Below, piece after piece: positions 1 through 64,000 of a DNA stretch of 64,000 nucleotides. Origin of the DNA: Rhizobium sp. Q54 (lineage in GTDB: Bacteria; Pseudomonadota; Alphaproteobacteria; Micropepsales; Micropepsaceae); the NCBI GenBank assembly GCA_945882615.1, contig CAMCWK010000005.1, forward strand, positions 1 through 64,000, read 5' to 3'. The notes under the pieces are model-generated. The model was not told the DNA's origin. It saw nothing but the letters and a program-made list of their open reading frames with translations, and did not search any database. Each line of letters starts with the position of its first letter. Position 1 is the stretch's first letter. Made by a program: the position numbers and the translations under genes.

Positions 1-409
1 CCACCACTACAACACCGTCAGACCCCATTCATCGCTGGGATATCGACCGCCAGCGCCGCAGACTTTTGCGCCTCAGTCACACCATCTGGATGGAGCGCCA
101 GCAATGCAGTAGTCTCACTCACGCTGGTACAAAATATCCGGCAGGTCACGAGCTGATCTGGGTTTCTCCCACGGTTGCTAGAGAGTAGCTTCGGCACCAA
201 AAACTGTTGCGGCGTAGGTCTGATCGCCAGAGCACCAACCTGGGCAAGGTATCGGTTGCTAGAAGGTAGCTGGGGATGGAATTCTGCGGCTAAGTTCTTG
301 AACCGTACAGGGATATCAGTCGCAACATCACAGTATATCCACAGAGTGCCAGCAGGTTCTCGCGCGCGCTGTTGAAATACTGCGAGCCGAGTCCATCATT
401 CCTCTTCCA
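1..409. other. Intergenic / element-end DNA upstream of integrase
   Basis: No coding region can be supported here; the short open frames on both strands have no recognisable product. The stretch is less GC-rich than the rest of the window and holds an imperfect 19-bp direct repeat (172-190 and 253-271). Its position just 5' of an integrase suggests regulatory or recombination-site DNA of an integrated element, but no att core could be identified because the other end lies outside the window. Confidence 0.4.
172..271 (+). repeat. Imperfect 19-bp direct repeat pair upstream of integrase
   Basis: Copy one (172-190) and copy two (253-271) both begin CGGTTGCTAG and end TAGCT. They differ at two positions in the middle and start 81 bp apart. 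Direct repeats next to a tyrosine recombinase gene can be arm-type integrase or excisionase binding sites; that role is inference only. Confidence 0.45.
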
Positions 410-1429
410 ATGAGGAATGTCATGCCTGACAAATCGATTCTGGACTTTTCCGAACGAAATCCTGGCTGCCCTAACTGTTCGCTCCGCGAACTTGTAGAGC
501 TGTACTTCGCCGCTCCGGAGTTCCTCGACCTTCGTGAGAGTACAAAGTTTGATTACACCCGGGTTATCCGGTGGCTGCTAGCACAGGCTGGCGATGTACC
601 TGCTCGGATCATTGAAACCCGCCACATTTATGCCCTGCGTGACCTGGCATTCGCTGCTCGGAAGCGGCGCTTTGCCAATTATGTCGTCCAGGTAATCCGC
701 CTGCTCCTGCGTTGGGGAAGGGAGCGTAATCACGTCGACACCAACGTTGCCGAAGGCGTAAAATGCCTCAAACGGCCACCCGGTCCGCGCGCGAACCGAC
801 CGTGGAGCGACGCCGAGCGGAAAGCTGTTCTTGACGCTGCTCCCATCGAACTTCGTAGTGTCATTGCGCTCGGAATGTTCGCCGGACTACGTGAGGCGGA
901 TGCCTGTTCTCTCCCAAGTAGCGCGTACAACGGTGAACACATTCGTGTCATAGCTGCAAAGAACCAGGAAGAGTTGATTATTCGGGTGCATTATCAGCTT
1001 CGCGAAATCCTTGTGGAGGCCGCCCGTGAACGTACAGCAAAAGCCCACAGGCGATCGAGACGCCGCTCGAATGTCACTGATCCCGATACCCTAGTAGTCA
1101 CCTCAAGAGGGCGCACATGGATGCCATCCGGGTTTCGCGCCAGTTTCTTTAAATTGATCCGCGCCCTGGAGGTGAATGGGCTTGTGGACACAGGCTTAAC
1201 GTTTCACGGTCTCCGACACACTCTAGGCAAACTGGTTATGGAAGCAGGTGGGTCTAAAGAAGACATAGGGCTCATACTGGGCGATAGATCGCTGGCCATG
1301 GCGACGTTTTACAGCCGTGAATTCGAGAAGATGACCAGTACAGACGCAATGGTGAGAAGACTTGAATCCGTCGACATCAGAAAAGCCATAGGGCTGGCGG
1401 GCGCACTGCCCTTCAGCCTCAGCCAGTAG
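410..1429 (+). CDS. Tyrosine recombinase / phage-type integrase
   Basis: A 339-residue site-specific recombinase, probably the integrase of a mobile island that extends left of the window. The N-terminal half (about 25-125) fits a SAM-like core-binding domain. The catalytic half shows Arg161 (FAGLRE), a candidate Lys184, the HGLRH box with His266 and Arg269, and the nucleophile Tyr301 (ATFYSRE). The usual second His of the LGH motif is Asp292 (ILGDRS), a substitution tolerated in some family members. Two 60-base lines that I counted in the gene were 53% and 50% GC against 70% for a line in the T2SS operon, which supports foreign origin. The start is uncertain between 410 and the ATG at 422. 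Upstream direct repeats at 172 and 253 may be its binding sites. Confidence 0.88.
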   Translation: MRNVMPDKSILDFSERNPGCPNCSLRELVELYFAAPEFLDLRESTKFDYTRVIRWLLAQAGDVPARIIETRHIYALRDLAFAARKRRFANYVVQVIRLLLRWGRERNHVDTNVAEGVKCLKRPPGPRANRPWSDAERKAVLDAAPIELRSVIALGMFAGLREADACSLPSSAYNGEHIRVIAAKNQEELIIRVHYQLREILVEAARERTAKAHRRSRRRSNVTDPDTLVVTSRGRTWMPSGFRASFFKLIRALEVNGLVDTGLTFHGLRHTLGKLVMEAGGSKEDIGLILGDRSLAMATFYSREFEKMTSTDAMVRRLESVDIRKAIGLAGALPFSLSQ

Positions 1430-1477
1430 TTCGAGATCCGGTCAGAATAGCCATGAAAACTGCAGCGTAGAAAATTG

Positions 1478-1654
1478 ATGGTACTTTTTCTGGTACCCTC
1501 GCGGCACCAGACCCGCATCTGGGGCGGTATCCTGGCGGCTATGATCCTGTTCGTGGCGGTGGTGTCGCTGCTGAACCACCGCAAGTATTTCCATGCCCTG
1601 CCGGCCATCCTGGCAATGCTGGCGATTGCGCCCGCCTTGGCTGGACCGATGTGA
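1478..1654 (+). CDS. Small two-helix membrane ORF, possible gene remnant
   Basis: A 58-residue frame (ATG 1478, TGA 1652-1654) with two hydrophobic stretches separated by a basic NHRKYFH turn. It could be the 3' end of a larger membrane-protein gene cut by the neighbouring integration event, or a true small membrane protein. I do not recognise a family. No strong ribosome-binding site precedes the ATG. Base composition is closer to the chromosome on the right than to the integrase, so the element boundary may lie between 1430 and 1478. Confidence 0.4.
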   Translation: MVLFLVPSRHQTRIWGGILAAMILFVAVVSLLNHRKYFHALPAILAMLAIAPALAGPM

Positions 1655-1795
1655 GTGGCGGGTTCTGAAGACAGGCGAGGGCGAGGATATAGTCAGAAAC
1701 CGCGCTCCCAGACCCGGGAATTTTTCCCGAAAAGGCCTGTTTTAGGTTCTGGACATCAGCACTGTATAATATGAGTGCCTTTCTTACGGGTTCTC

Positions 1796-3106
1796 ATGTC
1801 GCTTCAGGTCCGGGTCCTGGGTTCGATCGCTGCGCTGCTTGTGCTGGCGCTTTTGTGCGGCGGCACCCTGTTGTTGCTGCATGCCAGGTCGGTGGCAGAG
1901 CTTGAAGTCCATACCGCCTTCCGGGGCGCGGAACGGTCGATCCGGGATACCTTGCAGGGCAATGTCGAACATACCGTCACGTTGCGCCAGGTGGTGGCCA
2001 GCTTCGAGGGGCAGCGTCATGTGCGCGCCGCGCTGGTCAATGAAAAAGGCAAGGTGATCGTGCAGTCGCGGATTGGACTTCAGAAAAGTCCCGCGCCGCG
2101 CTGGTTCGAAAATCTCATGACGCCGCCGCCAATGGCGTCGCGCATTCCCATCAACCTGCCGGGATTTCCCTGCGTGGTAGTCCTGACCAGTGATCCTGGC
2201 AACGAGATTGCGGAAGTCTGGGAAAATGCTCGCAACGCGTTTCTGACAATGCTGGCCTTTTGCGTGGCGACCATGGCGGTGGTCTCGCTGGCCTTCGCTT
2301 ACGCATTTGGCTTCCTGCGCCGGTTCCAGGCCGGCCTGCGGGACGTGGCGCAGGGGCGTTATGACGTGCGCCTTGATACCAAAGGAGCGCCCGAACTCGC
2401 AGCGCTGGCGCACGGCTTTAATCACATGACCGAGCAGCTGGCGGCATTTTCCGATAGCAACCAGCGGCTGGAGCGGCAGATTCAAAATCTCCAGGAAGAG
2501 GAGCGCGCCGGTATCGCGCGGGACCTGCATGACGAAGTGGGTTCTTATCTGTTCGCAATTCAGGTGGATGCCAGCACCGCCGCCAAGTCGGCGGATCCGC
2601 AGGTACGCGAACTGGGCGGCACGATCCGTGACGCCGTCCTGCATGTCCAGCGGCATGTGCGTGACATCCTGCGCCAGCTGCGGCCGGCCAATGATCTGGA
2701 ATTTGGGCTTCAGGCTGCGATCGCGGACTTGATTCTTTTCTGGTCGCGCCGCTATCCCGGCATTCACTTTGAAAGCGCCATAAGCCCCGGCCTGTCGCTT
2801 GACCGGCGCAGCGAGGAAGCCGCCTTTCGCATTGTGCGCGAAAGCCTCAGCAATGCGGTGCGTCACGGCGAACCGCGGGCGATCCGCATCGCCATCTTCG
2901 ACCAGGCCGATGGCGTTGAGGTGTGCGTCGAAGACGATGGCGGCGGTCTCAAGCAGTCGGATATGGGTCTGGGCCATATGGGACTGGCGGGCATGGAGAA
3001 TCGCGTCCGGGCGCTGAAGGGCCGGTTTACCGTGGAGAATCTGCAAGGGCAGGGCGTGCGGGTGCGGGCGGTATTGCCCCGGATGCGCGCGCTGGAGGAT
3101 GCATGA
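1796..3106 (+). CDS. NarX/DegS-type sensor histidine kinase
   Basis: Membrane sensor of a two-component system. The ATG at 1796 is preferred over an in-frame ATG at 1775 because the transmembrane helix then starts a few residues in. Order: TM helix (about 8-29), periplasmic sensor loop, second TM helix (about 146-172), HAMP linker, HisKA_3 dimerisation helix with the phospho-accepting His in GIARDLHDEVGS, then a HATPase_c domain with ESLSNAVRHGE (N box) and EDDGGGL (G box). HisKA_3 kinases pair with NarL-type regulators, and one follows immediately with a 4-bp ATGA overlap, so the two are translationally coupled. The periplasmic ligand cannot be read from sequence. Confidence 0.9.
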   Translation: MSLQVRVLGSIAALLVLALLCGGTLLLLHARSVAELEVHTAFRGAERSIRDTLQGNVEHTVTLRQVVASFEGQRHVRAALVNEKGKVIVQSRIGLQKSPAPRWFENLMTPPPMASRIPINLPGFPCVVVLTSDPGNEIAEVWENARNAFLTMLAFCVATMAVVSLAFAYAFGFLRRFQAGLRDVAQGRYDVRLDTKGAPELAALAHGFNHMTEQLAAFSDSNQRLERQIQNLQEEERAGIARDLHDEVGSYLFAIQVDASTAAKSADPQVRELGGTIRDAVLHVQRHVRDILRQLRPANDLEFGLQAAIADLILFWSRRYPGIHFESAISPGLSLDRRSEEAAFRIVRESLSNAVRHGEPRAIRIAIFDQADGVEVCVEDDGGGLKQSDMGLGHMGLAGMENRVRALKGRFTVENLQGQGVRVRAVLPRMRALEDA

Positions 3107-3732
3107 CCCGGATTCTGGTGGTTGATGACCATGCGATCGTGCGTTCGGGGGTTCGCCGGTTGCTGGCGGATCTGCGCGATCTGGAACTGCTGGAGGCTGC
3201 CAGCGGCGAGGAAGCGCTCGAGCAGGTGCGCGATGGCGACTTCGATCTTGTTATTCTCGACCTCAACCTGCCGGGTCTGGGGGGGCTGGAATTGCTGCGC
3301 CGGCTCCTGAAGTCCGGCCCAAACCTTTCGGTGCTGGTCTTTTCGCTGCACACCGAAGCCATCTATGCCAACCGCGCCATGGAAGCAGGGGCGCGCGGCT
3401 TTGTCAGCAAAAGCGCGGCGCCGGAAGAGTTCCTGGCGGCGGTGCAAACCGTTCTGGCGGGGGGCTCGGTGATCGAGCGCGATATTGCGAGCGAGATTGC
3501 AACCCAGGAAATCGGGGAGAATGCGTATCTGCGGCCCCTGACACAGCGCGATCTGGAAATCCTGCGACTTCTGGCGGCTGGTAACAGCCTCACCGAGATC
3601 GGGGAGGCGCTGGGCATTGCCTACAAAACCGTGGCCAACACGCTCAGCCGAATTAAAGAGAAGCTTGGGGTCACGCACACCGCTGATCTGATCCGGATCG
3701 CGATAGGCCGGGGTCTCGCCGATCTGAGCTAA
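3103..3732 (+). CDS. NarL/FixJ-family response regulator
   Basis: 209-residue DNA-binding response regulator, the partner of the kinase just upstream. The receiver domain has the acidic pair in VVDDH, phospho-acceptor Asp53 (LVILDLNLPG) and the conserved Lys in GFVSKSA. A LuxR-type helix-turn-helix occupies the C-terminus (about 145-205, LTQRDLEILRLLAAGNS and YKTVANTLSRIKEKL). The start is set by the ATGA overlap with the kinase; a longer in-frame extension is open upstream but would read through the kinase gene. Target genes are unknown, and no obvious palindromic operator stands out nearby. Confidence 0.93.
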   Translation: MTRILVVDDHAIVRSGVRRLLADLRDLELLEAASGEEALEQVRDGDFDLVILDLNLPGLGGLELLRRLLKSGPNLSVLVFSLHTEAIYANRAMEAGARGFVSKSAAPEEFLAAVQTVLAGGSVIERDIASEIATQEIGENAYLRPLTQRDLEILRLLAAGNSLTEIGEALGIAYKTVANTLSRIKEKLGVTHTADLIRIAIGRGLADLS

Positions 3733-3745
3733 CGGGAGACGATTG

Positions 3746-4213
3746 CTAGTTCGTTTTCACACATACCGATTCCAGCGTCAGAACGCCGGAATTCTCATCA
3801 TTGGCGTCCTTGGCGGCGCTCCATACCAGTTCACCGGGACGTGAATCCGGGAAGCTGAACAGAAAATGTTCCATGCTGGGTGTTTCGCTGCGCGCGACGA
3901 TCAGGTGCACGGAGCCGGCGCCGGCTTCATTCCCGATAATCTGGGCGCCTTCGGCGCGAAGGCTGCGCTGGTTCTGTTCACCCCAGTTCAACAGAATGTC
4001 GAATCCATCCGCATCGCGCCACAGGGCGATCGGCGTCTTCGGGGCGGCCTCCGGCTGTTCTGAAAGCAGCAACTGGGTGGCCCGCAAGCTTGCGGCGTCC
4101 AGCGTGCGCTCGGCTTGCTGCGACGCAAGATGGCCGCAGGCGGCGATGACTTCGGCGGCGGCAGGCGTGGCCGCGGCCAGAGAAAACGCAACGATCAGGC
4201 CAAAACGACGCAT
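3746..4213 (-). CDS. Exported protein of unknown function
   Basis: 155-residue secreted protein, convergent with the response regulator (13 bp between stop codons). It opens with a Sec signal peptide (MRRFGLIVAF... ending PAAAE). The mature part contains two Cys (AACGH near the start and VCVKT at the end), which could form a disulfide. No family is recognised. The ATG at 4213 is chosen because the signal peptide begins there. A GTGACAG element (CTGTCAC on its own strand) abuts the start and another lies 34 bp further upstream; this spacing does not fit a PhoB box. Confidence 0.7.
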   Translation of the reverse strand: MRRFGLIVAFSLAAATPAAAEVIAACGHLASQQAERTLDAASLRATQLLLSEQPEAAPKTPIALWRDADGFDILLNWGEQNQRSLRAEGAQIIGNEAGAGSVHLIVARSETPSMEHFLFSFPDSRPGELVWSAAKDANDENSGVLTLESVCVKTN

Positions 4214-4388
4214 TGTGACAGTCCTCTTCAAAATGGCGGCAGGGAATTGTGACAGTGCAAATTTCCGCACCCACGATATTTTATCGGTAGTTTGTTACAC
4301 TGATATGACGACGCTGTTATTTTTTCACGGCGCTGCTATATTTGCTTCGGTTTCGGTGCGTTCTTTCAAGCCCAACAGGAGATTTGAT

Positions 4389-4775
4389 ATGGCTGGCATC
4401 AGAGTTGTGGCGTTTTCGACGGCAGTGGCGGTGTTGATGCTGATCCCGCAAGTGGGCAGCGCCCAGACATTGTTCCCGCAAGCTGACGCCGCTGCGGGAG
4501 AAAGTAATCTCGGCTATCAGGCGATCCGCAGCCAGGACTGGGCCACGGCCGAACGGCAATTGCTGGCTGGTCTTCAGAAGAACCCCAGCAACGTTTTCCG
4601 TCAGTTGAACCTGGCCTGGGTCTATGCCCAGACCGGGCGCAAGTCCGAGGCGGCCGCGATCTATGAAAAAGTTCTGAAGGGCGATGAAAACCGTGTCGCC
4701 GCTCTTGCCTCGCGTGAAGGCGTGCCGGTGAAGAAGCTCGCCGAACGCGGTTTGTCGCTTTTGGAAAATCAGTAG
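4389..4775 (+). CDS. Exported TPR-repeat protein
   Basis: 128-residue periplasmic protein: signal peptide ending VGSAQ, then about two tetratricopeptide repeats (ESNLGYQAIRSQDWATAERQ and the QLNLAWVYAQTGRKSEAAA helices). TPRs mediate protein-protein contacts, so this may be a small scaffold or adaptor; nothing shows the partner. A run of GTTAC and GTTAT cores 22 bp apart (4294 and 4316) lies upstream and resembles a degenerate PhoB box. Two hairpins follow the stop codon. Confidence 0.8.
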   Translation: MAGIRVVAFSTAVAVLMLIPQVGSAQTLFPQADAAAGESNLGYQAIRSQDWATAERQLLAGLQKNPSNVFRQLNLAWVYAQTGRKSEAAAIYEKVLKGDENRVAALASREGVPVKKLAERGLSLLENQ

Positions 4776-4796
4776 CCGCGAATTCTTGCGAGAATT

Positions 4797-4821
4797 GGAT
4801 CAGCAGCAGAGCTGCTGATCC
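4797..4821 (+). terminator. Strong 11-bp hairpin after the TPR gene
   Basis: Perfect inverted repeat GGATCAGCAGC / GCTGCTGATCC with a 3-base AGA loop, directly after a smaller AATTCT/AGAATT hairpin. No T-tract follows, so it may be an mRNA-stabilising or Rho-assisted element rather than a classical intrinsic terminator. Confidence 0.6.
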
Positions 4822-4937
4822 TCCTCGCCCCGCGCATCGTGCTGTCACAATAGCTTCGCAGAACCGGGCCTGACTATTAACCGGGCTGATACCATCCCCC
4901 ATTAGCCTCTCGCGCAAACCGAAAATGGGGTGCGCGC

Positions 4938-6152
4938 GTGTCGGGTCTGCAAGATGTTGAAACCAGCTGCGATCAGTTGACCGCGGGTATGCTGGCGACA
5001 CGCACGGAGTCTCTCAGCGAGCGCACCACCTGCGGGGAAGCGTTCGACTGGTTCGTCTCCCATCCCGATGTCAGCGCGGCCGCGATTGTTGACAGCCAGA
5101 GCGGCGCAATACTTGGCCTGATCAACCGGTTCATTTTCTTCGCCCGCTATGCGCGCCAGTTTGTGCCCGAACTGTTCCGCCGCAAACCCATTCTTAACCT
5201 CGCCAATCCCGCGCCCCTGATCGTGGACCAGGAGGTGCTGATCGCGGATCTGGGCGCCACCTTGCTGATGGAAAACCCGGATGCGCTGTTTGAATGTTTT
5301 GTGGTCACGCGGCGGGGCCGTTATCTGGGAATCGGGACCGGGGCGGCACTGCTGCGCGACAAGGTGCGCCTGTTGCAGGCGCGCGAGCAGGCCTTGTCAC
5401 GGGCCCTGACAGCGGAGAAGAGCGCCAATTCCGCCAAGAGCGATTTTCTTGCCCTGATGAGCCACGAGCTGCGCACGCCCTTGAATGCGATCATCGGCTT
5501 TTCCGAAGTGTTGGGCACCGAAATGCTGGGGCCGCTGGGCAATCCGCGCTACCGGGAATATGCCAATGATGTGCATGGCGCGGGCCGCCACCTGCTGGCG
5601 CTGATCAACGATATCCTGGACCTTTCCAAGGCCGCAGCGGGGAAATTCGATCTGCAGTGCGAGGAGATCGCCCCGGCCGATATCGTGGCCGAATGTCTCA
5701 AACTCATGCGCGGCAAGGCCCATGAAGGAAAATTGCGGCTGCACAGCGATCTGGCGCTGGGCCTGCCCAGCCTTTGCGTGGACCGGCTGCGGTTCAAGCA
5801 GGTTCTGCTCAACCTCATTTCCAATGCCGTCAAGTTTACGCCGCCAGGCGGACATGTTCACATCATGGCGGGCCAGCAAGACGATGGACATTTTGTCCTG
5901 ACGGTCCGCGATACCGGCATCGGCATGTCACAGGAGCAGATTCCCGTGGCGCTGGAACCGTTCCGCCAGGTCGCATCACCCTTTGCCCGCAACATCGAAG
6001 GCACCGGCCTGGGGCTTGCGCTGGTGAAATCCCTCGTCGAGTGCCATGACGGTATCCTGGAAATCCACAGCGAACTCCATAAGGGCACTGCGGTGAAGGT
6101 GATCCTTCCGCCCCAGCGCACCATATGCCGACGCACCGCCCTGTCGGCCTAG
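4938..6152 (+). CDS. Soluble hybrid-sensing histidine kinase with CBS-like N-terminus
   Basis: 404-residue histidine kinase starting at a GTG. Residues about 20-135 look like a CBS-pair-type ligand-sensing region (AAIVDSQSGAILGLINR and CFVVTRRGRYLGIGT). A short coiled linker follows, then HisKA with His176 in SHELRTPLNAIIGFSEV and a HATPase_c domain (LLNLISNAVKFTPPGG; DTGIGM; GTGLGLALV). No transmembrane segment is evident, so it should sense a cytoplasmic signal such as a nucleotide. No response regulator is adjacent, making it an orphan that must signal to a partner elsewhere. Its stop overlaps the convergent lysine-rich gene by 4 bp. Confidence 0.85.
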   Translation: MSGLQDVETSCDQLTAGMLATRTESLSERTTCGEAFDWFVSHPDVSAAAIVDSQSGAILGLINRFIFFARYARQFVPELFRRKPILNLANPAPLIVDQEVLIADLGATLLMENPDALFECFVVTRRGRYLGIGTGAALLRDKVRLLQAREQALSRALTAEKSANSAKSDFLALMSHELRTPLNAIIGFSEVLGTEMLGPLGNPRYREYANDVHGAGRHLLALINDILDLSKAAAGKFDLQCEEIAPADIVAECLKLMRGKAHEGKLRLHSDLALGLPSLCVDRLRFKQVLLNLISNAVKFTPPGGHVHIMAGQQDDGHFVLTVRDTGIGMSQEQIPVALEPFRQVASPFARNIEGTGLGLALVKSLVECHDGILEIHSELHKGTAVKVILPPQRTICRRTALSA

Positions 6153-6391
6153 GGCAAGACCGCCAGCGGTACGGGTGAACTTGCCTTCGCCTTGCGCCTT
6201 GCCTTCTTGGCTGGGCGCGGGCTGGAGGCCGCCGGCTTCTTGACCGATTTCTTCCCCGCGTCCGAACGCTTGGCCTTTGAGGACTTCTTGCGCTTCTTTT
6301 CCTTGCGCGGCGGCTTGCCCGACACTGTCGCGGCAATCGCGTCTTCGAGCGCCTGGACGCGCGCAACCAGTTTGTCCCACTTCTTTCCCAT
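6149..6391 (-). CDS. Lysine/alanine-rich basic small protein
   Basis: 80-residue protein with an ordinary N-terminal helix (KKWDKLVARVQALEDAI) followed by a long Lys/Arg/Ala/Ser/Pro-rich tail of histone H1-like composition. Such tails usually bind DNA or RNA electrostatically; the exact role is unknown. Convergent with the orphan kinase, whose last codons it overlaps by 4 bp. A cold-shock fusion protein at 44.5 kb ends in a similar tail. Confidence 0.7.
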   Translation of the reverse strand: MGKKWDKLVARVQALEDAIAATVSGKPPRKEKKRKKSSKAKRSDAGKKSVKKPAASSPRPAKKARRKAKASSPVPLAVLP

Positions 6392-6409
6392 GGTCCTGTC
6401 TCCGGATTT

Positions 6410-6610
6410 CTATTTCGTGAATTGCTGTGTTTGAATGTCTATCGCTCGTTGGGCCGCGGCAACAGCATCGGTTCGCTGGCCATCCACTTCACCGTTTTGC
6501 GTGCACAGGCCCTTGATGCAGTTCGGGGGTTCGATTTCCCATTTCCATCGTTGTTCCCCCAGGCGATGAATCGAATAGAAAATTCCCCGATGTGGCGCAT
6601 CCTTACTCAC
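6410..6610 (-). CDS. Small conserved-looking hypothetical protein
   Basis: 66-residue protein with a GTG start preceded by AGGGGA at a 5-base spacing. The sequence is compact and protein-like (YSIHRLGEQRWKWEIEPP, then a GEVDGQRTDAVAAAQRAID stretch) and probably folds as a small single domain with two Cys (NCIKGLC). It lies in the same orientation just upstream of the lysine-rich gene, 18 bp apart, and may be co-transcribed with it. No function can be assigned. Confidence 0.6.
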   Translation of the reverse strand: MSKDAPHRGIFYSIHRLGEQRWKWEIEPPNCIKGLCTQNGEVDGQRTDAVAAAQRAIDIQTQQFTK

Positions 6611-6719
6611 GTCGATCCCCTGTCCGGCCTTTGAAGGCCAACCCTAGCAGAAGAGTTGGGAACAAGAAGCTGGGAGAAATCGTCTTGAAACTGTCACACA
6701 ACTGAAATGTTTCTTGCGC

Positions 6720-7703
6720 TCACCGCGCCGCACGGTCCCGCAACTCCGGATATGATGATTTCTGTGGGGCCGGATCGGCTTTCCAGATTTTCCCCAGCAG
6801 TGTCCTGAACGATTTGAGCAACGGGCCGCGATCAGGAGGGGGGCAGGCCGCGATCCTTGCTTCGAGCGTTTCGATGGCAGCGAGCGACCTGCGGAGGCGA
6901 TCGTGATAGCCGGTTCTTTGCAGCAGCAGGATGCAAAGGAAGAACGGTGCGCCCAGCACTTCCATCAGGCGCGTGACACCTGCGGGGTCCGACCGATCCG
7001 TATTCTCTGTGGTAAGCGCCTGGACAAGACGGATAGTTGCGGCGGCCAGGCGCCGCGCCGACGCCATCTCTTCTTCGCTTGCGACATTCAGAAGAGAACT
7101 GCTCTCAATTGCCGACAAGACGACGCTCAGGGTGTTAAACAGGCGATAATGTGCCTCGCTGGCTGTTTCGGTTGTATAACCAAGAGCTTCGCCTGCCTCA
7201 TGCAGTGTCCTGTAGAATTCTTCCGTCTCGGCACGCTGTCCAGCCGTGAATGAACCACTCAGCGTCATCACGGTTCTCAAGAGCACTTCCTCGGCCCGAT
7301 TTCGGACGGGTGTCTGAGGCCATGTTTCCGCGCCAGGCCTTCCTTCTGAGGCCGCGCCGCGCAACTGCCAGCTCTTGGGTCTTTTGGATCGCTGTAGCCA
7401 TGCGCGCCGGACTTTGGACAACGGGACGGGATAGCCACTGAGCCACAAAACCAGGGCGGCGACAGAATGCCGGCCATGCCGCGCCAGAAGGTCATGAACG
7501 CACTGCGCCTGGGTGACGATATTCTCTTCTCTCCAGTAGTAGGTCTTGCCTTTCGAAGGGCCAAGCCCGCGATTGAGCAGCGGCGGCAAAAGACCCTCTT
7601 TGCGCCAGTCGCTCAACTGCGCGAGCGAGACATGCCTGCCGCCTTTCTCGAGCGCCTGTATCAACTGGCGCTCGGACGTCGTTGTGTCCGCCCTGAACTT
7701 CAT
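6720..7703 (-). CDS. MerR-like helix-turn-helix protein, function unknown
   Basis: 327-residue cytoplasmic protein. The first 70 residues look like a MerR-type winged helix (LAQLSDWRKEGLLPP, then a TYYWREENIVTQAQ wing and helix). The remaining helical region, rich in Leu/Ala/Arg, has no recognised effector domain; one segment (APFFLCILLLQRTG) is hydrophobic but short. The ATG at 7703 is chosen because longer in-frame starts (7739, 7811) would read into the PhoB-box region. It is divergent from the PhoB-controlled lipoprotein, so it may share that intergenic control region. Confidence 0.65.
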   Translation of the reverse strand: MKFRADTTTSERQLIQALEKGGRHVSLAQLSDWRKEGLLPPLLNRGLGPSKGKTYYWREENIVTQAQCVHDLLARHGRHSVAALVLWLSGYPVPLSKVRRAWLQRSKRPKSWQLRGAASEGRPGAETWPQTPVRNRAEEVLLRTVMTLSGSFTAGQRAETEEFYRTLHEAGEALGYTTETASEAHYRLFNTLSVVLSAIESSSLLNVASEEEMASARRLAAATIRLVQALTTENTDRSDPAGVTRLMEVLGAPFFLCILLLQRTGYHDRLRRSLAAIETLEARIAACPPPDRGPLLKSFRTLLGKIWKADPAPQKSSYPELRDRAAR

Positions 7704-7814
7704 TACTGGAACGCCTGCTGACGGCTGATGCCCACACATGACTGTGAGGCTGGTATGTGACCAACGCATCCATCTGGTACGTCTGCCTGCCGCGGACGCA
7801 AGTCTCCGCAATCG

Positions 7815-7847
7815 TATTCATAAAAATTTCACGCAGCTGTCATGGAG
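7815..7847 (+). promoter_or_regulatory. Putative PhoB box, distal, upstream of lipoprotein
   Basis: Three cores in exact 11-bp register: TTCAT at 7817, TTCAC at 7828 and GTCAT at 7839, within an AT-rich stretch. This fits tandem 11-bp PhoB half-sites. About 200 bp upstream of the lipoprotein start, on the same strand as that gene. Confidence 0.6.
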
Positions 7848-7902
7848 CGCGGATGATCGGCCGCGACCGGATGACGCGAGCGGAAATGTGCAAAGCGTCG
7901 GT

Positions 7903-7942
7903 GTTACATAAATTTGTCATACGACATTTGCAGACCTGTCAC
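7903..7942 (+). promoter_or_regulatory. Putative PhoB box, proximal, upstream of lipoprotein
   Basis: Cores TACAT (7905), GTCAT (7916) and GTCAC (7938) lie in 11-bp register; the unit at 7927 is degenerate. About 105 bp upstream of the lipoprotein ATG. Together with 7815-7847 it makes a double PhoB site, expected of a strongly phosphate-starvation-induced promoter. Confidence 0.68.
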
Positions 7943-8046
7943 GGTCTCCTCCTAAGAAGCGTCAAGGGCAGGCGGGGGTGAGGGCCGATATGGTCATCTG
8001 AATTTCCGCGTGCGCGCAATCATACAGCCACGGTGGGAGTTTTTTT

Positions 8047-9513
8047 ATGATCGGCCTGAAGAACCTGAAGAGCTTGTCCCTTGCTATATTCAGCGTGGTA
8101 GCGCTGGCCGCATGCTTCCCCGAAAAGGAACCGGCTTCTCCTGGCGAGGGCGCGTTCGCGCCGGGCACGAGCACCGGCACGGGAACAGCCACCGGTACGG
8201 GGACTGGCACCGGTACCGCTGCCGCGGATTGCCCCGCGGGTTTCACCAATGTTGGCATCGTGGCCGGCAATACGCTTCGCGCCTGCCAGCTGCCAGCAAA
8301 GATCACCGGCACCCTGGTAGTGCCGCGCCGTGCGGGCACGGTTTATGCCATCAGCGGCCGCGTCGATGTCGGTGATGATCGCGGTGCGGATCCCGCCGCT
8401 CCGATCGCTGGTCGTTTGCAAGGCGTGTTGAGCATCGAGCCCGGCGTCCGCCTGTTTGGTTCCGCCGGTCTGGACTATGTCGTGGTCAATCGCGGCTCGC
8501 GGATCCTGGCCGACGGCACGGCATTACTTCCCATCGTCTTCACCAGCCGCCAGAGCATTGACGGCACCGCCACGGCCGATTCCATCGGCCAGTGGGGCGG
8601 CCTGGTCGTTCTCGGCCGCGCCCCCATCAGCAACTGCTCCGCGCCTGGCGCCACGCCCGGTTCGGCGACCTGCGATGCCCAGGTCGAAGGTACCAGCGCC
8701 TTTTATGGCGGCAACAGCGCGGCGGACAATAGCGGCATCCTGCGCTATGTCCGCGTTCAGCACTCCGGTTTCCAGATCCTGCCCAACAATGAGCTGAACG
8801 GCATTACCCTGGCCGGCGTCGGCACCGGCACCGTGGTGGACTATGTCCAGGTCCACAACAGTTCGGATGACGGCATCGAATGGTTCGGTGGCACTGTCCA
8901 CTCCAAGCATCTGGTCCTGACCGGCGAGGATGACGACGGCCTGGATACCGATGTGGGCTTCAACGGCACCATGCAGTTCGTCATTGCTGTGCAGCGCGCT
9001 GGTGGCGGCGACCGCATCATCGAAGCATCGAGCGCCGGCACCGCGCCGCGCTCGGCCCCCAAGCTCAGCAACTTCACCTTTATCAGCCGGGCGGTTGCCG
9101 GCGCGGGGGATCCGCTCACGTTCAACTCCAGCACCGGTTACAACCTGTCCAATGGCATTGTGGTTGCCTCCGGCACGGCGGTGGCTTGCGTGGATATCGA
9201 TGCCGCCTCCACCTCCGCGACCTTCAATTCGGTGCGGCTGGCTTGTGGCACGCCTTTCCGCAACGATAGCGATGTGAATGGAGCGGCGACCCAGGCGTTC
9301 TTCGACGCGGGCACCAACAACAGCTCCACGCATGTCTCGACCCTGAGCGGAACCTTCATCAATGGCGCCAACGAAGCGGCGGTGCCGGCATTCAATGCCA
9401 CCACGGTCAGCGCAGCCTTCACTGCCACGACGTATATCGGCGCGGTGCGAGACGCGGCGGACACCTGGTATGCGGGCTGGACATGCGGCCTGCCCGGCGG
9501 AACCAGCTGCTGA
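8047..9513 (+). CDS. Beta-helix lipoprotein, likely phosphate-starvation surface/secreted protein
   Basis: 488-residue lipoprotein: signal peptide with lipobox LAAC (lipidated Cys23), a Gly-Thr low-complexity linker (about residues 38-56), then a Ser/Thr/Asn/Gly-rich domain with repeated short strands (GILRYVRVQHSG, TVVDYVQVHNSSDDGIEW, HLVLTGEDDDGLDT) typical of a right-handed beta-helix. The acidic DDGLDTD run could bind divalent cations. Double PhoB boxes lie upstream, a strong terminator follows, and a TonB receptor and a full T2SS come next. By analogy with Caulobacter ElpS (a phosphate-starvation extracellular lipoprotein exported by T2SS), this is a candidate T2SS substrate; that is inference. 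Confidence 0.75.
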   Translation: MIGLKNLKSLSLAIFSVVALAACFPEKEPASPGEGAFAPGTSTGTGTATGTGTGTGTAAADCPAGFTNVGIVAGNTLRACQLPAKITGTLVVPRRAGTVYAISGRVDVGDDRGADPAAPIAGRLQGVLSIEPGVRLFGSAGLDYVVVNRGSRILADGTALLPIVFTSRQSIDGTATADSIGQWGGLVVLGRAPISNCSAPGATPGSATCDAQVEGTSAFYGGNSAADNSGILRYVRVQHSGFQILPNNELNGITLAGVGTGTVVDYVQVHNSSDDGIEWFGGTVHSKHLVLTGEDDDGLDTDVGFNGTMQFVIAVQRAGGGDRIIEASSAGTAPRSAPKLSNFTFISRAVAGAGDPLTFNSSTGYNLSNGIVVASGTAVACVDIDAASTSATFNSVRLACGTPFRNDSDVNGAATQAFFDAGTNNSSTHVSTLSGTFINGANEAAVPAFNATTVSAAFTATTYIGAVRDAADTWYAGWTCGLPGGTSC

Positions 9514-9519
9514 TTAGTA

Positions 9520-9552
9520 CGGGGGTGGCGTGTGCCACCCCCGCCATTTTTT
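9520..9552 (+). terminator. Intrinsic terminator after the lipoprotein gene
   Basis: A 10-bp GC-rich stem CGGGGGTGGC / GCCACCCCCG with GTGT loop, followed within four bases by a run of six T. It sits between the lipoprotein and the TonB receptor 26 bp further on, so it probably lets the lipoprotein be made in excess of the receptor by partial termination. Confidence 0.88.
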
Positions 9553-9577
9553 GTCATCCCGATAAGGTTTCCGAACC

Positions 9578-12169
9578 ATGAAGAAGTTTCGCAAAGCCCT
9601 GCCAGCGCTGCTCCTTGCCAGCACCGGGCTCGTCGCACCGCACCTGGCCCTGGCGCAGGGCCCGCCGGCCATGGCGGTCGAAGAGGTTGTTGTCCGCGGT
9701 GTCCATATTCCCGATGTCATGCGGGAAACGTCTGAAGTCGCCAGCGTGCTGACCCGGGCAGACCTGGAGCGGGCGGGCGACAGCACGGCGGCCTCCGCCC
9801 TGACGCGTCTTTCCGGCATCAGCCTGATGAGCAACCGCTTCGTCTATGTCCGCGGCCTGGGCGAGCGCTATTCCTCTGCCCTCCTGAACGGCTCGCCGTT
9901 GCCCAGTCCGGAGCCCTTGCAGCGCGTCGTGCCGCTGGATCTGTTTCCGGCCAATATTCTGGCCAACACGGTGGTTCAAAAAACCTTCTCCGCCAGCATG
10001 CCGGGCGAGTTTGGCGGCGGCGTCATCAATCTGACCACCTTGGGCGTGCCGGAAGAACCATTTCTGACCCTTGGCGTCAGCACGGGCGGCAATACCCGCT
10101 CGACCTTCACCAACGGCCTGACCTATTACGGATCGGGCACAGACAGTTTCGGCTTCGACGACGGCAACCGCGATGTGCCCCCGGAACTGCGGGCGGCATG
10201 GGATGCGGGCAAGCGGGTGAGCGACGGAAACTTTTCCCAAACCGAGCTGCAGCAGATCGGCCGCAGTTTCGTAAATGCGCCGCTGAACCTTTTGCAGCGC
10301 CAGGAGGTAACGCCCGATTTTGGCGCCCAGTTCAGTGGTGGCCGCAGCTTTGAACTGGGTTGGGCCAAGCTCGGCGTCGTGCTGGTGGGCAGCTTTGACA
10401 GTGCCTGGCGCAGCCGCAAGGGCATCCAGCAGGAAGGCCTGCTGGTCGCCAACAATCTGAGGGTGAGCACGGACTATAATTTTGAGTCCAACCAGAATGA
10501 TATCGTGATGAACGGTCTGGGTTCTGTCGCCCTGGAATGGGACGATAACAAGGTGCAATGGACGAACTTCTTCGTTCGCTCCGTGCAGAAGGAAGCGCGC
10601 TCGCGGATTGGCTATGACGATCTGGCCGGTGCGGATGTTCGCGACGACTATACGGAGTATTTTGAACGCGAGTTGCTCAACACCCAGCTCACCGGCTCAC
10701 ATGCCTGGCAGCAGGTCGCCGTTGACTGGCGCGCGGCCTATGCCGATACCACGCGCAATGCACCCTATGAAAAGGGCATCCGCTACCGCCTGGTGAATAG
10801 CACCTACCGGCACAATGCCTCGCAGGAGCAGAATTATACCCGCTTCAGCCATGTCAGCGACACTATCGCCAGTGCCGGCGTCGATGTCGCTTACACCTTG
10901 CCGCTTTCCGAGGCGCGTGAGGCAGTCTTTAGCGCCGGTCTTGCCTATTCGGAAAACAAACGCGGCGCCGAGTCGCGCGAGTTTCGCTTCCTGGCCCTGA
11001 ACAGCTCGTTGCCCCTCGATGTGCAGACCGAGCGGGTGGACTATCTGCTGTCGGACTTCAACATGGACCCCAACCGGCTTGTGGTGCGTGAAACCACCGG
11101 CGCCGACGGCGCGGCGGCCTATCGCGGCAAGCTCAATGTGCGTGGCGGCTATTTCCAGGTCGATGCGGAAATACTGCCCTTCGTCCGTACCGCACTGGGC
11201 GTGCGTATCGAAGCGGCGACCCAGTCGGTCACCACGCTGGATCTGTTTGGTGGTCCGCCGCCCTTGACCCCCGCGCCGCTGCGCAACACCTATGTCCTGC
11301 CGACCGGCACGGTGACCTGGAATTTCGCGGAAGACTGGCAGGTGCGTGTTGGCGCCTCCCAGACCATCGCCCGTCCGCAGTTCCGCGAGCTGGCGCCGCA
11401 GCAGTATCTTGATCCGGACAGCGATCGCCTCTTTGTCGGCAATCCCTTCCTGGTTGACAGCAAGCTGTTGAACCTGGACGCCCGCGTGGAACGTTATCTT
11501 CCGGGCGGCGAGTTCTTCACCGCTGGCGTCTTCTACAAGGATATCGACAAGCCGGTGGAGTCCGTGGTGAACGAGGCGGGCGCGACGATCCAGCAGACCT
11601 ATATCAATGCACCCAAGGCCAACATCATGGGCGCCGAGCTTGAAGCCAAGAAATACTTCAACTTCGGCTGGACGCACGAGCACCTTGTCAACAAGAACTG
11701 GCTGTTGCAGGCGAACTATACCTACTCGAAATCGGAGGTGAAGGTTGGAGCAGGAGATGTGGTCTTCCCGCTGAGCTCTGCCGGTCAGCCGCGTCCGGCT
11801 CTTGAATATGTCAAGGACGGCAGCAAGCTGCAGGGTCAGTCCGAGCATCTGGTCAACGTTCAGTTCGGGTTCGAGGATGATGTCGCCAATTCTCATGCGA
11901 CGTTCCTCCTGACCTGGGTCAGCGACCGCATCACCGCAAGAGGCAGGCCGGGACAGCCCGACCTGGTTCAGAGCCCGGGCGTTACACTGGACTTCAACTA
12001 CCGCAAGGGGATCAGGGTCTGGGATGAGGAGTTCAACCTGGGCTTTGGCGCGCGGAATCTGCTCGACACCGACTTCAAGGAGTTCCAGGAGCAGGGCCCG
12101 AACATTGTTTACAACAACCGCTACACGACCGGGACCAGCTTCTCCCTCTCTTTGTCCAAAACGCTCTAA
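9578..12169 (+). CDS. TonB-dependent outer-membrane receptor
   Basis: 863-residue TonB-dependent receptor that would import a ligand across the outer membrane using TonB-ExbBD energy. Signal peptide ends ALAQ; a TonB-box-like VEEVVVRG follows; the plug (about 40-165) has VYVRGLGERYSSALLNG and FGGGVINLTT; the rest is an aromatic-rich 22-strand barrel ending with a terminal aromatic-alternating strand (SFSLSLSKTL), so the barrel appears complete. The ligand is unknown; its place in a phosphate-starvation block suggests a phosphorylated compound or a siderophore-like complex. It lies downstream of the lipoprotein terminator and is closed by its own terminator. Confidence 0.9.
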   Translation: MKKFRKALPALLLASTGLVAPHLALAQGPPAMAVEEVVVRGVHIPDVMRETSEVASVLTRADLERAGDSTAASALTRLSGISLMSNRFVYVRGLGERYSSALLNGSPLPSPEPLQRVVPLDLFPANILANTVVQKTFSASMPGEFGGGVINLTTLGVPEEPFLTLGVSTGGNTRSTFTNGLTYYGSGTDSFGFDDGNRDVPPELRAAWDAGKRVSDGNFSQTELQQIGRSFVNAPLNLLQRQEVTPDFGAQFSGGRSFELGWAKLGVVLVGSFDSAWRSRKGIQQEGLLVANNLRVSTDYNFESNQNDIVMNGLGSVALEWDDNKVQWTNFFVRSVQKEARSRIGYDDLAGADVRDDYTEYFERELLNTQLTGSHAWQQVAVDWRAAYADTTRNAPYEKGIRYRLVNSTYRHNASQEQNYTRFSHVSDTIASAGVDVAYTLPLSEAREAVFSAGLAYSENKRGAESREFRFLALNSSLPLDVQTERVDYLLSDFNMDPNRLVVRETTGADGAAAYRGKLNVRGGYFQVDAEILPFVRTALGVRIEAATQSVTTLDLFGGPPPLTPAPLRNTYVLPTGTVTWNFAEDWQVRVGASQTIARPQFRELAPQQYLDPDSDRLFVGNPFLVDSKLLNLDARVERYLPGGEFFTAGVFYKDIDKPVESVVNEAGATIQQTYINAPKANIMGAELEAKKYFNFGWTHEHLVNKNWLLQANYTYSKSEVKVGAGDVVFPLSSAGQPRPALEYVKDGSKLQGQSEHLVNVQFGFEDDVANSHATFLLTWVSDRITARGRPGQPDLVQSPGVTLDFNYRKGIRVWDEEFNLGFGARNLLDTDFKEFQEQGPNIVYNNRYTTGTSFSLSLSKTL

Positions 12170-12190
12170 AGTTTAACGCACAACCTTCTG

Positions 12191-12227
12191 AAGGGCGGCG
12201 ATCCAGCATCGCCGCCCTTTGCGTTTC
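12191..12227 (+). terminator. Intrinsic terminator after the TonB receptor
   Basis: Perfect 12-bp stem AAGGGCGGCGAT / ATCGCCGCCCTT with a 5-base loop (CCAGC), then a T-rich tail interrupted by GCG. It isolates the receptor transcript from the T2SS operon, whose PhoB box begins two bases later. Confidence 0.88.
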
Positions 12228-12228
12228 T

Positions 12229-12261
12229 CTGTCACACAACTGTAGCGAGACCGTCACAAAA
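12229..12261 (+). promoter_or_regulatory. Putative PhoB box of the T2SS operon
   Basis: Units begin CTGTCACACAA (12229) and CCGTCACAAAA (12251), 22 bp apart, with a degenerate 11-base unit between. The GTCAC cores are at 12231 and 12253. Placed 55-87 bp ahead of gspC with no other promoter-sized gap in the operon. Confidence 0.65.
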
Positions 12262-12315
12262 TGTTGCCGAGGTCAGGGGAAGGTGCCCCCGCATTGCACA
12301 CAAAAGGACGAAGCG

Positions 12316-13107
12316 TTGGCTCTCCGCTTGGACATATTTCGCTGGCCGGTGCCCTGGGCGACAGTGGCGGAATTCGCCTTGATCGCGGCGCTTGCCATAC
12401 AGGGCGTCCGCCTGATTTGGGCGCTGGTCACGCCGGCGGGCGCGATGGGCATGCCGCCACCGTCCCAGCCGCAGGCCAAGGCGGACTTTGCGGTGCTTTC
12501 CCGGGTTGATCCCTTTTTTCGCGGCCTGGACAGCGCTGGTGATGCGCGCGCATTCGCTGCCACCGGAATCTATACACTGTTCGGCATACGCACGGGCGCC
12601 GCCGGGCGCGGCTCGGCGATACTGGCGGGGCCCGACGGACGGCAAGAGGCGTATACGGTTGGACAGGCGATCGCGCCCGGCACGGTGCTGACCGCCGTCG
12701 GCGCTGATCACGCCATCGTGTCTCGCGCCGGCGTGCACATTCGTATCGCGTTCCAGCCCCCGTCTTCCTCGGGGGCGCCCAGTGTGCCAATCGCCCCCGC
12801 GGCACCCATCGCGGCTGCTGGCGGCGGCACGATAACGCCCAAGGCATTTCTGTCACAGACGGCCTTCCAGCCGCGCCTGCAGGACGGACAAGTGCTGGGC
12901 TACACCGTGTCGCCGCGGGATTCCGGCCTGGCCCTGCAACAGGCCGGACTGCAGGCGGGAGATGTGATCCGCACCATCAATGGATCCGCCCTGAGCCGTA
13001 ACCGGTTTGAGGAAATTGAGTCAGAGTTCAGCGGTTCCGATCAGGTCGAGCTTACCGTTGAACGTGGCGGGAAAATCATCACCAAGAATCTCCGGGTAGC
13101 ACAGTGA
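12316..13107 (+). CDS. gspC: T2SS inner-membrane protein GspC
   Basis: GspC links the inner-membrane platform to the secretin and helps select substrates. One TM helix (VAEFALIAALAIQGVRLIW) is followed by a homology region (VDPFFRG... TLFGIRTG...) and a C-terminal PDZ domain (VSPRDSGLALQQAGLQAGDV). I prefer the TTG start at 12316, which has AAGGAC at a 6-base spacing, over an in-frame GTG at 12283, whose purine run is too close. This gives about 263 residues, a normal size. First gene of the gspC-N run; it overlaps gspD by 4 bp. Confidence 0.88.
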   Translation: MALRLDIFRWPVPWATVAEFALIAALAIQGVRLIWALVTPAGAMGMPPPSQPQAKADFAVLSRVDPFFRGLDSAGDARAFAATGIYTLFGIRTGAAGRGSAILAGPDGRQEAYTVGQAIAPGTVLTAVGADHAIVSRAGVHIRIAFQPPSSSGAPSVPIAPAAPIAAAGGGTITPKAFLSQTAFQPRLQDGQVLGYTVSPRDSGLALQQAGLQAGDVIRTINGSALSRNRFEEIESEFSGSDQVELTVERGGKIITKNLRVAQ

Positions 13108-15191
13108 AGCGTGTAATTGCTTTCGTTCTGGTCCTGCTTCAGGTGATGCCCGTGATGGCGCAGAATGCGCCGGCACAGCAGGGACAAGTGCTGAATCTTC
13201 AGGACGCCGATATCCGCGTCTTCATTCAGGACGTGGCGCGTGCCACCGGCACGACCTTTATCATTGATCCCAAGGTGCAAGGCAAAGTCACAGTCACAAG
13301 CCAGCAGCCCTTGCAGCGGACGGAATTGCTGGATGTCCTGCTTTCGGCCTTGCGCGCCAACGGGCTGGTCGCCATACCCACCGCCTCCGGGGCTTACCGG
13401 GTTGCACCGGAGGAGGGCGCCGCCCAGTCCGCTGGCAGCCTGGGGGCGAGCGTCGGCGACGGCTTTTCCACCCAGGTCTTCCGGCTTCATACCCTGGATG
13501 CCCGCTCTGCGGCAGAAGCGCTCAAGCCCCTGATCGGACGGCAGGGCGTCGTTCTCCCCAGCAGCCGGGGCAATCTTCTTGTCATTGCTGATTACAGCGA
13601 CAATCTTCGCAGGATTCGCAACCTGCTGGCGGAAATCGACCGGGCTGGTGGCGTGACAGAGACCGTGACCTTGCGCGCCAGTTCCGCGCGTGAAATCGCC
13701 GAAGTCCTCAACACCCTTCTGAAAGGGCCCGGCGCCGATCTTCAGGCGCGCAACGGACTTGTCTCCATCATCGTGGTGGAAAGCAGCAACAGCATTATCC
13801 TGCGCGGGGAGGCGGAAGCGGTACGCCCGCTGCTGCCGATCATCGCGGACCTTGACCGCCGGGCCGAGGGCGCGGGCGATGTCAGAGTGGTCCAGCTTCA
13901 GCACGCGGATGCTACGCAGCTGGTGCCTGTGCTGCGGCAGCTGGTGGGCCAGAGCGCTGCGTCCACGCCTGCACCCGTCCCGACAAGAATTTCTTCTTCC
14001 ACCAGGGTCGGCATGAACCCGGGCACTGAGCCAGCTCCAACGGAACCCGTGCCCGCGCCTGTCTCCGGTGGTGAACAGCGCGCGAGCATCACGCGTTACC
14101 CCGGCGCCAATGCCATTGTGATCGCGGCATCGCCAGACACGCAGCACATGCTGGCGGAGGTCATCCGCAAGCTGGATGTGCGGCGCGAGCAGGTGCTGGT
14201 CGAAGCCATTGTCGTGGAAGTTTCCGATACCACGGCCAAGCGACTGGGTGTGCAGTTCGCCCTGGCGGGCCGCAACGCGTCTGGCGCGCCCTTCACCGCC
14301 ACCAACTATTCAAATGCACGGCCCAATCTGCCGGCCATTCTAGGTGCGGCGGTTGGACCGGACTATCTTCCGGAAGGGTCGACCCTCCAGGGGCTGCGCG
14401 ATGCCGCCGCCGCCTCGCTCCTCGGCGCCAACGGCCTCATCACCGGGGGCATCGGCCAGATCAATGGCGATACGCTCTTCACGTTTGTCATCAATGCCGT
14501 CAAAAGCGATACAAACTCAAACCTGCTGTCGACGCCGTCAATCATGACGCTCGACAATCAGGAAGCGACCATCCTGGTGGGGCAGAATGTTCCGATAACC
14601 ACCGGCGAAGTGCTTGGCACGGCGAACGTCAATCCCTTCCGCACCATCCAGCGGCAGGATGTAGGGATACAGCTCGACGTGAAGCCGCAGATCAATGCCG
14701 GCGGCACGGTCACGCTGTTCCTGCGCCAGGAAGTGTCCAGCGTGGCGGGGCCGGTCAGCGCGGCTTCGGCGGAACTGGTGCTCAATCGTCGACAGGTAGA
14801 GACCACCGTGAACGTCGATGACGGCGAGATCATCGTGTTGGGCGGGCTTCTGGACCAGAATGAACGGCTTTCCGTCGAGAAGACGCCGCTTCTGGGCGAG
14901 GTTCCGGTGCTGGGCGCGCTTTTCCGCAGCACCAGCCGGCAACGCGATCGCACCAACCTGATGATCTTTATCCGGCCGACCATCGTGCGAAGCGCGGCCG
15001 ACGCCCGCCGCGCAACAGCGCCAAAGTATGAATATATCGTCGGTCAGCAATCCAGCGGAAATCCGGACCGGCAGAGTCAGCTCGAAGAGCTTGTCCGCAA
15101 GTATCTGCGGGCCGAGCCGCCGCGTGTTCCCGCTGTGCCCCCGCTGCCAGCGGCTGCGGCACCGGCTTCTGCTCCGGCGAAACTGCAATGA
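13104..15191 (+). CDS. gspD: T2SS outer-membrane secretin GspD
   Basis: 695-residue secretin that forms the outer-membrane channel. Signal peptide ends PVMAQ; N0 to N3 domains (about 25-340: DADIRVFIQDVARATGTTF, then repeated NANAIV-type modules such as RYPGANAIVIAASPD), with a Pro-rich insert near 290-325; then the secretin domain with the classical ending (GEVPVLGALFRS... NLMIFIRPTIVR). A Pro/Ala-rich tail follows, where an S-domain for a pilotin might be; no pilotin gene is seen nearby. Overlaps gspC and gspE by 4 bp each. Confidence 0.95.
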   Translation: MKRVIAFVLVLLQVMPVMAQNAPAQQGQVLNLQDADIRVFIQDVARATGTTFIIDPKVQGKVTVTSQQPLQRTELLDVLLSALRANGLVAIPTASGAYRVAPEEGAAQSAGSLGASVGDGFSTQVFRLHTLDARSAAEALKPLIGRQGVVLPSSRGNLLVIADYSDNLRRIRNLLAEIDRAGGVTETVTLRASSAREIAEVLNTLLKGPGADLQARNGLVSIIVVESSNSIILRGEAEAVRPLLPIIADLDRRAEGAGDVRVVQLQHADATQLVPVLRQLVGQSAASTPAPVPTRISSSTRVGMNPGTEPAPTEPVPAPVSGGEQRASITRYPGANAIVIAASPDTQHMLAEVIRKLDVRREQVLVEAIVVEVSDTTAKRLGVQFALAGRNASGAPFTATNYSNARPNLPAILGAAVGPDYLPEGSTLQGLRDAAAASLLGANGLITGGIGQINGDTLFTFVINAVKSDTNSNLLSTPSIMTLDNQEATILVGQNVPITTGEVLGTANVNPFRTIQRQDVGIQLDVKPQINAGGTVTLFLRQEVSSVAGPVSAASAELVLNRRQVETTVNVDDGEIIVLGGLLDQNERLSVEKTPLLGEVPVLGALFRSTSRQRDRTNLMIFIRPTIVRSAADARRATAPKYEYIVGQQSSGNPDRQSQLEELVRKYLRAEPPRVPAVPPLPAAAAPASAPAKLQ

Positions 15192-16666
15192 GCGCGCCGG
15201 CGCCACTCGCTTACGCCTTCGCCAAGAAGCATGGTGTCATACTGCTGGACTTGAGCGATGTGGCGCAGGTCGGCCTTCGCGACGGAGCTGATCCGTCGGC
15301 GCTGATCGAGGCGCGCCGCGCGCTGCGCCGCCCGTTGCAGGTTTTGCCCCTGAGCCGGCCAGAGTTCGAACAGCGGCTTTCCCAAACCTATGGCAGTGCC
15401 GGTCTTTCCGCCGCGGATGACAGTCTGGACGAAAGTGTCGGACTGGACAGTCTGGCGGAAAACCTCCCAGCGACGGCGGACCTACTGGATGTTGTGGACG
15501 ACGCGCCTGTCATCCGCCTGATCAACGGAATTATCGCCGAGGCGGTGCGCCAGGGTGCATCCGATATTCATGTTGAACCCTTCGAGACGGCCCTGGTGGT
15601 CCGCCTGCGGGTCGATGGCGTTCTCAAGGAGGTCCTGTCGCTCTCCCACCGTTTGGCGCCGCTTCTGGTTTCGCGCGTCAAGGTGATGGCGCGTCTGGAT
15701 ATCGCAGAGAAGCGAATTCCTCAGGACGGGCGGATTTCCCTGACGCTGGGCGGACGCTCGTTGGATGTGCGCGTTTCGACCCTGCCGGCGCGTGCCGGTG
15801 AACGCCTTGTCATGCGCATTCTGCATCAGGATCAGGCGGCGCTGGGGCTGGAAGAACTTGGCTTTTCAACCCACGCCCTGGAAACTTTTCGCGGCGCCTT
15901 GCGTGAGCCCAACGGCATCGTTCTGGTGACAGGGCCCACCGGCTCCGGCAAGACCACGAGTCTGTATTCCGGCCTGGCCATGCTCAACGATGCGACGCGC
16001 AATATCCTCACCATCGAGGACCCGGTTGAGTATGCCATCAAGGGGCTGGGCCAGACACAGGTCAACACCAAGGTCGGGATGACCTTCGCCGCGGGCTTGC
16101 GGGCCATCCTGCGGCAGGATCCTGATATTGTGATGGTGGGCGAAATCCGCGATGGGGAAACAGCCCAGATTGCCGTGCAGGCGAGCCTCACCGGTCACCT
16201 GGTTCTTTCCACCGTGCATACCAACAATGCGGCCGGCGCCATCACGCGCCTGCGGGACATGGGAGTCGAGCCATTCCTGCTGGCGGCGACCATCCGCGTG
16301 GTCATCGCGCAGCGTCTGGTGCGCAGGTTATGCCCGGCTTGTCGCCGCCCCACCCCTGCGGACCTGGCCACCGCGAGGCTGGTCAATGTTCCGCCCGGAC
16401 ACACGCTTTATCGCAGCGCAGGGTGTGCCGAGTGCGGCAATACCGGCTTTTCCGGGCGGATCGGTGTCTATGAGGCAATCCGTATCGACGATCGCATTCG
16501 TCGCCTAATCAGTGACATGGCGGACGAGGACGCGATCTCGGCCGTTGCCTTTGAAAAGGGCGGGACCTTGGCCGACGAGGTGCGCCGGTACGTTGCTGAA
16601 GGCCTGACGACGGTAGAGGAATCTATCCGGGTGACCCGTCAGGAAATGGCGCATGTCGACCTTTGA
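15188..16666 (+). CDS. gspE: T2SS ATPase GspE
   Basis: 492-residue cytoplasmic secretion ATPase. N-terminal GspE_N domain, then Walker A GPTGSGKTT (249-257), Walker B around DIVMVGEI (313-320), the His box (STVHTNN) and a tetracysteine zinc site (CPAC 382-385 and CAEC 413-416), all diagnostic of GspE/PilB ATPases. It powers pseudopilus assembly through GspL and GspF. The stop overlaps the gspF start by 14 bp. Confidence 0.96.
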   Translation: MSAPAPLAYAFAKKHGVILLDLSDVAQVGLRDGADPSALIEARRALRRPLQVLPLSRPEFEQRLSQTYGSAGLSAADDSLDESVGLDSLAENLPATADLLDVVDDAPVIRLINGIIAEAVRQGASDIHVEPFETALVVRLRVDGVLKEVLSLSHRLAPLLVSRVKVMARLDIAEKRIPQDGRISLTLGGRSLDVRVSTLPARAGERLVMRILHQDQAALGLEELGFSTHALETFRGALREPNGIVLVTGPTGSGKTTSLYSGLAMLNDATRNILTIEDPVEYAIKGLGQTQVNTKVGMTFAAGLRAILRQDPDIVMVGEIRDGETAQIAVQASLTGHLVLSTVHTNNAAGAITRLRDMGVEPFLLAATIRVVIAQRLVRRLCPACRRPTPADLATARLVNVPPGHTLYRSAGCAECGNTGFSGRIGVYEAIRIDDRIRRLISDMADEDAISAVAFEKGGTLADEVRRYVAEGLTTVEESIRVTRQEMAHVDL

Positions 16667-17867
16667 GTATACCGCGCTCGATAGCGGGGGCAGGACCTGC
16701 CAGGGCGTAATATCGGCTGCGACCGAGCGCCTGGTGCGCGAAGAGCTGCAGGGCCGGCGGCTGGTTCCTGTTAGCATCGTTCCTGCTGTCGAAGGCATAA
16801 GCGGTCGCATCCGGAACCGCTTGAAGCCCCGCAAGCTCAGTGTCCGACATCTGTCCTTGATAACGCGCCAGCTTGCGACCCTGGTTGCCACCGCGCCCCT
16901 GGAAGAGGCGCTGCGAACCATCGCCTTGCAGACCGACAATCCGCATCTGCGACGGGTCCTGACCGCGACTCATGAAAGTGTGCTGGAAGGCTTCCGCCTG
17001 TCCGGCGCCATGGCGCGGCAGGACGCCGCGTTTCCTCCCCTTTATCGTGCCATGGTCGCGGCGGGAGAGAGTTCTGGCGCATTGCCCACCATCCTGGAAA
17101 GGCTGGCCGACCTTTTGGAAAGGGACGAGCAGGCGCGCAGCCGCCTCAAGATCGCCCTGGTCTATCCCGCAGCCCTCACGCTCACGGCTTTGACGGTTAT
17201 CGCCGCGCTGGTGGTCTTCGTGGTCCCGAAAGTGGTGGACCAGTTCGACAGTATGGGGCAGCGGCTTCCGCTCCTGACACGCGTGATAATCTTTGTGTCA
17301 GATGCGGCGCGCGACTGGGGATGGCTTTTCCTCCTGCTTTTCGCCGCCGGCATCATCGGACTGGTGCAGGCGCTGCGCCGGCCGGACATGCGACTGCGCT
17401 TCGATGCGGCGCTTCTGCGCCTGCCGGTCGCCGGCAAGCTGATCCGCAACGTCAACGCCGCCCGGCTGGCACGCACGCTGTCGACCATGATTGCCAGCGG
17501 CGTCCCCGTGCTGGAAGGCCTGCTGCTCACGGTACCGACGGTGTCCAATCGTGCCTTGCGCCAGGCAACGCTCGTGATGGCGACGACCATCCGCGAAGGT
17601 GGCAGCCTGTCCGGCGCCATGCGCCGAGCGGATATTTTTCCGCCCATCCTTATCTACATGACCGCCAGCGGCGAGAGCAGCGGACGGATGGACGAGATGC
17701 TGGGCCGTGCCGCCGAATATCTGGAGCGGGAGTTTCAGACCTTTGTCGCGCTGGCGCTCAGCCTGCTTGAGCCGATTATCATCGTGGTGATGGGCGCTGT
17801 CGTGACGCTGATCGTGTTGGCGATCCTGCTTCCGATCCTCCAGATCAACACACTAGCCTATAGCTGA
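16653..17867 (+). CDS. gspF: T2SS inner-membrane platform protein GspF
   Basis: 404-residue polytopic platform protein. Two homologous cytoplasmic T2SSF domains (about 65-185 and 270-390) flank three TM helices (about 168-193, 216-235 and 370-397). Signature GESSGALPTILERLADLLE occurs in the first and SGESSGRMDEML in the second. It contacts GspE and the pseudopilus base. Sits inside the overlapping operon. Confidence 0.95.
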   Translation: MSTFEYTALDSGGRTCQGVISAATERLVREELQGRRLVPVSIVPAVEGISGRIRNRLKPRKLSVRHLSLITRQLATLVATAPLEEALRTIALQTDNPHLRRVLTATHESVLEGFRLSGAMARQDAAFPPLYRAMVAAGESSGALPTILERLADLLERDEQARSRLKIALVYPAALTLTALTVIAALVVFVVPKVVDQFDSMGQRLPLLTRVIIFVSDAARDWGWLFLLLFAAGIIGLVQALRRPDMRLRFDAALLRLPVAGKLIRNVNAARLARTLSTMIASGVPVLEGLLLTVPTVSNRALRQATLVMATTIREGGSLSGAMRRADIFPPILIYMTASGESSGRMDEMLGRAAEYLEREFQTFVALALSLLEPIIIVVMGAVVTLIVLAILLPILQINTLAYS

Positions 17868-17873
17868 AGAGAG

Positions 17874-18317
17874 ATGCCCATGCCCGTTCCTGCCCGTTTT
17901 CGCCGCGACGCCGGTTTTACCCTGGTGGAAGTCATGGTGGTGATTGTGATCATCGGCCTTCTGGCCACAGTCGTAATGATCAATGTCCTTCCCAGTCAGG
18001 ACCGCGCCATGCGCGAAAAGGCGCGCGCGGACATCTCGGTGCTGGAACAGGCCGTGGAGACCTTTCGCCTGGAAACGCTGCGCTTTCCGACGACAGAGGA
18101 AGGGTTGACGGCGCTGGTCCAGGCGCCCGCCGGCATGACGCGTCCGGATCGCTATCGCGATGGCGGCTACGTCCGCCGTCTGCCTCAGGATCCGTGGGGC
18201 AATCCTTATCAGTACGTCTTTCCCGGTCAGCATAGCCGGTTCGATGTCTATTCGTTCGGCGCGGATGGGGTGAAGGGCGGGGAGGGCGACAATGCCGATA
18301 TCGGCAACTGGAGCTAG
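17874..18317 (+). CDS. gspG: T2SS major pseudopilin GspG
   Basis: About 147-residue major pseudopilin. The prepilin cleavage site is AG|FTLVEVMVVIVIIGLLA with Phe+1 and Glu+5. The globular domain carries the family-typical FPTTEEGLTALVQAP and YRDGGYVRRLPQDPWGNPYQY and an Asp-rich calcium-binding end (GGEGDNADIGNW). Starts at 17874 or the ATG at 17880 are both possible; both give a very short leader. Overlaps gspH by 26 bp. Confidence 0.96.
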   Translation: MPMPVPARFRRDAGFTLVEVMVVIVIIGLLATVVMINVLPSQDRAMREKARADISVLEQAVETFRLETLRFPTTEEGLTALVQAPAGMTRPDRYRDGGYVRRLPQDPWGNPYQYVFPGQHSRFDVYSFGADGVKGGEGDNADIGNWS

Positions 18318-18759
18318 CGAGCAGGGTTTCACGCTCATCGAGATGATGGTGGTATTGCTGTTGGTGGGTCTGGCCAGCAGCATGGTGCTGCTCAATTTGC
18401 CATCGGGCGGCGCAAGACTTGCGGACGAAGCCGAACATCTGGCCGCGCGGATTCAGTACGCGCAGCAGGAAGCGGTGCTGACCAATCGCTCTGTCGAGAT
18501 TGTCCTGGCGGCAAATGACAGCAGCTTTCGGGTTCAGCGCCGGGGCCGCTGGGTGCCGCTGGTTGCAGGACCGTTCAAGCCCCGGCCTTGGGGCGAAGGA
18601 TTGTCCGTGTCACTGCCCGGCATTGCGGGGCGTCGGGCGGTTCGCTTCGATTCCAGCGGCGCCACCGATCCCGCGACCATTCGCATGACCGGCAGCGGAC
18701 GTTCGATAGACCTGATTATCAATCGTCAGGGCCGGGTGGAGATCCATGACCTCGTCTGA
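18292..18759 (+). CDS. gspH: T2SS minor pseudopilin GspH
   Basis: 155-residue minor pseudopilin, prepilin site EQG|FTLIEMMVVLLLVGLA with Glu+5, followed by the PulH-type ARIQYAQQEAVLTNRSVEIV segment. Part of the pseudopilus tip assembly. Its start lies 26 bp inside gspG, and its end overlaps gspI by 14 bp. Confidence 0.92.
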   Translation: MPISATGASEQGFTLIEMMVVLLLVGLASSMVLLNLPSGGARLADEAEHLAARIQYAQQEAVLTNRSVEIVLAANDSSFRVQRRGRWVPLVAGPFKPRPWGEGLSVSLPGIAGRRAVRFDSSGATDPATIRMTGSGRSIDLIINRQGRVEIHDLV

Positions 18760-19111
18760 ACGTGGTTTCACCGTTCTGGAAATGCTGGTGGCGATGGCCA
18801 TTCTCAGCCTGGGCGCGGTGGCTTTGCTCAATCTGGCGGGCGAGAACACGCGCACGGCCGCTGCTTTGCGTACGCGGCTGTTCGCCGGAATCGTGGCGGA
18901 CAATCGCGCCATTGAAGCCATAACAAGCACCAGACCGCCTTCCGTCGGCGCTGATAGCGGCGTCGAAACGGCCGGCGGGGAGGCGTGGCGCTGGACGCGG
19001 CGGGTCACGCGGGCTGCCGACAGCGATATCCTGCGTGTCACGGTTACGGTTTCGCCGCCCCAGAGCAACAGGACCGCCGGTGAAGTCGTGGTCTTCCGGG
19101 TGATGCGATGA
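18746..19111 (+). CDS. gspI: T2SS minor pseudopilin GspI
   Basis: 121-residue minor pseudopilin with prepilin site ERG|FTVLEMLVAMAILSLG and Glu+5. The short C-terminal domain includes the conserved region around FAGIVADNRAIEA. With GspJ and GspK it forms the tip trimer. ATGA overlap with gspJ. Confidence 0.92.
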   Translation: MTSSERGFTVLEMLVAMAILSLGAVALLNLAGENTRTAAALRTRLFAGIVADNRAIEAITSTRPPSVGADSGVETAGGEAWRWTRRVTRAADSDILRVTVTVSPPQSNRTAGEVVVFRVMR

Positions 19112-19695
19112 AGGGCTTCACCCTCGTTGAAATGATGCTGGCCCTGTTTATCTTTGGCCTGGTTTCCGCCGCTGGTGTCGCCGTGATGCGCTTCAGCATG
19201 GACAATCAGGAACGGGTCCGGGCCCACACCGGGCGCCTGGCGGAATTGCAGGGCGCGCGGGCGCTGCTGAAAGCGGACCTGGCCCAGGCCAGCACACGCC
19301 GGACCCGCGGCCTCGACGGGCGGCCCGATAATCGCGCCTTTTTCGGCAACGAACAGGCGAGTGGCGGCCCACTGTTGGCATTGGTTCGCCGTGGCGCGGA
19401 CAATCCCGACAACGAACCGCGCAGTTCCTTGCAGTATGTCGAGTATCGTCTGGCAAAGAATACGCTGGAGCGCCGCACCCGCGTCGGATTGGATGGCGGC
19501 TCATTCTATCCCTCCCAGCCGTTGCTCACGGGCATCCGCAGCGCCTCGCTGAAATTTCTGTGGCATGGGCAATGGATCGATACGCTCCCGCTGGGCGCGC
19601 ATGTAGACCTTCCCCAGGCCGTGCGGCTGGACTTGAACCTGACCGACTACGGAACTGTAACGCAGCTGCTTCTCGTGACGGGGTCTGCTTCGTGA
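19108..19695 (+). CDS. gspJ: T2SS minor pseudopilin GspJ
   Basis: 195-residue minor pseudopilin with an extremely short leader: MKG|FTLVEMMLALFIFGLVS, Glu+5. The body matches GspJ features (RGADNPDNEPRSSLQYVEYR and an LERRT strand). The end overlaps the GTG start of gspK. Confidence 0.92.
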   Translation: MKGFTLVEMMLALFIFGLVSAAGVAVMRFSMDNQERVRAHTGRLAELQGARALLKADLAQASTRRTRGLDGRPDNRAFFGNEQASGGPLLALVRRGADNPDNEPRSSLQYVEYRLAKNTLERRTRVGLDGGSFYPSQPLLTGIRSASLKFLWHGQWIDTLPLGAHVDLPQAVRLDLNLTDYGTVTQLLLVTGSAS

Positions 19696-20669
19696 GGCGC
19701 TGGGACGAAAAAGGTGCGGCCTTGATCACGGTGCTGCTTCTGGTGGCGGTGATGTCGGTGCTGGCGGTGGCGCTGCTTGACGATATCCGTTTTGGAATTC
19801 GCCGCGGTATGAACGCGGCCGAGAATGGTCAGGCGCAATGGTATGCGCTCGGCGCGGAGGCGCTGGCGCGAAGCCGGATCACCCGTCTTTCCAATGGCGG
19901 TGGCCACACCAGCCTTGCGGGAAACTGGCCCGGGCGCTTTGTCCAGTTCCCGGTCGAGGACGGACAGGTCGGCGTGCGCCTGGCCGATGGCGGCGCCTGC
20001 TTCAATCTCAACAGCGTGGTGGAAGGGGCCGGTGAGATGCTGCGCCGCCGGGATCGGGGCGCAGCGCAGTTCATGGCGTTGCTCATGGCCCTGGAGTTTG
20101 CCCCCCAGGACGCCGCCACGCTCACGGCCGCGCTAGTGGACTGGGCCGACAGTGATTCCTTGCGTGAGGCTGGCGGGGCGGAAGATGAAGCTTATAGAGA
20201 TTCTCCCGTCGGCTATCTCACCGGGGCCACGCTGCTTGCCGAGGCCAGCGAGCTTCGCGCTATCCACGGGTTCACCAACAGCGTCTACCGTCGCCTGCGT
20301 CCCCATGTTTGCGCGCTGCCCAGCACGGACATGACTATGATCAACGTCAACACCTTGCCGGTGACAAGCGCCGTTCTACTGACAGCCCTTACGGATGGCC
20401 GGTTGTCACCGGCCGATGCCGCCCGCTTGATCGCACAGCGTCCCGCCGGAGGCTGGCCGAGCGAAACGGCGTTCCGGGCAGAGCCCATTCTGGCTCCGCT
20501 CAGCGAAAGTGGTGGTCCCGGTGAACAGGTTTCCCTGCGTACCCGCTTCTTCCGGCTCGAAACGGACGTACGCCATGGCGATGCCGAAGCGCTTTCCAGC
20601 ACCCTGTTTGAAAGCGCCGGTCAGGGAGACGTAAGGCTCGTATCCAGGCGCTGGGGGGCCGAAGAATGA
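19692..20669 (+). CDS. gspK: T2SS minor pseudopilin GspK
   Basis: 325 residues from a GTG that overlaps the gspJ stop (GTGA). A longer open frame exists upstream but would run through gspJ. The pilin-like N-terminus EKG|AALITVLLLVAVMSV lacks Glu+5 (Thr instead), as is normal for GspK, which caps the tip. The large insert domain includes DWADSDSLREAGGAEDEAY, the calcium-site region typical of GspK. ATGA overlap with gspL. Confidence 0.93.
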   Translation: MRRWDEKGAALITVLLLVAVMSVLAVALLDDIRFGIRRGMNAAENGQAQWYALGAEALARSRITRLSNGGGHTSLAGNWPGRFVQFPVEDGQVGVRLADGGACFNLNSVVEGAGEMLRRRDRGAAQFMALLMALEFAPQDAATLTAALVDWADSDSLREAGGAEDEAYRDSPVGYLTGATLLAEASELRAIHGFTNSVYRRLRPHVCALPSTDMTMINVNTLPVTSAVLLTALTDGRLSPADAARLIAQRPAGGWPSETAFRAEPILAPLSESGGPGEQVSLRTRFFRLETDVRHGDAEALSSTLFESAGQGDVRLVSRRWGAEE

Positions 20670-21775
20670 AAGCTGCGCGCATTGTGATCTATCCATCAGA
20701 CCCCCAAAAGGCGCTGGTTTGCACGACCATCGGGGAGCCAGGCACGATGCCCGGCTGGCGCAAGCTGCACCCGGGCGATGCCAAGAGTTCGGACCTGTGG
20801 ACGGTGATGGTTGTGCCGGGCATTGAGGTGACAGCCCGCTGGCTGCATCTGCCGACGCGCAGCGAAAAGCAGGCGCTTGCCGCGGCACGCATGCAGATGG
20901 AAGATGAGCTGGCTCTGGGCGCGCAAGCGCTCCATCTGGCCTTGGGGCCTTTGGAGCAAGACGGGTTCCGGCTTGTCGTTTCTGTTTCGCGAGAACAGAT
21001 GCAAGTCTGGATCGATAGCGCGCGGCAGCATGGCCTGGAGCCTGATGTCCTCATTCCCGACCATCTAACCCTGCCTGAACCTGTCGATGGCCAAACCCTG
21101 GCGGCGCTGATGCCGGACTGGGTTGCGATCGTCCGCGGGCCGCGCCTGGCCTTCTGTTGTGACAGCGACCTGTTGCCTGTCCTTCTGAAGGACGTAGCGC
21201 CAACGACAGCCAGTCCGCCTCAGCTCGAGCGTATGATAACGCAAGGGGCTCTTACCCCGCCCGTCAACTTGCTGCAGGGGGAGTTCGCGGTGCGCCGCCG
21301 CGGGGGATTTTTGACCGGCAATCGGCTGCGCCTGGCTGTATTGGCCGGATTGCTATTGATAAGCCCGGTGCTGATACAAATTGGTCAGGCGGTCCACCTC
21401 CACATTTCCGCGGAGCGGTTGAAGGCGCAAAGCGCGGCCGCGGCGGCTTCCGTGCTGCCGGCGGGCGCGGCTGTTCAAAATCCGGTGCAGGCATTGCAGG
21501 ACCGGTTTCGGCAACTGGACCTGGCGGCCGGTGGTCCGGCGAGACGGATCGCGCGGCTGTTTTCAACCTTGGAGGCAGCGGGTGGCGTTCAAATCGAGAG
21601 CCTGACCGTGGCGTCCGATGGCGTGTTGCAAGCCTCGCTCCGCCATCCCATGGCGCAGGACATTGAAAAGCTTGGCGTCGCGCTGCGCGGAAATGGCATT
21701 GAGATGCGAAAAGTGTCTTCGCGAGACGAATCCGGCGTGATGGTCACGGACGTAGCGCTGGGAGGTAGCCCATGA
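20666..21775 (+). CDS. gspL: T2SS platform protein GspL
   Basis: 369-residue bitopic protein: cytoplasmic actin-like domain (about 1-215) that binds GspE, one TM helix (LRLAVLAGLLLISPVLIQIG, about 222-241) and a periplasmic ferredoxin-like domain. Sequence conservation in GspL is low; position between gspK and gspM and the topology carry the call. ATGA overlap with gspM. Confidence 0.88.
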   Translation: MKAARIVIYPSDPQKALVCTTIGEPGTMPGWRKLHPGDAKSSDLWTVMVVPGIEVTARWLHLPTRSEKQALAAARMQMEDELALGAQALHLALGPLEQDGFRLVVSVSREQMQVWIDSARQHGLEPDVLIPDHLTLPEPVDGQTLAALMPDWVAIVRGPRLAFCCDSDLLPVLLKDVAPTTASPPQLERMITQGALTPPVNLLQGEFAVRRRGGFLTGNRLRLAVLAGLLLISPVLIQIGQAVHLHISAERLKAQSAAAAASVLPAGAAVQNPVQALQDRFRQLDLAAGGPARRIARLFSTLEAAGGVQIESLTVASDGVLQASLRHPMAQDIEKLGVALRGNGIEMRKVSSRDESGVMVTDVALGGSP

Positions 21776-22242
21776 TCATCTGGTGGAACGGCCTGTCGCA
21801 GCGCGAACGCATTCTGGTGGGGCTGGGCGCAATCCTGATCGTGGCAACCATTTGCTGGTACGGAGTATGGCGGCCGGCCGTGTATTTCCACCAAGCGGCG
21901 GCATCCCGGCATGCCATGATTTTAAAGGAGAAACAGACAGTCCTGGCGCTCGTGGCACAGATACGCGCATTGGGACCGGCGCGGAAGATGCAAGGTTCCA
22001 GCAAGCCCCTGGCAGAGATTGTGCGTGATAGCCTGGGCACCGCCGGTATTACGCCGGGACGCATCGAACCCGACCCTCAGGGCGGGGTTCGTGTTGCCGC
22101 CAACGCTATTCCGTCGACGCAGCTGTTTCCCTGGATTGCCCAACTGCAAACCGAATATGGCATTTCGCTCCGGCACCTGATTGTGGTGAAAGCGGGTGAG
22201 GGCACGCTCAACCTTGACGCGACCTTGAGCGATGGGCGCTGA
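21772..22242 (+). CDS. gspM: T2SS platform protein GspM
   Basis: 156-residue bitopic protein with a short cytoplasmic tail (WWNGLSQRERILVGLGA), one TM helix (ILIVATICWYGVWRP) and a periplasmic domain. The N-terminal tail motif plus position after gspL identify GspM. The end overlaps gspN by 11 bp. Confidence 0.88.
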   Translation: MIIWWNGLSQRERILVGLGAILIVATICWYGVWRPAVYFHQAAASRHAMILKEKQTVLALVAQIRALGPARKMQGSSKPLAEIVRDSLGTAGITPGRIEPDPQGGVRVAANAIPSTQLFPWIAQLQTEYGISLRHLIVVKAGEGTLNLDATLSDGR

Positions 22243-22963
22243 TATGCAGTGGAAATGGCCCGTATTGGCAATGTTCCTGGTCGCGGTTCTGGCGGCGACC
22301 ATGCCCTTGCGGCTGGCGCTATCCTGGACGCAGGCGGACCGCTGGCTTTCCGCCGCAGATGTTGAGGGGACGATCTGGGGCGGCGTCTTGGAGGCTGGTT
22401 ATCTCGGCCACCTTTCGCTGGGCGATGCAAAAGTGGCGCTGGATATTCCCGCCCTTCTGTCAGGTCAAATGGGTTTTCGCTTCTCTGCGGCGGGCACGTT
22501 GCAAGGTGCCGGCACAGCCCTGCTGGGCCGAGACAGACGAGAGATCCGCGCCGAGAGCTTGCGGGTTCCCGTCCAGGCGCTTTCCCCCTCGCTGCCGTTG
22601 GAAGGTGAAATGCTGCTATCCGACATCGACGTTGCATTCCGTGACGGTACCTGCCGGGCAGCGCAGGGATCGGTTGTGGTCAAGCATGTGCGGCTGGCGC
22701 GCGGCAGTATCCCGCTTTCGTCCGACCTGGAATTGCGCGGAGCGCTCGGCTGTGCCGGTAACGACGTGATTGCCCGATTGGTGGGCCGGTCCGGCAGCAT
22801 CGCGATCCGCAGCACCATCCGCATTGGCGCTGACGGCGCCTATCGAATGGAAAATCGCATCCTGGGTTTGGGAGAAGCTGGCGATGCCATGGCCGCCGCG
22901 GCCGGCTTTGCGCCGGAGGCCGATGGCTATGCGCGTTTCGATCGGGGAAAGCTCGCCCTTTAA
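22232..22963 (+). CDS. gspN: T2SS protein GspN
   Basis: 243-residue protein with one N-terminal TM helix (WPVLAMFLVAVLAATMPLRLAL) followed by the GspN signature region (VEGTIWGGVLEAGYLGHLSLGDAKV style). GspN is an accessory, often dispensable, T2SS component. The start may be 22232 or the ATG at 22244. It is convergent with gspO, overlapping by 4 bp. Confidence 0.85.
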   Translation: MGADMQWKWPVLAMFLVAVLAATMPLRLALSWTQADRWLSAADVEGTIWGGVLEAGYLGHLSLGDAKVALDIPALLSGQMGFRFSAAGTLQGAGTALLGRDRREIRAESLRVPVQALSPSLPLEGEMLLSDIDVAFRDGTCRAAQGSVVVKHVRLARGSIPLSSDLELRGALGCAGNDVIARLVGRSGSIAIRSTIRIGADGAYRMENRILGLGEAGDAMAAAAGFAPEADGYARFDRGKLAL

Positions 22964-23625
22964 CCCGTCGCTTGGCGCAAAATGCCATCGAGTGGCCCGT
23001 AGAGCCAGGTGAGCCAAATTCCGATCGCCAAACCCACCCCAAAGGGAATGGGTTGCGCGCGTCCGACCGGCTTGCCACGCGCCGACATCAGGGCGACGAA
23101 GACGAGCCCGGCGCCCGCACCCAGCACAAGAATGGTTGGGAGACCCTGCCAGCCGGTCCATGCGCCGCCCCCCGCCAGAAGCCATGCATCTCCCCCGCCA
23201 AGACCGTCCTGTCCGCGCATTTTGCGATACGCAAACGCAAGCGCCGCCAGCAGAGCGAAGCCTATCGCGGCGCCCAGCGCATGCTCGTAAAAGCTCTGCA
23301 TGGATTGGGCGGCTATCGCTATCAGACCGCTTACAAGCAAGGTGATGGTCAAAGATCGCGGCAGCCAGAAATGCTCGAAATCCAGCAAGGCCAGCATCAG
23401 CAGCTGCCATCCCAGCAGGCTGCCCAGGACGGCCTTTGGACCAGGCCATGCCGATCCCGCCCATAGCGCCAAAGCCATACAGGCCAGAACCAAAACCAGC
23501 TTTCGCCGCAAGCTCTCGGGCCGAACAATGTCCGGCTTCGGCATTTTCAGTGATGCGCTGGATATGATCATCCCCACCGGAATGCTCAGCAGTACGCATA
23601 GCGTTATGAAAATCATGTCTGGCAT
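22960..23625 (-). CDS. gspO: Prepilin peptidase GspO, lacking the N-methylase domain
   Basis: 221-residue A24 aspartic prepilin peptidase. The catalytic Asp pair is Asp82 (LLDFEHFWLP) and Asp146 in the GxGD motif (LGGGDAWLL), within about seven TM helices. The usual N-terminal cytoplasmic methylase domain with its CxxC zinc motifs is absent, and the normally conserved GSFLNV signature is reduced to VGMIISSASL. It should cleave GspG-K leaders but may not methylate them, unless a second full-length enzyme exists elsewhere. Convergent with gspN and divergent from pstS. Confidence 0.85.
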   Translation of the reverse strand: MPDMIFITLCVLLSIPVGMIISSASLKMPKPDIVRPESLRRKLVLVLACMALALWAGSAWPGPKAVLGSLLGWQLLMLALLDFEHFWLPRSLTITLLVSGLIAIAAQSMQSFYEHALGAAIGFALLAALAFAYRKMRGQDGLGGGDAWLLAGGGAWTGWQGLPTILVLGAGAGLVFVALMSARGKPVGRAQPIPFGVGLAIGIWLTWLYGPLDGILRQATG

Positions 23626-23717
23626 GGTTCAGCCGACCAATCCGTCTAGGGGATACCTGCGATCCGACCAGCAAGAGTGCAAGCATTCCACAGGGCGAGG
23701 GTATGCGATCTCGATTC

Positions 23718-23735
23718 TGTTCATTGTGGTGTCAC
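23718..23735 (+). promoter_or_regulatory. Possible secondary PhoB half-site pair upstream of pstS
   Basis: Cores TTCAT (23720) and GTCAC (23731) are 11 bp apart; neighbouring units are not conserved. It may be an auxiliary PhoB site about 165 bp upstream of pstS. Weak by itself. Confidence 0.35.
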
Positions 23736-23794
23736 CGTGCAAAGCTGCTGGCGGCCTGTCACAACAGGTCATGGAAAATACTTTTAAAACAATG

Positions 23795-23838
23795 TGTTAT
23801 ATCGTAAGTCATATCACTGACACAGATCATTCACAAAA
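23795..23838 (+). promoter_or_regulatory. Putative PhoB box of pstS
   Basis: Cores GTCAT (23808), GACAC (23819) and TTCAC (23830) are in perfect 11-bp register, with a partial TTATA unit at 23797, in AT-rich DNA 59 bp before the pstS ATG. Best-matching PhoB box in the window, in front of the most classical Pho-regulon gene. Confidence 0.75.
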
Positions 23839-23896
23839 CTGGCGCGTTCCTCTGCCATGCCGCAGTGGACATGTCCGCTATGGGAAGACGCAAAAC

Positions 23897-24928
23897 ATGA
23901 AGATGTATAGCCGAGCTGCAATTGGAATGATTGCCGGTATCGCGTTGATCGCGACCTCGGCGGCGGCAGCCAACCTTACGGGTGCCGGCTCGACCTTTGT
24001 GTACCCGATCATTTCCAAATGGGCTGGGGCCTATAGGGATATTTCCGGCAATCGCATCAACTATCAGTCGATTGGCTCGGGTGGCGGTATTGCCCAGATA
24101 AAGGCCAGGACAGTCACCTTCGGTGCCACCGACAAGCCGCTGACAACCAAAGAGCTGAATGCGGCAGGTCTGACCCAGTTCCCGATTATCATCGGTTCCG
24201 TGGTGCCGGTGATCAACGTGCCGGGCATCAAGCCGGGCCAGATGGTGTTGGATGGCACAGCCTTGGCCAATATCTTCATGGGCAAGATAACCCGCTGGAA
24301 CGATCCTGCTCTTAAAAAACTTAATCCCAATCTGCCGCTGCCCAGCCGTGCCATAACCGTCGTGCATCGTTCGGATGGCTCGGGAACGACTTTCAACTTC
24401 GCCACATATTTGAGTCTCGTAAGCCCGCAATGGAAGGCCGATATCGGCGCGGATACCGCGATTGAGTGGCCCGTTGGCGTTGGCGCAAAGGGCAATGAAG
24501 GCGTAGCGGGAAATGTATCGCAATTCGTTGGATCGATTGGCTATGTCGAATATGCGTTCGCAAAACAGAATCGCCTCAGCCATGTGAAGCTGATCAACAG
24601 GGCTGGCCGGGCAGTCGAGCCTACGATCGACTCCATGCGTTCGGCGTCCGCGAATGCCGATTGGGCCAACGCGGCGAAGAACGATTTCTATATTCTCTTT
24701 CTGAACCAGCCCGGCGCCGCGTCTTGGCCCATCACCGCTACGGTCTTCGTCCTGGTCTATAAAAATCCCGCAGACAAGCAGGCGACCGCCGAGGCGCTGA
24801 AGTTCTTCAAATGGGGCATGGAAAAGGGCGACCAGCTCGCGATCGGTCTGGACTATGTGCCCATGCCCGAGAACGCGGTGAAAGCCGTGGAAGCGGGTTG
24901 GAAGCGTATCCAAGGTTCGGGAATGTAA
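23897..24928 (+). CDS. pstS: Phosphate-binding protein PstS, stand-alone
   Basis: 343-residue periplasmic or secreted phosphate-binding protein. Signal peptide ends SAAAANL; phosphate-site motifs follow: GAGSTF, SIGSGGGI, GATDKPL and HRSDGSGTTF. The ATG at 23897 is chosen because the signal peptide begins there; the frame is open further upstream but overlaps gspO antisense. No pstC, pstA, pstB or phoU follow, so it is separated from its ABC transporter. Next to a T2SS, and with a strong PhoB box, it may also be exported outside the cell, as reported for some Pseudomonas PstS-like proteins; that is inference. Confidence 0.93.
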   Translation: MKMYSRAAIGMIAGIALIATSAAAANLTGAGSTFVYPIISKWAGAYRDISGNRINYQSIGSGGGIAQIKARTVTFGATDKPLTTKELNAAGLTQFPIIIGSVVPVINVPGIKPGQMVLDGTALANIFMGKITRWNDPALKKLNPNLPLPSRAITVVHRSDGSGTTFNFATYLSLVSPQWKADIGADTAIEWPVGVGAKGNEGVAGNVSQFVGSIGYVEYAFAKQNRLSHVKLINRAGRAVEPTIDSMRSASANADWANAAKNDFYILFLNQPGAASWPITATVFVLVYKNPADKQATAEALKFFKWGMEKGDQLAIGLDYVPMPENAVKAVEAGWKRIQGSGM

Positions 24929-24996
24929 TCATCCGGCTGCGAGCCCGGGGCGGGATTGCTGGAAGGCCTTTGACCGCGCATTGCTATGCGACATTC

Positions 24997-26052
24997 TCAA
25001 CTGCTGGCCCTTGTTACATCCTTCTTGCGGTAAATGTCCCAGCTGACCATGAACATGGCCGCTATCAGCGGGCCCACGACGAAGCCATTCAGCCCGAACA
25101 GTTCAATTCCCCCGAGCGTGGATATCAACACGATATAGTCGGGGAGTTTGGTGGATCTTCCGACCAGATAGGGTCGCAGAAGATTGTCGGTAAGCCCTAT
25201 GATCACAACGCCATAGGCAATCAGGAACAAACCTTCCCAAACGCTGCCGGTGACAAGCAGGTAAAGAGCAACCGGACCCCAGACCAGCGCCGCGCCGATC
25301 GCGGGCAGCAAGGACAGCAAAGCCATGACCACCGCCCATAACAAGGCAGCGGGAATCCCGAGAAACCAGAACGCCACGCCGCCAAGCGCGCCCTGCAGCG
25401 CGGCCACGGAGAAGCCTCCATTTACGGTGCCTCTTATGACCAGGGAGAATCTGCATAACAGAACTGCCTTTTGCCTTGCGCGAAGTGGCACCACGTTGCG
25501 CAACAGCTTCTCCAGCGCGTCGCCATCACGAAACAGAAAGAACAGGAGGTAGAGCATAATGCCAAGGCCGAGCACGAAATCGAAGGCGCCCAGTCCAACA
25601 CCGAAGGCGCCGGCAGCGAGCCGCTCTCTTCCTTCCGAAAGCGCCTTGGCGACCAGCGCTTTTGCTGAGGCGGTATCTCCCACGCCAAAATAGGTGAGGG
25701 CCTGACGTATTCCGGATGGCAAAGATCCGATAATTCGCTCAAGAAAGCCCATCACGTCCAGCTGACCTGACTGAATTGAATAGTAGAGACTCGACGCTTG
25801 CTGGCTCAGGGAAATGCCCACTATCAGAAGCGGGACAATCGCAATGATCGTCACCAGGAAAACGGTCAGAATCGCAGCCAGATTGCGTCTGCCCTTCACG
25901 GCCTTTAAAATGCGGGCATGGAGTGACGCAAACACAATGGCAATAACAACGGACCAAAGAATGGGACCGAAAAATGGTTGCAGAACGAAGGCGAACCCCA
26001 GCGTTGCAATTCCCACCAGAACGATGAATGCGGGGTCTTCAATCTTTCGCAT
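24997..26052 (-). CDS. AI-2E family (PerM-like) membrane permease
   Basis: 351-residue polytopic membrane protein of the AI-2E/PerM family, with about eight TM helices. The C-terminal signature GLTDNLLRPYLVGRSTKLPDY and PALIAAMF-like end (GPLIAAMFMVSWDIYRKKD) are diagnostic. Members export diverse substrates (autoinducer-2, Na+/H+ exchange, unknown); the substrate here cannot be told. Convergent with pstS. Confidence 0.9.
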   Translation of the reverse strand: MRKIEDPAFIVLVGIATLGFAFVLQPFFGPILWSVVIAIVFASLHARILKAVKGRRNLAAILTVFLVTIIAIVPLLIVGISLSQQASSLYYSIQSGQLDVMGFLERIIGSLPSGIRQALTYFGVGDTASAKALVAKALSEGRERLAAGAFGVGLGAFDFVLGLGIMLYLLFFLFRDGDALEKLLRNVVPLRARQKAVLLCRFSLVIRGTVNGGFSVAALQGALGGVAFWFLGIPAALLWAVVMALLSLLPAIGAALVWGPVALYLLVTGSVWEGLFLIAYGVVIIGLTDNLLRPYLVGRSTKLPDYIVLISTLGGIELFGLNGFVVGPLIAAMFMVSWDIYRKKDVTRASS

Positions 26053-26361
26053 GCGACGCCGGTCCTGAATGAGCGAGATTTCCTCCGTATCCTAACCCAA
26101 CCCGGGAATCTGTCCTCCCATTTTTGCGGTCGCTGTAAGGTACGCGCTGCTATTCCTTTGGGGGGCATAGCGGCGGAGCCACTATTGTGGCGCATTCACT
26201 TTGATGAAATCCGGCTTCAGGAAAGTCGCTGAAGTACCCCGTTTCTGGGAACAAATTCGGCTCTTGGCCGTTGAAAAGACGCGCCTTTCGCTTCGGTCCG
26301 TGTAAGTATTCCGCGTCTGCGCGTCGCAGGTGAAACCTACCACCGAGTCAACGACGTTCTG
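26053..26361. other. Intergenic region between permease and TamA-like gene
   Basis: About 309 bp between divergently transcribed genes. I see no credible coding region, hairpin terminator or PhoB-type repeat. It must hold the promoters of both flanking genes. Confidence 0.4.
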
Positions 26362-27840
26362 ATGCTTTGGATGACTCTCAACACGCGCCTCGGTACGGCG
26401 TCACGCGGAAAAATTCGTGTTGCACTGATATTGTGCGCACTGATCGTAGGCTGCCGAGTACCGGGTGCGTGGGCAGCGGATCCGCAGCCCTATACTGTGG
26501 CCATGCGTGGCGTGGATAATGCAGAGCTTTCTGCGGTTCTTGTCGCTAGCTCCCAACTGTTCGGTTTGCGCGAGTCCTCTCCGGTGTCACCGTTTGCCCT
26601 TATACAGCGGGCCCGGTCCGATATTCCGCGCATCCAGATCGCACTTGATAGTCGGGGGTATTACCAGAATCAGGTGTCGGTCACGATAAACGGCTTGGCG
26701 CTCACGGACCCCGGTTTGCCAGCGAACTTGGACCAGATCACCGGCTCCGTTCAGGTTCGTGTCGTGGTCGACAAGGGGGTGCTGTATCATCTGGGAAAGA
26801 TCGCGCTGGAGGGAGGTGTGCCCGACGTCGCGCGCGACGCATTGAACCTGCGCACGGGCGACCCCGCGGTGGCGGACGCGGTTTTGGATGCGCGCGTGCG
26901 CGTCCTGGAGGCGCTGCAGGAGGACGGCTACGCGCTTGCTGAAGTGGAGGAGCCGATCGCTTTTGCGGATGATGAGCGCCACCTGATTAACGTAACCTAT
27001 AAAGTTCAGGCCGGCCGGCGCGCGAATATCGGGCCCATCCGGTTCAGAGGGCTGAAGGATGTCAACGAGTCTTTTGTGCGGGAGGCTCTGACGATAAAGC
27101 CGGGTGATCGCTACCAGCCCAGTCGTATTGAAGAAGCGCGCCAGATGCTCGCTTCGCTGGGCGTTTTTTCCGGGGTGACGGTTCAGGCGGCGCAGGCGCT
27201 GGCTCCGGACGGCACCGTCCCTTTGACATTCGATGTTACCGAGCGCGAACGCCGCACGGTCAGCCTTTCCGCGCTCTATTCCACCGACCTTGGGCTGAGC
27301 CTGTCTGTGGGATGGTCGCACCACAACCTGTTTGGCAACGCAGAACAGCTCAATCTCAGTGCAGCGGGAACGGGACTGGGGACGGCATCAGCCGGCCTGG
27401 GCTATAGTCTGGCAGCCCAGTTTGTCCGGCCCTTGTTCCTGGCGCCGAACCAGGCCCTGGAAGTGAATTTGTCGGGCGTCAAGCAGCAACTGGATGCCTA
27501 TGACCAGGTGGCCGAAACGGTCTCCACGCATGTGCGGCGAAAGTTCTCCGATTTCTGGAGCGGAGGCGCCGGTCTGTCTCTGATGTACGACCAGGTGGCG
27601 CAACAGGGCACGACGCGGCTTTACCAGCTGGTCGGCGTGCCGGTTTCCGTCAGTTATAACAGCACCGGCATTACCGATGCGCTGCTTGATCCGGTCAGTG
27701 GGGTGAGGGCATCGGTGGCGCTCACGCCGACACAGTCTTTCGGTGCAAGCGACCTGACCTTCGCGGTGCTGCAGGCGTCCGGCTCGACCTATCTGGATTT
27801 GAGCGATGACGGCAGGTCGGTTCGGGCAAGACGGCGCTGA
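26362..27840 (+). pseudogene. tamA: TamA/BamA-family outer-membrane protein, 3'-truncated
   Basis: 492-residue frame: signal peptide (ending GAWAAD), three POTRA-type domains (about 45-290, with KVQAGRRANIGPIRFRG) and the start of an Omp85 barrel (SLSALYSTDLGLSLSVGWSH onward). The barrel breaks off after [12 protein letters not shown] and ends in the non-native RARRR, roughly a third of the barrel and the C-terminal beta-signal being missing. TamA normally ends in an aromatic residue and is followed by tamB; here the sequence passes directly into ureG. The product should not fold in the outer membrane. See the junction entry. Confidence 0.82.
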
Positions 27841-27842
27841 TG
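27811..27842. other. Recombination or assembly junction tamA::ureG
   Basis: In one frame the bases encode the TamA-like [10 protein letters not shown] ending; shifted by one base they encode [11 protein letters not shown], the UreG P-loop (27816 onward). A TGA stop in the UreG frame lies two codons before the P-loop Val, so the UreG frame cannot extend further upstream. The two genes therefore meet at a point inside both coding regions, plausibly through a short shared GGTCGGTTCGGG tract. Confidence 0.8.
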
Positions 27843-28403
27843 GAAAATCTCTGCAAGCTGTTTCGCGACCGCTACGACATCTGCGCCATCACAAATGACA
27901 TCTACACCAAGGAAGACGCGCTGATCCTGACCCGCGCCGGCGCGCTGCCCGAAGAACGCATTATGGGGGTGGAGACCGGCGGCTGCCCGCACACCGCCAT
28001 CCGCGAGGATGCCTCAATCAACCTGGCGGCGGTGACGCAAATGCGGCAGCGCTTTCCCAAGCTTGATCTGGTCCTGATCGAGTCCGGCGGCGACAACCTG
28101 GCCGCTACCTTCAGTCCCGAGCTGGCGGATGTCATCATCTATGTGATCGATGTTTCCGGCGGCGAGAAAATCCCGCGCAAGGGTGGTCCCGGCATCACCC
28201 GTTCGGATTTCCTGGTGATCAACAAGACCGACCTGGCGCCCATGGTCGGCGCGTCACTGGACGTGATGGACGCCGATACCCGCAAGATGCGGGGACCGCG
28301 GCCCTATGGCTTCACCAACATGAAAACCGGCGCCGGCGTGGACGTGGTCGCCAGCTTCATCGTGGAAAAAGGCGGGCTGGAGCCTCCCGGTGCCTTCAGC
28401 TGA
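27840..28403 (+). pseudogene. ureG: Urease accessory GTPase UreG, 5'-truncated
   Basis: 187 codons with strong UreG identity: [32 protein letters not shown] (metal-binding CPH), [15 protein letters not shown] and VINKTDLAP. UreG delivers nickel to urease by GTP hydrolysis. The first in-frame ATG falls just after the P-loop, so a protein starting there lacks Walker A (VGSGKT is encoded upstream but has no start). No urease structural or other accessory genes are in the window. Translation could start by coupling to the overlapping TamA stop (TGATG), but the product should be inactive. Confidence 0.85.
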
Positions 28404-28412
28404 GAAGCTTGG

Positions 28413-29315
28413 TCAGCGCGGGGCCGGGCCGGGATCGGTGAGGCTGAGCGCGTTGGCCACCGGGCTTACCGAAACCTGTGCCGCCATGACGTTGCCGCCA
28501 GGCACGGCGCGGTGCCAGCGCCCCTGGGGCACATAGACGATATCGCCCGGGCGGGCAGTGAAATCGCGCTCGCCCTCGATCTGATAGTCCATCTCACCTT
28601 CCAGGATGAGGGCGATGGCGCTGCTGAGATGAAAATGACGGGTGTTGCTGGCGGGCGCCGGCCCACCCGGCATGCTGCGCTGGATGTTGGCCGAAATGAA
28701 ATCGTCCTGCACCACGCCCGCGCCCGGTATTTTGCCGGTGGCAATGTCCTGCCGATAGTCGATGAAAGGCTGTTTGCCATCATAGCTGGCCGCCGGACTG
28801 TAATAGCCGACCCGGACGAACGTCTTTCCCGCCAGGGGCAGGGGCGTCTCGCCTTCCGCATAAACCGGCGGCGCCAGGGTTTGAGTCACCTCGAGCCGAA
28901 GCGCGGGTGCGGCGCCGACCGTTTGGACCTGGAAAAACCGCAGCGATGGCACCTGCACCAGCCCGCCTTCGCTGGCGGTGAAAGGCTCGATGCCGTCAAT
29001 CGTGACGCGCAATTGCCCGGACTGCACGACGAAGAAAATGGTGGTGTCGGAATACATGACGCGGCGGGAAATCTCGCCCGGCGCCGACTGGATATAGGTT
29101 GCTGTCAGGCCATCGGCATCGCGCACCATCGTCTGCGACCAGCTCTTTTGCGTCGCATGAGCTCCAATCACATCGGCCAGTTTCCAATGGGCCCGGTTGG
29201 GCGCGGGCGCGGATTTCGGCTTGGGTGCCCAGCCGAATTTCATCGCCGGGGCGGCGGGTTGTGCGGCGGCGGGCGAAACCGCCAGCAACAGTGCAATCAC
29301 AATGCGTGCGATCAT
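28413..29315 (-). CDS. Exported bicupin protein (second of tandem pair)
   Basis: 300-residue protein with a signal peptide (MIARIVIALLLAVSPAAAQ). Two cupin folds are visible: one around MYSDTTIFFVVQSGQLRVTI and one with the metal-type motif RHFHLSSAIALILEGEMDYQ... GDIVYVPQGRWHRAV. Cupins of this sort bind a metal and may act as oxygenases, isomerases or binding proteins; no substrate can be assigned. Overlaps its upstream paralogue by 4 bp (ATGA), so the pair is one operon produced by duplication. Confidence 0.8.
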   Translation of the reverse strand: MIARIVIALLLAVSPAAAQPAAPAMKFGWAPKPKSAPAPNRAHWKLADVIGAHATQKSWSQTMVRDADGLTATYIQSAPGEISRRVMYSDTTIFFVVQSGQLRVTIDGIEPFTASEGGLVQVPSLRFFQVQTVGAAPALRLEVTQTLAPPVYAEGETPLPLAGKTFVRVGYYSPAASYDGKQPFIDYRQDIATGKIPGAGVVQDDFISANIQRSMPGGPAPASNTRHFHLSSAIALILEGEMDYQIEGERDFTARPGDIVYVPQGRWHRAVPGGNVMAAQVSVSPVANALSLTDPGPAPR

Positions 29316-30238
29316 GGTGCCTGCCTCGACGGATTGGCGGGGTCCAGGACATTCATGTTGCCGGCGGGAAAGATCGCCAGCCGCGTCGCCGTGCCTTCGC
29401 CCGTGAAATTGTTGCGGTGATAGCGGCCGTTGGGAACATAGACCACATCGCCCTGTTCGACGATAAAGGGCGCCACGCCTTCCAGCTGAAAATCCAGCTT
29501 GCCCTCCATGATGAAATAAAATTCGTTGGCTTCGGTGTGCCAATGGCCCTGATCGTCGCGCGGTGGAGTGGGGATGCTCTTGCCGCGGATCAGGCTGCCG
29601 GATTTCAAAAAGCGGCCGGGCCGCACTTTGCCCCCCACGACATCCTTGTCGAAATCCAGATAGATCTTGGCCGGATCGAGATTCGTCTGCGGGACGCTAT
29701 AAGCGATGCGGACATAGTCCTGGCCCGCAACCGGTGTGGGGGTTTCGCCATCCACATAGACGGGAAGCGTGCCGCTATGGATCACCTCAAAACGCAGCAC
29801 GGGTGCGTCGCCCAGGGTTTCCATGTGGAAGGCCGCGCGCGCGGGGATCTGGACAATGACGCTCTTGCCCGCCACTAAAGGCTCCAAGCCCTCCACGCTG
29901 ACGCGCATCTGGCCCGATTGCACGATCCAGAACATCTCGGTGTCGGCATAGAAAATCCGCTTGGTCTTCTCGCCGGGCGCCATCTGGATGAAACGGCCGG
30001 TGAAATGCTCGTCCTGCACCACAGTCTGGGACCAGTTCGGGCGGCCGGACTGCGCCGCCAGGATCTCCGACAATTTATAGTGCGGTCGGTTTGGCGCCTT
30101 CCATTGCGTCAGCGGGTCGGGGCGCGGCGAAAGCGCATATTTCAGGATGCGCTGCGGCGCCTGCGGGACCGGGGCGGTCTGGGCCGCGGCGCCTCCCATC
30201 AGAACCAGCATCGCGAAAGGCACCAAAGCGCGCCGCAT
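29312..30238 (-). CDS. Exported bicupin protein (first of tandem pair)
   Basis: 308 residues from the ATG at 30238, which has GGGAG six bases upstream; another ATG at 30244 is too close to it. Signal peptide (ending GGAAAQ), then two cupin domains: FYADTEMFWIVQSGQMRVSV and GHWHTEANEFYFIMEGKLDF... GDVVYVPNGRYHRNNF. Clearly paralogous to the next gene. First gene of the two-gene operon; the function is unknown. Confidence 0.8.
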   Translation of the reverse strand: MRRALVPFAMLVLMGGAAAQTAPVPQAPQRILKYALSPRPDPLTQWKAPNRPHYKLSEILAAQSGRPNWSQTVVQDEHFTGRFIQMAPGEKTKRIFYADTEMFWIVQSGQMRVSVEGLEPLVAGKSVIVQIPARAAFHMETLGDAPVLRFEVIHSGTLPVYVDGETPTPVAGQDYVRIAYSVPQTNLDPAKIYLDFDKDVVGGKVRPGRFLKSGSLIRGKSIPTPPRDDQGHWHTEANEFYFIMEGKLDFQLEGVAPFIVEQGDVVYVPNGRYHRNNFTGEGTATRLAIFPAGNMNVLDPANPSRQAP

Positions 30239-30302
30239 GACCATCTCCCATTTTGAACATCATAGGCAGGCGCGGGACCTGTGCAACACCCCGGCCGGGC
30301 CG

Positions 30303-30599
30303 CTAGGGACGCACCGCTTGGCTGTAGCAAGCGGGGTTGTCGACGTCGATCTCGCGCTTGGCGCATTCGGCGACTTCCCTTTGAAAGAAAAATCCCTTGG
30401 TCGCCATGCAGGCGGGGATCGGGCGGTGCTCCATCACCTCGATAATGTCGCCAGGCTGGTGCGGCTGGCTTTTCATCAACTGGCGGTGACAGGCAGCGAC
30501 ATTCTCGCGCGCGGGATCAGGGCTATCACAGGCGCTGATGAGGAGCAGCGCCGCAACGCTCCATTCAATCCTGAGGCTATTTTGAAACGGTCTAGCCAA
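30303..30599 (-). CDS. Small Cys-rich lipoprotein, family A copy 1
   Basis: About 98 residues from a TTG at 30599; a longer frame would overlap the upstream permease. Lipobox LISAC, then a conserved core with four Cys (AACHRQLM, ACMATKG, ECAKRE, DNPACYSQ) and an EHR motif. The same pattern recurs in the gene at 52163-52429, so this is a small family in this genome with no name I recognise. It is in the operon direction of the TSUP gene. Confidence 0.68.
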   Translation of the reverse strand: MARPFQNSLRIEWSVAALLLISACDSPDPARENVAACHRQLMKSQPHQPGDIIEVMEHRPIPACMATKGFFFQREVAECAKREIDVDNPACYSQAVRP

Positions 30600-31350
30600 G
30601 ATTGAGCGCCTGCCAGACAAGTTCGCAGCCGACGCCGATCATCAGCAGGTAGATCACGATATAAAAGCCTTCCGCCGGCACGCGTCGGACCAGCCATACG
30701 CCGGCGAAGGTCGAAACGATCGCCACGGGCATCAGGGTCAGCGCCGTCAGCATATTTTCCCGCGTGAATTGGCCCAGCGCGGCATAGGCGGGCACCTTCA
30801 CCCAGTTGACGATCGCGAAATACAGGGCCGCGGTCCCGATATAGGTGGCGGGAGAAAGCTTCTTGCGCAGCACCCACATCTGGAAGGGCGGCAGCCCGGC
30901 ATGGGCAATCTGCGAGGTGAAGCCGGATGCGATGCCCAGAAGAAAACCCGTCGGCGCAGAAGAACGCGGCGGTGCCGCAAGGGTCTTGGCGGCGCGGCGG
31001 CCCCACAATTGATAAAGCGCGAACAGGATGGAGATGGCGCCCAGTGTGCCCAGGACCGCGGTGACCGAAACCCAGGCCGCCAGCACATAGCCTGCCAGGA
31101 TGCCGACTGCGGCGCCCGGCAGCATCACCTTGAGGACGTGCGCATCCCAATTGTGCCGGAAGGCCCAGACCCCGACCGCGTCCTGGACCAGCAGGATCGG
31201 CAGCAGGATGGCAGCGGCCTGCACCGGCGATACCGCCAGGGCCAGCAAGGGCACCGAGACCTGGCCCACCCCGGAGAACCCGCCCTTGGCCAGCCCCGCC
31301 AGCACAACGGCGGGAATTGCGACGGCATAGAAAAACAGCTCGGTGTGCAC
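30592..31350 (-). CDS. TSUP/TauE-SafE family anion permease
   Basis: 252-residue membrane protein with about seven to eight TM helices. The N-terminal AIPAVVLAGLAKGGFSGVG and the second-half repeat SGFTSQIAHAGLPPFQMW are the two TSUP signatures. The family exports sulfite, sulfoacetate or other organosulfur anions; the substrate here is unassigned. It is upstream of the small lipoprotein and divergent from the secreted methyltransferase. Confidence 0.88.
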   Translation of the reverse strand: MHTELFFYAVAIPAVVLAGLAKGGFSGVGQVSVPLLALAVSPVQAAAILLPILLVQDAVGVWAFRHNWDAHVLKVMLPGAAVGILAGYVLAAWVSVTAVLGTLGAISILFALYQLWGRRAAKTLAAPPRSSAPTGFLLGIASGFTSQIAHAGLPPFQMWVLRKKLSPATYIGTAALYFAIVNWVKVPAYAALGQFTRENMLTALTLMPVAIVSTFAGVWLVRRVPAEGFYIVIYLLMIGVGCELVWQALNLG

Positions 31351-31481
31351 GATAGTCCGAAAGGGAAGGGCAAGGCGGGTGATAGAGGACTGCCAGCCCT
31401 TTGTGAAGGATGCCCGGTGGCTGGCTTTTTCCCCTGCCTGTATTAGAGTCGGCTCACGCTCACTGGCTCGAAGGGGATGTC

Positions 31482-32162
31482 ATGCGCAGGACACTGGCAG
31501 TCGCGGCTTTTGTGGTCATTGGCATTGCGTCGGGCGCCGCCCGCGCGCAGGAGGCCAGTGTCGCCCCCACCATCAACCAGAATTTCAAAAGCGCCGACCT
31601 GGATGTCGAGGGCTGGGCAACTCGTTTCACCGGCGAAAGCCGCGAGGCGTTCAACGCCCGCCATGCCGTGGTGAAGGCGATGGCGCTAAAGACGGGCGAC
31701 GCGGTCGCCGATGTCGGGGCAGGGACCGGCATCTATACGCGGCTGTTCGCACAGGCTGTCGGTCCGTCCGGAAAGGTCTATGCCAACGACATCGCGCCCC
31801 AATTCCTCGCCTACATCGCCCAGAACGCAGCGAAAGACGGGCTGAAGAACGTGCAGACGGTGCAGGGCGGCGACCGTGCCACCAACCTGCCGGCCGCGTC
31901 GGTGGATGTGGTGTTCCATTCCGACGTTTATCACCACTTTGAATTCCCCGCAGTCATGAACGCCGACATCCGGCGCGCGCTAAAGCCCAATGGCCGGCTT
32001 TATGTGCTGGAGATGGAAAAAGCTGGAGGGCAGTCAACCCATGTCCGGGCGCCCAAAGAGGCGGTGATCGCAGAAATCGAAAAGGCGGGTTTCAAACTGG
32101 TCGAGCAGGTCAACGTTCCCGGTCTTCACGAAAACTATCTGCTGCATTTCCGCAAGAACTAG
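31482..32162 (+). CDS. SAM-dependent methyltransferase with signal peptide
   Basis: 226-residue class I methyltransferase starting at the ATG with AAGGGGA upstream. The SAM-binding motif I is VADVGAGTGIYTRLF; motif II/post regions include YANDIAPQFLAYI and VDVVFHSDVYHHF. The N-terminus (MRRTLAVAAFVVIGIASGAARAQ) is a clear Sec signal peptide, so the enzyme is predicted to be exported although SAM is cytoplasmic. Homologous signal-bearing methyltransferases occur in Proteobacteria; their substrate is not established. Confidence 0.82.
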   Translation: MRRTLAVAAFVVIGIASGAARAQEASVAPTINQNFKSADLDVEGWATRFTGESREAFNARHAVVKAMALKTGDAVADVGAGTGIYTRLFAQAVGPSGKVYANDIAPQFLAYIAQNAAKDGLKNVQTVQGGDRATNLPAASVDVVFHSDVYHHFEFPAVMNADIRRALKPNGRLYVLEMEKAGGQSTHVRAPKEAVIAEIEKAGFKLVEQVNVPGLHENYLLHFRKN

Positions 32163-32262
32163 GCAGGTTCTACCCCGCCCCCGCCTGGCCGTCCTTGCGG
32201 TGCTCCCGCGCGGTACGCGCTATTGATGGGAACGCCCCAAAAATCCCACCGGGCGCGGAGCG

Positions 32263-33024
32263 TCAGCTGCTCTGTATTTGCGAAGTGGCATGGGTATGGC
32301 CATGTTCCAGCAGCTGGATCATGGCGGTTCTCGCCCCATCCACGTCCTGTGCCGCGATGGCCTCGAATACCTTTGCATGCTTGGTATAGGAGATGGCGAG
32401 GGTGTGTTCTTCGTTGAAGACGCTGATCACCATGACCCGCAGGAACTCAAACAGCGCCACCCGGGTGGCGGAGGTCAGGGACCGGAAAAGCGGGTTTCCC
32501 GAAGCGGTGCCGATCGCGACATGAAATTCGAGATCGGCTTGGGCATAGGAATCATAGTCTTCCCTGTCGTGCATGCTGCCCAGCGCCGCGCGGATTGTGG
32601 CGAGATGCGCATCGGTGCGATTGCGCGCGGCCTGCGCGGCCGCCGCCGGCTCTACCGCCAGCCGCAACTGGGTGACATGGTCCAGAAAGTCCTTGTCCAG
32701 GCCAAGGCTGCTGCGCCATGTCAGCACTTCGGGGTCCAGCCAGTTCCAATGGGATGAATTGAGCACCAGGGTGCCGACCTTGGTTTTCGACTTCACCATG
32801 CCCTTGGCGGCTAGGGTGCGCGTGACTTCCCGCAGGACCACACGGGAGACGCCAAAGGTGCTGTACATTTCCTCGGGCGAGGGCAGGCGGCTTCCAGGCT
32901 GGCGGGCGCCGGACAGGATTTCGGAACCCAGGATCGCCACGATCTGGGTATGGCCCGCCATGCGCGTATTGGAAGAAGAAGAGGCCTGTGCGGTTGGCCT
33001 GCGCTTGGTTGTTGCTATGCTCAT
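32263..33024 (-). CDS. GntR/FadR-family transcriptional regulator
   Basis: 253-residue regulator: a basic Ser-rich start, then a winged helix (ARQPGSRLPSPEEMYSTFGVSRVVLREVTRTL), then an FCD ligand domain (about 95-235) with the metal-binding Asp/His pattern (DLEFHVAIGTASGNP and KHAKVFEAIAAQD). FCD regulators respond to small organic acids such as sugar acids. Likely targets are sugar-acid genes, not obviously adjacent. Confidence 0.9.
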   Translation of the reverse strand: MSIATTKRRPTAQASSSSNTRMAGHTQIVAILGSEILSGARQPGSRLPSPEEMYSTFGVSRVVLREVTRTLAAKGMVKSKTKVGTLVLNSSHWNWLDPEVLTWRSSLGLDKDFLDHVTQLRLAVEPAAAAQAARNRTDAHLATIRAALGSMHDREDYDSYAQADLEFHVAIGTASGNPLFRSLTSATRVALFEFLRVMVISVFNEEHTLAISYTKHAKVFEAIAAQDVDGARTAMIQLLEHGHTHATSQIQSS

Positions 33025-33210
33025 GTCAGCGGTCGCCAGTCCATAGAGTTTGTGGCGGTCTCAACTACTGTCTGACGACGCAACTCCATAGACCAGCGCT
33101 GATCTGATGCGGAGCAGTCTAGCTTGAGCTCCCCGGAAGAGTAACCGGGATTTTTGTGCCTTTTGCCTTTGAAAATAGTTGTATGCGGCGGCCGACAGGA
33201 CAGCTGCTGC

Positions 33211-33624
33211 CTATTTCTCGTAGGGCAGCAGGCGCCAAGGGCCAGCCTCGCCCTGTCCATCCGGGGTGTCATGGAACAGCGTGTAGACGGGGCGGCCCTT
33301 ATAGGCCCACTGGCCGGTGCCGTCATATCGCTTGATGATCGTCCAGTCACCGATAGCCTTGGCGCTCGCAGGCGCGCGCACCGGGCGCCTTCTGCCTTCG
33401 CATTCCTTGTTGCAGGCCGAACGGGTCTTGCTGTCCAGGTCATAAGTATAGAGCCGTCCGCTTCCCGGAAAACGCCGGAATATATAGCCTTTATCGCCTT
33501 CACTCGAGACAGCCACCTGTGCCGGATAAGGCAGGTTTGGGTCGAAGGCCGCCGTCGCCGGTAGTGCAAGACCAGCACCGAATCCCAGCAACATGGCTGT
33601 CGCTGCCCACCGTAATCTACTCAT
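33211..33624 (-). CDS. Exported protein with secreted-repeat (PF03640-like) features
   Basis: 137 residues; signal peptide MSRLRWAATAMLLGFGAGLALP... ending TAA. The mature part has a YTYDLD-type motif and paired Cys (SACNKECEG) followed by GDWTIIKRYDGTGQWAYKGRPVYT. The latter is the Yx4D-type secreted repeat seen in COG4315 lipoproteins of unknown function. The start is set at the signal peptide, not at the longer upstream frame. Confidence 0.78.
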   Translation of the reverse strand: MSRLRWAATAMLLGFGAGLALPATAAFDPNLPYPAQVAVSSEGDKGYIFRRFPGSGRLYTYDLDSKTRSACNKECEGRRRPVRAPASAKAIGDWTIIKRYDGTGQWAYKGRPVYTLFHDTPDGQGEAGPWRLLPYEK

Positions 33625-33990
33625 ATAAGCCTCCCGCTTTGCTTGCGATGTGGCGCATGATGAACAGGGCGTGGCGCAAAATGAACACGGCCTATTCGCT
33701 GTCGGGGTGCGCCATCCCGCGCCAAGGACATCAAAACGCACTCACGCTGCAGATCCATGTAGCGCTGCACATTGGCCGCGCCTACCGGCGCCACGATCGA
33801 CATCAGGGCCAGCAAGCCAGATCGCGATGCCGCCCAGTGCCAATGTCCTGCGCATATTCGTGAGCATTTTTCCCCCACGGCGGCGTCGCGCGCCCGCAGG
33901 CAATTTAGCACAGGCGGACGGCTGGGGGAATTCAGCGAAAAAATTGGCGCCGCCGCCTTTGCTGCGTTGCAGCTTAAGCGGAAATGGCCT
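33625..33990. other. Intergenic region with no confident gene
   Basis: On the minus strand two short frames look like pieces of one exported product: a start MLTNMRRTLALGGIAIWLAG and, in the next frame, LALMSIVAPVGAANVQRY. Either a frameshifted remnant or coincidence. Nothing on the plus strand stands out. Confidence 0.35.
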
Positions 33991-34857
33991 TTAGCGGCTG
34001 CCGGCCTTCTGGCGCGCGAGTTCCTTGCGATAGGCGTTCTCGCGATCGGTGATATAGGCCTTGTAGCCGGCGGGATCGATGAAGGGATTGACGCCGCCCT
34101 TCTGGATTTTCGGATACTTGGCTTCCATGCCGTAATAGTTGCCATGCGCGCCCAGGAAGACGTCCACCGGAAGCGATTTCAGCACCTGGAAGGTCTTCTC
34201 ATAATCCTGCACGATATTCGGATAGGCCGCTTTGCCCACCAACTGATAGCCCGGATTGACGTTCGGGCTGCCGACAATCACCACATCCAGCGGTTTGCCG
34301 GCCTCCGTCACTTTCAGGCTCCAGGTGGTGCAGCCCTTGGTATGGCCCGGCGTCTTTTGCGCCGTCAGAACAGTTCCACCAAGCGAAACCGTATCCCGGT
34401 CACGCAGGCTGCGGTCCACTTTGACCGCCGGATAGAGCCAGTCGGTCTTGTTGCCATAGGCGAAATCCGTCTTGCCGCCGGACTCCACCACGCTCACATC
34501 ACTATCCATCACCTGATACTTGGCGCCGGTTTCCTTCACGATCTGCGCGCTGCCGGCGTCATGATCAAAATGCGCGTGACTGATCAGAAGGATTTTCGTG
34601 TCGCTGTATTTTAAGCCCAGTGTCTCGATGCTGGCCTTGATCTGGGCCGGACTTTCCGCGACGCCCGAATTGATCAGGATGTTTCCCGCAGGCGTGGTGA
34701 TCAGATAGACCGCCTGGTTCTTGCTGCCGACAAAATAGAGGTTGCCCGCCACATGATGCGCCGGAAACGGGGTGGTGTAATCGGTCTGGGCCAGCGCCGG
34801 CGTGCAGAGCGCGGCAAGGCCGAGCAGGGCAGCGGCAGGCATCAACTTGGACAGCAT
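33991..34857 (-). CDS. Subclass B3 metallo-beta-lactamase-like enzyme
   Basis: 288-residue exported zinc hydrolase. Signal peptide ends PALAQ. Zinc ligands: His94, His96, Asp98 and His99 in HAHFDHDAG, His172 in GHTKGCTTW, and His238 in GAHGNYYGM. This ligand set, the length and the periplasmic export match subclass B3 beta-lactamases of environmental bacteria. The alternative is another metallo-hydrolase of the same superfamily; the pattern favours B3. Monocistronic and intact. No mobile-element signs around it, so it looks like a chromosomal resident gene. Confidence 0.85.
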   Translation of the reverse strand: MLSKLMPAAALLGLAALCTPALAQTDYTTPFPAHHVAGNLYFVGSKNQAVYLITTPAGNILINSGVAESPAQIKASIETLGLKYSDTKILLISHAHFDHDAGSAQIVKETGAKYQVMDSDVSVVESGGKTDFAYGNKTDWLYPAVKVDRSLRDRDTVSLGGTVLTAQKTPGHTKGCTTWSLKVTEAGKPLDVVIVGSPNVNPGYQLVGKAAYPNIVQDYEKTFQVLKSLPVDVFLGAHGNYYGMEAKYPKIQKGGVNPFIDPAGYKAYITDRENAYRKELARQKAGSR

Positions 34858-34994
34858 GGAATTCTCCCCCGTTTTCCCAAAACGCTAGCCCGAACGTGAC
34901 AGGGTTGCCAGCCGGCACAGGCCACCGGAACATTGCTTGCCTCCCTGCCTGGCCTGTTCCATCCTTCGCCGCATTCAAACCGGAGACATGAACC

Positions 34995-36023
34995 ATGTCC
35001 GCCATTTCCCGCCGCATGATGATGACGACCGGACTGTCTCTCGCCGGCATGGCAAGCCTGTCACGCACCGCCCTGGCGCAAGGCGGCACCACCACCGGCC
35101 CCGCGCCCACGGCCCATATCGAGCGGCTGGACCCCAGCCTGGACGCCCTGATCGACGCCAATGCGCCGGTCGAAGTCATCATGGACGGCTACCAATGGGC
35201 GGAAGGCCCGGTGTGGATCGGCGGCGCGGACGGTCATCTGCTCGCCTCCGACCCGCCGCAGAATGTGATCCACCAATGGTCGCCCAAGTCCGGCGGCAGT
35301 GTCTGGCTGCGGCCGTCGGGCTATCAGGGCCCACCCACGCCGCGCCTACGCGAAGCCGGCTCCAACGGCCTGTTCCTGGGGCGCGGTGGCCTGCTGGTCG
35401 CCGACAGCGGCAACCGCTGCATCACCCAGATCGATCTGGCCACCAAGACCAGGTCCGTCATTGTCGACCGCTTCGAGGGCAAGCGCCTCAACAGTCCCAA
35501 CGACCTGTGCGTTTCCCCGGTCGATGGCTCTATCTATTTCACCGATCCGGCCTATGGCCTGACCGGCACCGAAAAATCGCCGGACCGCGAGCTGGATTTC
35601 ACCGGCGTGTTCCGCGTCGCGCCCGACAACAGCATTAGCCTGATCGGCAAGTATGGCGCGCCCAACGGTGTCGGCATTTCCCCGGACGGCCGCCGCCTGT
35701 ATCACACCGACCGCAGCATGGGCTGGGTGGTGCATGAGCTGGACGCGCAGGGCCGCTCGCTTTCCTCGCGTCCCTTCATCGACCGCGCCGCGCAGGGTTT
35801 CAAATCCACCAGCGGCGATGGCTTCAAGGTGGATTCCATGGGCAATGTCTGGCTGTCGGGTGACGGCATCAGCATCGTCAACCCGCAAGGAAAACGCATC
35901 GGCGTCATCCGCATCAGCGGACCGGCCGCCAACTGCGAACTGGGCGCCGACGGCCACCTTTATATCGCTGCCAACAAGCATCTGATGCGGGTGAAGGTGA
36001 AGGCGCGCAAACTGCGCGCCTGA
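34995..36023 (+). CDS. SMP-30/gluconolactonase-family protein
   Basis: 342-residue exported six-bladed propeller. Twin-arginine-like leader SRRMMMTTGLSLAGMA. Core SMP-30 motifs: WAEGPVWIGGADG (metal-binding Glu), NSPNDLCVSPVDGSIYFTDPAYG (Asn and Asp ligands), NGVGISPDGRRLYHTD. These enzymes hydrolyse sugar lactones, and the periplasmic place would suit the quinoprotein dehydrogenases nearby, which make lactones; that link is inference. Confidence 0.88.
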   Translation: MSAISRRMMMTTGLSLAGMASLSRTALAQGGTTTGPAPTAHIERLDPSLDALIDANAPVEVIMDGYQWAEGPVWIGGADGHLLASDPPQNVIHQWSPKSGGSVWLRPSGYQGPPTPRLREAGSNGLFLGRGGLLVADSGNRCITQIDLATKTRSVIVDRFEGKRLNSPNDLCVSPVDGSIYFTDPAYGLTGTEKSPDRELDFTGVFRVAPDNSISLIGKYGAPNGVGISPDGRRLYHTDRSMGWVVHELDAQGRSLSSRPFIDRAAQGFKSTSGDGFKVDSMGNVWLSGDGISIVNPQGKRIGVIRISGPAANCELGADGHLYIAANKHLMRVKVKARKLRA

Positions 36024-36254
36024 TCCGGCCGCGCACACTGCCAAAAAAAGCGCGGAGCCCAATCAAATCAGGCCGCGCAGCTGATTGACTTGTCGCGGGC
36101 GCTCCCCCACGCTGCTGCCATTAGACATTGGCGGGGGCCTTTTTCGGTATTTCATAAGTAGTAGTTGACGCAAGCCGCTGGTCCTCGCCAGCCATCTTGC
36201 TGTGCCTTCTCAAACGCGCAACGCAAGCGCGAGCCAAAAAGGGGAATGTGGGAC

Positions 36255-39200
36255 ATGAAACACCGTCATTTGCTCGTGGCCACGGCGCTGTGCGCCGGTC
36301 TTCTCCTTCCGGTCCTGACGTCCAGCGCCCAGCAGTCGCAGCTTGCGCCGATCCGCAGTTCCAGCGGCGTGGGCGCTGGGGCGGATGCGGAGTTCATGCG
36401 CGCCAAGGGCGCCAATCCCAACCGGCTCGACTTCACAGTGGACGAAGCCACCATGGCGGGTCTTTCGGTCTCGCCCAGGGGCGACAGTGTTGTTTTCGAC
36501 CTGCTGGGCCATATCTACCGCCTTCCCATCACGGGCGGCGCGGCGCAATCCCTGACCCAGGCCAGCGGCATTGCCGTCAACGCGCATCCACGCTTTTCGC
36601 CGGACGGCAACCGGATCGTCTTCGTCTCCGACCGCGGCGGGCAGGACAATCTGTGGGTGATGAATGCCGACGGTTCGAATGCCCGCATTCTCTATAGCGA
36701 TCCCTTCATGCGGTTCACCGATCCGGCCTGGTCGCCGGACGGCAAGACCATTGTCGCCGTGCGCAACTTGGCGTCGCCGGGCCGCGGCTGGCATCGCCGC
36801 ACCTGGGCGCTGGCGCTGGTGCCGGCGGGTGGCGGCAAGCCGCGCGAACTTCTGGCGGGGACATCGGACCAGTATTACGCCCCGACCTTCTCGCCGGACG
36901 GACGCTATGTCTATTTCCATTCCGCGGTGATGGCCTATCGCGGGCTTTCCATCTTCCAGTACCGCCAGAAGGTGAAGCGCATCGAGCTGGCGACGGGCAA
37001 GGTCGAGACCATGACGAGCCCCGAGCTGCCCGATACGACAAAAGACAAGATCGCATCGCCCTGGGTCATGGCCTATCACGAACTGCCGGACCGCTCGCCG
37101 GCCGAAATGGAGCCGCATCCCGATCCATCGGGACGCTACATCGCCTATGCCAAGGAAATGCCGGAAGGCAACTATTTCTGGCGCCGTCACCATCTGAAGG
37201 GCACCACCGCCCTGGTGCTGCTGGATACCCAGACCCGCACCGAAAAGGTGCTGGTTGACCCGGTCACCCGCGATGTCTCGCGCTCGCACGCTTATTACGT
37301 GGATACCCAGATGCCCGGCCATGACTGGACGCCGGACGGCAAGGCGGTGCTGTTCTGGCGCGAAGGCCATTTGTGGAAGGTGGATGTGGCGACCAACGCC
37401 GTCACCCAGATTCCCTTCACCGCCCGCTATCAGCGCACGGTCAGCGAACTGGTCAAGCCCAAGCTCGATGCCGCCAATGCGGCCAACTTTACGCCGCGCC
37501 TTTACATGTGGCCGGCTTTGTCGCCCGACAGGCGCAGTCTGGTGTTCGGCGCCATCGGCCGGCTGTGGCGCAAGCCCATGGCGGGCGGCGCGGCAACCCC
37601 GCTGATCGCCGGTGACGGCAAGGGACCGGCCGAGATCACCCCGGCCTGGTCGCCGGATGGCGCCAAGCTCGCCTTCGCCACCTGGCATGACGAAAAGCTG
37701 GGGGCACTCAATGTCCTGGACGTCGCCAGCGGCAAGGTCGCGCAAAGCTGCGCGTCGTCCAACGTCTTCATTCATCCGCGCTGGGAAAAGGGCGGTACGT
37801 TGGTCGTCACCGCGCGCACGGTTGCGCCGACCGAGGGTTCGCCCTGGGACGGCGGGAGCTGGGAGCTGCGCCGGATCGACCCCGGTACCTGCGCCCAGAC
37901 CCGCATCGCGCAGCTGGTGTTCAGCCAGCCGGCCGAAATCATGGCCGACGGGCGCATCTCCTTTACCCGGCAGAGCCGCTCCAAGAATCCGATGGTGATG
38001 ATGGAGCCGTTCCCCGGCGATGACACGACTTCGCGCGTGTTCGAGGTGGTCTCGATCGCGCCGGGCGGCGGCGACGAGCGCGTGCATGCGCTGTTTCCGC
38101 CGCGCAGCGGTTCGGGTAACAGCCCGATGCTGCGCCCCAATGGCGATGGTGTGCTGTTCGCGAGCGGCCAGCGCCTGTTCCATCAGCAACTCTCGGCGGT
38201 AAAGCCGGGGTCCGTCATTCCGGTCCATCCCAATGACATGGTCAAGGGCCGCACCCGTCTGGATCCCAACGGCCATTCCAGCGCGGCATCGTTCAGCCCC
38301 ACGGAAGTTCAGCTTATTTCGGGCAACCGCTTCGTGCTGGTGAATACGGCCACCGGCCAGAAGACCGAAACCGGGCTGCAGGTCACTGTGCCCAACGCGC
38401 CGGTTCCCGGCCGTCTCGCTCTGGTCGGCGCCAAAATCATCACCATGGAAGGCAGCCCAGGAAACGATCAGGTGATCGAGAAGGGCAACATCATCGTCGA
38501 GAAAGGCAAGCTGCTTTGCGTCGGGGAATGCCAGCCTGCCGCCGGCGATACCGTGATGGACATGGCAGGAAAAACCATCATTCCTGGCCTGATCGACATG
38601 CATGCGCATATCGGGCGCGGGGACGGTGCGGATGATGGGGTCCCCATGCGTCGCAACATGCGCCTGTCCACCGTTCTGGCCTATGGCGTGACGACGGTGC
38701 GCGACCCCTCGGGCAGCAATATCAATCATCCGCTGCTGCGGGACCTGACCGAAGTCGGCTACACTCTTGGGCCGCGCACCTATGGCACGGGCCAGGTGGT
38801 CTCCGAAGGCGGATTCATCGGCTTTGGCGACCATGTGAACATCAACAATATGGAAGATGCCCGCTATCACGTTTCGGCAAGGCTGGCGGTGGGGGTGGAG
38901 TCACTCAAGAACTTCCGCGTCGCCAACCGCAAGAAGCACCAGTACCTGATCGAGGCGGCGCGCGAACACAATATGCCGGTGACGGCGGAAGGCGCCTCGC
39001 CGATCCTGGCGCTGGGCTTTGCCATGGACGGCCAGACCGGTTGGGAGCACGCCATCGCGGCGCTGCCTTTGTTCAAGGACATGACGACCTTCTTCGCCAA
39101 GACCGGCGTCACCCATTCCCCGACCATGACCATCATCGGCTGGCCGGACGGCACCCAGACCTATTTCAGGCCCTATGCCAAGCTGCAGAACGATCCGATG

Positions 39201-39686
39201 TACCGCTATGTCGCGTCGAAATCCTTTATCGAGGGACGCAACACCCGCTCGATGGTGGAGCAGCCCAAGGAAAGGTTCTGGCACCCGGTCTATGCCGAAG
39301 CCTCGGCTGACATTCAGCGCGCCGGCGGTTTCGTGACCTCGGGCGAGCATGGCGAGCAGCCCGGTATCGGCACCCATTGGGACATCTGGACCTTCGCCGA
39401 CGCGATGACCGAGAGGGAGGCGCTGTACACCGCCACCGTGGCGGGGGCGCACTTCCTGGGCGCGCAGGACCAGATCGGCTCGCTCAAGGCGGGCAAGCTG
39501 GCCGACCTTGTGGTGCTCAACAACGATCCGATGCGCAACATCCGCAACACCACAGATATCGCCTATGTCATGACGGACGGGCGGCTGCTGCAGCGTTCCA
39601 CCCTTGACCAGGTCTGGCCGCAGAAAGTGCCCATGGGTTTTAGGCCCTGGTCGCGCGACAGCTACGCCACGCCGCCGGCACGTTGA
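36255..39686 (+). CDS. Propeller-amidohydrolase fusion (TolB-like plus metal-dependent hydrolase)
   Basis: About 1143 residues from the ATG at 36255, which has AAGGGGAA nine bases upstream. Signal peptide ends SSAQQ. The N-terminal 700 residues are a WD40-like/TolB beta-propeller with PDG repeats (FSPDGNRIVFVSDRGG, WSPDGKTIVAVR, LSPDRRSLVFG); the C-terminal part is an amidohydrolase barrel with the metal motif GLIDMHAHIGRG and the late GEHGEQPG and YTATVAGAHFLG segments. Exported peptidase or imidase-type function likely. Followed 19 bp later by a POT peptide transporter, suggesting extracytoplasmic peptide use. Confidence 0.87.
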   Translation: MKHRHLLVATALCAGLLLPVLTSSAQQSQLAPIRSSSGVGAGADAEFMRAKGANPNRLDFTVDEATMAGLSVSPRGDSVVFDLLGHIYRLPITGGAAQSLTQASGIAVNAHPRFSPDGNRIVFVSDRGGQDNLWVMNADGSNARILYSDPFMRFTDPAWSPDGKTIVAVRNLASPGRGWHRRTWALALVPAGGGKPRELLAGTSDQYYAPTFSPDGRYVYFHSAVMAYRGLSIFQYRQKVKRIELATGKVETMTSPELPDTTKDKIASPWVMAYHELPDRSPAEMEPHPDPSGRYIAYAKEMPEGNYFWRRHHLKGTTALVLLDTQTRTEKVLVDPVTRDVSRSHAYYVDTQMPGHDWTPDGKAVLFWREGHLWKVDVATNAVTQIPFTARYQRTVSELVKPKLDAANAANFTPRLYMWPALSPDRRSLVFGAIGRLWRKPMAGGAATPLIAGDGKGPAEITPAWSPDGAKLAFATWHDEKLGALNVLDVASGKVAQSCASSNVFIHPRWEKGGTLVVTARTVAPTEGSPWDGGSWELRRIDPGTCAQTRIAQLVFSQPAEIMADGRISFTRQSRSKNPMVMMEPFPGDDTTSRVFEVVSIAPGGGDERVHALFPPRSGSGNSPMLRPNGDGVLFASGQRLFHQQLSAVKPGSVIPVHPNDMVKGRTRLDPNGHSSAASFSPTEVQLISGNRFVLVNTATGQKTETGLQVTVPNAPVPGRLALVGAKIITMEGSPGNDQVIEKGNIIVEKGKLLCVGECQPAAGDTVMDMAGKTIIPGLIDMHAHIGRGDGADDGVPMRRNMRLSTVLAYGVTTVRDPSGSNINHPLLRDLTEVGYTLGPRTYGTGQVVSEGGFIGFGDHVNINNMEDARYHVSARLAVGVESLKNFRVANRKKHQYLIEAAREHNMPVTAEGASPILALGFAMDGQTGWEHAIAALPLFKDMTTFFAKTGVTHSPTMTIIGWPDGTQTYFRPYAKLQNDPMYRYVASKSFIEGRNTRSMVEQPKERFWHPVYAEASADIQRAGGFVTSGEHGEQPGIGTHWDIWTFADAMTEREALYTATVAGAHFLGAQDQIGSLKAGKLADLVVLNNDPMRNIRNTTDIAYVMTDGRLLQRSTLDQVWPQKVPMGFRPWSRDSYATPPAR

Positions 39687-39705
39687 CCCCGGCATGGAGT
39701 AGTTG

Positions 39706-41043
39706 ATGTTCGGCAAGTTCAAGGGCCAGCCGCGCGGCGTCTTTGTGATGTTCGCGACGGAGTTCTGGGAGCGTTTCTCCTATTACGGCTTTATGGGGAT
39801 CATGGTCCTGTTCATGGTCGCCGACCCAAGCGCGGGCGGGCTGGGCTATGATCGCAGCCGGGCGCTGTTCCTGTTCGGCCTGTTTTCCAGCTTCATGTGG
39901 TTCATGCCGCTGCTGGGCGGCTGGCTGGCCGACCGGTTCCTGGGGCCGCGCCTGGCGGTGCTGCTGGGGTGCATCGGCCTGGCGGGCGGCAATTTCCTGC
40001 TGGCCGCGTCAAGCTTTTCCGCCAAAGGCGGGGAGGTGCAGACCGCCATGGTGTTTTTCGTCACCGGCATCTTGACGATGATCGCGGGCGCCGGCCTGTT
40101 CAAGTCGAACGCCTCGGCGCTATTGGGTCAGTTGTTCGGTCCCAACGACCCGCGCCGCGAGGTCGGGTTCATCCTTTTCTACATGGGCATCAACATGGGC
40201 GCGCTGTTCGCGCCTTTCGGCGCCGGAACCGCCGGCGAGCGGGTGGGCTGGGGCTGGGGCTTCCTGCTGGCGGGCGTCGGCATGGTGATCGGCTTCCTGA
40301 TTTTCGCCTTCCAGGCTCGCCGCGCTTTTCCCGTGGCGGTCGCCACGCCGGAAGAACAGGCTGCGCCCAAGGCGGTCATCGGCCGGGTGCTGCTGGAATC
40401 CCGGCATGTGCATCTGATCGTGCTGATGGCGGTGTTCGCCACCATCTACATGGCGGGACAGCAGACCTATGGCGGGGTGATGAATCTCTATGCCGAGGAA
40501 CGGGTGGACCGGATGGTCGGCGGTATGCTGATCCCCACCACCTGGTTCATGGCGCTCAACCCGCTGCTGGTGGTGCTGCTGGGATCGACGGTGGCCGATC
40601 TGTGGCGCAAGCGGGCCGAGAAATCCCACCGCATCGTCTTTGTCGAGAAGGTCACCATGGGCCTCCTGCTGATGAGCAGCTCGTTCCTCTTCCTGATCGC
40701 GGTCGAATATCTGACCCCGGGCGCGGCCTCGCCGCTGGTCCTGATCGTCTTCTACGTGCTGATCACCGCCGCCGAGCTTTGCGTGCTGCCCGCCGGTCTG
40801 GTGGAAGTCAGCCGCCGCGCCCCCAAGGAAGTCATCGGCATCATGATGGGAGTGTGGATATTCACCATGGGCGGCGGCGCCTTTTTGGCGGGCGTGCTCG
40901 GCTCCTATGCCAACGAATTGGGCAATATCGGCATCTTCGCCGTACTGGCGACGATCGGTCTGGTGTCAGCGGCGGTTCTGTTCCCGCTGGAGTATGTCTT
41001 GCGCAAGACAAGCTATCGCGCGGTGATACAGCCGGCGCGCTAG
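39706..41043 (+). CDS. POT/PTR2-family peptide transporter
   Basis: 445-residue proton-coupled oligopeptide transporter of the MFS type with 12 or more TM helices. The PTR2 signature FATEFWERFSYYGF is at the N-terminus, and FYMGINMGALFAPF is the second family motif. It imports di- and tripeptides with protons. Immediately downstream of the propeller-amidohydrolase and probably co-transcribed with it. The start at 39706 uses the ATG in GTTGATG. Confidence 0.93.
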   Translation: MFGKFKGQPRGVFVMFATEFWERFSYYGFMGIMVLFMVADPSAGGLGYDRSRALFLFGLFSSFMWFMPLLGGWLADRFLGPRLAVLLGCIGLAGGNFLLAASSFSAKGGEVQTAMVFFVTGILTMIAGAGLFKSNASALLGQLFGPNDPRREVGFILFYMGINMGALFAPFGAGTAGERVGWGWGFLLAGVGMVIGFLIFAFQARRAFPVAVATPEEQAAPKAVIGRVLLESRHVHLIVLMAVFATIYMAGQQTYGGVMNLYAEERVDRMVGGMLIPTTWFMALNPLLVVLLGSTVADLWRKRAEKSHRIVFVEKVTMGLLLMSSSFLFLIAVEYLTPGAASPLVLIVFYVLITAAELCVLPAGLVEVSRRAPKEVIGIMMGVWIFTMGGGAFLAGVLGSYANELGNIGIFAVLATIGLVSAAVLFPLEYVLRKTSYRAVIQPAR

Positions 41044-41046
41044 CCG

Positions 41047-41964
41047 TCAGGCTTTCACATACTTGTCGAACCAGGCCAGCGTGCGCTGCCAGGCCTGCTT
41101 GGCGGCGGCTTCGTCGTAACGCGGCGTGGTGTCGTTGTGAAAGCCGTGGTTGGCGTTCGCGTAGATATGCCCCTCATGCGGCACGTCGGCTTGGGTCAGG
41201 GCGGCGTCGAAGGCGGGCCAGCCGGCATTGATACGGGCGTCAAGTTCGCCCATCTGGACATTGAGCGGCGCCTTGATCTTGGGGACATCTTCGACCGCCG
41301 GCTGCGAGCCGTAAAAAGGAACGCCCGCCGCCAGGCCGTCGCCCATCCGCACCGCCAGGTATCCCACCACGCCGCCGCCGAAACAGAAGCCCACCGCGCC
41401 CAGCTTGCCGGTGCTGTCGGGCCGATTCTTCACATAGACGGCCGCGGCATGAAGATCCTCGCGCATCTTGGCGCCATCGACGGTGCGAAACAGTGCGCCG
41501 CCTTTTTCATCATCGCCGGGATAGCCGCCGACCGAGGAGAGCCCGTCGGGCGCCAGCGCCATGTAACCGGCGGTGGCGAAGCGGCGCGCCACATCCTTGA
41601 CGTAAGGGTTCAGCCCGCGATTTTCATGGATCACGATGATCGCGGGCAGCTTGCCCTTGGCATCGGCGGGTCGCACCAGATAGCAGTCGATATGGCCGGT
41701 GCCGGCGGGTGAGGGCACGCGCACCGTTTCGGTACGGATACGCTTGTCATCCTCGGGCACCTGGATTGCCCAGGCATAATTGGGCGCCAGCATCTCCACC
41801 AGCGCGGTGGCGGTCACGGCGGCGGTGGCGAATCTTCCCGCGCCCGCGATGAATTCGCGCCGCGCAATGGCTCCATGCACATAGGAATCCAGCAGGTTCA
41901 AAAGCTCCTGCGGGAAATCGGACGCCTTCTTGCGTTCCAGTTTTGCGCGTTCATTGCCGTCCAT
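41047..41964 (-). CDS. Dienelactone hydrolase family protein
   Basis: 305-residue alpha/beta hydrolase. A long N-terminal extension (about 1-65) contains ARREFIAGAGRFATAAVTATA, a twin-arginine-like signal. The catalytic nucleophile is Cys in GAVGFCFGGG (Cys-Asp-His triad with VQMGELD and NANHGFHND). Dienelactone hydrolases open dienelactones or related esters; a general carboxymethylenebutenolidase-like role is likely. The stop is 4 bases past the convergent POT gene stop. Confidence 0.88.
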   Translation of the reverse strand: MDGNERAKLERKKASDFPQELLNLLDSYVHGAIARREFIAGAGRFATAAVTATALVEMLAPNYAWAIQVPEDDKRIRTETVRVPSPAGTGHIDCYLVRPADAKGKLPAIIVIHENRGLNPYVKDVARRFATAGYMALAPDGLSSVGGYPGDDEKGGALFRTVDGAKMREDLHAAAVYVKNRPDSTGKLGAVGFCFGGGVVGYLAVRMGDGLAAGVPFYGSQPAVEDVPKIKAPLNVQMGELDARINAGWPAFDAALTQADVPHEGHIYANANHGFHNDTTPRYDEAAAKQAWQRTLAWFDKYVKA

Positions 41965-41973
41965 GAAAGCCTC

Positions 41974-44310
41974 CTACTGTTTGAGCCTGTAGGCCACGAA
42001 GCTGTCGCTGCTGCCGGTGCGGAAACCGCCACTGCCGCCGGCCGCGATCACCACATACTGTTTTCCGTCCTGCCCGAAATAGGTCATGGGGGTGGCGTGG
42101 CCGCCAGCGGGAAGCTTCACTTTCCACAACTCCTTGCCGCTGGCTTCATCGATCGCACGGAAATGTCCGTCCTGGCTGGCGCCGATAAAGACCACCCCGC
42201 CCGCCGTAACGATGGAGCCGCCCATATTGGGCGCGCCCAGGGTGAAGGGCAGACCCAGCGGCTTGTTGAATGGCCCGCTGTTGGAGGCATTGCCGAACGG
42301 ATGCTGCCACAGCACCTTGCGGCTCTTCAGCGCGATGGCGGTGATGTAGCCGTAAGGCGGCCGCTGGCAGGGAATGCCCAGATGCGGCGTGAGGAAGCCT
42401 TTGAAGCGGATGGCATAGGGGGTGCCCTCCATCGCCCCGGCATTGCTGCCCTTGTAGGGATTGGCCAGCGCGCGCGGCGTGGCGCGGGGGAAGATGTTCT
42501 CCTTGTCAGCCTGGGCGCGGGGGATCAGCTCGTCCCAGTCGGCCATAATGTTGTGATTGACGATCATGATGCCGCGATCCTCATCCACCGAGACGCTGCC
42601 CCAGTCGATACCGCCGAGTTCGCCCGGCGTGCGGATGGAAGGCCCCACGCGCAGCGGCGTGTACATGCCCTGATAGCGCGCGGTCTTGAACAGAATACGG
42701 CAATAAAGCTGGTCGAAGGGTGTCATGCCCCACATGTCGGCTTCGGTGAGCGTGCCGCCGGAGAAATCCGGAAACTCGGTGGAGAAGGGCTGAGTCGGCG
42801 ACGAACGTTCACCCGGAACGTCCGACGCCGGTACGGGCCGCTCTTCCACTTTGGTCAAAGGCTTTCCGGTGCGCCGGTCGAGAACGAAAATCTGTCCCGT
42901 CTTGGTGGGCAGGATCAGGCCCGGCGCGGTGCCATTGGCCGAGGGGAAATCGACCAGCACCGGCTGGGATCCAAGGTCGTAGTCCCACAGGTCGCGATGA
43001 ATAGCCTGGAAGGTCCAGCGCACCGCGCCGGTCTGCGCATCCAGCGCAACCACCGCGCTGGTGAAGCGGTCGGTCTCGGGCGTGCGATGGGCGCCGTAAT
43101 AATCCGGGCTGCCATTGCCCATCGGCACATAGACAAGTCCCAGCGCTTCATCGCCGCTGAACACCGTCCAGCTGTTTGGCGTGGACGGCGTGTAGGGTTT
43201 GCCGGGCGCAGCGGGCGTGGGATCGTCGGGGCGGCCCGGATCGAAGGCCCATTTGATCTGGCCTGTCACCGCGTCATAACCGCGGATCACGCCGGGCGGC
43301 ACATTGACCGACTGATTGTCGACAACGAAGGCACCGATCACCGCCGTGCCGCGCACGATGGTGGGCGGCGAAGTGGGATTGCTCCAACCGGGAAGGAAAT
43401 TTCCCATGCCATCGCGCAAATCGGCGGCGCCGTTGGTGCCGAAGCTGGCGCAGGGGCGTCCTGTCTTGGCGTCGAGCGCGATCAGCCGGTTGTCGGCGGT
43501 GCCGAGCAACAGCCGGGCCGGGCATTCGGCTGTGGCATCCGGCGTGCGGAAGAAGGACACGCCGCGACAGACGCCGCGATTGCCCAGCGCCGGATTGATC
43601 TTGGGATCATGGCGCCAGATTTCCTTGCCCGTCACCGGGTCCAGCGCAAACACAGCATTGTAGCCGGTGCAGCCATAGAGCATGCCGTCCACCATCAAGG
43701 GTGTGGCTTCCAGCAGGTCGGCGGAGAGTTTGCCCCGCTCGCGCACGCCCGAACGATAGACCCAGGCCTGTTCCAGATTGGCGGCATTGGCGGGCGTGAT
43801 CTGGGCCAGCCGGGAATAACGCGTGCCGGCCTGCGTCTTGCCGTAATGCGTCCATTCACCGTCATTGGTGCCCGTTACGGCGGCGAGCTGGGTTGGCGCA
43901 GGACCGGTGGGCAGCTTGATTACCGCCCATGTGGCCGCGGCGGTGGCTGCCACCGCGAAGATCACCACCAGCGCGGACAATACGGGTCTCAGGGTGGAGC
44001 GCTCGGCGCCGCCGATCCGCGACAGCAGCCATACCACCAGTGCGAGAATCGCCAGATAGACCAGCCGGGGCATCAGCGCCCAGCCATCCAGGCCCACTTC
44101 CCACAGCGACCAGATCGTGGTTCCGAAAAGCACCAGCCATAAGAGCTGGGTTCCGGCACGGTCACGGGAAAGGATGAACCATGCGCAGAGCAGAACCAGC
44201 AGTCCGGTGACAATGTAGTAAAATGAACCACCCAGCATCGCCAGATAAGCGCCCGGCAGCGCCAGCCCAAGCCCCGTGATCGCAAGCACGATAAATGACA
44301 GAATCCGCAT
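41974..44310 (-). CDS. gcd: Membrane-bound PQQ-dependent dehydrogenase (glucose dehydrogenase type)
   Basis: 778-residue quinoprotein. The N-terminal 140 residues form five TM helices that dock to ubiquinone, typical of mGDH and quinate dehydrogenase; the periplasmic eight-bladed propeller carries W-motifs (EWTHYGKTQAGTRYS, VYGCTGYNAVFALDP style) and ends with GGHATPMTYFGQDGKQYVV. It oxidises aldose or a cyclitol to the lactone and passes electrons to the quinone pool. Glucose versus quinate cannot be decided by eye. Ten bases upstream of the dienelactone hydrolase and in the same direction, hence a likely operon. Confidence 0.9.
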   Translation of the reverse strand: MRILSFIVLAITGLGLALPGAYLAMLGGSFYYIVTGLLVLLCAWFILSRDRAGTQLLWLVLFGTTIWSLWEVGLDGWALMPRLVYLAILALVVWLLSRIGGAERSTLRPVLSALVVIFAVAATAAATWAVIKLPTGPAPTQLAAVTGTNDGEWTHYGKTQAGTRYSRLAQITPANAANLEQAWVYRSGVRERGKLSADLLEATPLMVDGMLYGCTGYNAVFALDPVTGKEIWRHDPKINPALGNRGVCRGVSFFRTPDATAECPARLLLGTADNRLIALDAKTGRPCASFGTNGAADLRDGMGNFLPGWSNPTSPPTIVRGTAVIGAFVVDNQSVNVPPGVIRGYDAVTGQIKWAFDPGRPDDPTPAAPGKPYTPSTPNSWTVFSGDEALGLVYVPMGNGSPDYYGAHRTPETDRFTSAVVALDAQTGAVRWTFQAIHRDLWDYDLGSQPVLVDFPSANGTAPGLILPTKTGQIFVLDRRTGKPLTKVEERPVPASDVPGERSSPTQPFSTEFPDFSGGTLTEADMWGMTPFDQLYCRILFKTARYQGMYTPLRVGPSIRTPGELGGIDWGSVSVDEDRGIMIVNHNIMADWDELIPRAQADKENIFPRATPRALANPYKGSNAGAMEGTPYAIRFKGFLTPHLGIPCQRPPYGYITAIALKSRKVLWQHPFGNASNSGPFNKPLGLPFTLGAPNMGGSIVTAGGVVFIGASQDGHFRAIDEASGKELWKVKLPAGGHATPMTYFGQDGKQYVVIAAGGSGGFRTGSSDSFVAYRLKQ

Positions 44311-44512
44311 GTTCCCCCGCGGTTAAACGTCCCGAAAAGCACTGTTGCACAAGGAAAAGGCGGGCGAAAGCCGAGCGGCGCAAATCGCTGCGCAAATCCC
44401 TCAAATGCGCGGCTTGCGCCGCGGTCCAGCACGAATTAAAGCAACTGACCCAACCCAATATGGCGCAAATCGTCAGCGGCTCGAAAGCGGCTGGCCCCCA
44501 ATCAGGACGTTC

Positions 44513-45421
44513 ATGGCATACGGTACGGTCAAGTTCTTCAATGTCGCTAAGGGCTTCGGTTTTATTACGGCGGATGAAGGGGGCAAGGATGTGTTCGTCC
44601 CGGCGGCCTCCATTGCGGCAGCGAAAATTGCCGGCCTGAAAACGGGCCAGCGCGTCTCGTTCGAATCCGAGCCGGACAAGAAGGGCCCCAAGGCCGTCAA
44701 TCTGCAGGTGATTGCGGCCGCGGAAGCGCCAGCAGTGGAAAAGCGCACGCCCGACGCGCCTCCCAGAGAACAGGGCAAGCCCCGCCTGACAGTGTATCTG
44801 GATTCTTCCTCGGACGAAGCCTGTGACGTGCTCGCCGAGCTTCGCGAGAGCGGACATGATCCCCATGTGGTGGACTATATCGTCACCCCACCCGCTGGGA
44901 CCGAGCTGCGCCGTCTTTCCATGCTTCTGCGCGACAGCAATCAGAGTCTGGTGCGCAAATACGATCCGCTGTTCATGGCGTTACAGCTGGACGACAGGTT
45001 CATCAGCGACACCGAATTCTGGGGTGCGATCCACGAGCATCCGATTTTGATAAATGGCCCGGTGGTGGCGACCCAGACCCAGGCGCGGCTTTGCCATTCG
45101 GCGGACGCCGTTGAATCGTTCATGACCGCCATGTCATCGGGCATCTCCGTGGCTGCCAAGCCCAAGGGTCTGTCGGAACGCTTGCTGCAACTGGTTTCCG
45201 GCGGCACCGTGCCGCCGCGCATTGCAGAGCCCCCCGCCGAAAAGCCGGAGCGCAAACCGGTCGAAAAAACGGTCGATGTCAAAGTGGCCGCGAAGGCCTC
45301 GAGCAAGGCCACTGTCCCGGCCAAGCCGAAGGCGGCCGTGAAAGCCAAGGTGGCAGCCAAAGCCAAACCGCCGGCCAAACCCAGCCCCAAGACGGCCAAG
45401 AAGCCCGCGAAGAAAAAGTAA
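44513..45421 (+). CDS. Cold-shock domain fused to inactive ArsC-like domain and Lys-rich tail
   Basis: 302-residue three-part protein. Residues 1-67 are a cold-shock domain (RNP1 KGFGFI 13-18, RNP2 VFVP 27-30) that binds single-stranded nucleic acid. Residues 91-205 match the ArsC/Spx fold (REL... HPILINGPVV, ARLC). The ArsC catalytic Cys position is Ser100 and the arsenate-binding Arg of the INRP motif is Gly182, so arsenate reduction is not expected; Arg148 and Arg192 are kept. From about 240 the tail is Lys/Ala/Pro-rich like histone H1. The start is the ATG after AGGAC. Likely an RNA or DNA-associated regulator; the partner is unknown. Confidence 0.82.
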   Translation: MAYGTVKFFNVAKGFGFITADEGGKDVFVPAASIAAAKIAGLKTGQRVSFESEPDKKGPKAVNLQVIAAAEAPAVEKRTPDAPPREQGKPRLTVYLDSSSDEACDVLAELRESGHDPHVVDYIVTPPAGTELRRLSMLLRDSNQSLVRKYDPLFMALQLDDRFISDTEFWGAIHEHPILINGPVVATQTQARLCHSADAVESFMTAMSSGISVAAKPKGLSERLLQLVSGGTVPPRIAEPPAEKPERKPVEKTVDVKVAAKASSKATVPAKPKAAVKAKVAAKAKPPAKPSPKTAKKPAKKK

Positions 45422-45430
45422 CGCGGCGCG

Positions 45431-45712
45431 CTAGCGTCCGTCGCTGTTATTCTCGCCGGTGGCCGGCCCCGCAGGCTCGTGCGTCCAAGCAACGGGCGGG
45501 CCGGGGTTGGGGTTTTTGCCGGCTGCTTCAATCTTGGAAATCGCCGGCTGCGCAGGGTTGGGTGATGTGACGGTGCCCGGCTTGGCGGCGCGGGCCTGCG
45601 AATCGACCTCCCATGTTTCCTGCGGCGGGGCGTTGCGCGCGCTTTGCGATTGCGCTAGGGCCGGCAGGGGCAGGACTGAGATGGCAACCGCCAGCAAGAA
45701 TTTCGTGTTCAT
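45431..45712 (-). CDS. Small exported Pro-rich protein
   Basis: 93 residues; signal peptide (MNTKFLLAVAISVLPLPALAQ) then a Pro/Ala/Asn-rich, probably disordered mature part without Cys. No family recognised. Convergent with the cold-shock fusion gene, 9 bp away. The start is at the signal peptide; a longer upstream frame is not supported. Confidence 0.6.
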   Translation of the reverse strand: MNTKFLLAVAISVLPLPALAQSQSARNAPPQETWEVDSQARAAKPGTVTSPNPAQPAISKIEAAGKNPNPGPPVAWTHEPAGPATGENNSDGR

Positions 45713-45909
45713 GGCGTTCTCCTGAGATTTTTCTCCCTTAGCGAACGACCGAGACAGGTCTTTGTGCCGAAGAAGCCGGTCGAGCATTCCAGAAAGCTGG
45801 ACCAGATGAGGGTTGCCTGCCCGGGAACTTTCGTATCGATGAAGCGTTGGAAAAACCCCGGCAATTGAGCCCGCCACAGCACGCCGCATTTTGAGAACTG
45901 GATTTGCAG

Positions 45910-46347
45910 ATGATCTTTCCCGACTTGAATGGATTGCAGATCATTCCGCACCTGACCGCGCTGGCCATCGCCTATGCGCTCGCCTTTCCGATCGGCTGGG
46001 ACCGGGAGAAGGCCGCCCGCAGCGCCGGCCTGCGAACCTTTCCGCTGGTGGCATTGGCGACCTGCGGTTTCGTGCAGGCGACCGAGTCGATGCTGGCGGG
46101 TTCGCCCGAAGCCCTTGCGCGTATTATTGAAGGCCTGATCGTGGGCATTGGCTTTGTGGGCGGCGGCGCTATCCTGAAGAACAACACATCGGTGCATGGC
46201 ACGGCCACGGCGGCCAGCATCTGGGCCACCGGCGCTATCGGCACCGCGGTGGGCGTGGGCACGCTCGATGTCGCGATCGCAATCGCGGTGATGACGTTCC
46301 TGACTCTCAAGCTGCTGCCGATCCTGAAAGACAAGAAAGACGACTGA
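45910..46347 (+). CDS. MgtC/SapB-family membrane protein
   Basis: 145 residues with about four to five TM helices. MgtC signature: LAFPIGWDREKAARSAGLRTFPLVALATCGF and GLIVGIGFVGGGAILK. The large cytoplasmic C-domain of virulence MgtC is absent, so this is the short housekeeping form, linked to acid or magnesium-limitation response in other bacteria. Starts at ATG 45910. Confidence 0.88.
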   Translation: MIFPDLNGLQIIPHLTALAIAYALAFPIGWDREKAARSAGLRTFPLVALATCGFVQATESMLAGSPEALARIIEGLIVGIGFVGGGAILKNNTSVHGTATAASIWATGAIGTAVGVGTLDVAIAIAVMTFLTLKLLPILKDKKDD

Positions 46348-46425
46348 AGCAGCCGGGAATTCATCGTTTTTCCGCAATTATGTGGTCGGTAAATACTGAG
46401 GCGGACGGCCTTTTCGGCGGTCTCG

Positions 46426-46542
46426 ATGGGCTATATAGGTTCGTTGAGCCATATCGGCTTTGACAATGACATCGCCCGGATTACCACCAACGTGCTGCGC
46501 CGCTTCGCCAATCCCCAGCTTCAAGATGCCGTAAATGTTTGA
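46426..46542 (+). CDS. Very short ORF overlapping terB start, doubtful
   Basis: A 38-residue frame (MGYIGSLSHIGFDNDIARIT...) ends by overlapping the next gene by 8 bp. It might be a remnant or a leader peptide. Nothing shows expression. Recorded because it fills the gap between mgtC and terB. Confidence 0.25.
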   Translation: MGYIGSLSHIGFDNDIARITTNVLRRFANPQLQDAVNV

Positions 46543-46981
46543 TCAGTTGATGCGCATGCTCAAGGCGCCGCAGCCCGAGCGCCTCCCGGATTTGCGTCTG
46601 TCGGTGGCGGTGCTGCTCCTGGAGGCGGCGCGCCAGGACGACCAGTTCGATTCCCATGAGCGCGCGGTGATCGCGCAGTTGCTGACGCGCAAGTTCGACC
46701 TGACGGAGCAGGAATGCGGCGCGCTGCTGGAAGCCGGCGAAGTGCGCGCCGCCCAGATGGTGCAGCTGCATGGCCATACCAGCGCCGTGTTCGAGCAGAT
46801 GGCGCCGGAAGAGCGCATCCACCTGGTCGAGATGCTGTGGGAGGTGGCCTATGCCGATGGCGTGCTGGATCCGGAGGAAGATCTGCTGATCCGCCGTGTC
46901 GCCGGACTGATCCATGTCACCGACCGCGAGCGCGTGCTGGCGCGTCAGCAGGTGCTAGCGCGGCTAGGACGAAGCCTGTGA
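46535..46981 (+). CDS. TerB-family tellurite-resistance-like protein
   Basis: 148 residues, all helical, with the TerB pattern (VLLLEAARQDDQFDSHERAVI and EVAYADGVLDPEEDLLIRRVAGLI). The Asp/Glu in both repeats is the TerB metal-binding hallmark. Stand-alone TerB proteins are widespread and seldom tied to tellurite. Overlaps the next gene by GTGA, giving translational coupling with an NHL propeller. Confidence 0.85.
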   Translation: MFDQLMRMLKAPQPERLPDLRLSVAVLLLEAARQDDQFDSHERAVIAQLLTRKFDLTEQECGALLEAGEVRAAQMVQLHGHTSAVFEQMAPEERIHLVEMLWEVAYADGVLDPEEDLLIRRVAGLIHVTDRERVLARQQVLARLGRSL

Positions 46982-48069
46982 CGCATCGCCTGACCCGGCG
47001 CGGAATGATTGGCGCGGGCGCAGGACTTGCTTTGCTGCCCTCGTCGGCCTTTGGCGCTTCCGGGCAGGTCTTTACTGTGATCGGGACCGGCATGGCCGGG
47101 TTTGCCGTTGATGGTGAGCTCGCCGGAAAGGCCAGGATCAATGATCCGTTCGGCGTGTTGTTCGGTCCGGACGACGCGCTTTATTGGGCCGATTTTGGCA
47201 GCGACCGGGTGCTGAAGCTGAAATCCGGGCTGGTTTCGGTGGTGGCGGGCAATGGCGAGAAGGGCCATGCCGGCGATGGCGGGCCGGCCTGGGCGGCGCG
47301 GCTCAGCGCGCCGCACGAAATCCGCTTCGACAGCAGGGGCAACATGCTGATCGCCGAACGTGACAGTCACGTCGTTCGAATCATGGATACCCGCAGCGGC
47401 ATCATTTCCACCCTGGCGGGAACCGGCGCTCCCGGCTTTGGCGGCGATGGTGGCCCGTCGGTCAGCGCGCAGCTGCGCCAGCCCCACAGCATCGCGCTGG
47501 ACAGCAGCGACAATCTTTATATCTGCGACATTCAGAACAATCGCGTGCGCCGCCGTTATGCCGCGACCGGCCTTCTCACCACCTTTGCCGGAAATGGCGA
47601 AACGGCGGACACACCCGATGGCGCGCCGCTGCAAGCGCCGTTGCACGGGCCGCGCTCAATCGATATCGGGCCGGACGGTACGATCTATCTGATCCTGCGT
47701 GAAGGCAATAAGGTCTACAGCATCGCGCCCGGCCAGGGCGTTCTGCGCCATATCGCTGGCACCGGCGAGAAGGGTTACAGCGGCGATGGCGGCCCGGCCC
47801 GCGATGCCAAATTCAATGGCCCCAAAGGCGTAGCTTATGCGCCCGATGGCAGCCTCTATATCTCCGACACCGAAAACCATGTCATCCGCAAAGTCTCGCT
47901 GCGCGAGGGTGCGATCTCGACCGTGCTGGGAACGGGGATGCGGGGCGACGGGCCGGATGGCGATCCGCGCAATTGCGCTCTGGCGCGCCCGCACGGCGTG
48001 ACAGTGCAGGGCGGCCTGCTCTATATCGGGGATTCAGAAAATCATCGCATCCGGGCGCTGCGAATCTAG
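46978..48069 (+). CDS. Exported NHL-repeat beta-propeller protein
   Basis: 363 residues from a GTG that overlaps the terB stop. Tat-type leader TRRGMIGAGAGLALLP. The mature part is made of six NHL repeats (e.g. INDPFGVLFGPDDALYWADF, LSAPHEIRFDSRGNMLIAE, NGPKGVAYAPDGSLYISDTEN) linked by G-rich turns (GTGEKGYSGDGGPA). These are propeller binding modules or lyases; here catalytic residues are not evident. Coupled to TerB. Confidence 0.85.
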   Translation: MTHRLTRRGMIGAGAGLALLPSSAFGASGQVFTVIGTGMAGFAVDGELAGKARINDPFGVLFGPDDALYWADFGSDRVLKLKSGLVSVVAGNGEKGHAGDGGPAWAARLSAPHEIRFDSRGNMLIAERDSHVVRIMDTRSGIISTLAGTGAPGFGGDGGPSVSAQLRQPHSIALDSSDNLYICDIQNNRVRRRYAATGLLTTFAGNGETADTPDGAPLQAPLHGPRSIDIGPDGTIYLILREGNKVYSIAPGQGVLRHIAGTGEKGYSGDGGPARDAKFNGPKGVAYAPDGSLYISDTENHVIRKVSLREGAISTVLGTGMRGDGPDGDPRNCALARPHGVTVQGGLLYIGDSENHRIRALRI

Positions 48070-48070
48070 T

Positions 48071-49072
48071 TCAGGCCAATCGTTCGCGCATCCGGTCCAG
48101 CAGGCCGACCTGTTCGCGCACCCGGCCGCCATATTCGCGGTTGAGAGCGGCGATCAAGAAGCATACCAGCGCCGCGGCCACGCTGCCGAACACCGAAAGC
48201 ATCGGCTTGCCGTCCGCCATCTGGACATAGAACGCGGCCAGCACGGGCGTGAGCCACAGCCACCACAGGAAACGGCGCAACTGCTGGCGGCGCACCAGTT
48301 CGCGCTGGAAAAGGGCGCGCAAGGAGACGAAATCGGCCGCCACTGGCAAGATGCGGGGCGTACCGTGCAACAGTAGATAGAAGGCCACCAGCAGGTACAG
48401 GCCGGTCAGCGCGATGGCGAGGGTGGCGGGCAGGGTGAAAAAGGCAAAGCCCGCGACCGCGGTCAGTGCGGCGCCTTCCACGATATTGTGCCAGCGGGCG
48501 CGTCGGGTGAAGGCGCGGTAGCTGTCCGCCAGTTCCTGCGCCGACTGGTCTTCGGCGGTGATCCAGGCGCGGCGGTCGCCATCCAGGATCAACCCGGTGC
48601 GAAACAGGCCCATCAGCGGCGACAGCATCAGGCCGGCGAACAGCAGGCTGGTGCCGGCGGGGCGGTCGGGATGGATGACCATGTCCGTGCTGATGGACAT
48701 CACCTGCAGGAAGGCGAGCGCCACTGAGGCTACCAGGATGGCGGTGCGCATGGCGCGGCGCGGGCAGGGGCGCGCGGCTTCCTGATAAGCGTCGCGCAGC
48801 ATCAGCACCGGCAGCAGCGCGAAAGCCGCCGCTTCCCCCAGGCAGAAACAGCCCAACGACACCTGCAACAGCATGACAGGAAGATTGAGGTTGCGCCGCA
48901 TCTGGCTGAACACCACCAGAGGCACGGTGCGCAGGGCTTCCACCGCATACTGCCGGGGCGAGGTATAGGTCTCCCACAGATCGCCCGCCACCGCCTCGCG
49001 CGCGCAAGGCGGGATCAGTGCCAGCACGATCTTTGCCAGCCATGGCGGCGGCGTCAGCGCGGAGGCTTCCAT
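48071..49072 (-). CDS. Polytopic membrane protein, PadR-operon member
   Basis: 333-residue protein with about six TM helices. No signature of a known transporter. Overlaps the upstream PadR gene by 19 bp, which makes it the natural PadR target. PadR operons often encode small-molecule exporters or permease-like proteins; that function is inference. Confidence 0.7.
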   Translation of the reverse strand: MEASALTPPPWLAKIVLALIPPCAREAVAGDLWETYTSPRQYAVEALRTVPLVVFSQMRRNLNLPVMLLQVSLGCFCLGEAAAFALLPVLMLRDAYQEAARPCPRRAMRTAILVASVALAFLQVMSISTDMVIHPDRPAGTSLLFAGLMLSPLMGLFRTGLILDGDRRAWITAEDQSAQELADSYRAFTRRARWHNIVEGAALTAVAGFAFFTLPATLAIALTGLYLLVAFYLLLHGTPRILPVAADFVSLRALFQRELVRRQQLRRFLWWLWLTPVLAAFYVQMADGKPMLSVFGSVAAALVCFLIAALNREYGGRVREQVGLLDRMRERLA

Positions 49073-49401
49073 GCCAGCCCCCCAAGGCTTTGCGCGATGG
49101 CTTCATAAAGTGTGCGGGCGGCCTTCGCCGATTCCCGCAAGGCCTGCTGGCCGGATTTTTCCAGCCGGTAGTGGCGACGCGAACGGCCGCCCCGTTCCGG
49201 CGTGGGTTCGGACAGCCAGGAGGCGATCAATCCCTTGTCTTCCATCCGGTCCAGCGTGGCATAGACCGCGCCGCGCGTGACCTTTTTGGGTTTTGAGAGC
49301 TCTTCGACCTTGGCATGGACGGTGACGCCATAGGCATTGTCGCCCAGCGCCAGGACGGCGGTGAGGACGATCTGCTCGAATTGGCCCAGCGAGTCCACCA
49401 T
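49054..49401 (-). CDS. PadR-family transcriptional repressor
   Basis: 115 residues: winged helix with the PadR core LTAVLALGDNAYGVTVHAKVEE, VTRGAVYATLDRMEDKGLI and a basic wing RGGRSRRHYRLEKSG. The start at 49401 is chosen by the usual PadR start (LGQFEQIVL). Upstream is a very AT-rich stretch (49404-49425), the likely promoter/operator. PadR proteins repress in the absence of an aromatic or toxic effector. Confidence 0.88.
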   Translation of the reverse strand: MVDSLGQFEQIVLTAVLALGDNAYGVTVHAKVEELSKPKKVTRGAVYATLDRMEDKGLIASWLSEPTPERGGRSRRHYRLEKSGQQALRESAKAARTLYEAIAQSLGGLAWKPPR

Positions 49402-49492
49402 TTGATATACAACGTAAATATTATTCCGTTGGATGGTCAAGCCCCACATTTCCCTGTTAAGACATCGGTCGAACCTATCGCCGGATACACGC

Positions 49493-50461
49493 GTGTCGCC
49501 TCTTTCCATTCTCGATCTCACGCCCATCAAGCAGGGCGGCAGCGTCGCGGCGACGTTCCGCGAAACCCTCGAACTGGCGCGGCATGCCGAGACGCTGGGC
49601 TATCACCGCTATTGGCTGGTGGAGCATCACAACACGGCCGGTGTCGCGGGCTCTGCCACCGCGGTGGTGATCGGCCATGTTGCCGCAAACACCAGCAAGA
49701 TACGCATCGGTGCCGGGGGCATCATGCTGCCCAATCACGCGCCGCTGATGGTGGCCGAACAGTTCGGCACGCTGGCGGCGCTCTATCCGGGGCGCATCGA
49801 CCTGGGGCTGGGGCGCGGTATCAACAGCGATCCTGCCACCATGCAGGCGCTGCGGCGCATCCCCGGCGATATGGAAGAATTTCCCCGCGACGTGCAGGAG
49901 CTTCTGTCTTATCTGCGCGCCGCCGCGCCGGGGCAGGCGGTACGCGCCGTGCCGGGCGAGAATTCCAATGTCCCGGTCTGGATCCTGGGCACCAGCCTGG
50001 GCGGGGCGCAGCTGGCCGCGACCCTGGGCCTGCCTTTTGCCTTTGGATCGCATTTCGCGCCTGACCAGCTGGATGTGGCCTTGGCGGCCTATCGCGGGCG
50101 TTTCATCCCTTCGGCGCAAAACGCGAAGCCGCAAGTGATGCTGTCGGTGGCCGTGGTCTGCGCCGATACGGACCAGGAAGCGCAGTTTCATTTTTCATCG
50201 GCGCAGCAGGTCAGCGATGGCCCGCTGCCGCCGCCGATCCCGGACTATGAACAGAAGATCGATCCGCAGCGGCTGGCCCTGATCCGAAAGGTCATGCGCC
50301 ATTCCCTGGTCGGCTCACCCGACACGGTGGGCAAGGGGCTGGCGGAATTCATCGCGCGCTACAAGCCCGACGAGGTGATCGTCACCTCGCAGATCTTCGA
50401 TCATGCCGCACGGATGAAATCGTTTGAACTGCTGAGCAGGATTCACCCGCCCGGGAGTTAG
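49493..50461 (+). CDS. LLM-class flavin-dependent oxidoreductase
   Basis: 322 residues from a GTG; an in-frame ATG at 49433 would add a charged, unconserved lead. Luciferase-like monooxygenase TIM barrel: LSILDLTPIKQGG, YHRYWLVEHHNTAGVAGS, IRIGAGGIMLPNHAPL and GRIDLGLGRGIN, all typical of the MsnO8-type LLM family. Uses reduced flavin. The substrate is unknown. Convergent with a small lipoprotein gene, overlapping by 4 bp. Confidence 0.88.
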   Translation: MSPLSILDLTPIKQGGSVAATFRETLELARHAETLGYHRYWLVEHHNTAGVAGSATAVVIGHVAANTSKIRIGAGGIMLPNHAPLMVAEQFGTLAALYPGRIDLGLGRGINSDPATMQALRRIPGDMEEFPRDVQELLSYLRAAAPGQAVRAVPGENSNVPVWILGTSLGGAQLAATLGLPFAFGSHFAPDQLDVALAAYRGRFIPSAQNAKPQVMLSVAVVCADTDQEAQFHFSSAQQVSDGPLPPPIPDYEQKIDPQRLALIRKVMRHSLVGSPDTVGKGLAEFIARYKPDEVIVTSQIFDHAARMKSFELLSRIHPPGS

Positions 50462-50688
50462 TTCGACGCCGGCGTCGACGGCGTGGGCGTGTAGGGCCCC
50501 GGACGCATGTCCTGGAACGGCGGCGCGGGCTTGGTGGGATCGTAGGTCTCTGTCCCCACAGTCTGGGGCTTCACCGCCATGGTGCCGCCCGGCTCGTCCG
50601 CATAAGGCGAGCCATTGGGATTGCCGTGCGGGCCCATGCAGGCACCAACAGCGAGGGTGAGGATGATGGCGGCGATCTGAATTTTCAT
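50458..50688 (-). CDS. Small predicted lipoprotein
   Basis: 76-residue frame with lipobox LAVGAC (Cys17) and a Pro-rich mature tail containing three Thr-Pro repeats. Too short and unconserved for a family call. Overlaps the convergent oxidoreductase stop by 4 bp. Confidence 0.55.
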   Translation of the reverse strand: MKIQIAAIILTLAVGACMGPHGNPNGSPYADEPGGTMAVKPQTVGTETYDPTKPAPPFQDMRPGPYTPTPSTPASN

Positions 50689-50803
50689 GGTCTGAATCTA
50701 TCCAATATCCGTGGTCGGGAACAGCCCGGCGGCCATTTGGGTTCCGGGGCCTTGGCAAGCCATACAGGCTAGGAGTTAAATATCCGAAAAATCGGGGGAT
50801 TCA

Positions 50804-52153
50804 ATGAAACGTCTGCTCGCCATCGCACTTCTGGCTTCCGTCCTGCCTGCCACCGCCCAGACCCCGACCCCCGCGCCCACCGCACCCGCGGCCAAGCCCG
50901 CGCCGGCCCCCGATTACAATGCCGGGGGGCTGCCGCGCACCCCCAGCTATGGCACCGTCGAGGGCCAGCCGGTCGACGCCCGTCCCTTTGAAAAGAAGGC
51001 AGACACCCGCCAGTTCCCGGAGCAGACCCGTGCCCCTTACCGCAAGGCCACTGACTTCAAGGTCGAGGTTCTGACCGACAAGCTCTCCGCCGCCTGGGCC
51101 GTGGCGCCGCTGCCGGGCGGCGCAATGCTGATCACCGAGCGCCTGCCGGGCCAGTTCCGCCTGCTGGACAAGGGCATTCTGTCCGCGCCGCTCACCGGGC
51201 TGGAGGGTTTGAAGATCGGCACGCCGATGCTGGCGCTGCTGGATGTGGTGACCGATCCGGACTTCGCGTCCAACCGCACCATCTTTTTCACCTATACCGA
51301 GTATCACGACCGTACCATCGGCAATACGTCCATCGCGCGCGCGGTGCTGGATGTGAACGCCAATGCGATCCGCGACGTGAAGGTGCTGCTCAAGACCCAT
51401 CCCTTCCTGCCCAACGACCAGACCCTGTCGATGGGCACCAAGACCGGCGGGCGCATCGCCATCGGTAAGGATGGTTTTCTCTATGTCAGCATCGGTGATC
51501 GCGACAATGCCGGCAACCGGCCCTGGGGCGTGGCGCAGGTCAACGACACCCATCTGGGCAAGATCGTGCGCATCACCAAGGTCGGCGCGCCCGCCCCCGG
51601 CAATCCCTTTATCGGCGTCGCCGGCGCGCTGCCGGAAATCTGGGCCATCGGCTTTCGCAGCCAGGAAGGCCTGGCCTTCGACGCCAAGGGCACGCTGTGG
51701 CAGACCGAGCACGGACCGCGCGGCGGCGATGAGCTCAACATCATCGAAAAGGGCAAGAATTACGGCTGGCCCGTCATCAGCCATGGCATCGACTATCGCG
51801 GCGCGCCGATTGGCGATGGCGAAGTCGCGAAAGCCGGCATGGAACAGCCGGCCTATTACTGGTCGCCCTCGGTGGCGGTGGCGGGGCTGGCCTTCTATCA
51901 GGGCAAGTCGAATGCCTGGAAAGACAGTGTCTTCATTGGCCTTCTCAACGGGCGCGGTGTTTCCCGCCTGAAGCTGGCGGGCAACAAGGCGGTGGAAGAG
52001 GAAATCCTGCTGAGCGACCGCAAGGCGCGCATCCGCGACGTGCGCATGGGGCTGGATGGTTCGCTTCTGGTCGTGACCGACAGCGGCGGCACTGCGATGA
52101 GCGTCAGCCCGCCCGCGACCGGACAGCTGCTGAAGCTCACGCCCGTCCGATAG
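50804..52153 (+). CDS. Soluble PQQ-dependent sugar dehydrogenase (GSDH family)
   Basis: 449-residue exported protein: signal peptide, a Pro/Ala-rich linker (about 18-36), then a six-bladed propeller of the glucose/sorbosone dehydrogenase type. Motifs: AWAVAPLPGGAMLITERLPG, the loop GGRIAIGKDGFLYVSIGDRD, IWAIGFRSQEGLAFD and WQTEHGPRGGDELNII (calcium and PQQ site). It oxidises an aldose to the lactone. Different fold from the eight-bladed quinoproteins downstream. Confidence 0.88.
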   Translation: MKRLLAIALLASVLPATAQTPTPAPTAPAAKPAPAPDYNAGGLPRTPSYGTVEGQPVDARPFEKKADTRQFPEQTRAPYRKATDFKVEVLTDKLSAAWAVAPLPGGAMLITERLPGQFRLLDKGILSAPLTGLEGLKIGTPMLALLDVVTDPDFASNRTIFFTYTEYHDRTIGNTSIARAVLDVNANAIRDVKVLLKTHPFLPNDQTLSMGTKTGGRIAIGKDGFLYVSIGDRDNAGNRPWGVAQVNDTHLGKIVRITKVGAPAPGNPFIGVAGALPEIWAIGFRSQEGLAFDAKGTLWQTEHGPRGGDELNIIEKGKNYGWPVISHGIDYRGAPIGDGEVAKAGMEQPAYYWSPSVAVAGLAFYQGKSNAWKDSVFIGLLNGRGVSRLKLAGNKAVEEEILLSDRKARIRDVRMGLDGSLLVVTDSGGTAMSVSPPATGQLLKLTPVR

Positions 52154-52162
52154 GTCGCCGGC

Positions 52163-52429
52163 TCAGTCGCGTGCGTAGCAGGCCGGATTGTCGGCCTGGG
52201 TCATGCGGGTCACGCATTCGGTATTTTTCGACTGAAAGGCATAGCCTTTCTGCGCCATGCAGATCAGCATCTGGCGGTGTTCGTGCACGTCGATGATGTC
52301 ATCTTCCCGGTGCGGAGCGCTGTCCATGATCTGGCCATGGCATGTCGTGATGTCCGCCCGCGCGGGCGCGTGACGGTCACAACCGGTAAGGCCGAGCGCC
52401 ACCAGCGCTATTGCGTATCTTGCTAGCAT
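52163..52429 (-). CDS. Small Cys-rich lipoprotein, family A copy 2
   Basis: 88 residues; lipobox LGLTGC, then TTCHGQIMD, ICMAQKGYAF, TECVTRM and DNPACYARD with an EHR motif. The four Cys and the EHR motif match the gene at 30303-30599. Mature region of about 70 residues; no name known. Lies between the sugar dehydrogenase and the first of two quinoproteins. Confidence 0.75.
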   Translation of the reverse strand: MLARYAIALVALGLTGCDRHAPARADITTCHGQIMDSAPHREDDIIDVHEHRQMLICMAQKGYAFQSKNTECVTRMTQADNPACYARD

Positions 52430-52438
52430 TCGCCTGGA

Positions 52439-54487
52439 TTAGGTGCGCGGCAGGCGGAAAGCAACCAGTTCACCGACATGGCCGCCGCCGCCGATCGCCA
52501 GCACGATGTACTGGCGTCCGCCCAGCATGTAGCTCATGGGCGATCCGGTCTGGGGCGCGGCGATATAAACCGCGCCTTTTTCCTCGCCGGTATCCTTGTC
52601 ATAGGCGCGCAGCATCGCGCCGCGCGCGCCCGACGGCGTGGTGTTCATGCCCGCCTCGCCGCAGATCACCAGCGTCCTGGTCACCATCGGCCCGATCAGG
52701 CCAACCCGGCCGGTGCGCGGAATCTTGAGCCCCTTCAGCGCCGGATGGTTCTTGATCGCGTCGGGCGTATCGCCATGGGCGATCTGCCAGTCATGCGCGC
52801 CGCTCACCAGATTGATGGCGGTGATGGTGCCGTAAGGCGGTTTCAGGATGGGAAGCCCGTCAATGGTGTTCTGACCGGAACGGAAGCCGTCGTTGGCGGT
52901 GACACCCTGGGCGCTGTTGGTGCCAGGACCGGCGCTGGCGTCGCCCATCGCGGCGGCGGGGCGCGAGGTCACGCCGGCCACGCCGCGCACATATTCATTC
53001 TCGGTGTAACGCGGATCGCCTTTCACCACGCCGACAACTTCGGCGACATTCTGGGTGAAGACGAAGACGCGATGGGTCTGCGGATCATAACAGCCGCCCG
53101 GCCAGTTGGTGCCGCCCTGGAAGCCCGGCGCCAGCAGCGTGCCCCAGGTGCCATCGGGCGTGGACAGACTGGGTGGTTCGAACGGCCCGCCGGTCTTGTA
53201 ACGCTTGATCAGTGCGAGGCCCTTGGCATGCAGTTCGGGCGTGAAATTCAGGATGGTGTCTGCCCCGACATGCTGCACGCCATAGGGCGCGGGCTTGGTC
53301 GGCATCGGCTGGGTGGGGGCATACCATTCGCCCGGCACTTCGCCCTTTGGCACCGCGACATCGGGGATCGGCCAGACCGGCTCGCCGGTTTCGCGGTTGA
53401 GGACGTAAAGCCAGTTCTGCTTGCTGGGCTGGGCCAGCGCCTTGATGATTTTGCCGTCCAGCGGGATGTTGCACAGGATGGGGGCGCAGGGGATGTCGCG
53501 GTCCCACAGTCCGTGGCGCACAAGCTGGTAGTGCCATTTGCGCTTGCCGGTTTCCAGATCCACCGCGACGATGGTCTCGCTGAAGAGATTGTCGCCAGGC
53601 CGGGTGACGCCTACCGCATCGCCGGTGGGCATTTCGATCGGCAGATAGGCAAGGTTCAGGTCCTCGTCGGCGGAAGCTTGCGCCCACATGCCGTTGTTGC
53701 CGGCCAGTTCCGCCGCGCCCGGCGCCCAGGTGTCGTAACCGACCTCGCCTTTGCGCGGGATGGTGTGGAAAATCCATTTGCGGCGGCCGGTGCGCGCATC
53801 GAAGCCCCGGACATGGCCCTTGGTGCCGCCCTTCTTCGCCGGAACGCTGCCGCCCAGGAAGGCGGCGCCGACAATCACGGTGTTCTTGGCCACCAGCGGC
53901 GTGGCGTGTAGGCCAATGGGGTCTTTTTCCAGATCGATGACCTGGTCATTGTCCTTTTTCAGATCGACCACGCCATCTTCGCCGAAGCTTTTGACTTTCA
54001 GGCCGGTGGCGGCGTCCAGCGCGATCAGCCGGTATCCCGGCGTGACGTAAAGGATGCGCTCTTCCTTGCCGTCGCTCCAATAGGACACACCATGGCCGGA
54101 ATATTGCCGGGGCGCATTGCGGCCGCGCGCGCCTTCATCCTCGCTGTGCATCCAGCGGATTTCGCCGGTGGCCGCATCCAGGCACACCACGGCGCGGCGG
54201 GTGCCGGCAGTGACATACATGCGGCCCCGGATGACCAGGGGCGTGCCTTCATACTGATATTCCGGGCGTGGCCCCAGATTGTCGGTCTTGAAGCGCCAGG
54301 CCACCTGCAGGCTGTTGAAATTGGAACCGTCGATCTGGTCCAGCGGCGCATAGCGCGTGTTGGCTGGGTCGGCGGCATAGTGGCGCCAGTCGGTATCGGC
54401 CGGGCCTTGCGCAAAGGCGGGCAGGTGGGCGGCGGCAAGAATAGCGGTGCCCGACAGGAGCACGCTGCGGCGTGACGGCGATGACAT
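52439..54487 (-). CDS. Periplasmic PQQ-dependent quinoprotein dehydrogenase, copy A
   Basis: 682 residues from the ATG at 54487, with a twin-arginine-like leader (SPSRRSVLLSGTAIL) ending AFAQG. Eight-bladed quinoprotein with W-motif repeats (DWRHYAADPANTRYAPLDQ, VVCLDAATGEIRWMHS) and the end GSPMSYMLGGRQYIVLAIGG. No TM helix and no cytochrome domain, unlike membrane or quinohemoprotein types. Substrate unknown. Paralogous and adjacent to the next gene. Confidence 0.88.
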   Translation of the reverse strand: MSSPSRRSVLLSGTAILAAAHLPAFAQGPADTDWRHYAADPANTRYAPLDQIDGSNFNSLQVAWRFKTDNLGPRPEYQYEGTPLVIRGRMYVTAGTRRAVVCLDAATGEIRWMHSEDEGARGRNAPRQYSGHGVSYWSDGKEERILYVTPGYRLIALDAATGLKVKSFGEDGVVDLKKDNDQVIDLEKDPIGLHATPLVAKNTVIVGAAFLGGSVPAKKGGTKGHVRGFDARTGRRKWIFHTIPRKGEVGYDTWAPGAAELAGNNGMWAQASADEDLNLAYLPIEMPTGDAVGVTRPGDNLFSETIVAVDLETGKRKWHYQLVRHGLWDRDIPCAPILCNIPLDGKIIKALAQPSKQNWLYVLNRETGEPVWPIPDVAVPKGEVPGEWYAPTQPMPTKPAPYGVQHVGADTILNFTPELHAKGLALIKRYKTGGPFEPPSLSTPDGTWGTLLAPGFQGGTNWPGGCYDPQTHRVFVFTQNVAEVVGVVKGDPRYTENEYVRGVAGVTSRPAAAMGDASAGPGTNSAQGVTANDGFRSGQNTIDGLPILKPPYGTITAINLVSGAHDWQIAHGDTPDAIKNHPALKGLKIPRTGRVGLIGPMVTRTLVICGEAGMNTTPSGARGAMLRAYDKDTGEEKGAVYIAAPQTGSPMSYMLGGRQYIVLAIGGGGHVGELVAFRLPRT

Positions 54488-54571
54488 GAAAAGATCCTTC
54501 CCCAGCGGCTTTCGACGAGCCTTGGGGAAGGATTTTAGGGTTCGGAGGACGCCGGTCAACCGGCGGCTGCC

Positions 54572-56563
54572 TTACGCGGCGGGCAGACGGAAGGCGATGA
54601 AGGCGCCGTTGTAACTGCGGCCCCCGATCGCCAGCACGATATATTGCCGCCCGTCCAGCATGTAGGTCATGGGCGATCCGGTCTGTTCGCCGGGGATGAA
54701 GACAGCGCCTTTTTCCTCGCCGGTCTTCTTGTCATAAGCGCGCAGCCGCGCCCCGCGACGGCCGGTCTCGTCGGTATAGGTCATGGGATCGCCGCAGATC
54801 ACCAGGCTCTTGGTGGAAAGCGGACCAACCTTGCCGATCATGCCGGTGCGCGGAATCTTCACGCCCTTCAGCAGCGGATGGTTGCGGATATTGTCCGGGG
54901 TCTCCCCATGGGCGACCTGCCAGTCCTGTTCGCCGGTCGCCAGATTGGTTGCGGTGATGCGCCCGTATGGCGGCTTCACCAGCGGGATGCCGTCCACCGT
55001 CAGGTCGCCGGGACGCACGCCGGGCGTGTCGGCAGGCGGATTGACATGCACCATGTCGAACGCGCCCATCTTCTTTTCTGGATTGGGAATCACATTGCCG
55101 ATGGTGAGCAGATTGGTCTGTGAATAGGTATAGACCGTGTGTTCCTGCGGATCGTAGGCGCCGCCGGGCCAGTTGATGCCGCCGATATAGCCCGGCATGT
55201 TGATCACGCCATAGGGCCCGCCCTTCTTGGGCATGATCGGCGCGGTATAGACCGGGCCCCATTTGTAATAGCTGGCGATCTTCAGCGCCCGTTCCTTGAT
55301 CTCGGGCGTGAAGTCCACAATATCGTCGGCCCCGAAGCCCTGACGGTCGAACGGCGGCGGCTTGGACGGATGCGGCTGGGTTTTCGAATACCATTCGCCC
55401 GGCACGTCACCCGCAGGCACGGCTTTTTCCGGAATCGGCCAGACCGGCTTGCCGGTCTCGCGGTCCAGCACAAACAGGAATGCCTGCTTGGTCGGCTGCA
55501 CCAGCGCCTTGATGATTTTTCCGTTGTGCGGCAGGTCGCAAAGAATGGCGGCGCAGGGAACGTCGTAATCCCACAACCCGTGATGGACCATCTGATAATG
55601 CCAGCGGCGCTTGCCGGTGCGGGTGTCGACCGCCACGATGCTTTCGGCGAACAGGTTGTTGCCGGGACGATAGAAGCCCATCTGGTCACCGGTCGGCATT
55701 TCCACGCCCAGATAGGCCAGGCCCAATTCCTCATCGGCGGAAATCTGCGCCCAGGCCCCAGTGTTGCCGGCTTCCTCGGCGGTGCCCGGCGCCCAGGTGT
55801 CGTAGCCGAACTCGCCCTTGTGCGGGATGGTGTGGAAAATCCACAGCCGCTTGCCGGTCTTCACGTCAAAGCCGCGCACATAGCCGCGCGCATTCTTTTT
55901 CACGGCGGGCGTGTTGCCGGCGGTGTGGGCGGCGCCAATGATGATCACGTCATTGGCGATGGTGGGTGCGGTGTGCAGGCCGATATCGGCCTTTTCCGGA
56001 TCGAGGTCCTGGTCGATTTCCTTTTTCAGGTCGACGATGCCGTGCACGCCGAAGGCCAGGTCCATCAAGCCGGTCCGGGCATCCAGCGCCACCATCTGAT
56101 AGCCGATGGTGACATAGATGATGCGTTCGATGGTGCCATCGGTCCAATAGCCGACACCGCGGCCCGAAAGCCGGCGCGGGGCATTGCGCACGCGCGCGCC
56201 TTCATCGGGACTCTTGTGCAGCCAGAGCAGTTCGCCCGTGGCGGCGTCGAGGCAGACGACATCGCGCCCCGCGCCGGCCGTGCAATAGAGCTTGCCCTTG
56301 ATCAGCAGCGGCGTGCCCTGAAGGATTACCTCCGCGCGTGGACCCAGATTTTTGGTGCTGAATTCCCAGGCGACTTCCAGCTTGTTGAAATTCTCGCCGT
56401 TGATCTGGTCCAGCGGGGCGTGGCGGGTATGGGCGAGATCGTTGCCATAGCTGCGCCATTCGGTGTCCGCGGGGGCTTGGGCCATGGCGGGAAAAGGCAT
56501 TGCCGCGGCGGCGAGCCCGCCAATGGTGGTGGTCAGCATCAGACGTCGATTAAGCGCGTGCAT
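54572..56563 (-). CDS. Periplasmic PQQ-dependent quinoprotein dehydrogenase, copy B
   Basis: 663 residues (start 56563; an ATG two codons earlier is possible). Twin-arginine-like leader NRRLMLTTTIGG. Eight-bladed quinoprotein: EWRSYGNDLAHTRHAPLDQI, VVCLDAATGELLWLHKS, PRTGMIGKVGPL and the end MTYMLDGRQYIVLAIGGRS. Strongly similar along its length to copy A, so the two are a tandem duplication. No cytochrome c gene is near. Upstream member of the pair. Confidence 0.88.
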   Translation of the reverse strand: MHALNRRLMLTTTIGGLAAAAMPFPAMAQAPADTEWRSYGNDLAHTRHAPLDQINGENFNKLEVAWEFSTKNLGPRAEVILQGTPLLIKGKLYCTAGAGRDVVCLDAATGELLWLHKSPDEGARVRNAPRRLSGRGVGYWTDGTIERIIYVTIGYQMVALDARTGLMDLAFGVHGIVDLKKEIDQDLDPEKADIGLHTAPTIANDVIIIGAAHTAGNTPAVKKNARGYVRGFDVKTGKRLWIFHTIPHKGEFGYDTWAPGTAEEAGNTGAWAQISADEELGLAYLGVEMPTGDQMGFYRPGNNLFAESIVAVDTRTGKRRWHYQMVHHGLWDYDVPCAAILCDLPHNGKIIKALVQPTKQAFLFVLDRETGKPVWPIPEKAVPAGDVPGEWYSKTQPHPSKPPPFDRQGFGADDIVDFTPEIKERALKIASYYKWGPVYTAPIMPKKGGPYGVINMPGYIGGINWPGGAYDPQEHTVYTYSQTNLLTIGNVIPNPEKKMGAFDMVHVNPPADTPGVRPGDLTVDGIPLVKPPYGRITATNLATGEQDWQVAHGETPDNIRNHPLLKGVKIPRTGMIGKVGPLSTKSLVICGDPMTYTDETGRRGARLRAYDKKTGEEKGAVFIPGEQTGSPMTYMLDGRQYIVLAIGGRSYNGAFIAFRLPAA

Positions 56564-56670
56564 CAACAACTCCCTGGGAGCTCCGGCACTCTTGAGGTGA
56601 TGGGAGCAGCTGCGACACTAGCCCAAGGATGTGGCGCTCCCAAGGCAAAAACGGTCGCGAAACGTCGCGA

Positions 56671-58158
56671 TTACAGCTCGGAAAAATGAAACTGGGCGCC
56701 GGAGCGAAGACCGGTGGGCCATCGTGCCGTCACCGTTTTCAGGCGGGTGTAGAAATGCACGCTTTCCGGTCCGTAAACGCCATGGCTGCCAAAGATTGAG
56801 GACTTCCAGCCGCCGAAGGAATGATAGCCCACCGGCACCGGGATCGGCACATTGACCCCCACCATGCCGACCTGGATGCGGTCGGTGAAATCGCGCGCCG
56901 CATCGCCATCGCGGGTGAAGATGGCGGTGCCGTTGGCGAAGGGATGGCTGTGAATCAGGTTGACCGCGCTTTCGTAATTTTCCGCGCGCACCACCGACAG
57001 CACGGGCCCGAAGATTTCTTCCCTGTAGACAGTCATCTCCGAAGTAACGCGGTCCAGCAGGGTGCCGCCCAGCCAGAAGCCCTTTTCATAACCCTGCAGC
57101 TTCAGCCCGCGGCCATCCACCACCAGTTCGGCGCCCTCGCGCGCACCCGCATCAATATAAGACGCAACCTTGTCGCGATGCGCCGCGGTTACCAGCGGGC
57201 CCATTTCGGCGCTGCTGTCGCTGGCCGGACCGATCTTGAGCGATTGCACCCGCGGCTTGAGCCTGGCGATCAACGCATCGGCGGTTTTTTCGCCCACCGG
57301 CACGGCGACCGACACCGCCATGCAGCGTTCGCCCGCCGAGCCATAGCCGGCGCCCATCAGCGCATCGGCCGCCTGGTCGAGGTCGGCGTCGGGCATCACC
57401 ACCAGATGGTTCTTGGCGCCTCCCAGTGCCTGCACGCGTTTTCCTGCGGCGCTGCCGCGGCTGTAGACATATTCGGCGATGGGGGTTGAGCCGACAAAAG
57501 AGACGGCCGCGATGTGCGGGTGATCCAGGATGGCGTCCACCGCGTCCTTGCCGCCATGCACGACATTCAGCACGCCTTCGGGGAGGCCCGCCTCGCGCCA
57601 CAGATCGTGCAGCAGGTTGGCGGCGGAAGGATCGCGCTCCGAAGGCTTAAGGATGAAGGCATTGCCGCAGGCCAGGGCCATCGGCATCATCCACAGCGGC
57701 ACCATGGCGGGGAAATTGAATGGCGTGATGCCCGCCACCACGCCGAGCGGCTGGCGCTGGTCGTAGGAATCCATGCCGGTGGAGACGCTCGCGCTGAAGC
57801 TGCCCTTCAGCAGATGCGGGATGCCGCAGGCGAACTCCACCACTTCCTGGCCACGCGCCACTTCGCCCAAGGCGTCGGCATGGACCTTGCCATGCTCGGC
57901 GCTGATGATTTTGGCGATGTCATCGGCGCGGGCGATCAGCAGTCGCCGCATCTCATACATCACCCGGGCGCGGCGGCTGGGCGTGGTGGCTGCCCAGGCG
58001 GGAAAGGCGGCCGTGGCCGCGGCCACGGCGGCATCGATCTCGCTTTTTCCACCCGACGCCACGGTGGCGCTTTGTTCGCCGGTGGCCGGGTTGAACACCG
58101 GCGATGTGCCGGCGCCGCCGACGTTTTTGCCCGCGATTTTGTGGTGGATCAGTGTCAT
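56671..58158 (-). CDS. mmsA: CoA-acylating methylmalonate-semialdehyde dehydrogenase
   Basis: 495-residue aldehyde dehydrogenase. Catalytic Cys279 in [10 protein letters not shown] and Asn148 in GITPFNFPA; the NAD site has [12 protein letters not shown]. The MMSDH hallmark [21 protein letters not shown] is present. Converts methylmalonate or malonate semialdehyde to propionyl- or acetyl-CoA in valine and myo-inositol breakdown. No valine or inositol genes adjoin it. Confidence 0.92.
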
Positions 58159-58282
58159 GGAAGGTCTTTAACAGGCCAGGCAGCCGCTTGTCAGCCGCCC
58201 TGAATCTCGCCAGTCTGACGTGAGAATAGGCAAAAACATTTGCCCGGAAAACGGGCATTGCATTGGGATGGGGCAAATCGTG

Positions 58283-59509
58283 ATGGACGCCGCAATCAGC
58301 GCTGCTGACACCGCCTGGATTTTGACCGCGACCGCGCTGGTCCTGTTGATGACCCTGCCGGCTTTGGCGCTGTTTTACGGCGGACTGGTCCAGGCCAAGA
58401 ACATCCTGTCGGTGCTGGCGCAATGTTTCGCGGTCGCCTGTGTCTGCTCGGTGCTGTGGTTCGCTTTCGGCTATTCGCTGGCTTTTTCCGGCGACGGGGC
58501 CTGGTTGGGTGATACGGGCGCCTTCCTGCTGCAGAACCTGACGCGGGACGGGGTGCATTCGGGGACCCGCCTTCCCGAAAGCGTCTTTGTCATGTTCCAG
58601 ATGACCTTCGCGGTCATCACCCCGGCGCTGATCGTGGGCGCCTATGTCGAACGCATCCGCTTCGCCGCCGTGTTGCTGATTTCCGGCCTGTGGATGCTGA
58701 TCGTCTATGCGCCGGTGACCCACTGGGTCTGGGGCGGCGGCTGGCTGGCCCAGATGGGGGTGATGGATTTCGCGGGCGGCATCGTGGTGCATGTCACCGC
58801 CGGCGTATCGGCGCTGGTGATCGCCTGGATGCTCGCGCCGCGGCATGAATTTCCCCATGGCATCCGTCCGCCCCACGCACCCTGGATGGTGATGGTCGGC
58901 GCCTCGCTCTTGTGGGTGGGCTGGTTCGGCTTCAATGGCGGCAGCGCCCTGACGGCGGGCGGCGATGCCGGCATGGCGATCCTGGCGACGCACCTGGCGG
59001 CGGCCACCGCCACCATCGTGTGGATGGCGATTGAACGGATCAAATTCGGCAAGCCCAGCTTGGTGGGTGCCGTCACCGGCACCATAGCGGGGCTTGCCAC
59101 CATCACGCCGGCGGCGGGTGTTGCCGGGCCGCTGGGCGCGGTGGTGCTGGGCGCGGCTGCGTCCTGCCTGTGCTATTTCGCGGTCTGGATGGTCAAGAAG
59201 GTGATATCGGTTGACGATGCCCTCGACGTCCTGGGCGTGCATGGCGTGGGCGGAGCGCTGGGCTCCCTGGCGCTGCCCTTCATCGTGATGATCGGCATCG
59301 GGGGCGGCAAGCTCAACCACGCGCCGCTGGAACAGTTCGGTGTGCAGGCCATCGGCGTTATCGCCGTGGCGCTGTTCTCGGCCGTGGCCACCTGGATCAT
59401 CACCAAGCTGGCCGATATGCTGGTGGGGCTGAGGGTAGACGCGGAGCATGAAACACAGGGCCTGGATTTCGCCAGCCATGGCGAAACCGGCTATCACACC
59501 AATCGCTAG
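58283..59509 (+). CDS. amtB: Ammonium transporter AmtB
   Basis: 408 residues from the ATG at 58283, chosen because the first TM helix follows. Eleven TM helices; ALFYGGLVQAKN, Asp-His region DFAGGIVVHVTAG and the second conserved His in GVHGVGGALGSLALP form the ammonium-conducting twin-His pore. Imports ammonium under nitrogen limitation. It precedes glnK by 11 bp, the reverse of the common glnK-amtB order. Confidence 0.92.
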   Translation: MDAAISAADTAWILTATALVLLMTLPALALFYGGLVQAKNILSVLAQCFAVACVCSVLWFAFGYSLAFSGDGAWLGDTGAFLLQNLTRDGVHSGTRLPESVFVMFQMTFAVITPALIVGAYVERIRFAAVLLISGLWMLIVYAPVTHWVWGGGWLAQMGVMDFAGGIVVHVTAGVSALVIAWMLAPRHEFPHGIRPPHAPWMVMVGASLLWVGWFGFNGGSALTAGGDAGMAILATHLAAATATIVWMAIERIKFGKPSLVGAVTGTIAGLATITPAAGVAGPLGAVVLGAAASCLCYFAVWMVKKVISVDDALDVLGVHGVGGALGSLALPFIVMIGIGGGKLNHAPLEQFGVQAIGVIAVALFSAVATWIITKLADMLVGLRVDAEHETQGLDFASHGETGYHTNR

Positions 59510-59520
59510 GAGCTTTGCCC

Positions 59521-59859
59521 ATGAAACTTGTCACCGCGATCATCCAGCCACACCGCCTCGATACGGTGCGCGAAGCGCTCACCGCGCTCGGCATCAACGG
59601 CATGACGGTGACCGAGGTGCGCGGCTATGGCCGCCAGAAGGGCCATACCGAAATCTATCGCGGCGCCGAATACACGATTTCCTTCACACCCAAGCTGAAG
59701 GTGGAAGTGGCGCTGGCCGACGATCGGGTGGACGAGGTGATCGGCGCCATCACCCAGGCGGCACGCACCGGCAAGATTGGCGACGGTAAGATTTTTGTTG
59801 TCGATCTTGCGGCCGCGCTGCGCGTCAGGACCGGGGAAACCGGCGACGACGCCCTGTAG
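59521..59859 (+). CDS. glnK: PII signalling protein GlnK
   Basis: 112-residue PII protein. T-loop Tyr51 (RGAEYTISF) is the uridylylation site; GYGRQKGHTEIY, and the B- and C-loop segments TGKIGDGKIFV bind ATP and 2-oxoglutarate. Blocks AmtB when nitrogen is plentiful. In the same operon as amtB. Confidence 0.95.
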   Translation: MKLVTAIIQPHRLDTVREALTALGINGMTVTEVRGYGRQKGHTEIYRGAEYTISFTPKLKVEVALADDRVDEVIGAITQAARTGKIGDGKIFVVDLAAALRVRTGETGDDAL

Positions 59860-59898
59860 CTTGCCCTTTATCGGGGGGTGTGGAATCCATGCCCGCCT

Positions 59899-61026
59899 AT
59901 GACCGGCGATCCCCATAAGAATGTGTTGGACGCCCTGGCGGCCAAGGGCCGGCTGCGCGCCCTTGCACCCCGTGGCGGGCGCGATTTCACCTCCAATGAT
60001 TTTCTGGCGCTGGCGGAGAGCCGCGCCTTGCGTGACGCGGCCAGTGCGGCGTTGGCGCGCGGCGTGCCGGTGGGCGCGGGGGGCTCGCGGCTGCTCCGGG
60101 GCAATCATCCCGAACATGAAGCACTGGAAGAGGAAGCCGCCAGCTTCTTTGGCAGCGAGACGGCGCTGTATTTTCCCACCGGCTTTGCCGCCAATGCCGC
60201 GCTGATCGCCACCTTGCCGCGTGAAGGCGACCTGATCATTTACGATTCTCTGATCCACGCGAGTATCCGCGACGGACTTGATCCGGCCCGCATCACTGCC
60301 ATCGCCGTGCCGCACAACAACGTTACCGCGATGGAAGATGTCATCAGGGCGTGGCGCGGGCAGGGTGGCAAAGGTCGGATTTGGATCGCGGTGGAAACGC
60401 TTTATTCCATGGACGGCGACCGTGCCCCGCTGGACGATCTGGTGGCGCTGGCGGCGCGCCATGACGCGGTGCTGATCCTGGACGAGGCCCATGCCACGGG
60501 CGTCTATGGCGATCAGGGGCGCGGCTTGGGCGCGGCCTATGAAGGCGCTCCCAACATCGTTTCGCTGCATACCTGCGGCAAGGGGCTGGGCGCGGCCGGC
60601 GCGCTGGTCTGTCTGCCGCGCCTCTATCGCGATTTTCTGGTCAATCGCGGCCGCGCCTTCATCTATTCCACCGCTCCGTCGCCGTTGATGGCGGCGGTGG
60701 TGCGGGCGGCGCTGAAAATCTGCGCCGGGGCCGAACAGGAGCGTGCCCAGTTGCAGGCGCTGGTGCGCCATTCCAGCGAACGGATGAAAGGCCTGGGGCT
60801 TGCGCCTTCCGGATCGCAGATTGTGCCGGTGATCCTGGGCGCCGATACACGCGCGGTGGCGCTGGCAACTGCGTTGCAGAAACGCGGCCATGACATTCGC
60901 GCCATTCGTCCGCCGACCGTGCCGGAAGGCACCGCGCGGCTGCGGATCGCACTTACGCTGCATGTCACGCCGGACGATCTGGATGCGCTGTTCGCCGACC
61001 TGGCGGTGGAAATGGCGAAAGCATGA
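59899..61026 (+). CDS. bioF: 8-amino-7-oxononanoate synthase BioF
   Basis: 375 residues from the ATG at 59899; a GTG seven codons earlier is also in frame. PLP enzyme of the alpha-oxoamine synthase group. Lys of the internal aldimine is in HTCGKGLGAAGALV; GAGGSRLLRGNHPEHEALEE and LDEAHATGVYGDQGRG are family motifs. Condenses pimeloyl-ACP/CoA with L-alanine in biotin synthesis. ATGA overlap with bioD. Confidence 0.92.
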   Translation: MTGDPHKNVLDALAAKGRLRALAPRGGRDFTSNDFLALAESRALRDAASAALARGVPVGAGGSRLLRGNHPEHEALEEEAASFFGSETALYFPTGFAANAALIATLPREGDLIIYDSLIHASIRDGLDPARITAIAVPHNNVTAMEDVIRAWRGQGGKGRIWIAVETLYSMDGDRAPLDDLVALAARHDAVLILDEAHATGVYGDQGRGLGAAYEGAPNIVSLHTCGKGLGAAGALVCLPRLYRDFLVNRGRAFIYSTAPSPLMAAVVRAALKICAGAEQERAQLQALVRHSSERMKGLGLAPSGSQIVPVILGADTRAVALATALQKRGHDIRAIRPPTVPEGTARLRIALTLHVTPDDLDALFADLAVEMAKA

Positions 61027-61637
61027 GGTTCGTGGCCCCTCAATTTGTTGTAAGTGGAACCGACACCGATATCGGCAAGACGGTTTTCGCCGCCGGCCTG
61101 GCCGGGCTGATCGGCGCCCGTTACTGGAAACCGGTGCAGGCGGGCGAGCCGGGAGACCGCGAGACGGTCGCGGAACTGGCGGGCGTTGAAACCCTGCCCG
61201 AGGCCTATCGCTTAAAGCTGGCAGCTTCGCCGCATCAGGGCGCCGCAGAAGAGGGCTTTGTCATCAATGCGGCCAATCTCACGCCCCCCGACGGCCCACT
61301 GGTGATCGAAGGCGCGGGCGGGCTGATGGTGCCGCTGACCCGGGACATGCTCTTCATAGATGTCTTTGCCCGCTGGAAATTGCCGGTGGTTCTCTGCGCC
61401 GGCACCAAGCTCGGCACCATCAACCACACTTTGCTGTCGCTGGAAGCGTTGCGCGCCCGCGACATTCCCGTCTGCGGTGTCGCCTTCATCGGCGACGCCC
61501 ATGATGAGAGCGAAGGCATCATCGCCGAAAAGGGGCGGGTGAAGCGGTTGGGGCGATTGCCGCACATCACGCCACTGACGCCCGCCCGCCTGCAGGCGGA
61601 GTTCGGCAAGGCTTTCACCAAGGCGGATTTCACGTGA
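61023..61637 (+). CDS. bioD: Dethiobiotin synthetase BioD
   Basis: 204 residues with the P-loop SGTDTDIGKTVFAAGL and the EGAGGLMVPLTRDMLF and GTINHTLLSLEALR motifs. Carboxylates diaminopelargonic acid to dethiobiotin using ATP. The P-loop has Asp-Ile where the usual motif has Gly-Val. Overlaps bioF (ATGA) and bioA (GTGA). Confidence 0.93.
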   Translation: MRFVAPQFVVSGTDTDIGKTVFAAGLAGLIGARYWKPVQAGEPGDRETVAELAGVETLPEAYRLKLAASPHQGAAEEGFVINAANLTPPDGPLVIEGAGGLMVPLTRDMLFIDVFARWKLPVVLCAGTKLGTINHTLLSLEALRARDIPVCGVAFIGDAHDESEGIIAEKGRVKRLGRLPHITPLTPARLQAEFGKAFTKADFT

Positions 61638-62872
61638 GTTCGCCAGTTTGGCATCCTTTCACCCAGCACGCGCTCGCGGCGTCCATGCCGCGGGTGGATC
61701 GCGGCGAGGGCGCATGGCTCCAAACCGAGCATGGCCGGCTGCTGGATGCTATCTCTTCCTGGTGGGTGATTACCCACGGCCATCGCCATCCCAGAATCAT
61801 CGCGGCGATCAAGGATCAGGCCGACCGGCTGGACCAGGTGATTTTCGCCGGATTCACGCATCAGCCGGCCGAGGATCTGGCGCGCGGGCTGATCGACATC
61901 GCGCCCAAGGGCCTGTCGCACGTATTTTATTCCGACAGCGGTTCCACCTCGGTGGAAGTGGCGCTGAAGATGGCGCTGGGCTTCTGGCGCAACCAGAATA
62001 TTCCACGCAACCGCATCATTGCGCTGGAACACGCCTATCATGGCGATACGGTGGGGACGATGTCGGCGGGCGCGCGCGGTGTGTTCAACGCTGCCTATGA
62101 GCCGCTGCTGTTTGATGTCGCGCGCCTGCCATTCCCGCGAGGGCCCGACACGCTGGCGGCGCTTGAGGATATGGCGAAAGACGCCGCTGCCCTGATCGTC
62201 GAGCCGCTCATTCTGGGTGCGGGCGGCATGAAGACTTATCCCGCCGAACTGCTCGCCAAGATGAAGAATATCTGCGAGCGCCACGGTACACTGTTCATCG
62301 CCGATGAAGTGATGACCGGCTTCGGCCGCACCGGCACACTGTTCGCCTGTGAGCAGGCGGGCATCACGCCCGACATTCTGTGCCTGGCCAAGGGGCTGAC
62401 CGGTGGCGCCCTGCCGCTGGCCGCCACCTTGTGCACGCCGGAGATTTTCCAGGCGCATTATTCGCCGGACCGCAGCCGCACTTTTTTCCATTCCAGTTCC
62501 TTTACCGCCAACCCCATCGCCTGTGCTGCCGCCCGCGCCAATCTGGAAATATGGCGCGAGGAACCCGTGCGGGACCGCGTCGCGGGATTGTGCGCGATGC
62601 AGGCAGAGGGACTTGCGCGGTTCCAGGATGACCGGCGATTCGAGAGTGTCCGCTGCCTGGGCACCATCGCGGCGCTGGACTTCAAAGTATCCGATCCCGG
62701 CTATCTCGCCGGGCGCGGACCGGAACTCACGGCATTTTTCCATGCCCGTGGCATCTTGCTGCGCCCCCTGGGCAATACCATTTACGTGATGCCGCCTTAT
62801 TGTGTGACGGCGGCGGAACTCGATCTGGTCTATGATGCCATCGGTGCGGCCGCCTCGCAGTTTGGTGGCTGA
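61634..62872 (+). CDS. bioA: Adenosylmethionine-8-amino-7-oxononanoate aminotransferase BioA
   Basis: 412 residues from a GTG overlapping the bioD stop. PLP-Lys in LCLAKGLTGGALPLAATL; GSTSVEVALKMALGFWRN, HAYHGDTVGTMSAG and FIADEVMTGFGRTG are class III aminotransferase motifs. Uses SAM as amino donor to make diaminopelargonate. bioB is not in this cluster. Confidence 0.93.
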   Translation: MSSPVWHPFTQHALAASMPRVDRGEGAWLQTEHGRLLDAISSWWVITHGHRHPRIIAAIKDQADRLDQVIFAGFTHQPAEDLARGLIDIAPKGLSHVFYSDSGSTSVEVALKMALGFWRNQNIPRNRIIALEHAYHGDTVGTMSAGARGVFNAAYEPLLFDVARLPFPRGPDTLAALEDMAKDAAALIVEPLILGAGGMKTYPAELLAKMKNICERHGTLFIADEVMTGFGRTGTLFACEQAGITPDILCLAKGLTGGALPLAATLCTPEIFQAHYSPDRSRTFFHSSSFTANPIACAAARANLEIWREEPVRDRVAGLCAMQAEGLARFQDDRRFESVRCLGTIAALDFKVSDPGYLAGRGPELTAFFHARGILLRPLGNTIYVMPPYCVTAAELDLVYDAIGAAASQFGG

Positions 62873-62913
62873 TCCGAAGCCGCTAGCCCCGCGTAGAAGC
62901 ACAGGAGCCCGTG

Positions 62914-63621
62914 ATGCAAAAACGCAAAGCCCTTGTCCTTGTCGCCGCCGCCCTGGTGATGGGCGGGGCCGCCGCCTTCCTGTCGCCGCGCGTCACGGCC
63001 GCCGATCTCAACAAGACGATTCCCGCGCCGCTTTCCGATCCGGCGAACCGTGCTGCCACGGAAGTCGCGGTTCTGGCGGGGGGGTGCTTCTGGGGTCAGC
63101 AGGCGATCTTCGAGCATGTGAAGGGCGTGACCCGCGTCGTGGCAGGCTATTCCGGCGGCACCAAGGAAACGGCGAATTACGATGACGTCGGCAACCAGCG
63201 GTCCAATCACGCCGAGGTGGTAGAGATAACCTTCGATCCCAGGCAGGTCAGCTTCGGCCAGCTGCTTCAGATTTACTTTTCGGTGGCGCATGATCCCACT
63301 CAGCTCAATCGCCAGGGCCCTGACCGCGGCGCCAGCTATCGTTCGGAAATCTTTGCCACCAGTCCGGCGCAGCAGGCCACGGCAAAGGCCTATATCGCCC
63401 AGCTGGAAGCGGCGCGACTCTTTCCCAAGCCGATCGTCACCAGGATCAGTTCGCTGAACGGTTTCTACTGGGCCGAATCCGAACATCAGGACTATCTGGT
63501 CAAGAACCCCAACTCGTCCTACATCCGGGCTCATGACCTGCCCAAGCTGGCGGCCCTGAAACGGGTCTGGCCCCAGTTCTGGCGCGAAAACCCGGTCCTT
63601 CTGGCCCATACCAGAGATTAA
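62914..63621 (+). CDS. msrA: Exported peptide-methionine (S)-S-oxide reductase MsrA
   Basis: 235 residues from the ATG at 62914, with AGGAG eight bases upstream. Signal-like leader KALVLVAAALVMGGAAAF, so the enzyme is expected to act in the periplasm. Catalytic Cys in GGCFWGQQAIFEHV; the typical YSGG and YFSVAHDPTQLNRQGPDRG motifs follow. No MsrB domain is fused. Repairs oxidised methionine on exported proteins. Confidence 0.92.
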   Translation: MQKRKALVLVAAALVMGGAAAFLSPRVTAADLNKTIPAPLSDPANRAATEVAVLAGGCFWGQQAIFEHVKGVTRVVAGYSGGTKETANYDDVGNQRSNHAEVVEITFDPRQVSFGQLLQIYFSVAHDPTQLNRQGPDRGASYRSEIFATSPAQQATAKAYIAQLEAARLFPKPIVTRISSLNGFYWAESEHQDYLVKNPNSSYIRAHDLPKLAALKRVWPQFWRENPVLLAHTRD

Positions 63622-63807
63622 AAGCCCGTCATGACCTGCGCGTCGTTCACCAAGCCGCGCCAAAGCTGGCGCGGCGGCGGGATTAAGGCCGGATGGGGCG
63701 TTTCCTTTGTCCGCATGATCTGGTAGTTCGTCCGCCCGGCTGGGTCGGGGGCTGCCTAAAAAGGCGGCTGTTGGCTCGTCCGAAGAATTAAAAGCGAATC
63801 CGAAGCG

Positions 63808-64000
63808 ATGAAAAACCTGACTGAACGTCTTGTTGTGGGCGGTGTCGCGCTGCTGGTCGGCCTGCTCCTGGGCTGGATGGTGCGCGGGGTGGCAACCTAC
63901 AAAACCAATGCAGCGGTCCTGTCCGCCTATGATGAGTGGCGCGTCACATGTCCCGCTGCCACCGTCGCGGAAGGCTCCTGCGAGCTCTCCAGCGAAATCA
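63808..64000 (+). CDS. Membrane-anchored protein, C-terminus cut by the window edge
   Basis: Partial: 64 codons are visible from ATG 63808. One N-terminal TM helix (VVGGVALLVGLLLGWMVRGV) followed by a WRVTCPA... CEL pattern. This resembles the start of IalB-like (invasion-associated locus B) proteins, which have a similar Trp and Cys spacing, but the call rests on a short piece. Confidence 0.5.
   Translation, partial: MKNLTERLVVGGVALLVGLLLGWMVRGVATYKTNAAVLSAYDEWRVTCPAATVAEGSCELSSEI

Follow-up and report, generated by a model that had tools for sequence, protein, structure and literature searches.

The closest described counterpart of the locus analyzed here is that of Caulobacter crescentus, where the gene order elpS (cc0170)-cc0171-gspC-N (cc0172-cc0184)-gspO was published in 2010 (PMC2996285). 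According to the available part of that paper, ElpS reaches the cell surface without the type II secretion system (T2SS), and its release needs the T2SS, probably via a secreted protease (PMC2996285). The same text reports a rise of only 1.7-fold for gspE and gspL in poor medium, and constitutive expression of cc0171 (data not shown in the paper; PMC2996285). Given this weak induction of gspE and gspL, PhoB control of the Caulobacter T2SS rests on a 2024 transcriptome, which places the system within the PhoB regulon (PMC11208175).

Two further systems are related in part. As described in the accessible text, the lipoproteins FI, FII and FIII of Flavobacterium johnsoniae are low-phosphate-induced, abundant exoproteins related to ElpS, for which the paper gives 31-36% identity to the Caulobacter lipoprotein; FI and FII have TonB transporters in the same clusters, and FII lies in a phoBR cluster (PMC8115612). 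In Pseudomonas fluorescens, the PstS relative Psp is hxc-flanked, low-phosphate-induced and secreted mainly by Hxc, and hxcR is not regulated by phosphate limitation, according to the portion of the report available (PMC2225411).

Here we describe a block of the window (the whole 64-kb stretch of DNA that was analyzed) that combines an ElpS-like lipoprotein, a TonB-dependent receptor, a T2SS and a pstS gene with four Pho-box arrays (Table 1). Judged from its sequence, we consider it, with a probability of about 80%, to be a locus of the Caulobacter elpS/T2SS type that serves in phosphate starvation.

Table 1. Features of the block, in window coordinates
Feature	Position	Strand	Description
Pho-box array A	7815..7843	+	3 units; begins 232 bp 5' of lipoprotein start codon
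Pho-box array B	7903..7942	+	4 units; begins 144 bp 5' of lipoprotein start codon
ElpS-like lipoprotein	8047..9513	+	signal peptide, SPGEG motif, Thr-Gly tether, beta-helix (model)
Terminator-like hairpin, lipoprotein/receptor gap	9520..9543	+	10 pairs, 9 GC, T-rich tail
TonB-dependent receptor	9578..12169	+	PF07715, PF00593
Terminator-like hairpin, receptor/gspC gap	12189..12221	+	14 pairs, 8 GC
Pho-box array C	12229..12257	+	3 units; begins 54 bp 5' of gspC
T2SS operon gspC, D, E, F, G, H, I, J, K, L, M, N	12283..22963	+	Pfam, 12/12 above curated cut-off
gspO prepilin peptidase	22960..23625	-	PF01478 2.4e-18; convergent with gspN
Pho-box array D	23806..23834	+	3 units; begins 91 bp 5' of pstS
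pstS, the genome's second	23897..24928	+	TIGR00975 361.6 vs 205; PRK10918 380.7 vs 339

Pho-box arrays and their probable regulator

The initial annotation had proposed four 11-bp-periodic sites in front of the lipoprotein (two), the gspC operon and pstS, and PhoB-type control of these genes. All four sites were confirmed as arrays of three to four PhoB-type units in front of exactly these genes, with the tandem 7-bp units every 11 bp by which we recognized members of the PhoB regulon. They were scored with a matrix built only from 13 E. coli MG1655 Pho boxes (loci L097-L104), chosen as the textbook boxes among the 40 matches listed; this matrix was used instead of an earlier EM matrix on E. 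coli promoters (40 sites), which had drifted to A+T. Two-unit scores were 17.9, 18.9, 15.9 and 17.0 bits for arrays A to D, and three-unit scores 23.7, 17.9, 17.1 and 17.3 bits, against a best control score of 15.1. Among 1,038,600 positions (both strands of 520 kb of the own genome, about 18% of it), the four arrays took three-unit ranks 1 (array A), 4, 6 and 7, and rank 2 fell to a site 5' of the genome's own phoU-phoB. By two-unit score they ranked 2, 4, 5 and 6 in 120 kb of the own genome, with a site before phoU-phoB at rank 1.

Site density was compared between the window and a control of 20 stretches (400 kb) of the own genome. The control held 45 sites of at least 10 bits, 13 of at least 12 bits and 6 of at least 14 bits, versus 21, 12 and 7 in the window. 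At 15.8 bits or more, a threshold placed just below the weakest of the four arrays (15.9), there was 1 site in the control versus 5 in the window, namely the four arrays and 6691-6708; PhoB sites are thus not equally dense at random loci. As a candidate for a fifth site of the module, the stretch 6680-6719 (ranks 3 and 8) was rejected: it is missing from the matching region of genome G070 and lies 3' of a divergent gene. A further site at 4842-4864 matched a pattern that was composed after that site had been viewed, and it does not count as independent evidence. The strict pattern TGTCAYNNNNNTKTCAY, with one match in 2.85 Mb and none in the window, is too strict to judge by, and scoring therefore relied on matrices applied to stretches.

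Counterparts of the arrays occur in other genomes. Those of array C score 19.6 bits in G070 and 16.4 in G075 and are weak in G006 (8.0) and G004 (7.1); array A has a counterpart in G070 (15.0 bits), array D in G070 (19.2 bits), and array B has weaker ones at the corresponding position (12.7 bits in G070, 10.6 in G075). Upstream of the lipoprotein, the opposite strand outscores the coding strand in G075 (14.9 vs 10.6 bits) and G006 (11.6 vs 10.6 bits).

A true PhoB is encoded in the genome (352.6 bits vs a cut-off of 296.2), which, together with the matrix ranks and controls, supports placing the lipoprotein, the gsp operon and pstS under putative PhoB-type control. The phoR-phoU-phoB and pstCAB genes are located away from the block, PhoR-PhoB on contig C31. 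Half-sites of the OmpR family resemble one another, and the PhoB model finds 11 near-full-length matches in the genome (spanning about positions 3-225, an internal stop interrupting one of them), so the repeats could be the sites of a different member of that family that likewise uses 11-bp direct repeats. This is very unlikely, as a matrix of E. coli PhoB sites ranks the phoU-phoB site among its best two, the porin-pstS operon has four 11-bp units upstream by eye (three-unit score 12.5), and a de novo motif search of pstC promoters of the order (30 loci, one without upstream DNA) returned a related three-unit array. The third unit of array B, CATTTGC, is itself similar to a GCTTTGC unit in these promoters.

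The lipoprotein and the adjacent receptor

The lipoprotein carries the lipobox LAAC (Cys23) in its signal peptide, and its tether is of low complexity. The predicted model is a right-handed beta-helix with a mean pLDDT of 86.2; in VIA-align 2 it reached Z values of up to 23.1 against beta-helix proteins, mostly polysaccharide-acting, which bears on the predicted fold only and not on activity. Foldseek with the model returned nothing at E<=0.001, and a sequence search of solved structures no match at E<=1. Having no Pfam or NCBIfam match and a beta-helix model, the lipoprotein does not qualify as the SusD-family partner of a SusCD-type pair.

Lipoproteins of this kind have in common Cys-x(6-8)-SPGEG or a close variant, followed by a variable low-complexity tether. 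SPGEG is exact in 59 of the 76 loci with a full N-terminus and present with variants in 74. In 28 loci without gspD in the examined flank, the motif is retained. For 72 of 74 loci, the gene immediately 3' of the lipoprotein is a relative of the receptor, and the two exceptions are the same two loci that lack the motif. Scanning stretches of the own genome and 80 loci gave 72 SPGEG-type matches, at most one per source; the sole match in the own-genome stretches scanned is the ElpS-like lipoprotein, and the other 71 are presumably the lipoproteins of the loci. We may speculate that the motif is the address of the lipoprotein for the TonB receptor, which would dock it or even export it across the outer membrane, much like Oar with PopC. 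We think this unlikely; if true, it would explain the surface display of ElpS without the T2SS, and a protease exported by the T2SS would only free ElpS.

The receptor had initially been placed in the PhoB regulon as well. The 70 bp in front of it contain no Pho box (best 1.3 bits), and in three genomes the best scores of this gap are 1.3, 2.9 and 2.9 bits. Since there is no box upstream and a terminator-like hairpin stands in front, we leave the receptor out of the predicted regulon. This hairpin is kept in the alignment of G070 and G075 and is one of 20 found in the hairpin search, compared with 14.2 in shuffles. By sequence, the receptor had no match among solved structures at E<=0.001.

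The secretion operon and the linked PstS

The T2SS core set is complete, with Pfam matches above cut-off for C-N and O. Of the six proteins run against NCBIfam, GspD (572.1/351.35), GspE (658.6/630.25) and GspL (166.9/65) scored above cut-off and GspC (49.1/101.6) below it, and GspM and GspN had no match. The only GspD match in the genome is that of the window. The gspO gene, which the initial annotation did not name, is part of the block. None of the genes of the block matched a phosphatase family, and the label of a complete starvation module was therefore dropped. Phosphatases were also considered as T2SS cargo and rejected: PhoX and PhoD were searched for in the genome and neither was found, the single PhoA-type phosphatase has no own-strand box (best 2.9 bits), and phytase-like matches in the genome are below cut-off only.

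The linked PstS is a canonical phosphate-binding protein, above the curated PstS cut-off, and its PDB matches are phosphate-binding proteins (PstS chains). In a 33-row tree it is sister to the other PstS of the genome (the C18 copy) with support 100/99, and it is an ordinary lineage duplicate. Its likely signal cleavage region reads ANLTGAGSTFVYP, without the N-terminal DING signature that we take to mark DING exoproteins. Of the four module-bearing genomes in which this could be tested, two have a pstS gene next to the locus; in G070, as in the window, it comes right after gspO and is preceded by a Pho array of its own. In G075 no pstS lies less than 2.3 kb from gspO, and in G006 none follows gspN for about 13 kb.

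These observations bear on the initial proposal that the lipoprotein and perhaps PstS are cargo of the T2SS and that the receptor recovers the product; in this reading, PstS would scavenge phosphate extracellularly, like Psp/DING of the Hxc system. It would fit the place of pstS directly behind gspO in the window and G070, and secretion of Psp by Hxc is a precedent, if a distant one, in the available text (PMC2225411). We nevertheless regard it as quite improbable. In Caulobacter, surface display of ElpS is independent of the T2SS, which is needed for release, as that paper's available part describes (PMC2996285), so the lipoprotein would not be a simple cargo; the canonical nature of the linked PstS, its sister copy, its PDB matches, its N-terminus and the lack of a nearby pstS in G075 and G006 also argue against export.

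Recurrence, proposed mechanism and relation to known systems

Among 96 genomes of the order, the lipoprotein, the receptor and a gspD of the >550-bit class occur together in exactly five, and this gspD class is found in no further genome. The lipoprotein/receptor/gsp order recurs in distant orders. Both facts count against the view that, the arrays being real, the block is partly a chance neighborhood of independent Pho genes, in which a PstS copy landed and the units work alone. This view would accommodate the terminator-like hairpins that separate the units, the pstS adjacency in only half of the testable genomes, the lipoprotein-receptor pair without gsp in G078 and the 25 of 64 named loci in which gspD is not downstream of the lipoprotein (5 of them upstream). 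For the block as a whole we consider it possible without being likely; for pstS alone, a chance neighborhood is likely.

Of 76 loci, 29 have a Pho box of at least 12 bits 5' of the lipoprotein, versus 2.6% of dinucleotide shuffles and 1.05% of random same-locus windows; of 42 loci, 21 have one 5' of gspC, versus 1.7% of shuffles. The reverse strand before the lipoprotein is also in excess (9/76 at 12 bits or more). The remaining 47 lipoprotein upstreams have no such box, which means either that Pho control is not universal or that the E. coli matrix misses sites. In Xanthomonadales, only the lipoprotein upstream of Luteimonas (L182, 12.8) reaches 12, and those of Xanthomonas give 5.6-10.0. In Caulobacterales and Sphingomonadales, loci with these genes have Pho boxes in front of the lipoprotein, of the secretion operon or of both; in Xanthomonadales the boxes are mainly those of gspC. 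This recurrence suggests that phosphate control of elpS/T2SS is no Caulobacter peculiarity, and it predicts phosphate control for T2SSs without a known signal. Among the open-access matches listed, no publication dealt with the SPGEG motif or with Pho regulation of the T2SS in Xanthomonas or Sphingomonas; within this scope, the recurrence of Pho boxes before the lipoprotein and gspC, like the shared Cys-x(6-8)-SPGEG-type motif, was not found in print. The question of the role of ElpS is narrowed to a tethered beta-helix whose next gene is the receptor (72/74) more often than the T2SS (39/64).

The excess of the arrays over controls, their conservation, the gene content, the synteny and the predicted fold come from the present analysis; induction, display on the cell surface and release by way of the T2SS are taken from the Caulobacter papers. 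By this analogy, a phosphate-starvation locus of the elpS/T2SS type would respond to a drop in phosphate through PhoR-PhoB, which would bind the 11-bp arrays and activate the ElpS-like lipoprotein, the gspC-N operon and the extra PstS, each a transcription unit of its own. With two arrays and its own terminator, the lipoprotein would probably be made in excess. After lipidation it would reach the surface independently of the T2SS and sit there next to its partner receptor, held by a flexible tether; the beta-helix may bind or process a phosphorus-bearing glycan or polymer, the product of which the receptor may import. The T2SS would export hydrolases encoded elsewhere, including a protease capable of freeing the lipoprotein by cleaving its tether, and the extra PstS might increase the amount of phosphate captured in the periplasm for PstCAB transport.

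Among known systems, Oar/PopC of Myxococcus xanthus is a precedent for a TonB-dependent transporter serving protein secretion, with Oar likened to the receptor of the window by description only; PopC is a secreted protease and not an ElpS relative, according to the accessible text (PMC6434023). The FI/FII/FIII clusters of Flavobacterium are likewise similar by description, and the available part of the paper names no T2SS in them, unlike the window (PMC8115612). Psp/Hxc shares with the window a PstS-family gene beside a T2SS, low-phosphate-induced in the case of Psp; Psp is a DING-type exoprotein, whereas the PstS of the window is canonical, and the available text mentions neither ElpS nor a TonB receptor (PMC2225411).

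The genes of the Caulobacter elpS/T2SS locus stand in the same order, with gspO convergent there too, a lipoboxed lipoprotein (LAGC in ElpS vs LAAC here, from the accessible part of PMC2996285) and a TonB receptor second. Homology to ElpS was established through relatives from the genus Caulobacter, cc0170 itself not among them: in loci L162, L163 and L165 the lipoprotein, at the same place, is 63, 65 and 61% identical, and the receptor, gspC, gspD and gspE follow in the same order as in the window. Lipoprotein and T2SS are under phosphate control in Caulobacter, and in the window the likeness comes from the Pho boxes. The parallel drawn at the outset is supported (PMC2996285, in its available part; PMC11208175), and the locus belongs to the Caulobacter elpS/T2SS type. 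Of the 17-kb combination first singled out as worth study, the arrangement was already published in Caulobacter (PMC2996285, available part), and what the window adds to it is a pstS with its own Pho array 3' of gspO.

Pho-type arrays and layout of the locus

The four 11-bp-period arrays (three to four units each) reported in the initial annotation were found where it had placed them (Table). We scored them with a matrix built, independently of this genome, from 13 textbook Pho boxes in E. coli MG1655 promoter loci; scores are two-unit unless called three-unit. When both strands were scored across 120 kb of this genome, the arrays ranked 2, 4, 5, and 6, with rank 1 falling at the end of phoR, upstream of phoU-phoB. 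At 15.8 bits or more, 20 control stretches of this genome (400 kb in total) held one site and the 64-kb window five, namely the four arrays and 6691-6708; control versus window counts were 6 versus 7 at ≥14 bits, 13 versus 12 at ≥12 bits, and 45 versus 21 at ≥10 bits. The three-unit score (11-bp spacing; 520 kb of this genome, 1,038,600 positions) gave the arrays ranks 1, 4, 6, and 7 and further window sites at 6680, 4292, and 6691 ranks 3, 5, and 8, the top score in a control stretch being 15.1. High-scoring sites are thus less dense at random control loci than in the window, and the ranks and control counts together confirm that the four arrays clearly exceed chance expectation.

Table. Features of the locus in the window
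Feature	Position	Remark
Pho-type array	7815-7843	
Pho-type array	7903-7942	
Lipoprotein gene	8047-9513	lipobox; no Pfam match
Terminator-like hairpin	9520-9543	between lipoprotein and receptor
TonB receptor gene	9578-12169	plug and barrel domains
Terminator-like hairpin	12189-12221	between receptor and gspC
Pho-type array	12229-12257	
gspC to gspN	12283-22963	full set
gspO	22960-23625	convergent to gspN
Pho-type array	23806-23834	
pstS	23897-24928	next after gspO

The two hairpins rank first among 20 matches of this type across 17.5 kb, for which shuffles give 14.2, and matrix scoring of the gap upstream of the receptor gene found no Pho box. Thus, the locus divides into three Pho-type units and a separate receptor unit. 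Caulobacter cc0171 is also called constitutive, with data not displayed, in PMC2996285.

Several other Pho-type sites were seen. One array at 6680-6719 (+; 18.9 bits) matches those of the locus in strength, but it sits beyond the 3' end of a gene (6720-7811, -) that diverges from the lipoprotein gene, and the corresponding stretch of G070, another genome of the order, lacks it. The divergent gene, with no Pfam or NCBIfam match, is retained next to the lipoprotein gene in G070 (82%), G075 (56%), and, with weak similarity, G078; its product is conceivable as a regulator of the locus. A three-unit array (17.5) at 4292-4320 (+), ahead of a TPR protein gene, is identical at all 29 bases in the G070 locus (L159), and the Pho-type neighbourhood may start as early as 4.3 kb. 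The site at 4842-4864 (+), 74 bp upstream of a histidine kinase gene (4938-6152), resembles the pstC promoter element. About 70% of the order's pstC promoters (L037-L066), by EM fit, share a conserved CTGTCACAAAA-GCTTTGCAAAA-CTGTGATG array, a lineage variant of the Pho array that contains a TTTGC unit. Another site (44980-44997, -; 15.3 bits) lies 114 bp upstream of an ORF without Pfam match (44162-44866, -). The sole control site above 15.8 bits (17.7; L119:12236-12264, contig C9) abuts the start of an ORF with a fatty-acid desaturase match, possibly a phosphate-responsive lipid change. A phage-integrase-family gene (410-1429, +) is close to the window start.

Elsewhere in the genome, the one PhoB above cut-off belongs to a phoR-phoU-phoB cluster on contig C31 (phoR and phoU assigned from ORF translations). 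Contig C8 carries pstC, pstA, and pstB with no pstS ahead of them (pstB and pstC above cut-off, pstA assigned by reading). The second of the two PstS matches is encoded on C18, 3' of a phosphate-selective porin gene whose promoter shows four 11-bp units by eye (three-unit score 12.5). In a tree of 33 rows, a subset of the order's PstS, the linked PstS of this genome and G070 are sister to this genome's C18 copy (100/99), so the linked PstS is a lineage duplicate.

Conservation within and beyond the order

Among 96 genomes of the order, this one included, six carry the lipoprotein; a seventh match (G074) was omitted as a 43-residue stretch at E 4.8e-4. Five carriers have adjoining gsp genes and are the five genomes with GspD above 550 bits, the window copy being the sole GspD match in this genome; G078 has the lipoprotein and receptor alone. 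Same-strand scores upstream of the lipoprotein were 18.9 bits in this genome (G000), 15.0 in G070, 10.6 in both G075 and G006 (opposite strand 14.9 and 11.6, respectively), 14.2 in G004, and 15.1 in G078. Upstream of gspC they were 15.9 (G000), 19.6 (G070), 16.4 (G075), and a weak 8.0 (G006) and 7.1 (G004). The linked pstS, preceded by 17.0 and 19.2 bits, adjoins the locus in G000 and G070; the 2.3 kb next to gspO in G075 held none, nor did the roughly 13 kb past gspN in G006, and the G004 contig stops within the locus.

A scan of species genomes gave at least 439 confirmed lipoprotein relatives, and 80 loci were retained. By record titles, they include Caulobacter, Phenylobacterium, Brevundimonas, Asticcacaulis, numerous Sphingomonadales, Xanthomonas, Luteimonas, Pseudoxanthomonas, and one Steroidobacteraceae MAG. 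The TonB receptor lies directly 3' of the lipoprotein in 72 of the 74 loci whose downstream sequence extends 3 kb, and gspD follows in 39 of the 64 where it extends 9 kb; gspD is upstream in 5 of the remaining 25. A Pho box of at least 12 bits precedes the lipoprotein in 29/76 loci (9/76 on the reverse strand; random same-locus windows 1.05%, dinucleotide shuffles 2.6%) and gspC in 21/42 (shuffles 1.7%). Three-unit scores reach 12 at 30/76 and 18/42, respectively, and in 0.8% of random windows (n = 1,442). These counts are unweighted over loci that share descent, some near-identical. In Xanthomonadales, Luteimonas L182 alone reaches 12 bits upstream of the lipoprotein (Xanthomonas 5.6-10.0); upstream of gspC, scores reach 18.0 (L183) and 16.6 (L170) in Luteimonas and 14.9 (L173) and 14.0 (both L175 and L176) in Xanthomonas.

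In a Pseudoxanthomonas MAG (L178, 9638-20585), the place of the T2SS downstream of the lipoprotein-receptor pair is taken by a run of pstS, two permease genes, an ABC ATPase gene, and phoU. About 1.9 kb separates the pair from this run, and the single ORF checked there gave no Pfam hit. In a Lysobacterales MAG (L185), pstS lies shortly 3' of the pair. The locus on a Caenibius MAG contig (L160) has identities to the window equal to those of the Erken alphaproteobacterial MAG (L159), and therefore one of these bins may be contaminated.

The lipoprotein and its published relatives

The AlphaFold2 model of the lipoprotein (mean pLDDT 86.2; residues 1-55 below 50) predicts a right-handed beta-helix. 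VIA-align 2 matched it to a phage tailspike (Z 23.1, rmsd 3.1, 277 residues aligned) and a mannuronan epimerase (Z about 22); Foldseek returned no match at E ≤ 0.001. The invariant acids D274, D275, E278, D296, D300, and D302 lie near one another in sequence. Among the 76 loci with a full N-terminus, 72 have the lipid-bearing cysteine followed, after 6-8 residues, by an SPGEG-type motif (59 exactly SPGEG), and two more carry SPGIG and DPGAG. The motif-less loci, L210 and L211, are also the two of 74 in which tblastn with the window's receptor found none, a search that a more distant receptor could escape. Because their lipoproteins appear closely related, both absences may reflect one event. 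Neither the motif nor recurrent Pho boxes upstream of the lipoprotein and gspC outside Caulobacter were found in the literature searched.

We propose that PhoB would induce a beta-helix lipoprotein displayed on the cell surface, together with a secretion machine and an extra PstS. In PMC2996285, Caulobacter ElpS is produced under phosphate starvation and anchored at the surface, which it reaches even without the T2SS; its release is T2SS-dependent, with cleavage probably just before Asn38. That paper described the gene order in 2010 and listed Hyphomonas neptunium, Sphingomonas alaskensis, and Xanthomonas campestris among the other cases. Flavobacterium has ElpS-like low-phosphate lipoproteins with TonB transporters (PMC8115612), and Psp/Hxc (PMC2225411) offers a loose precedent for the extra PstS. 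The kind of system is therefore already known.
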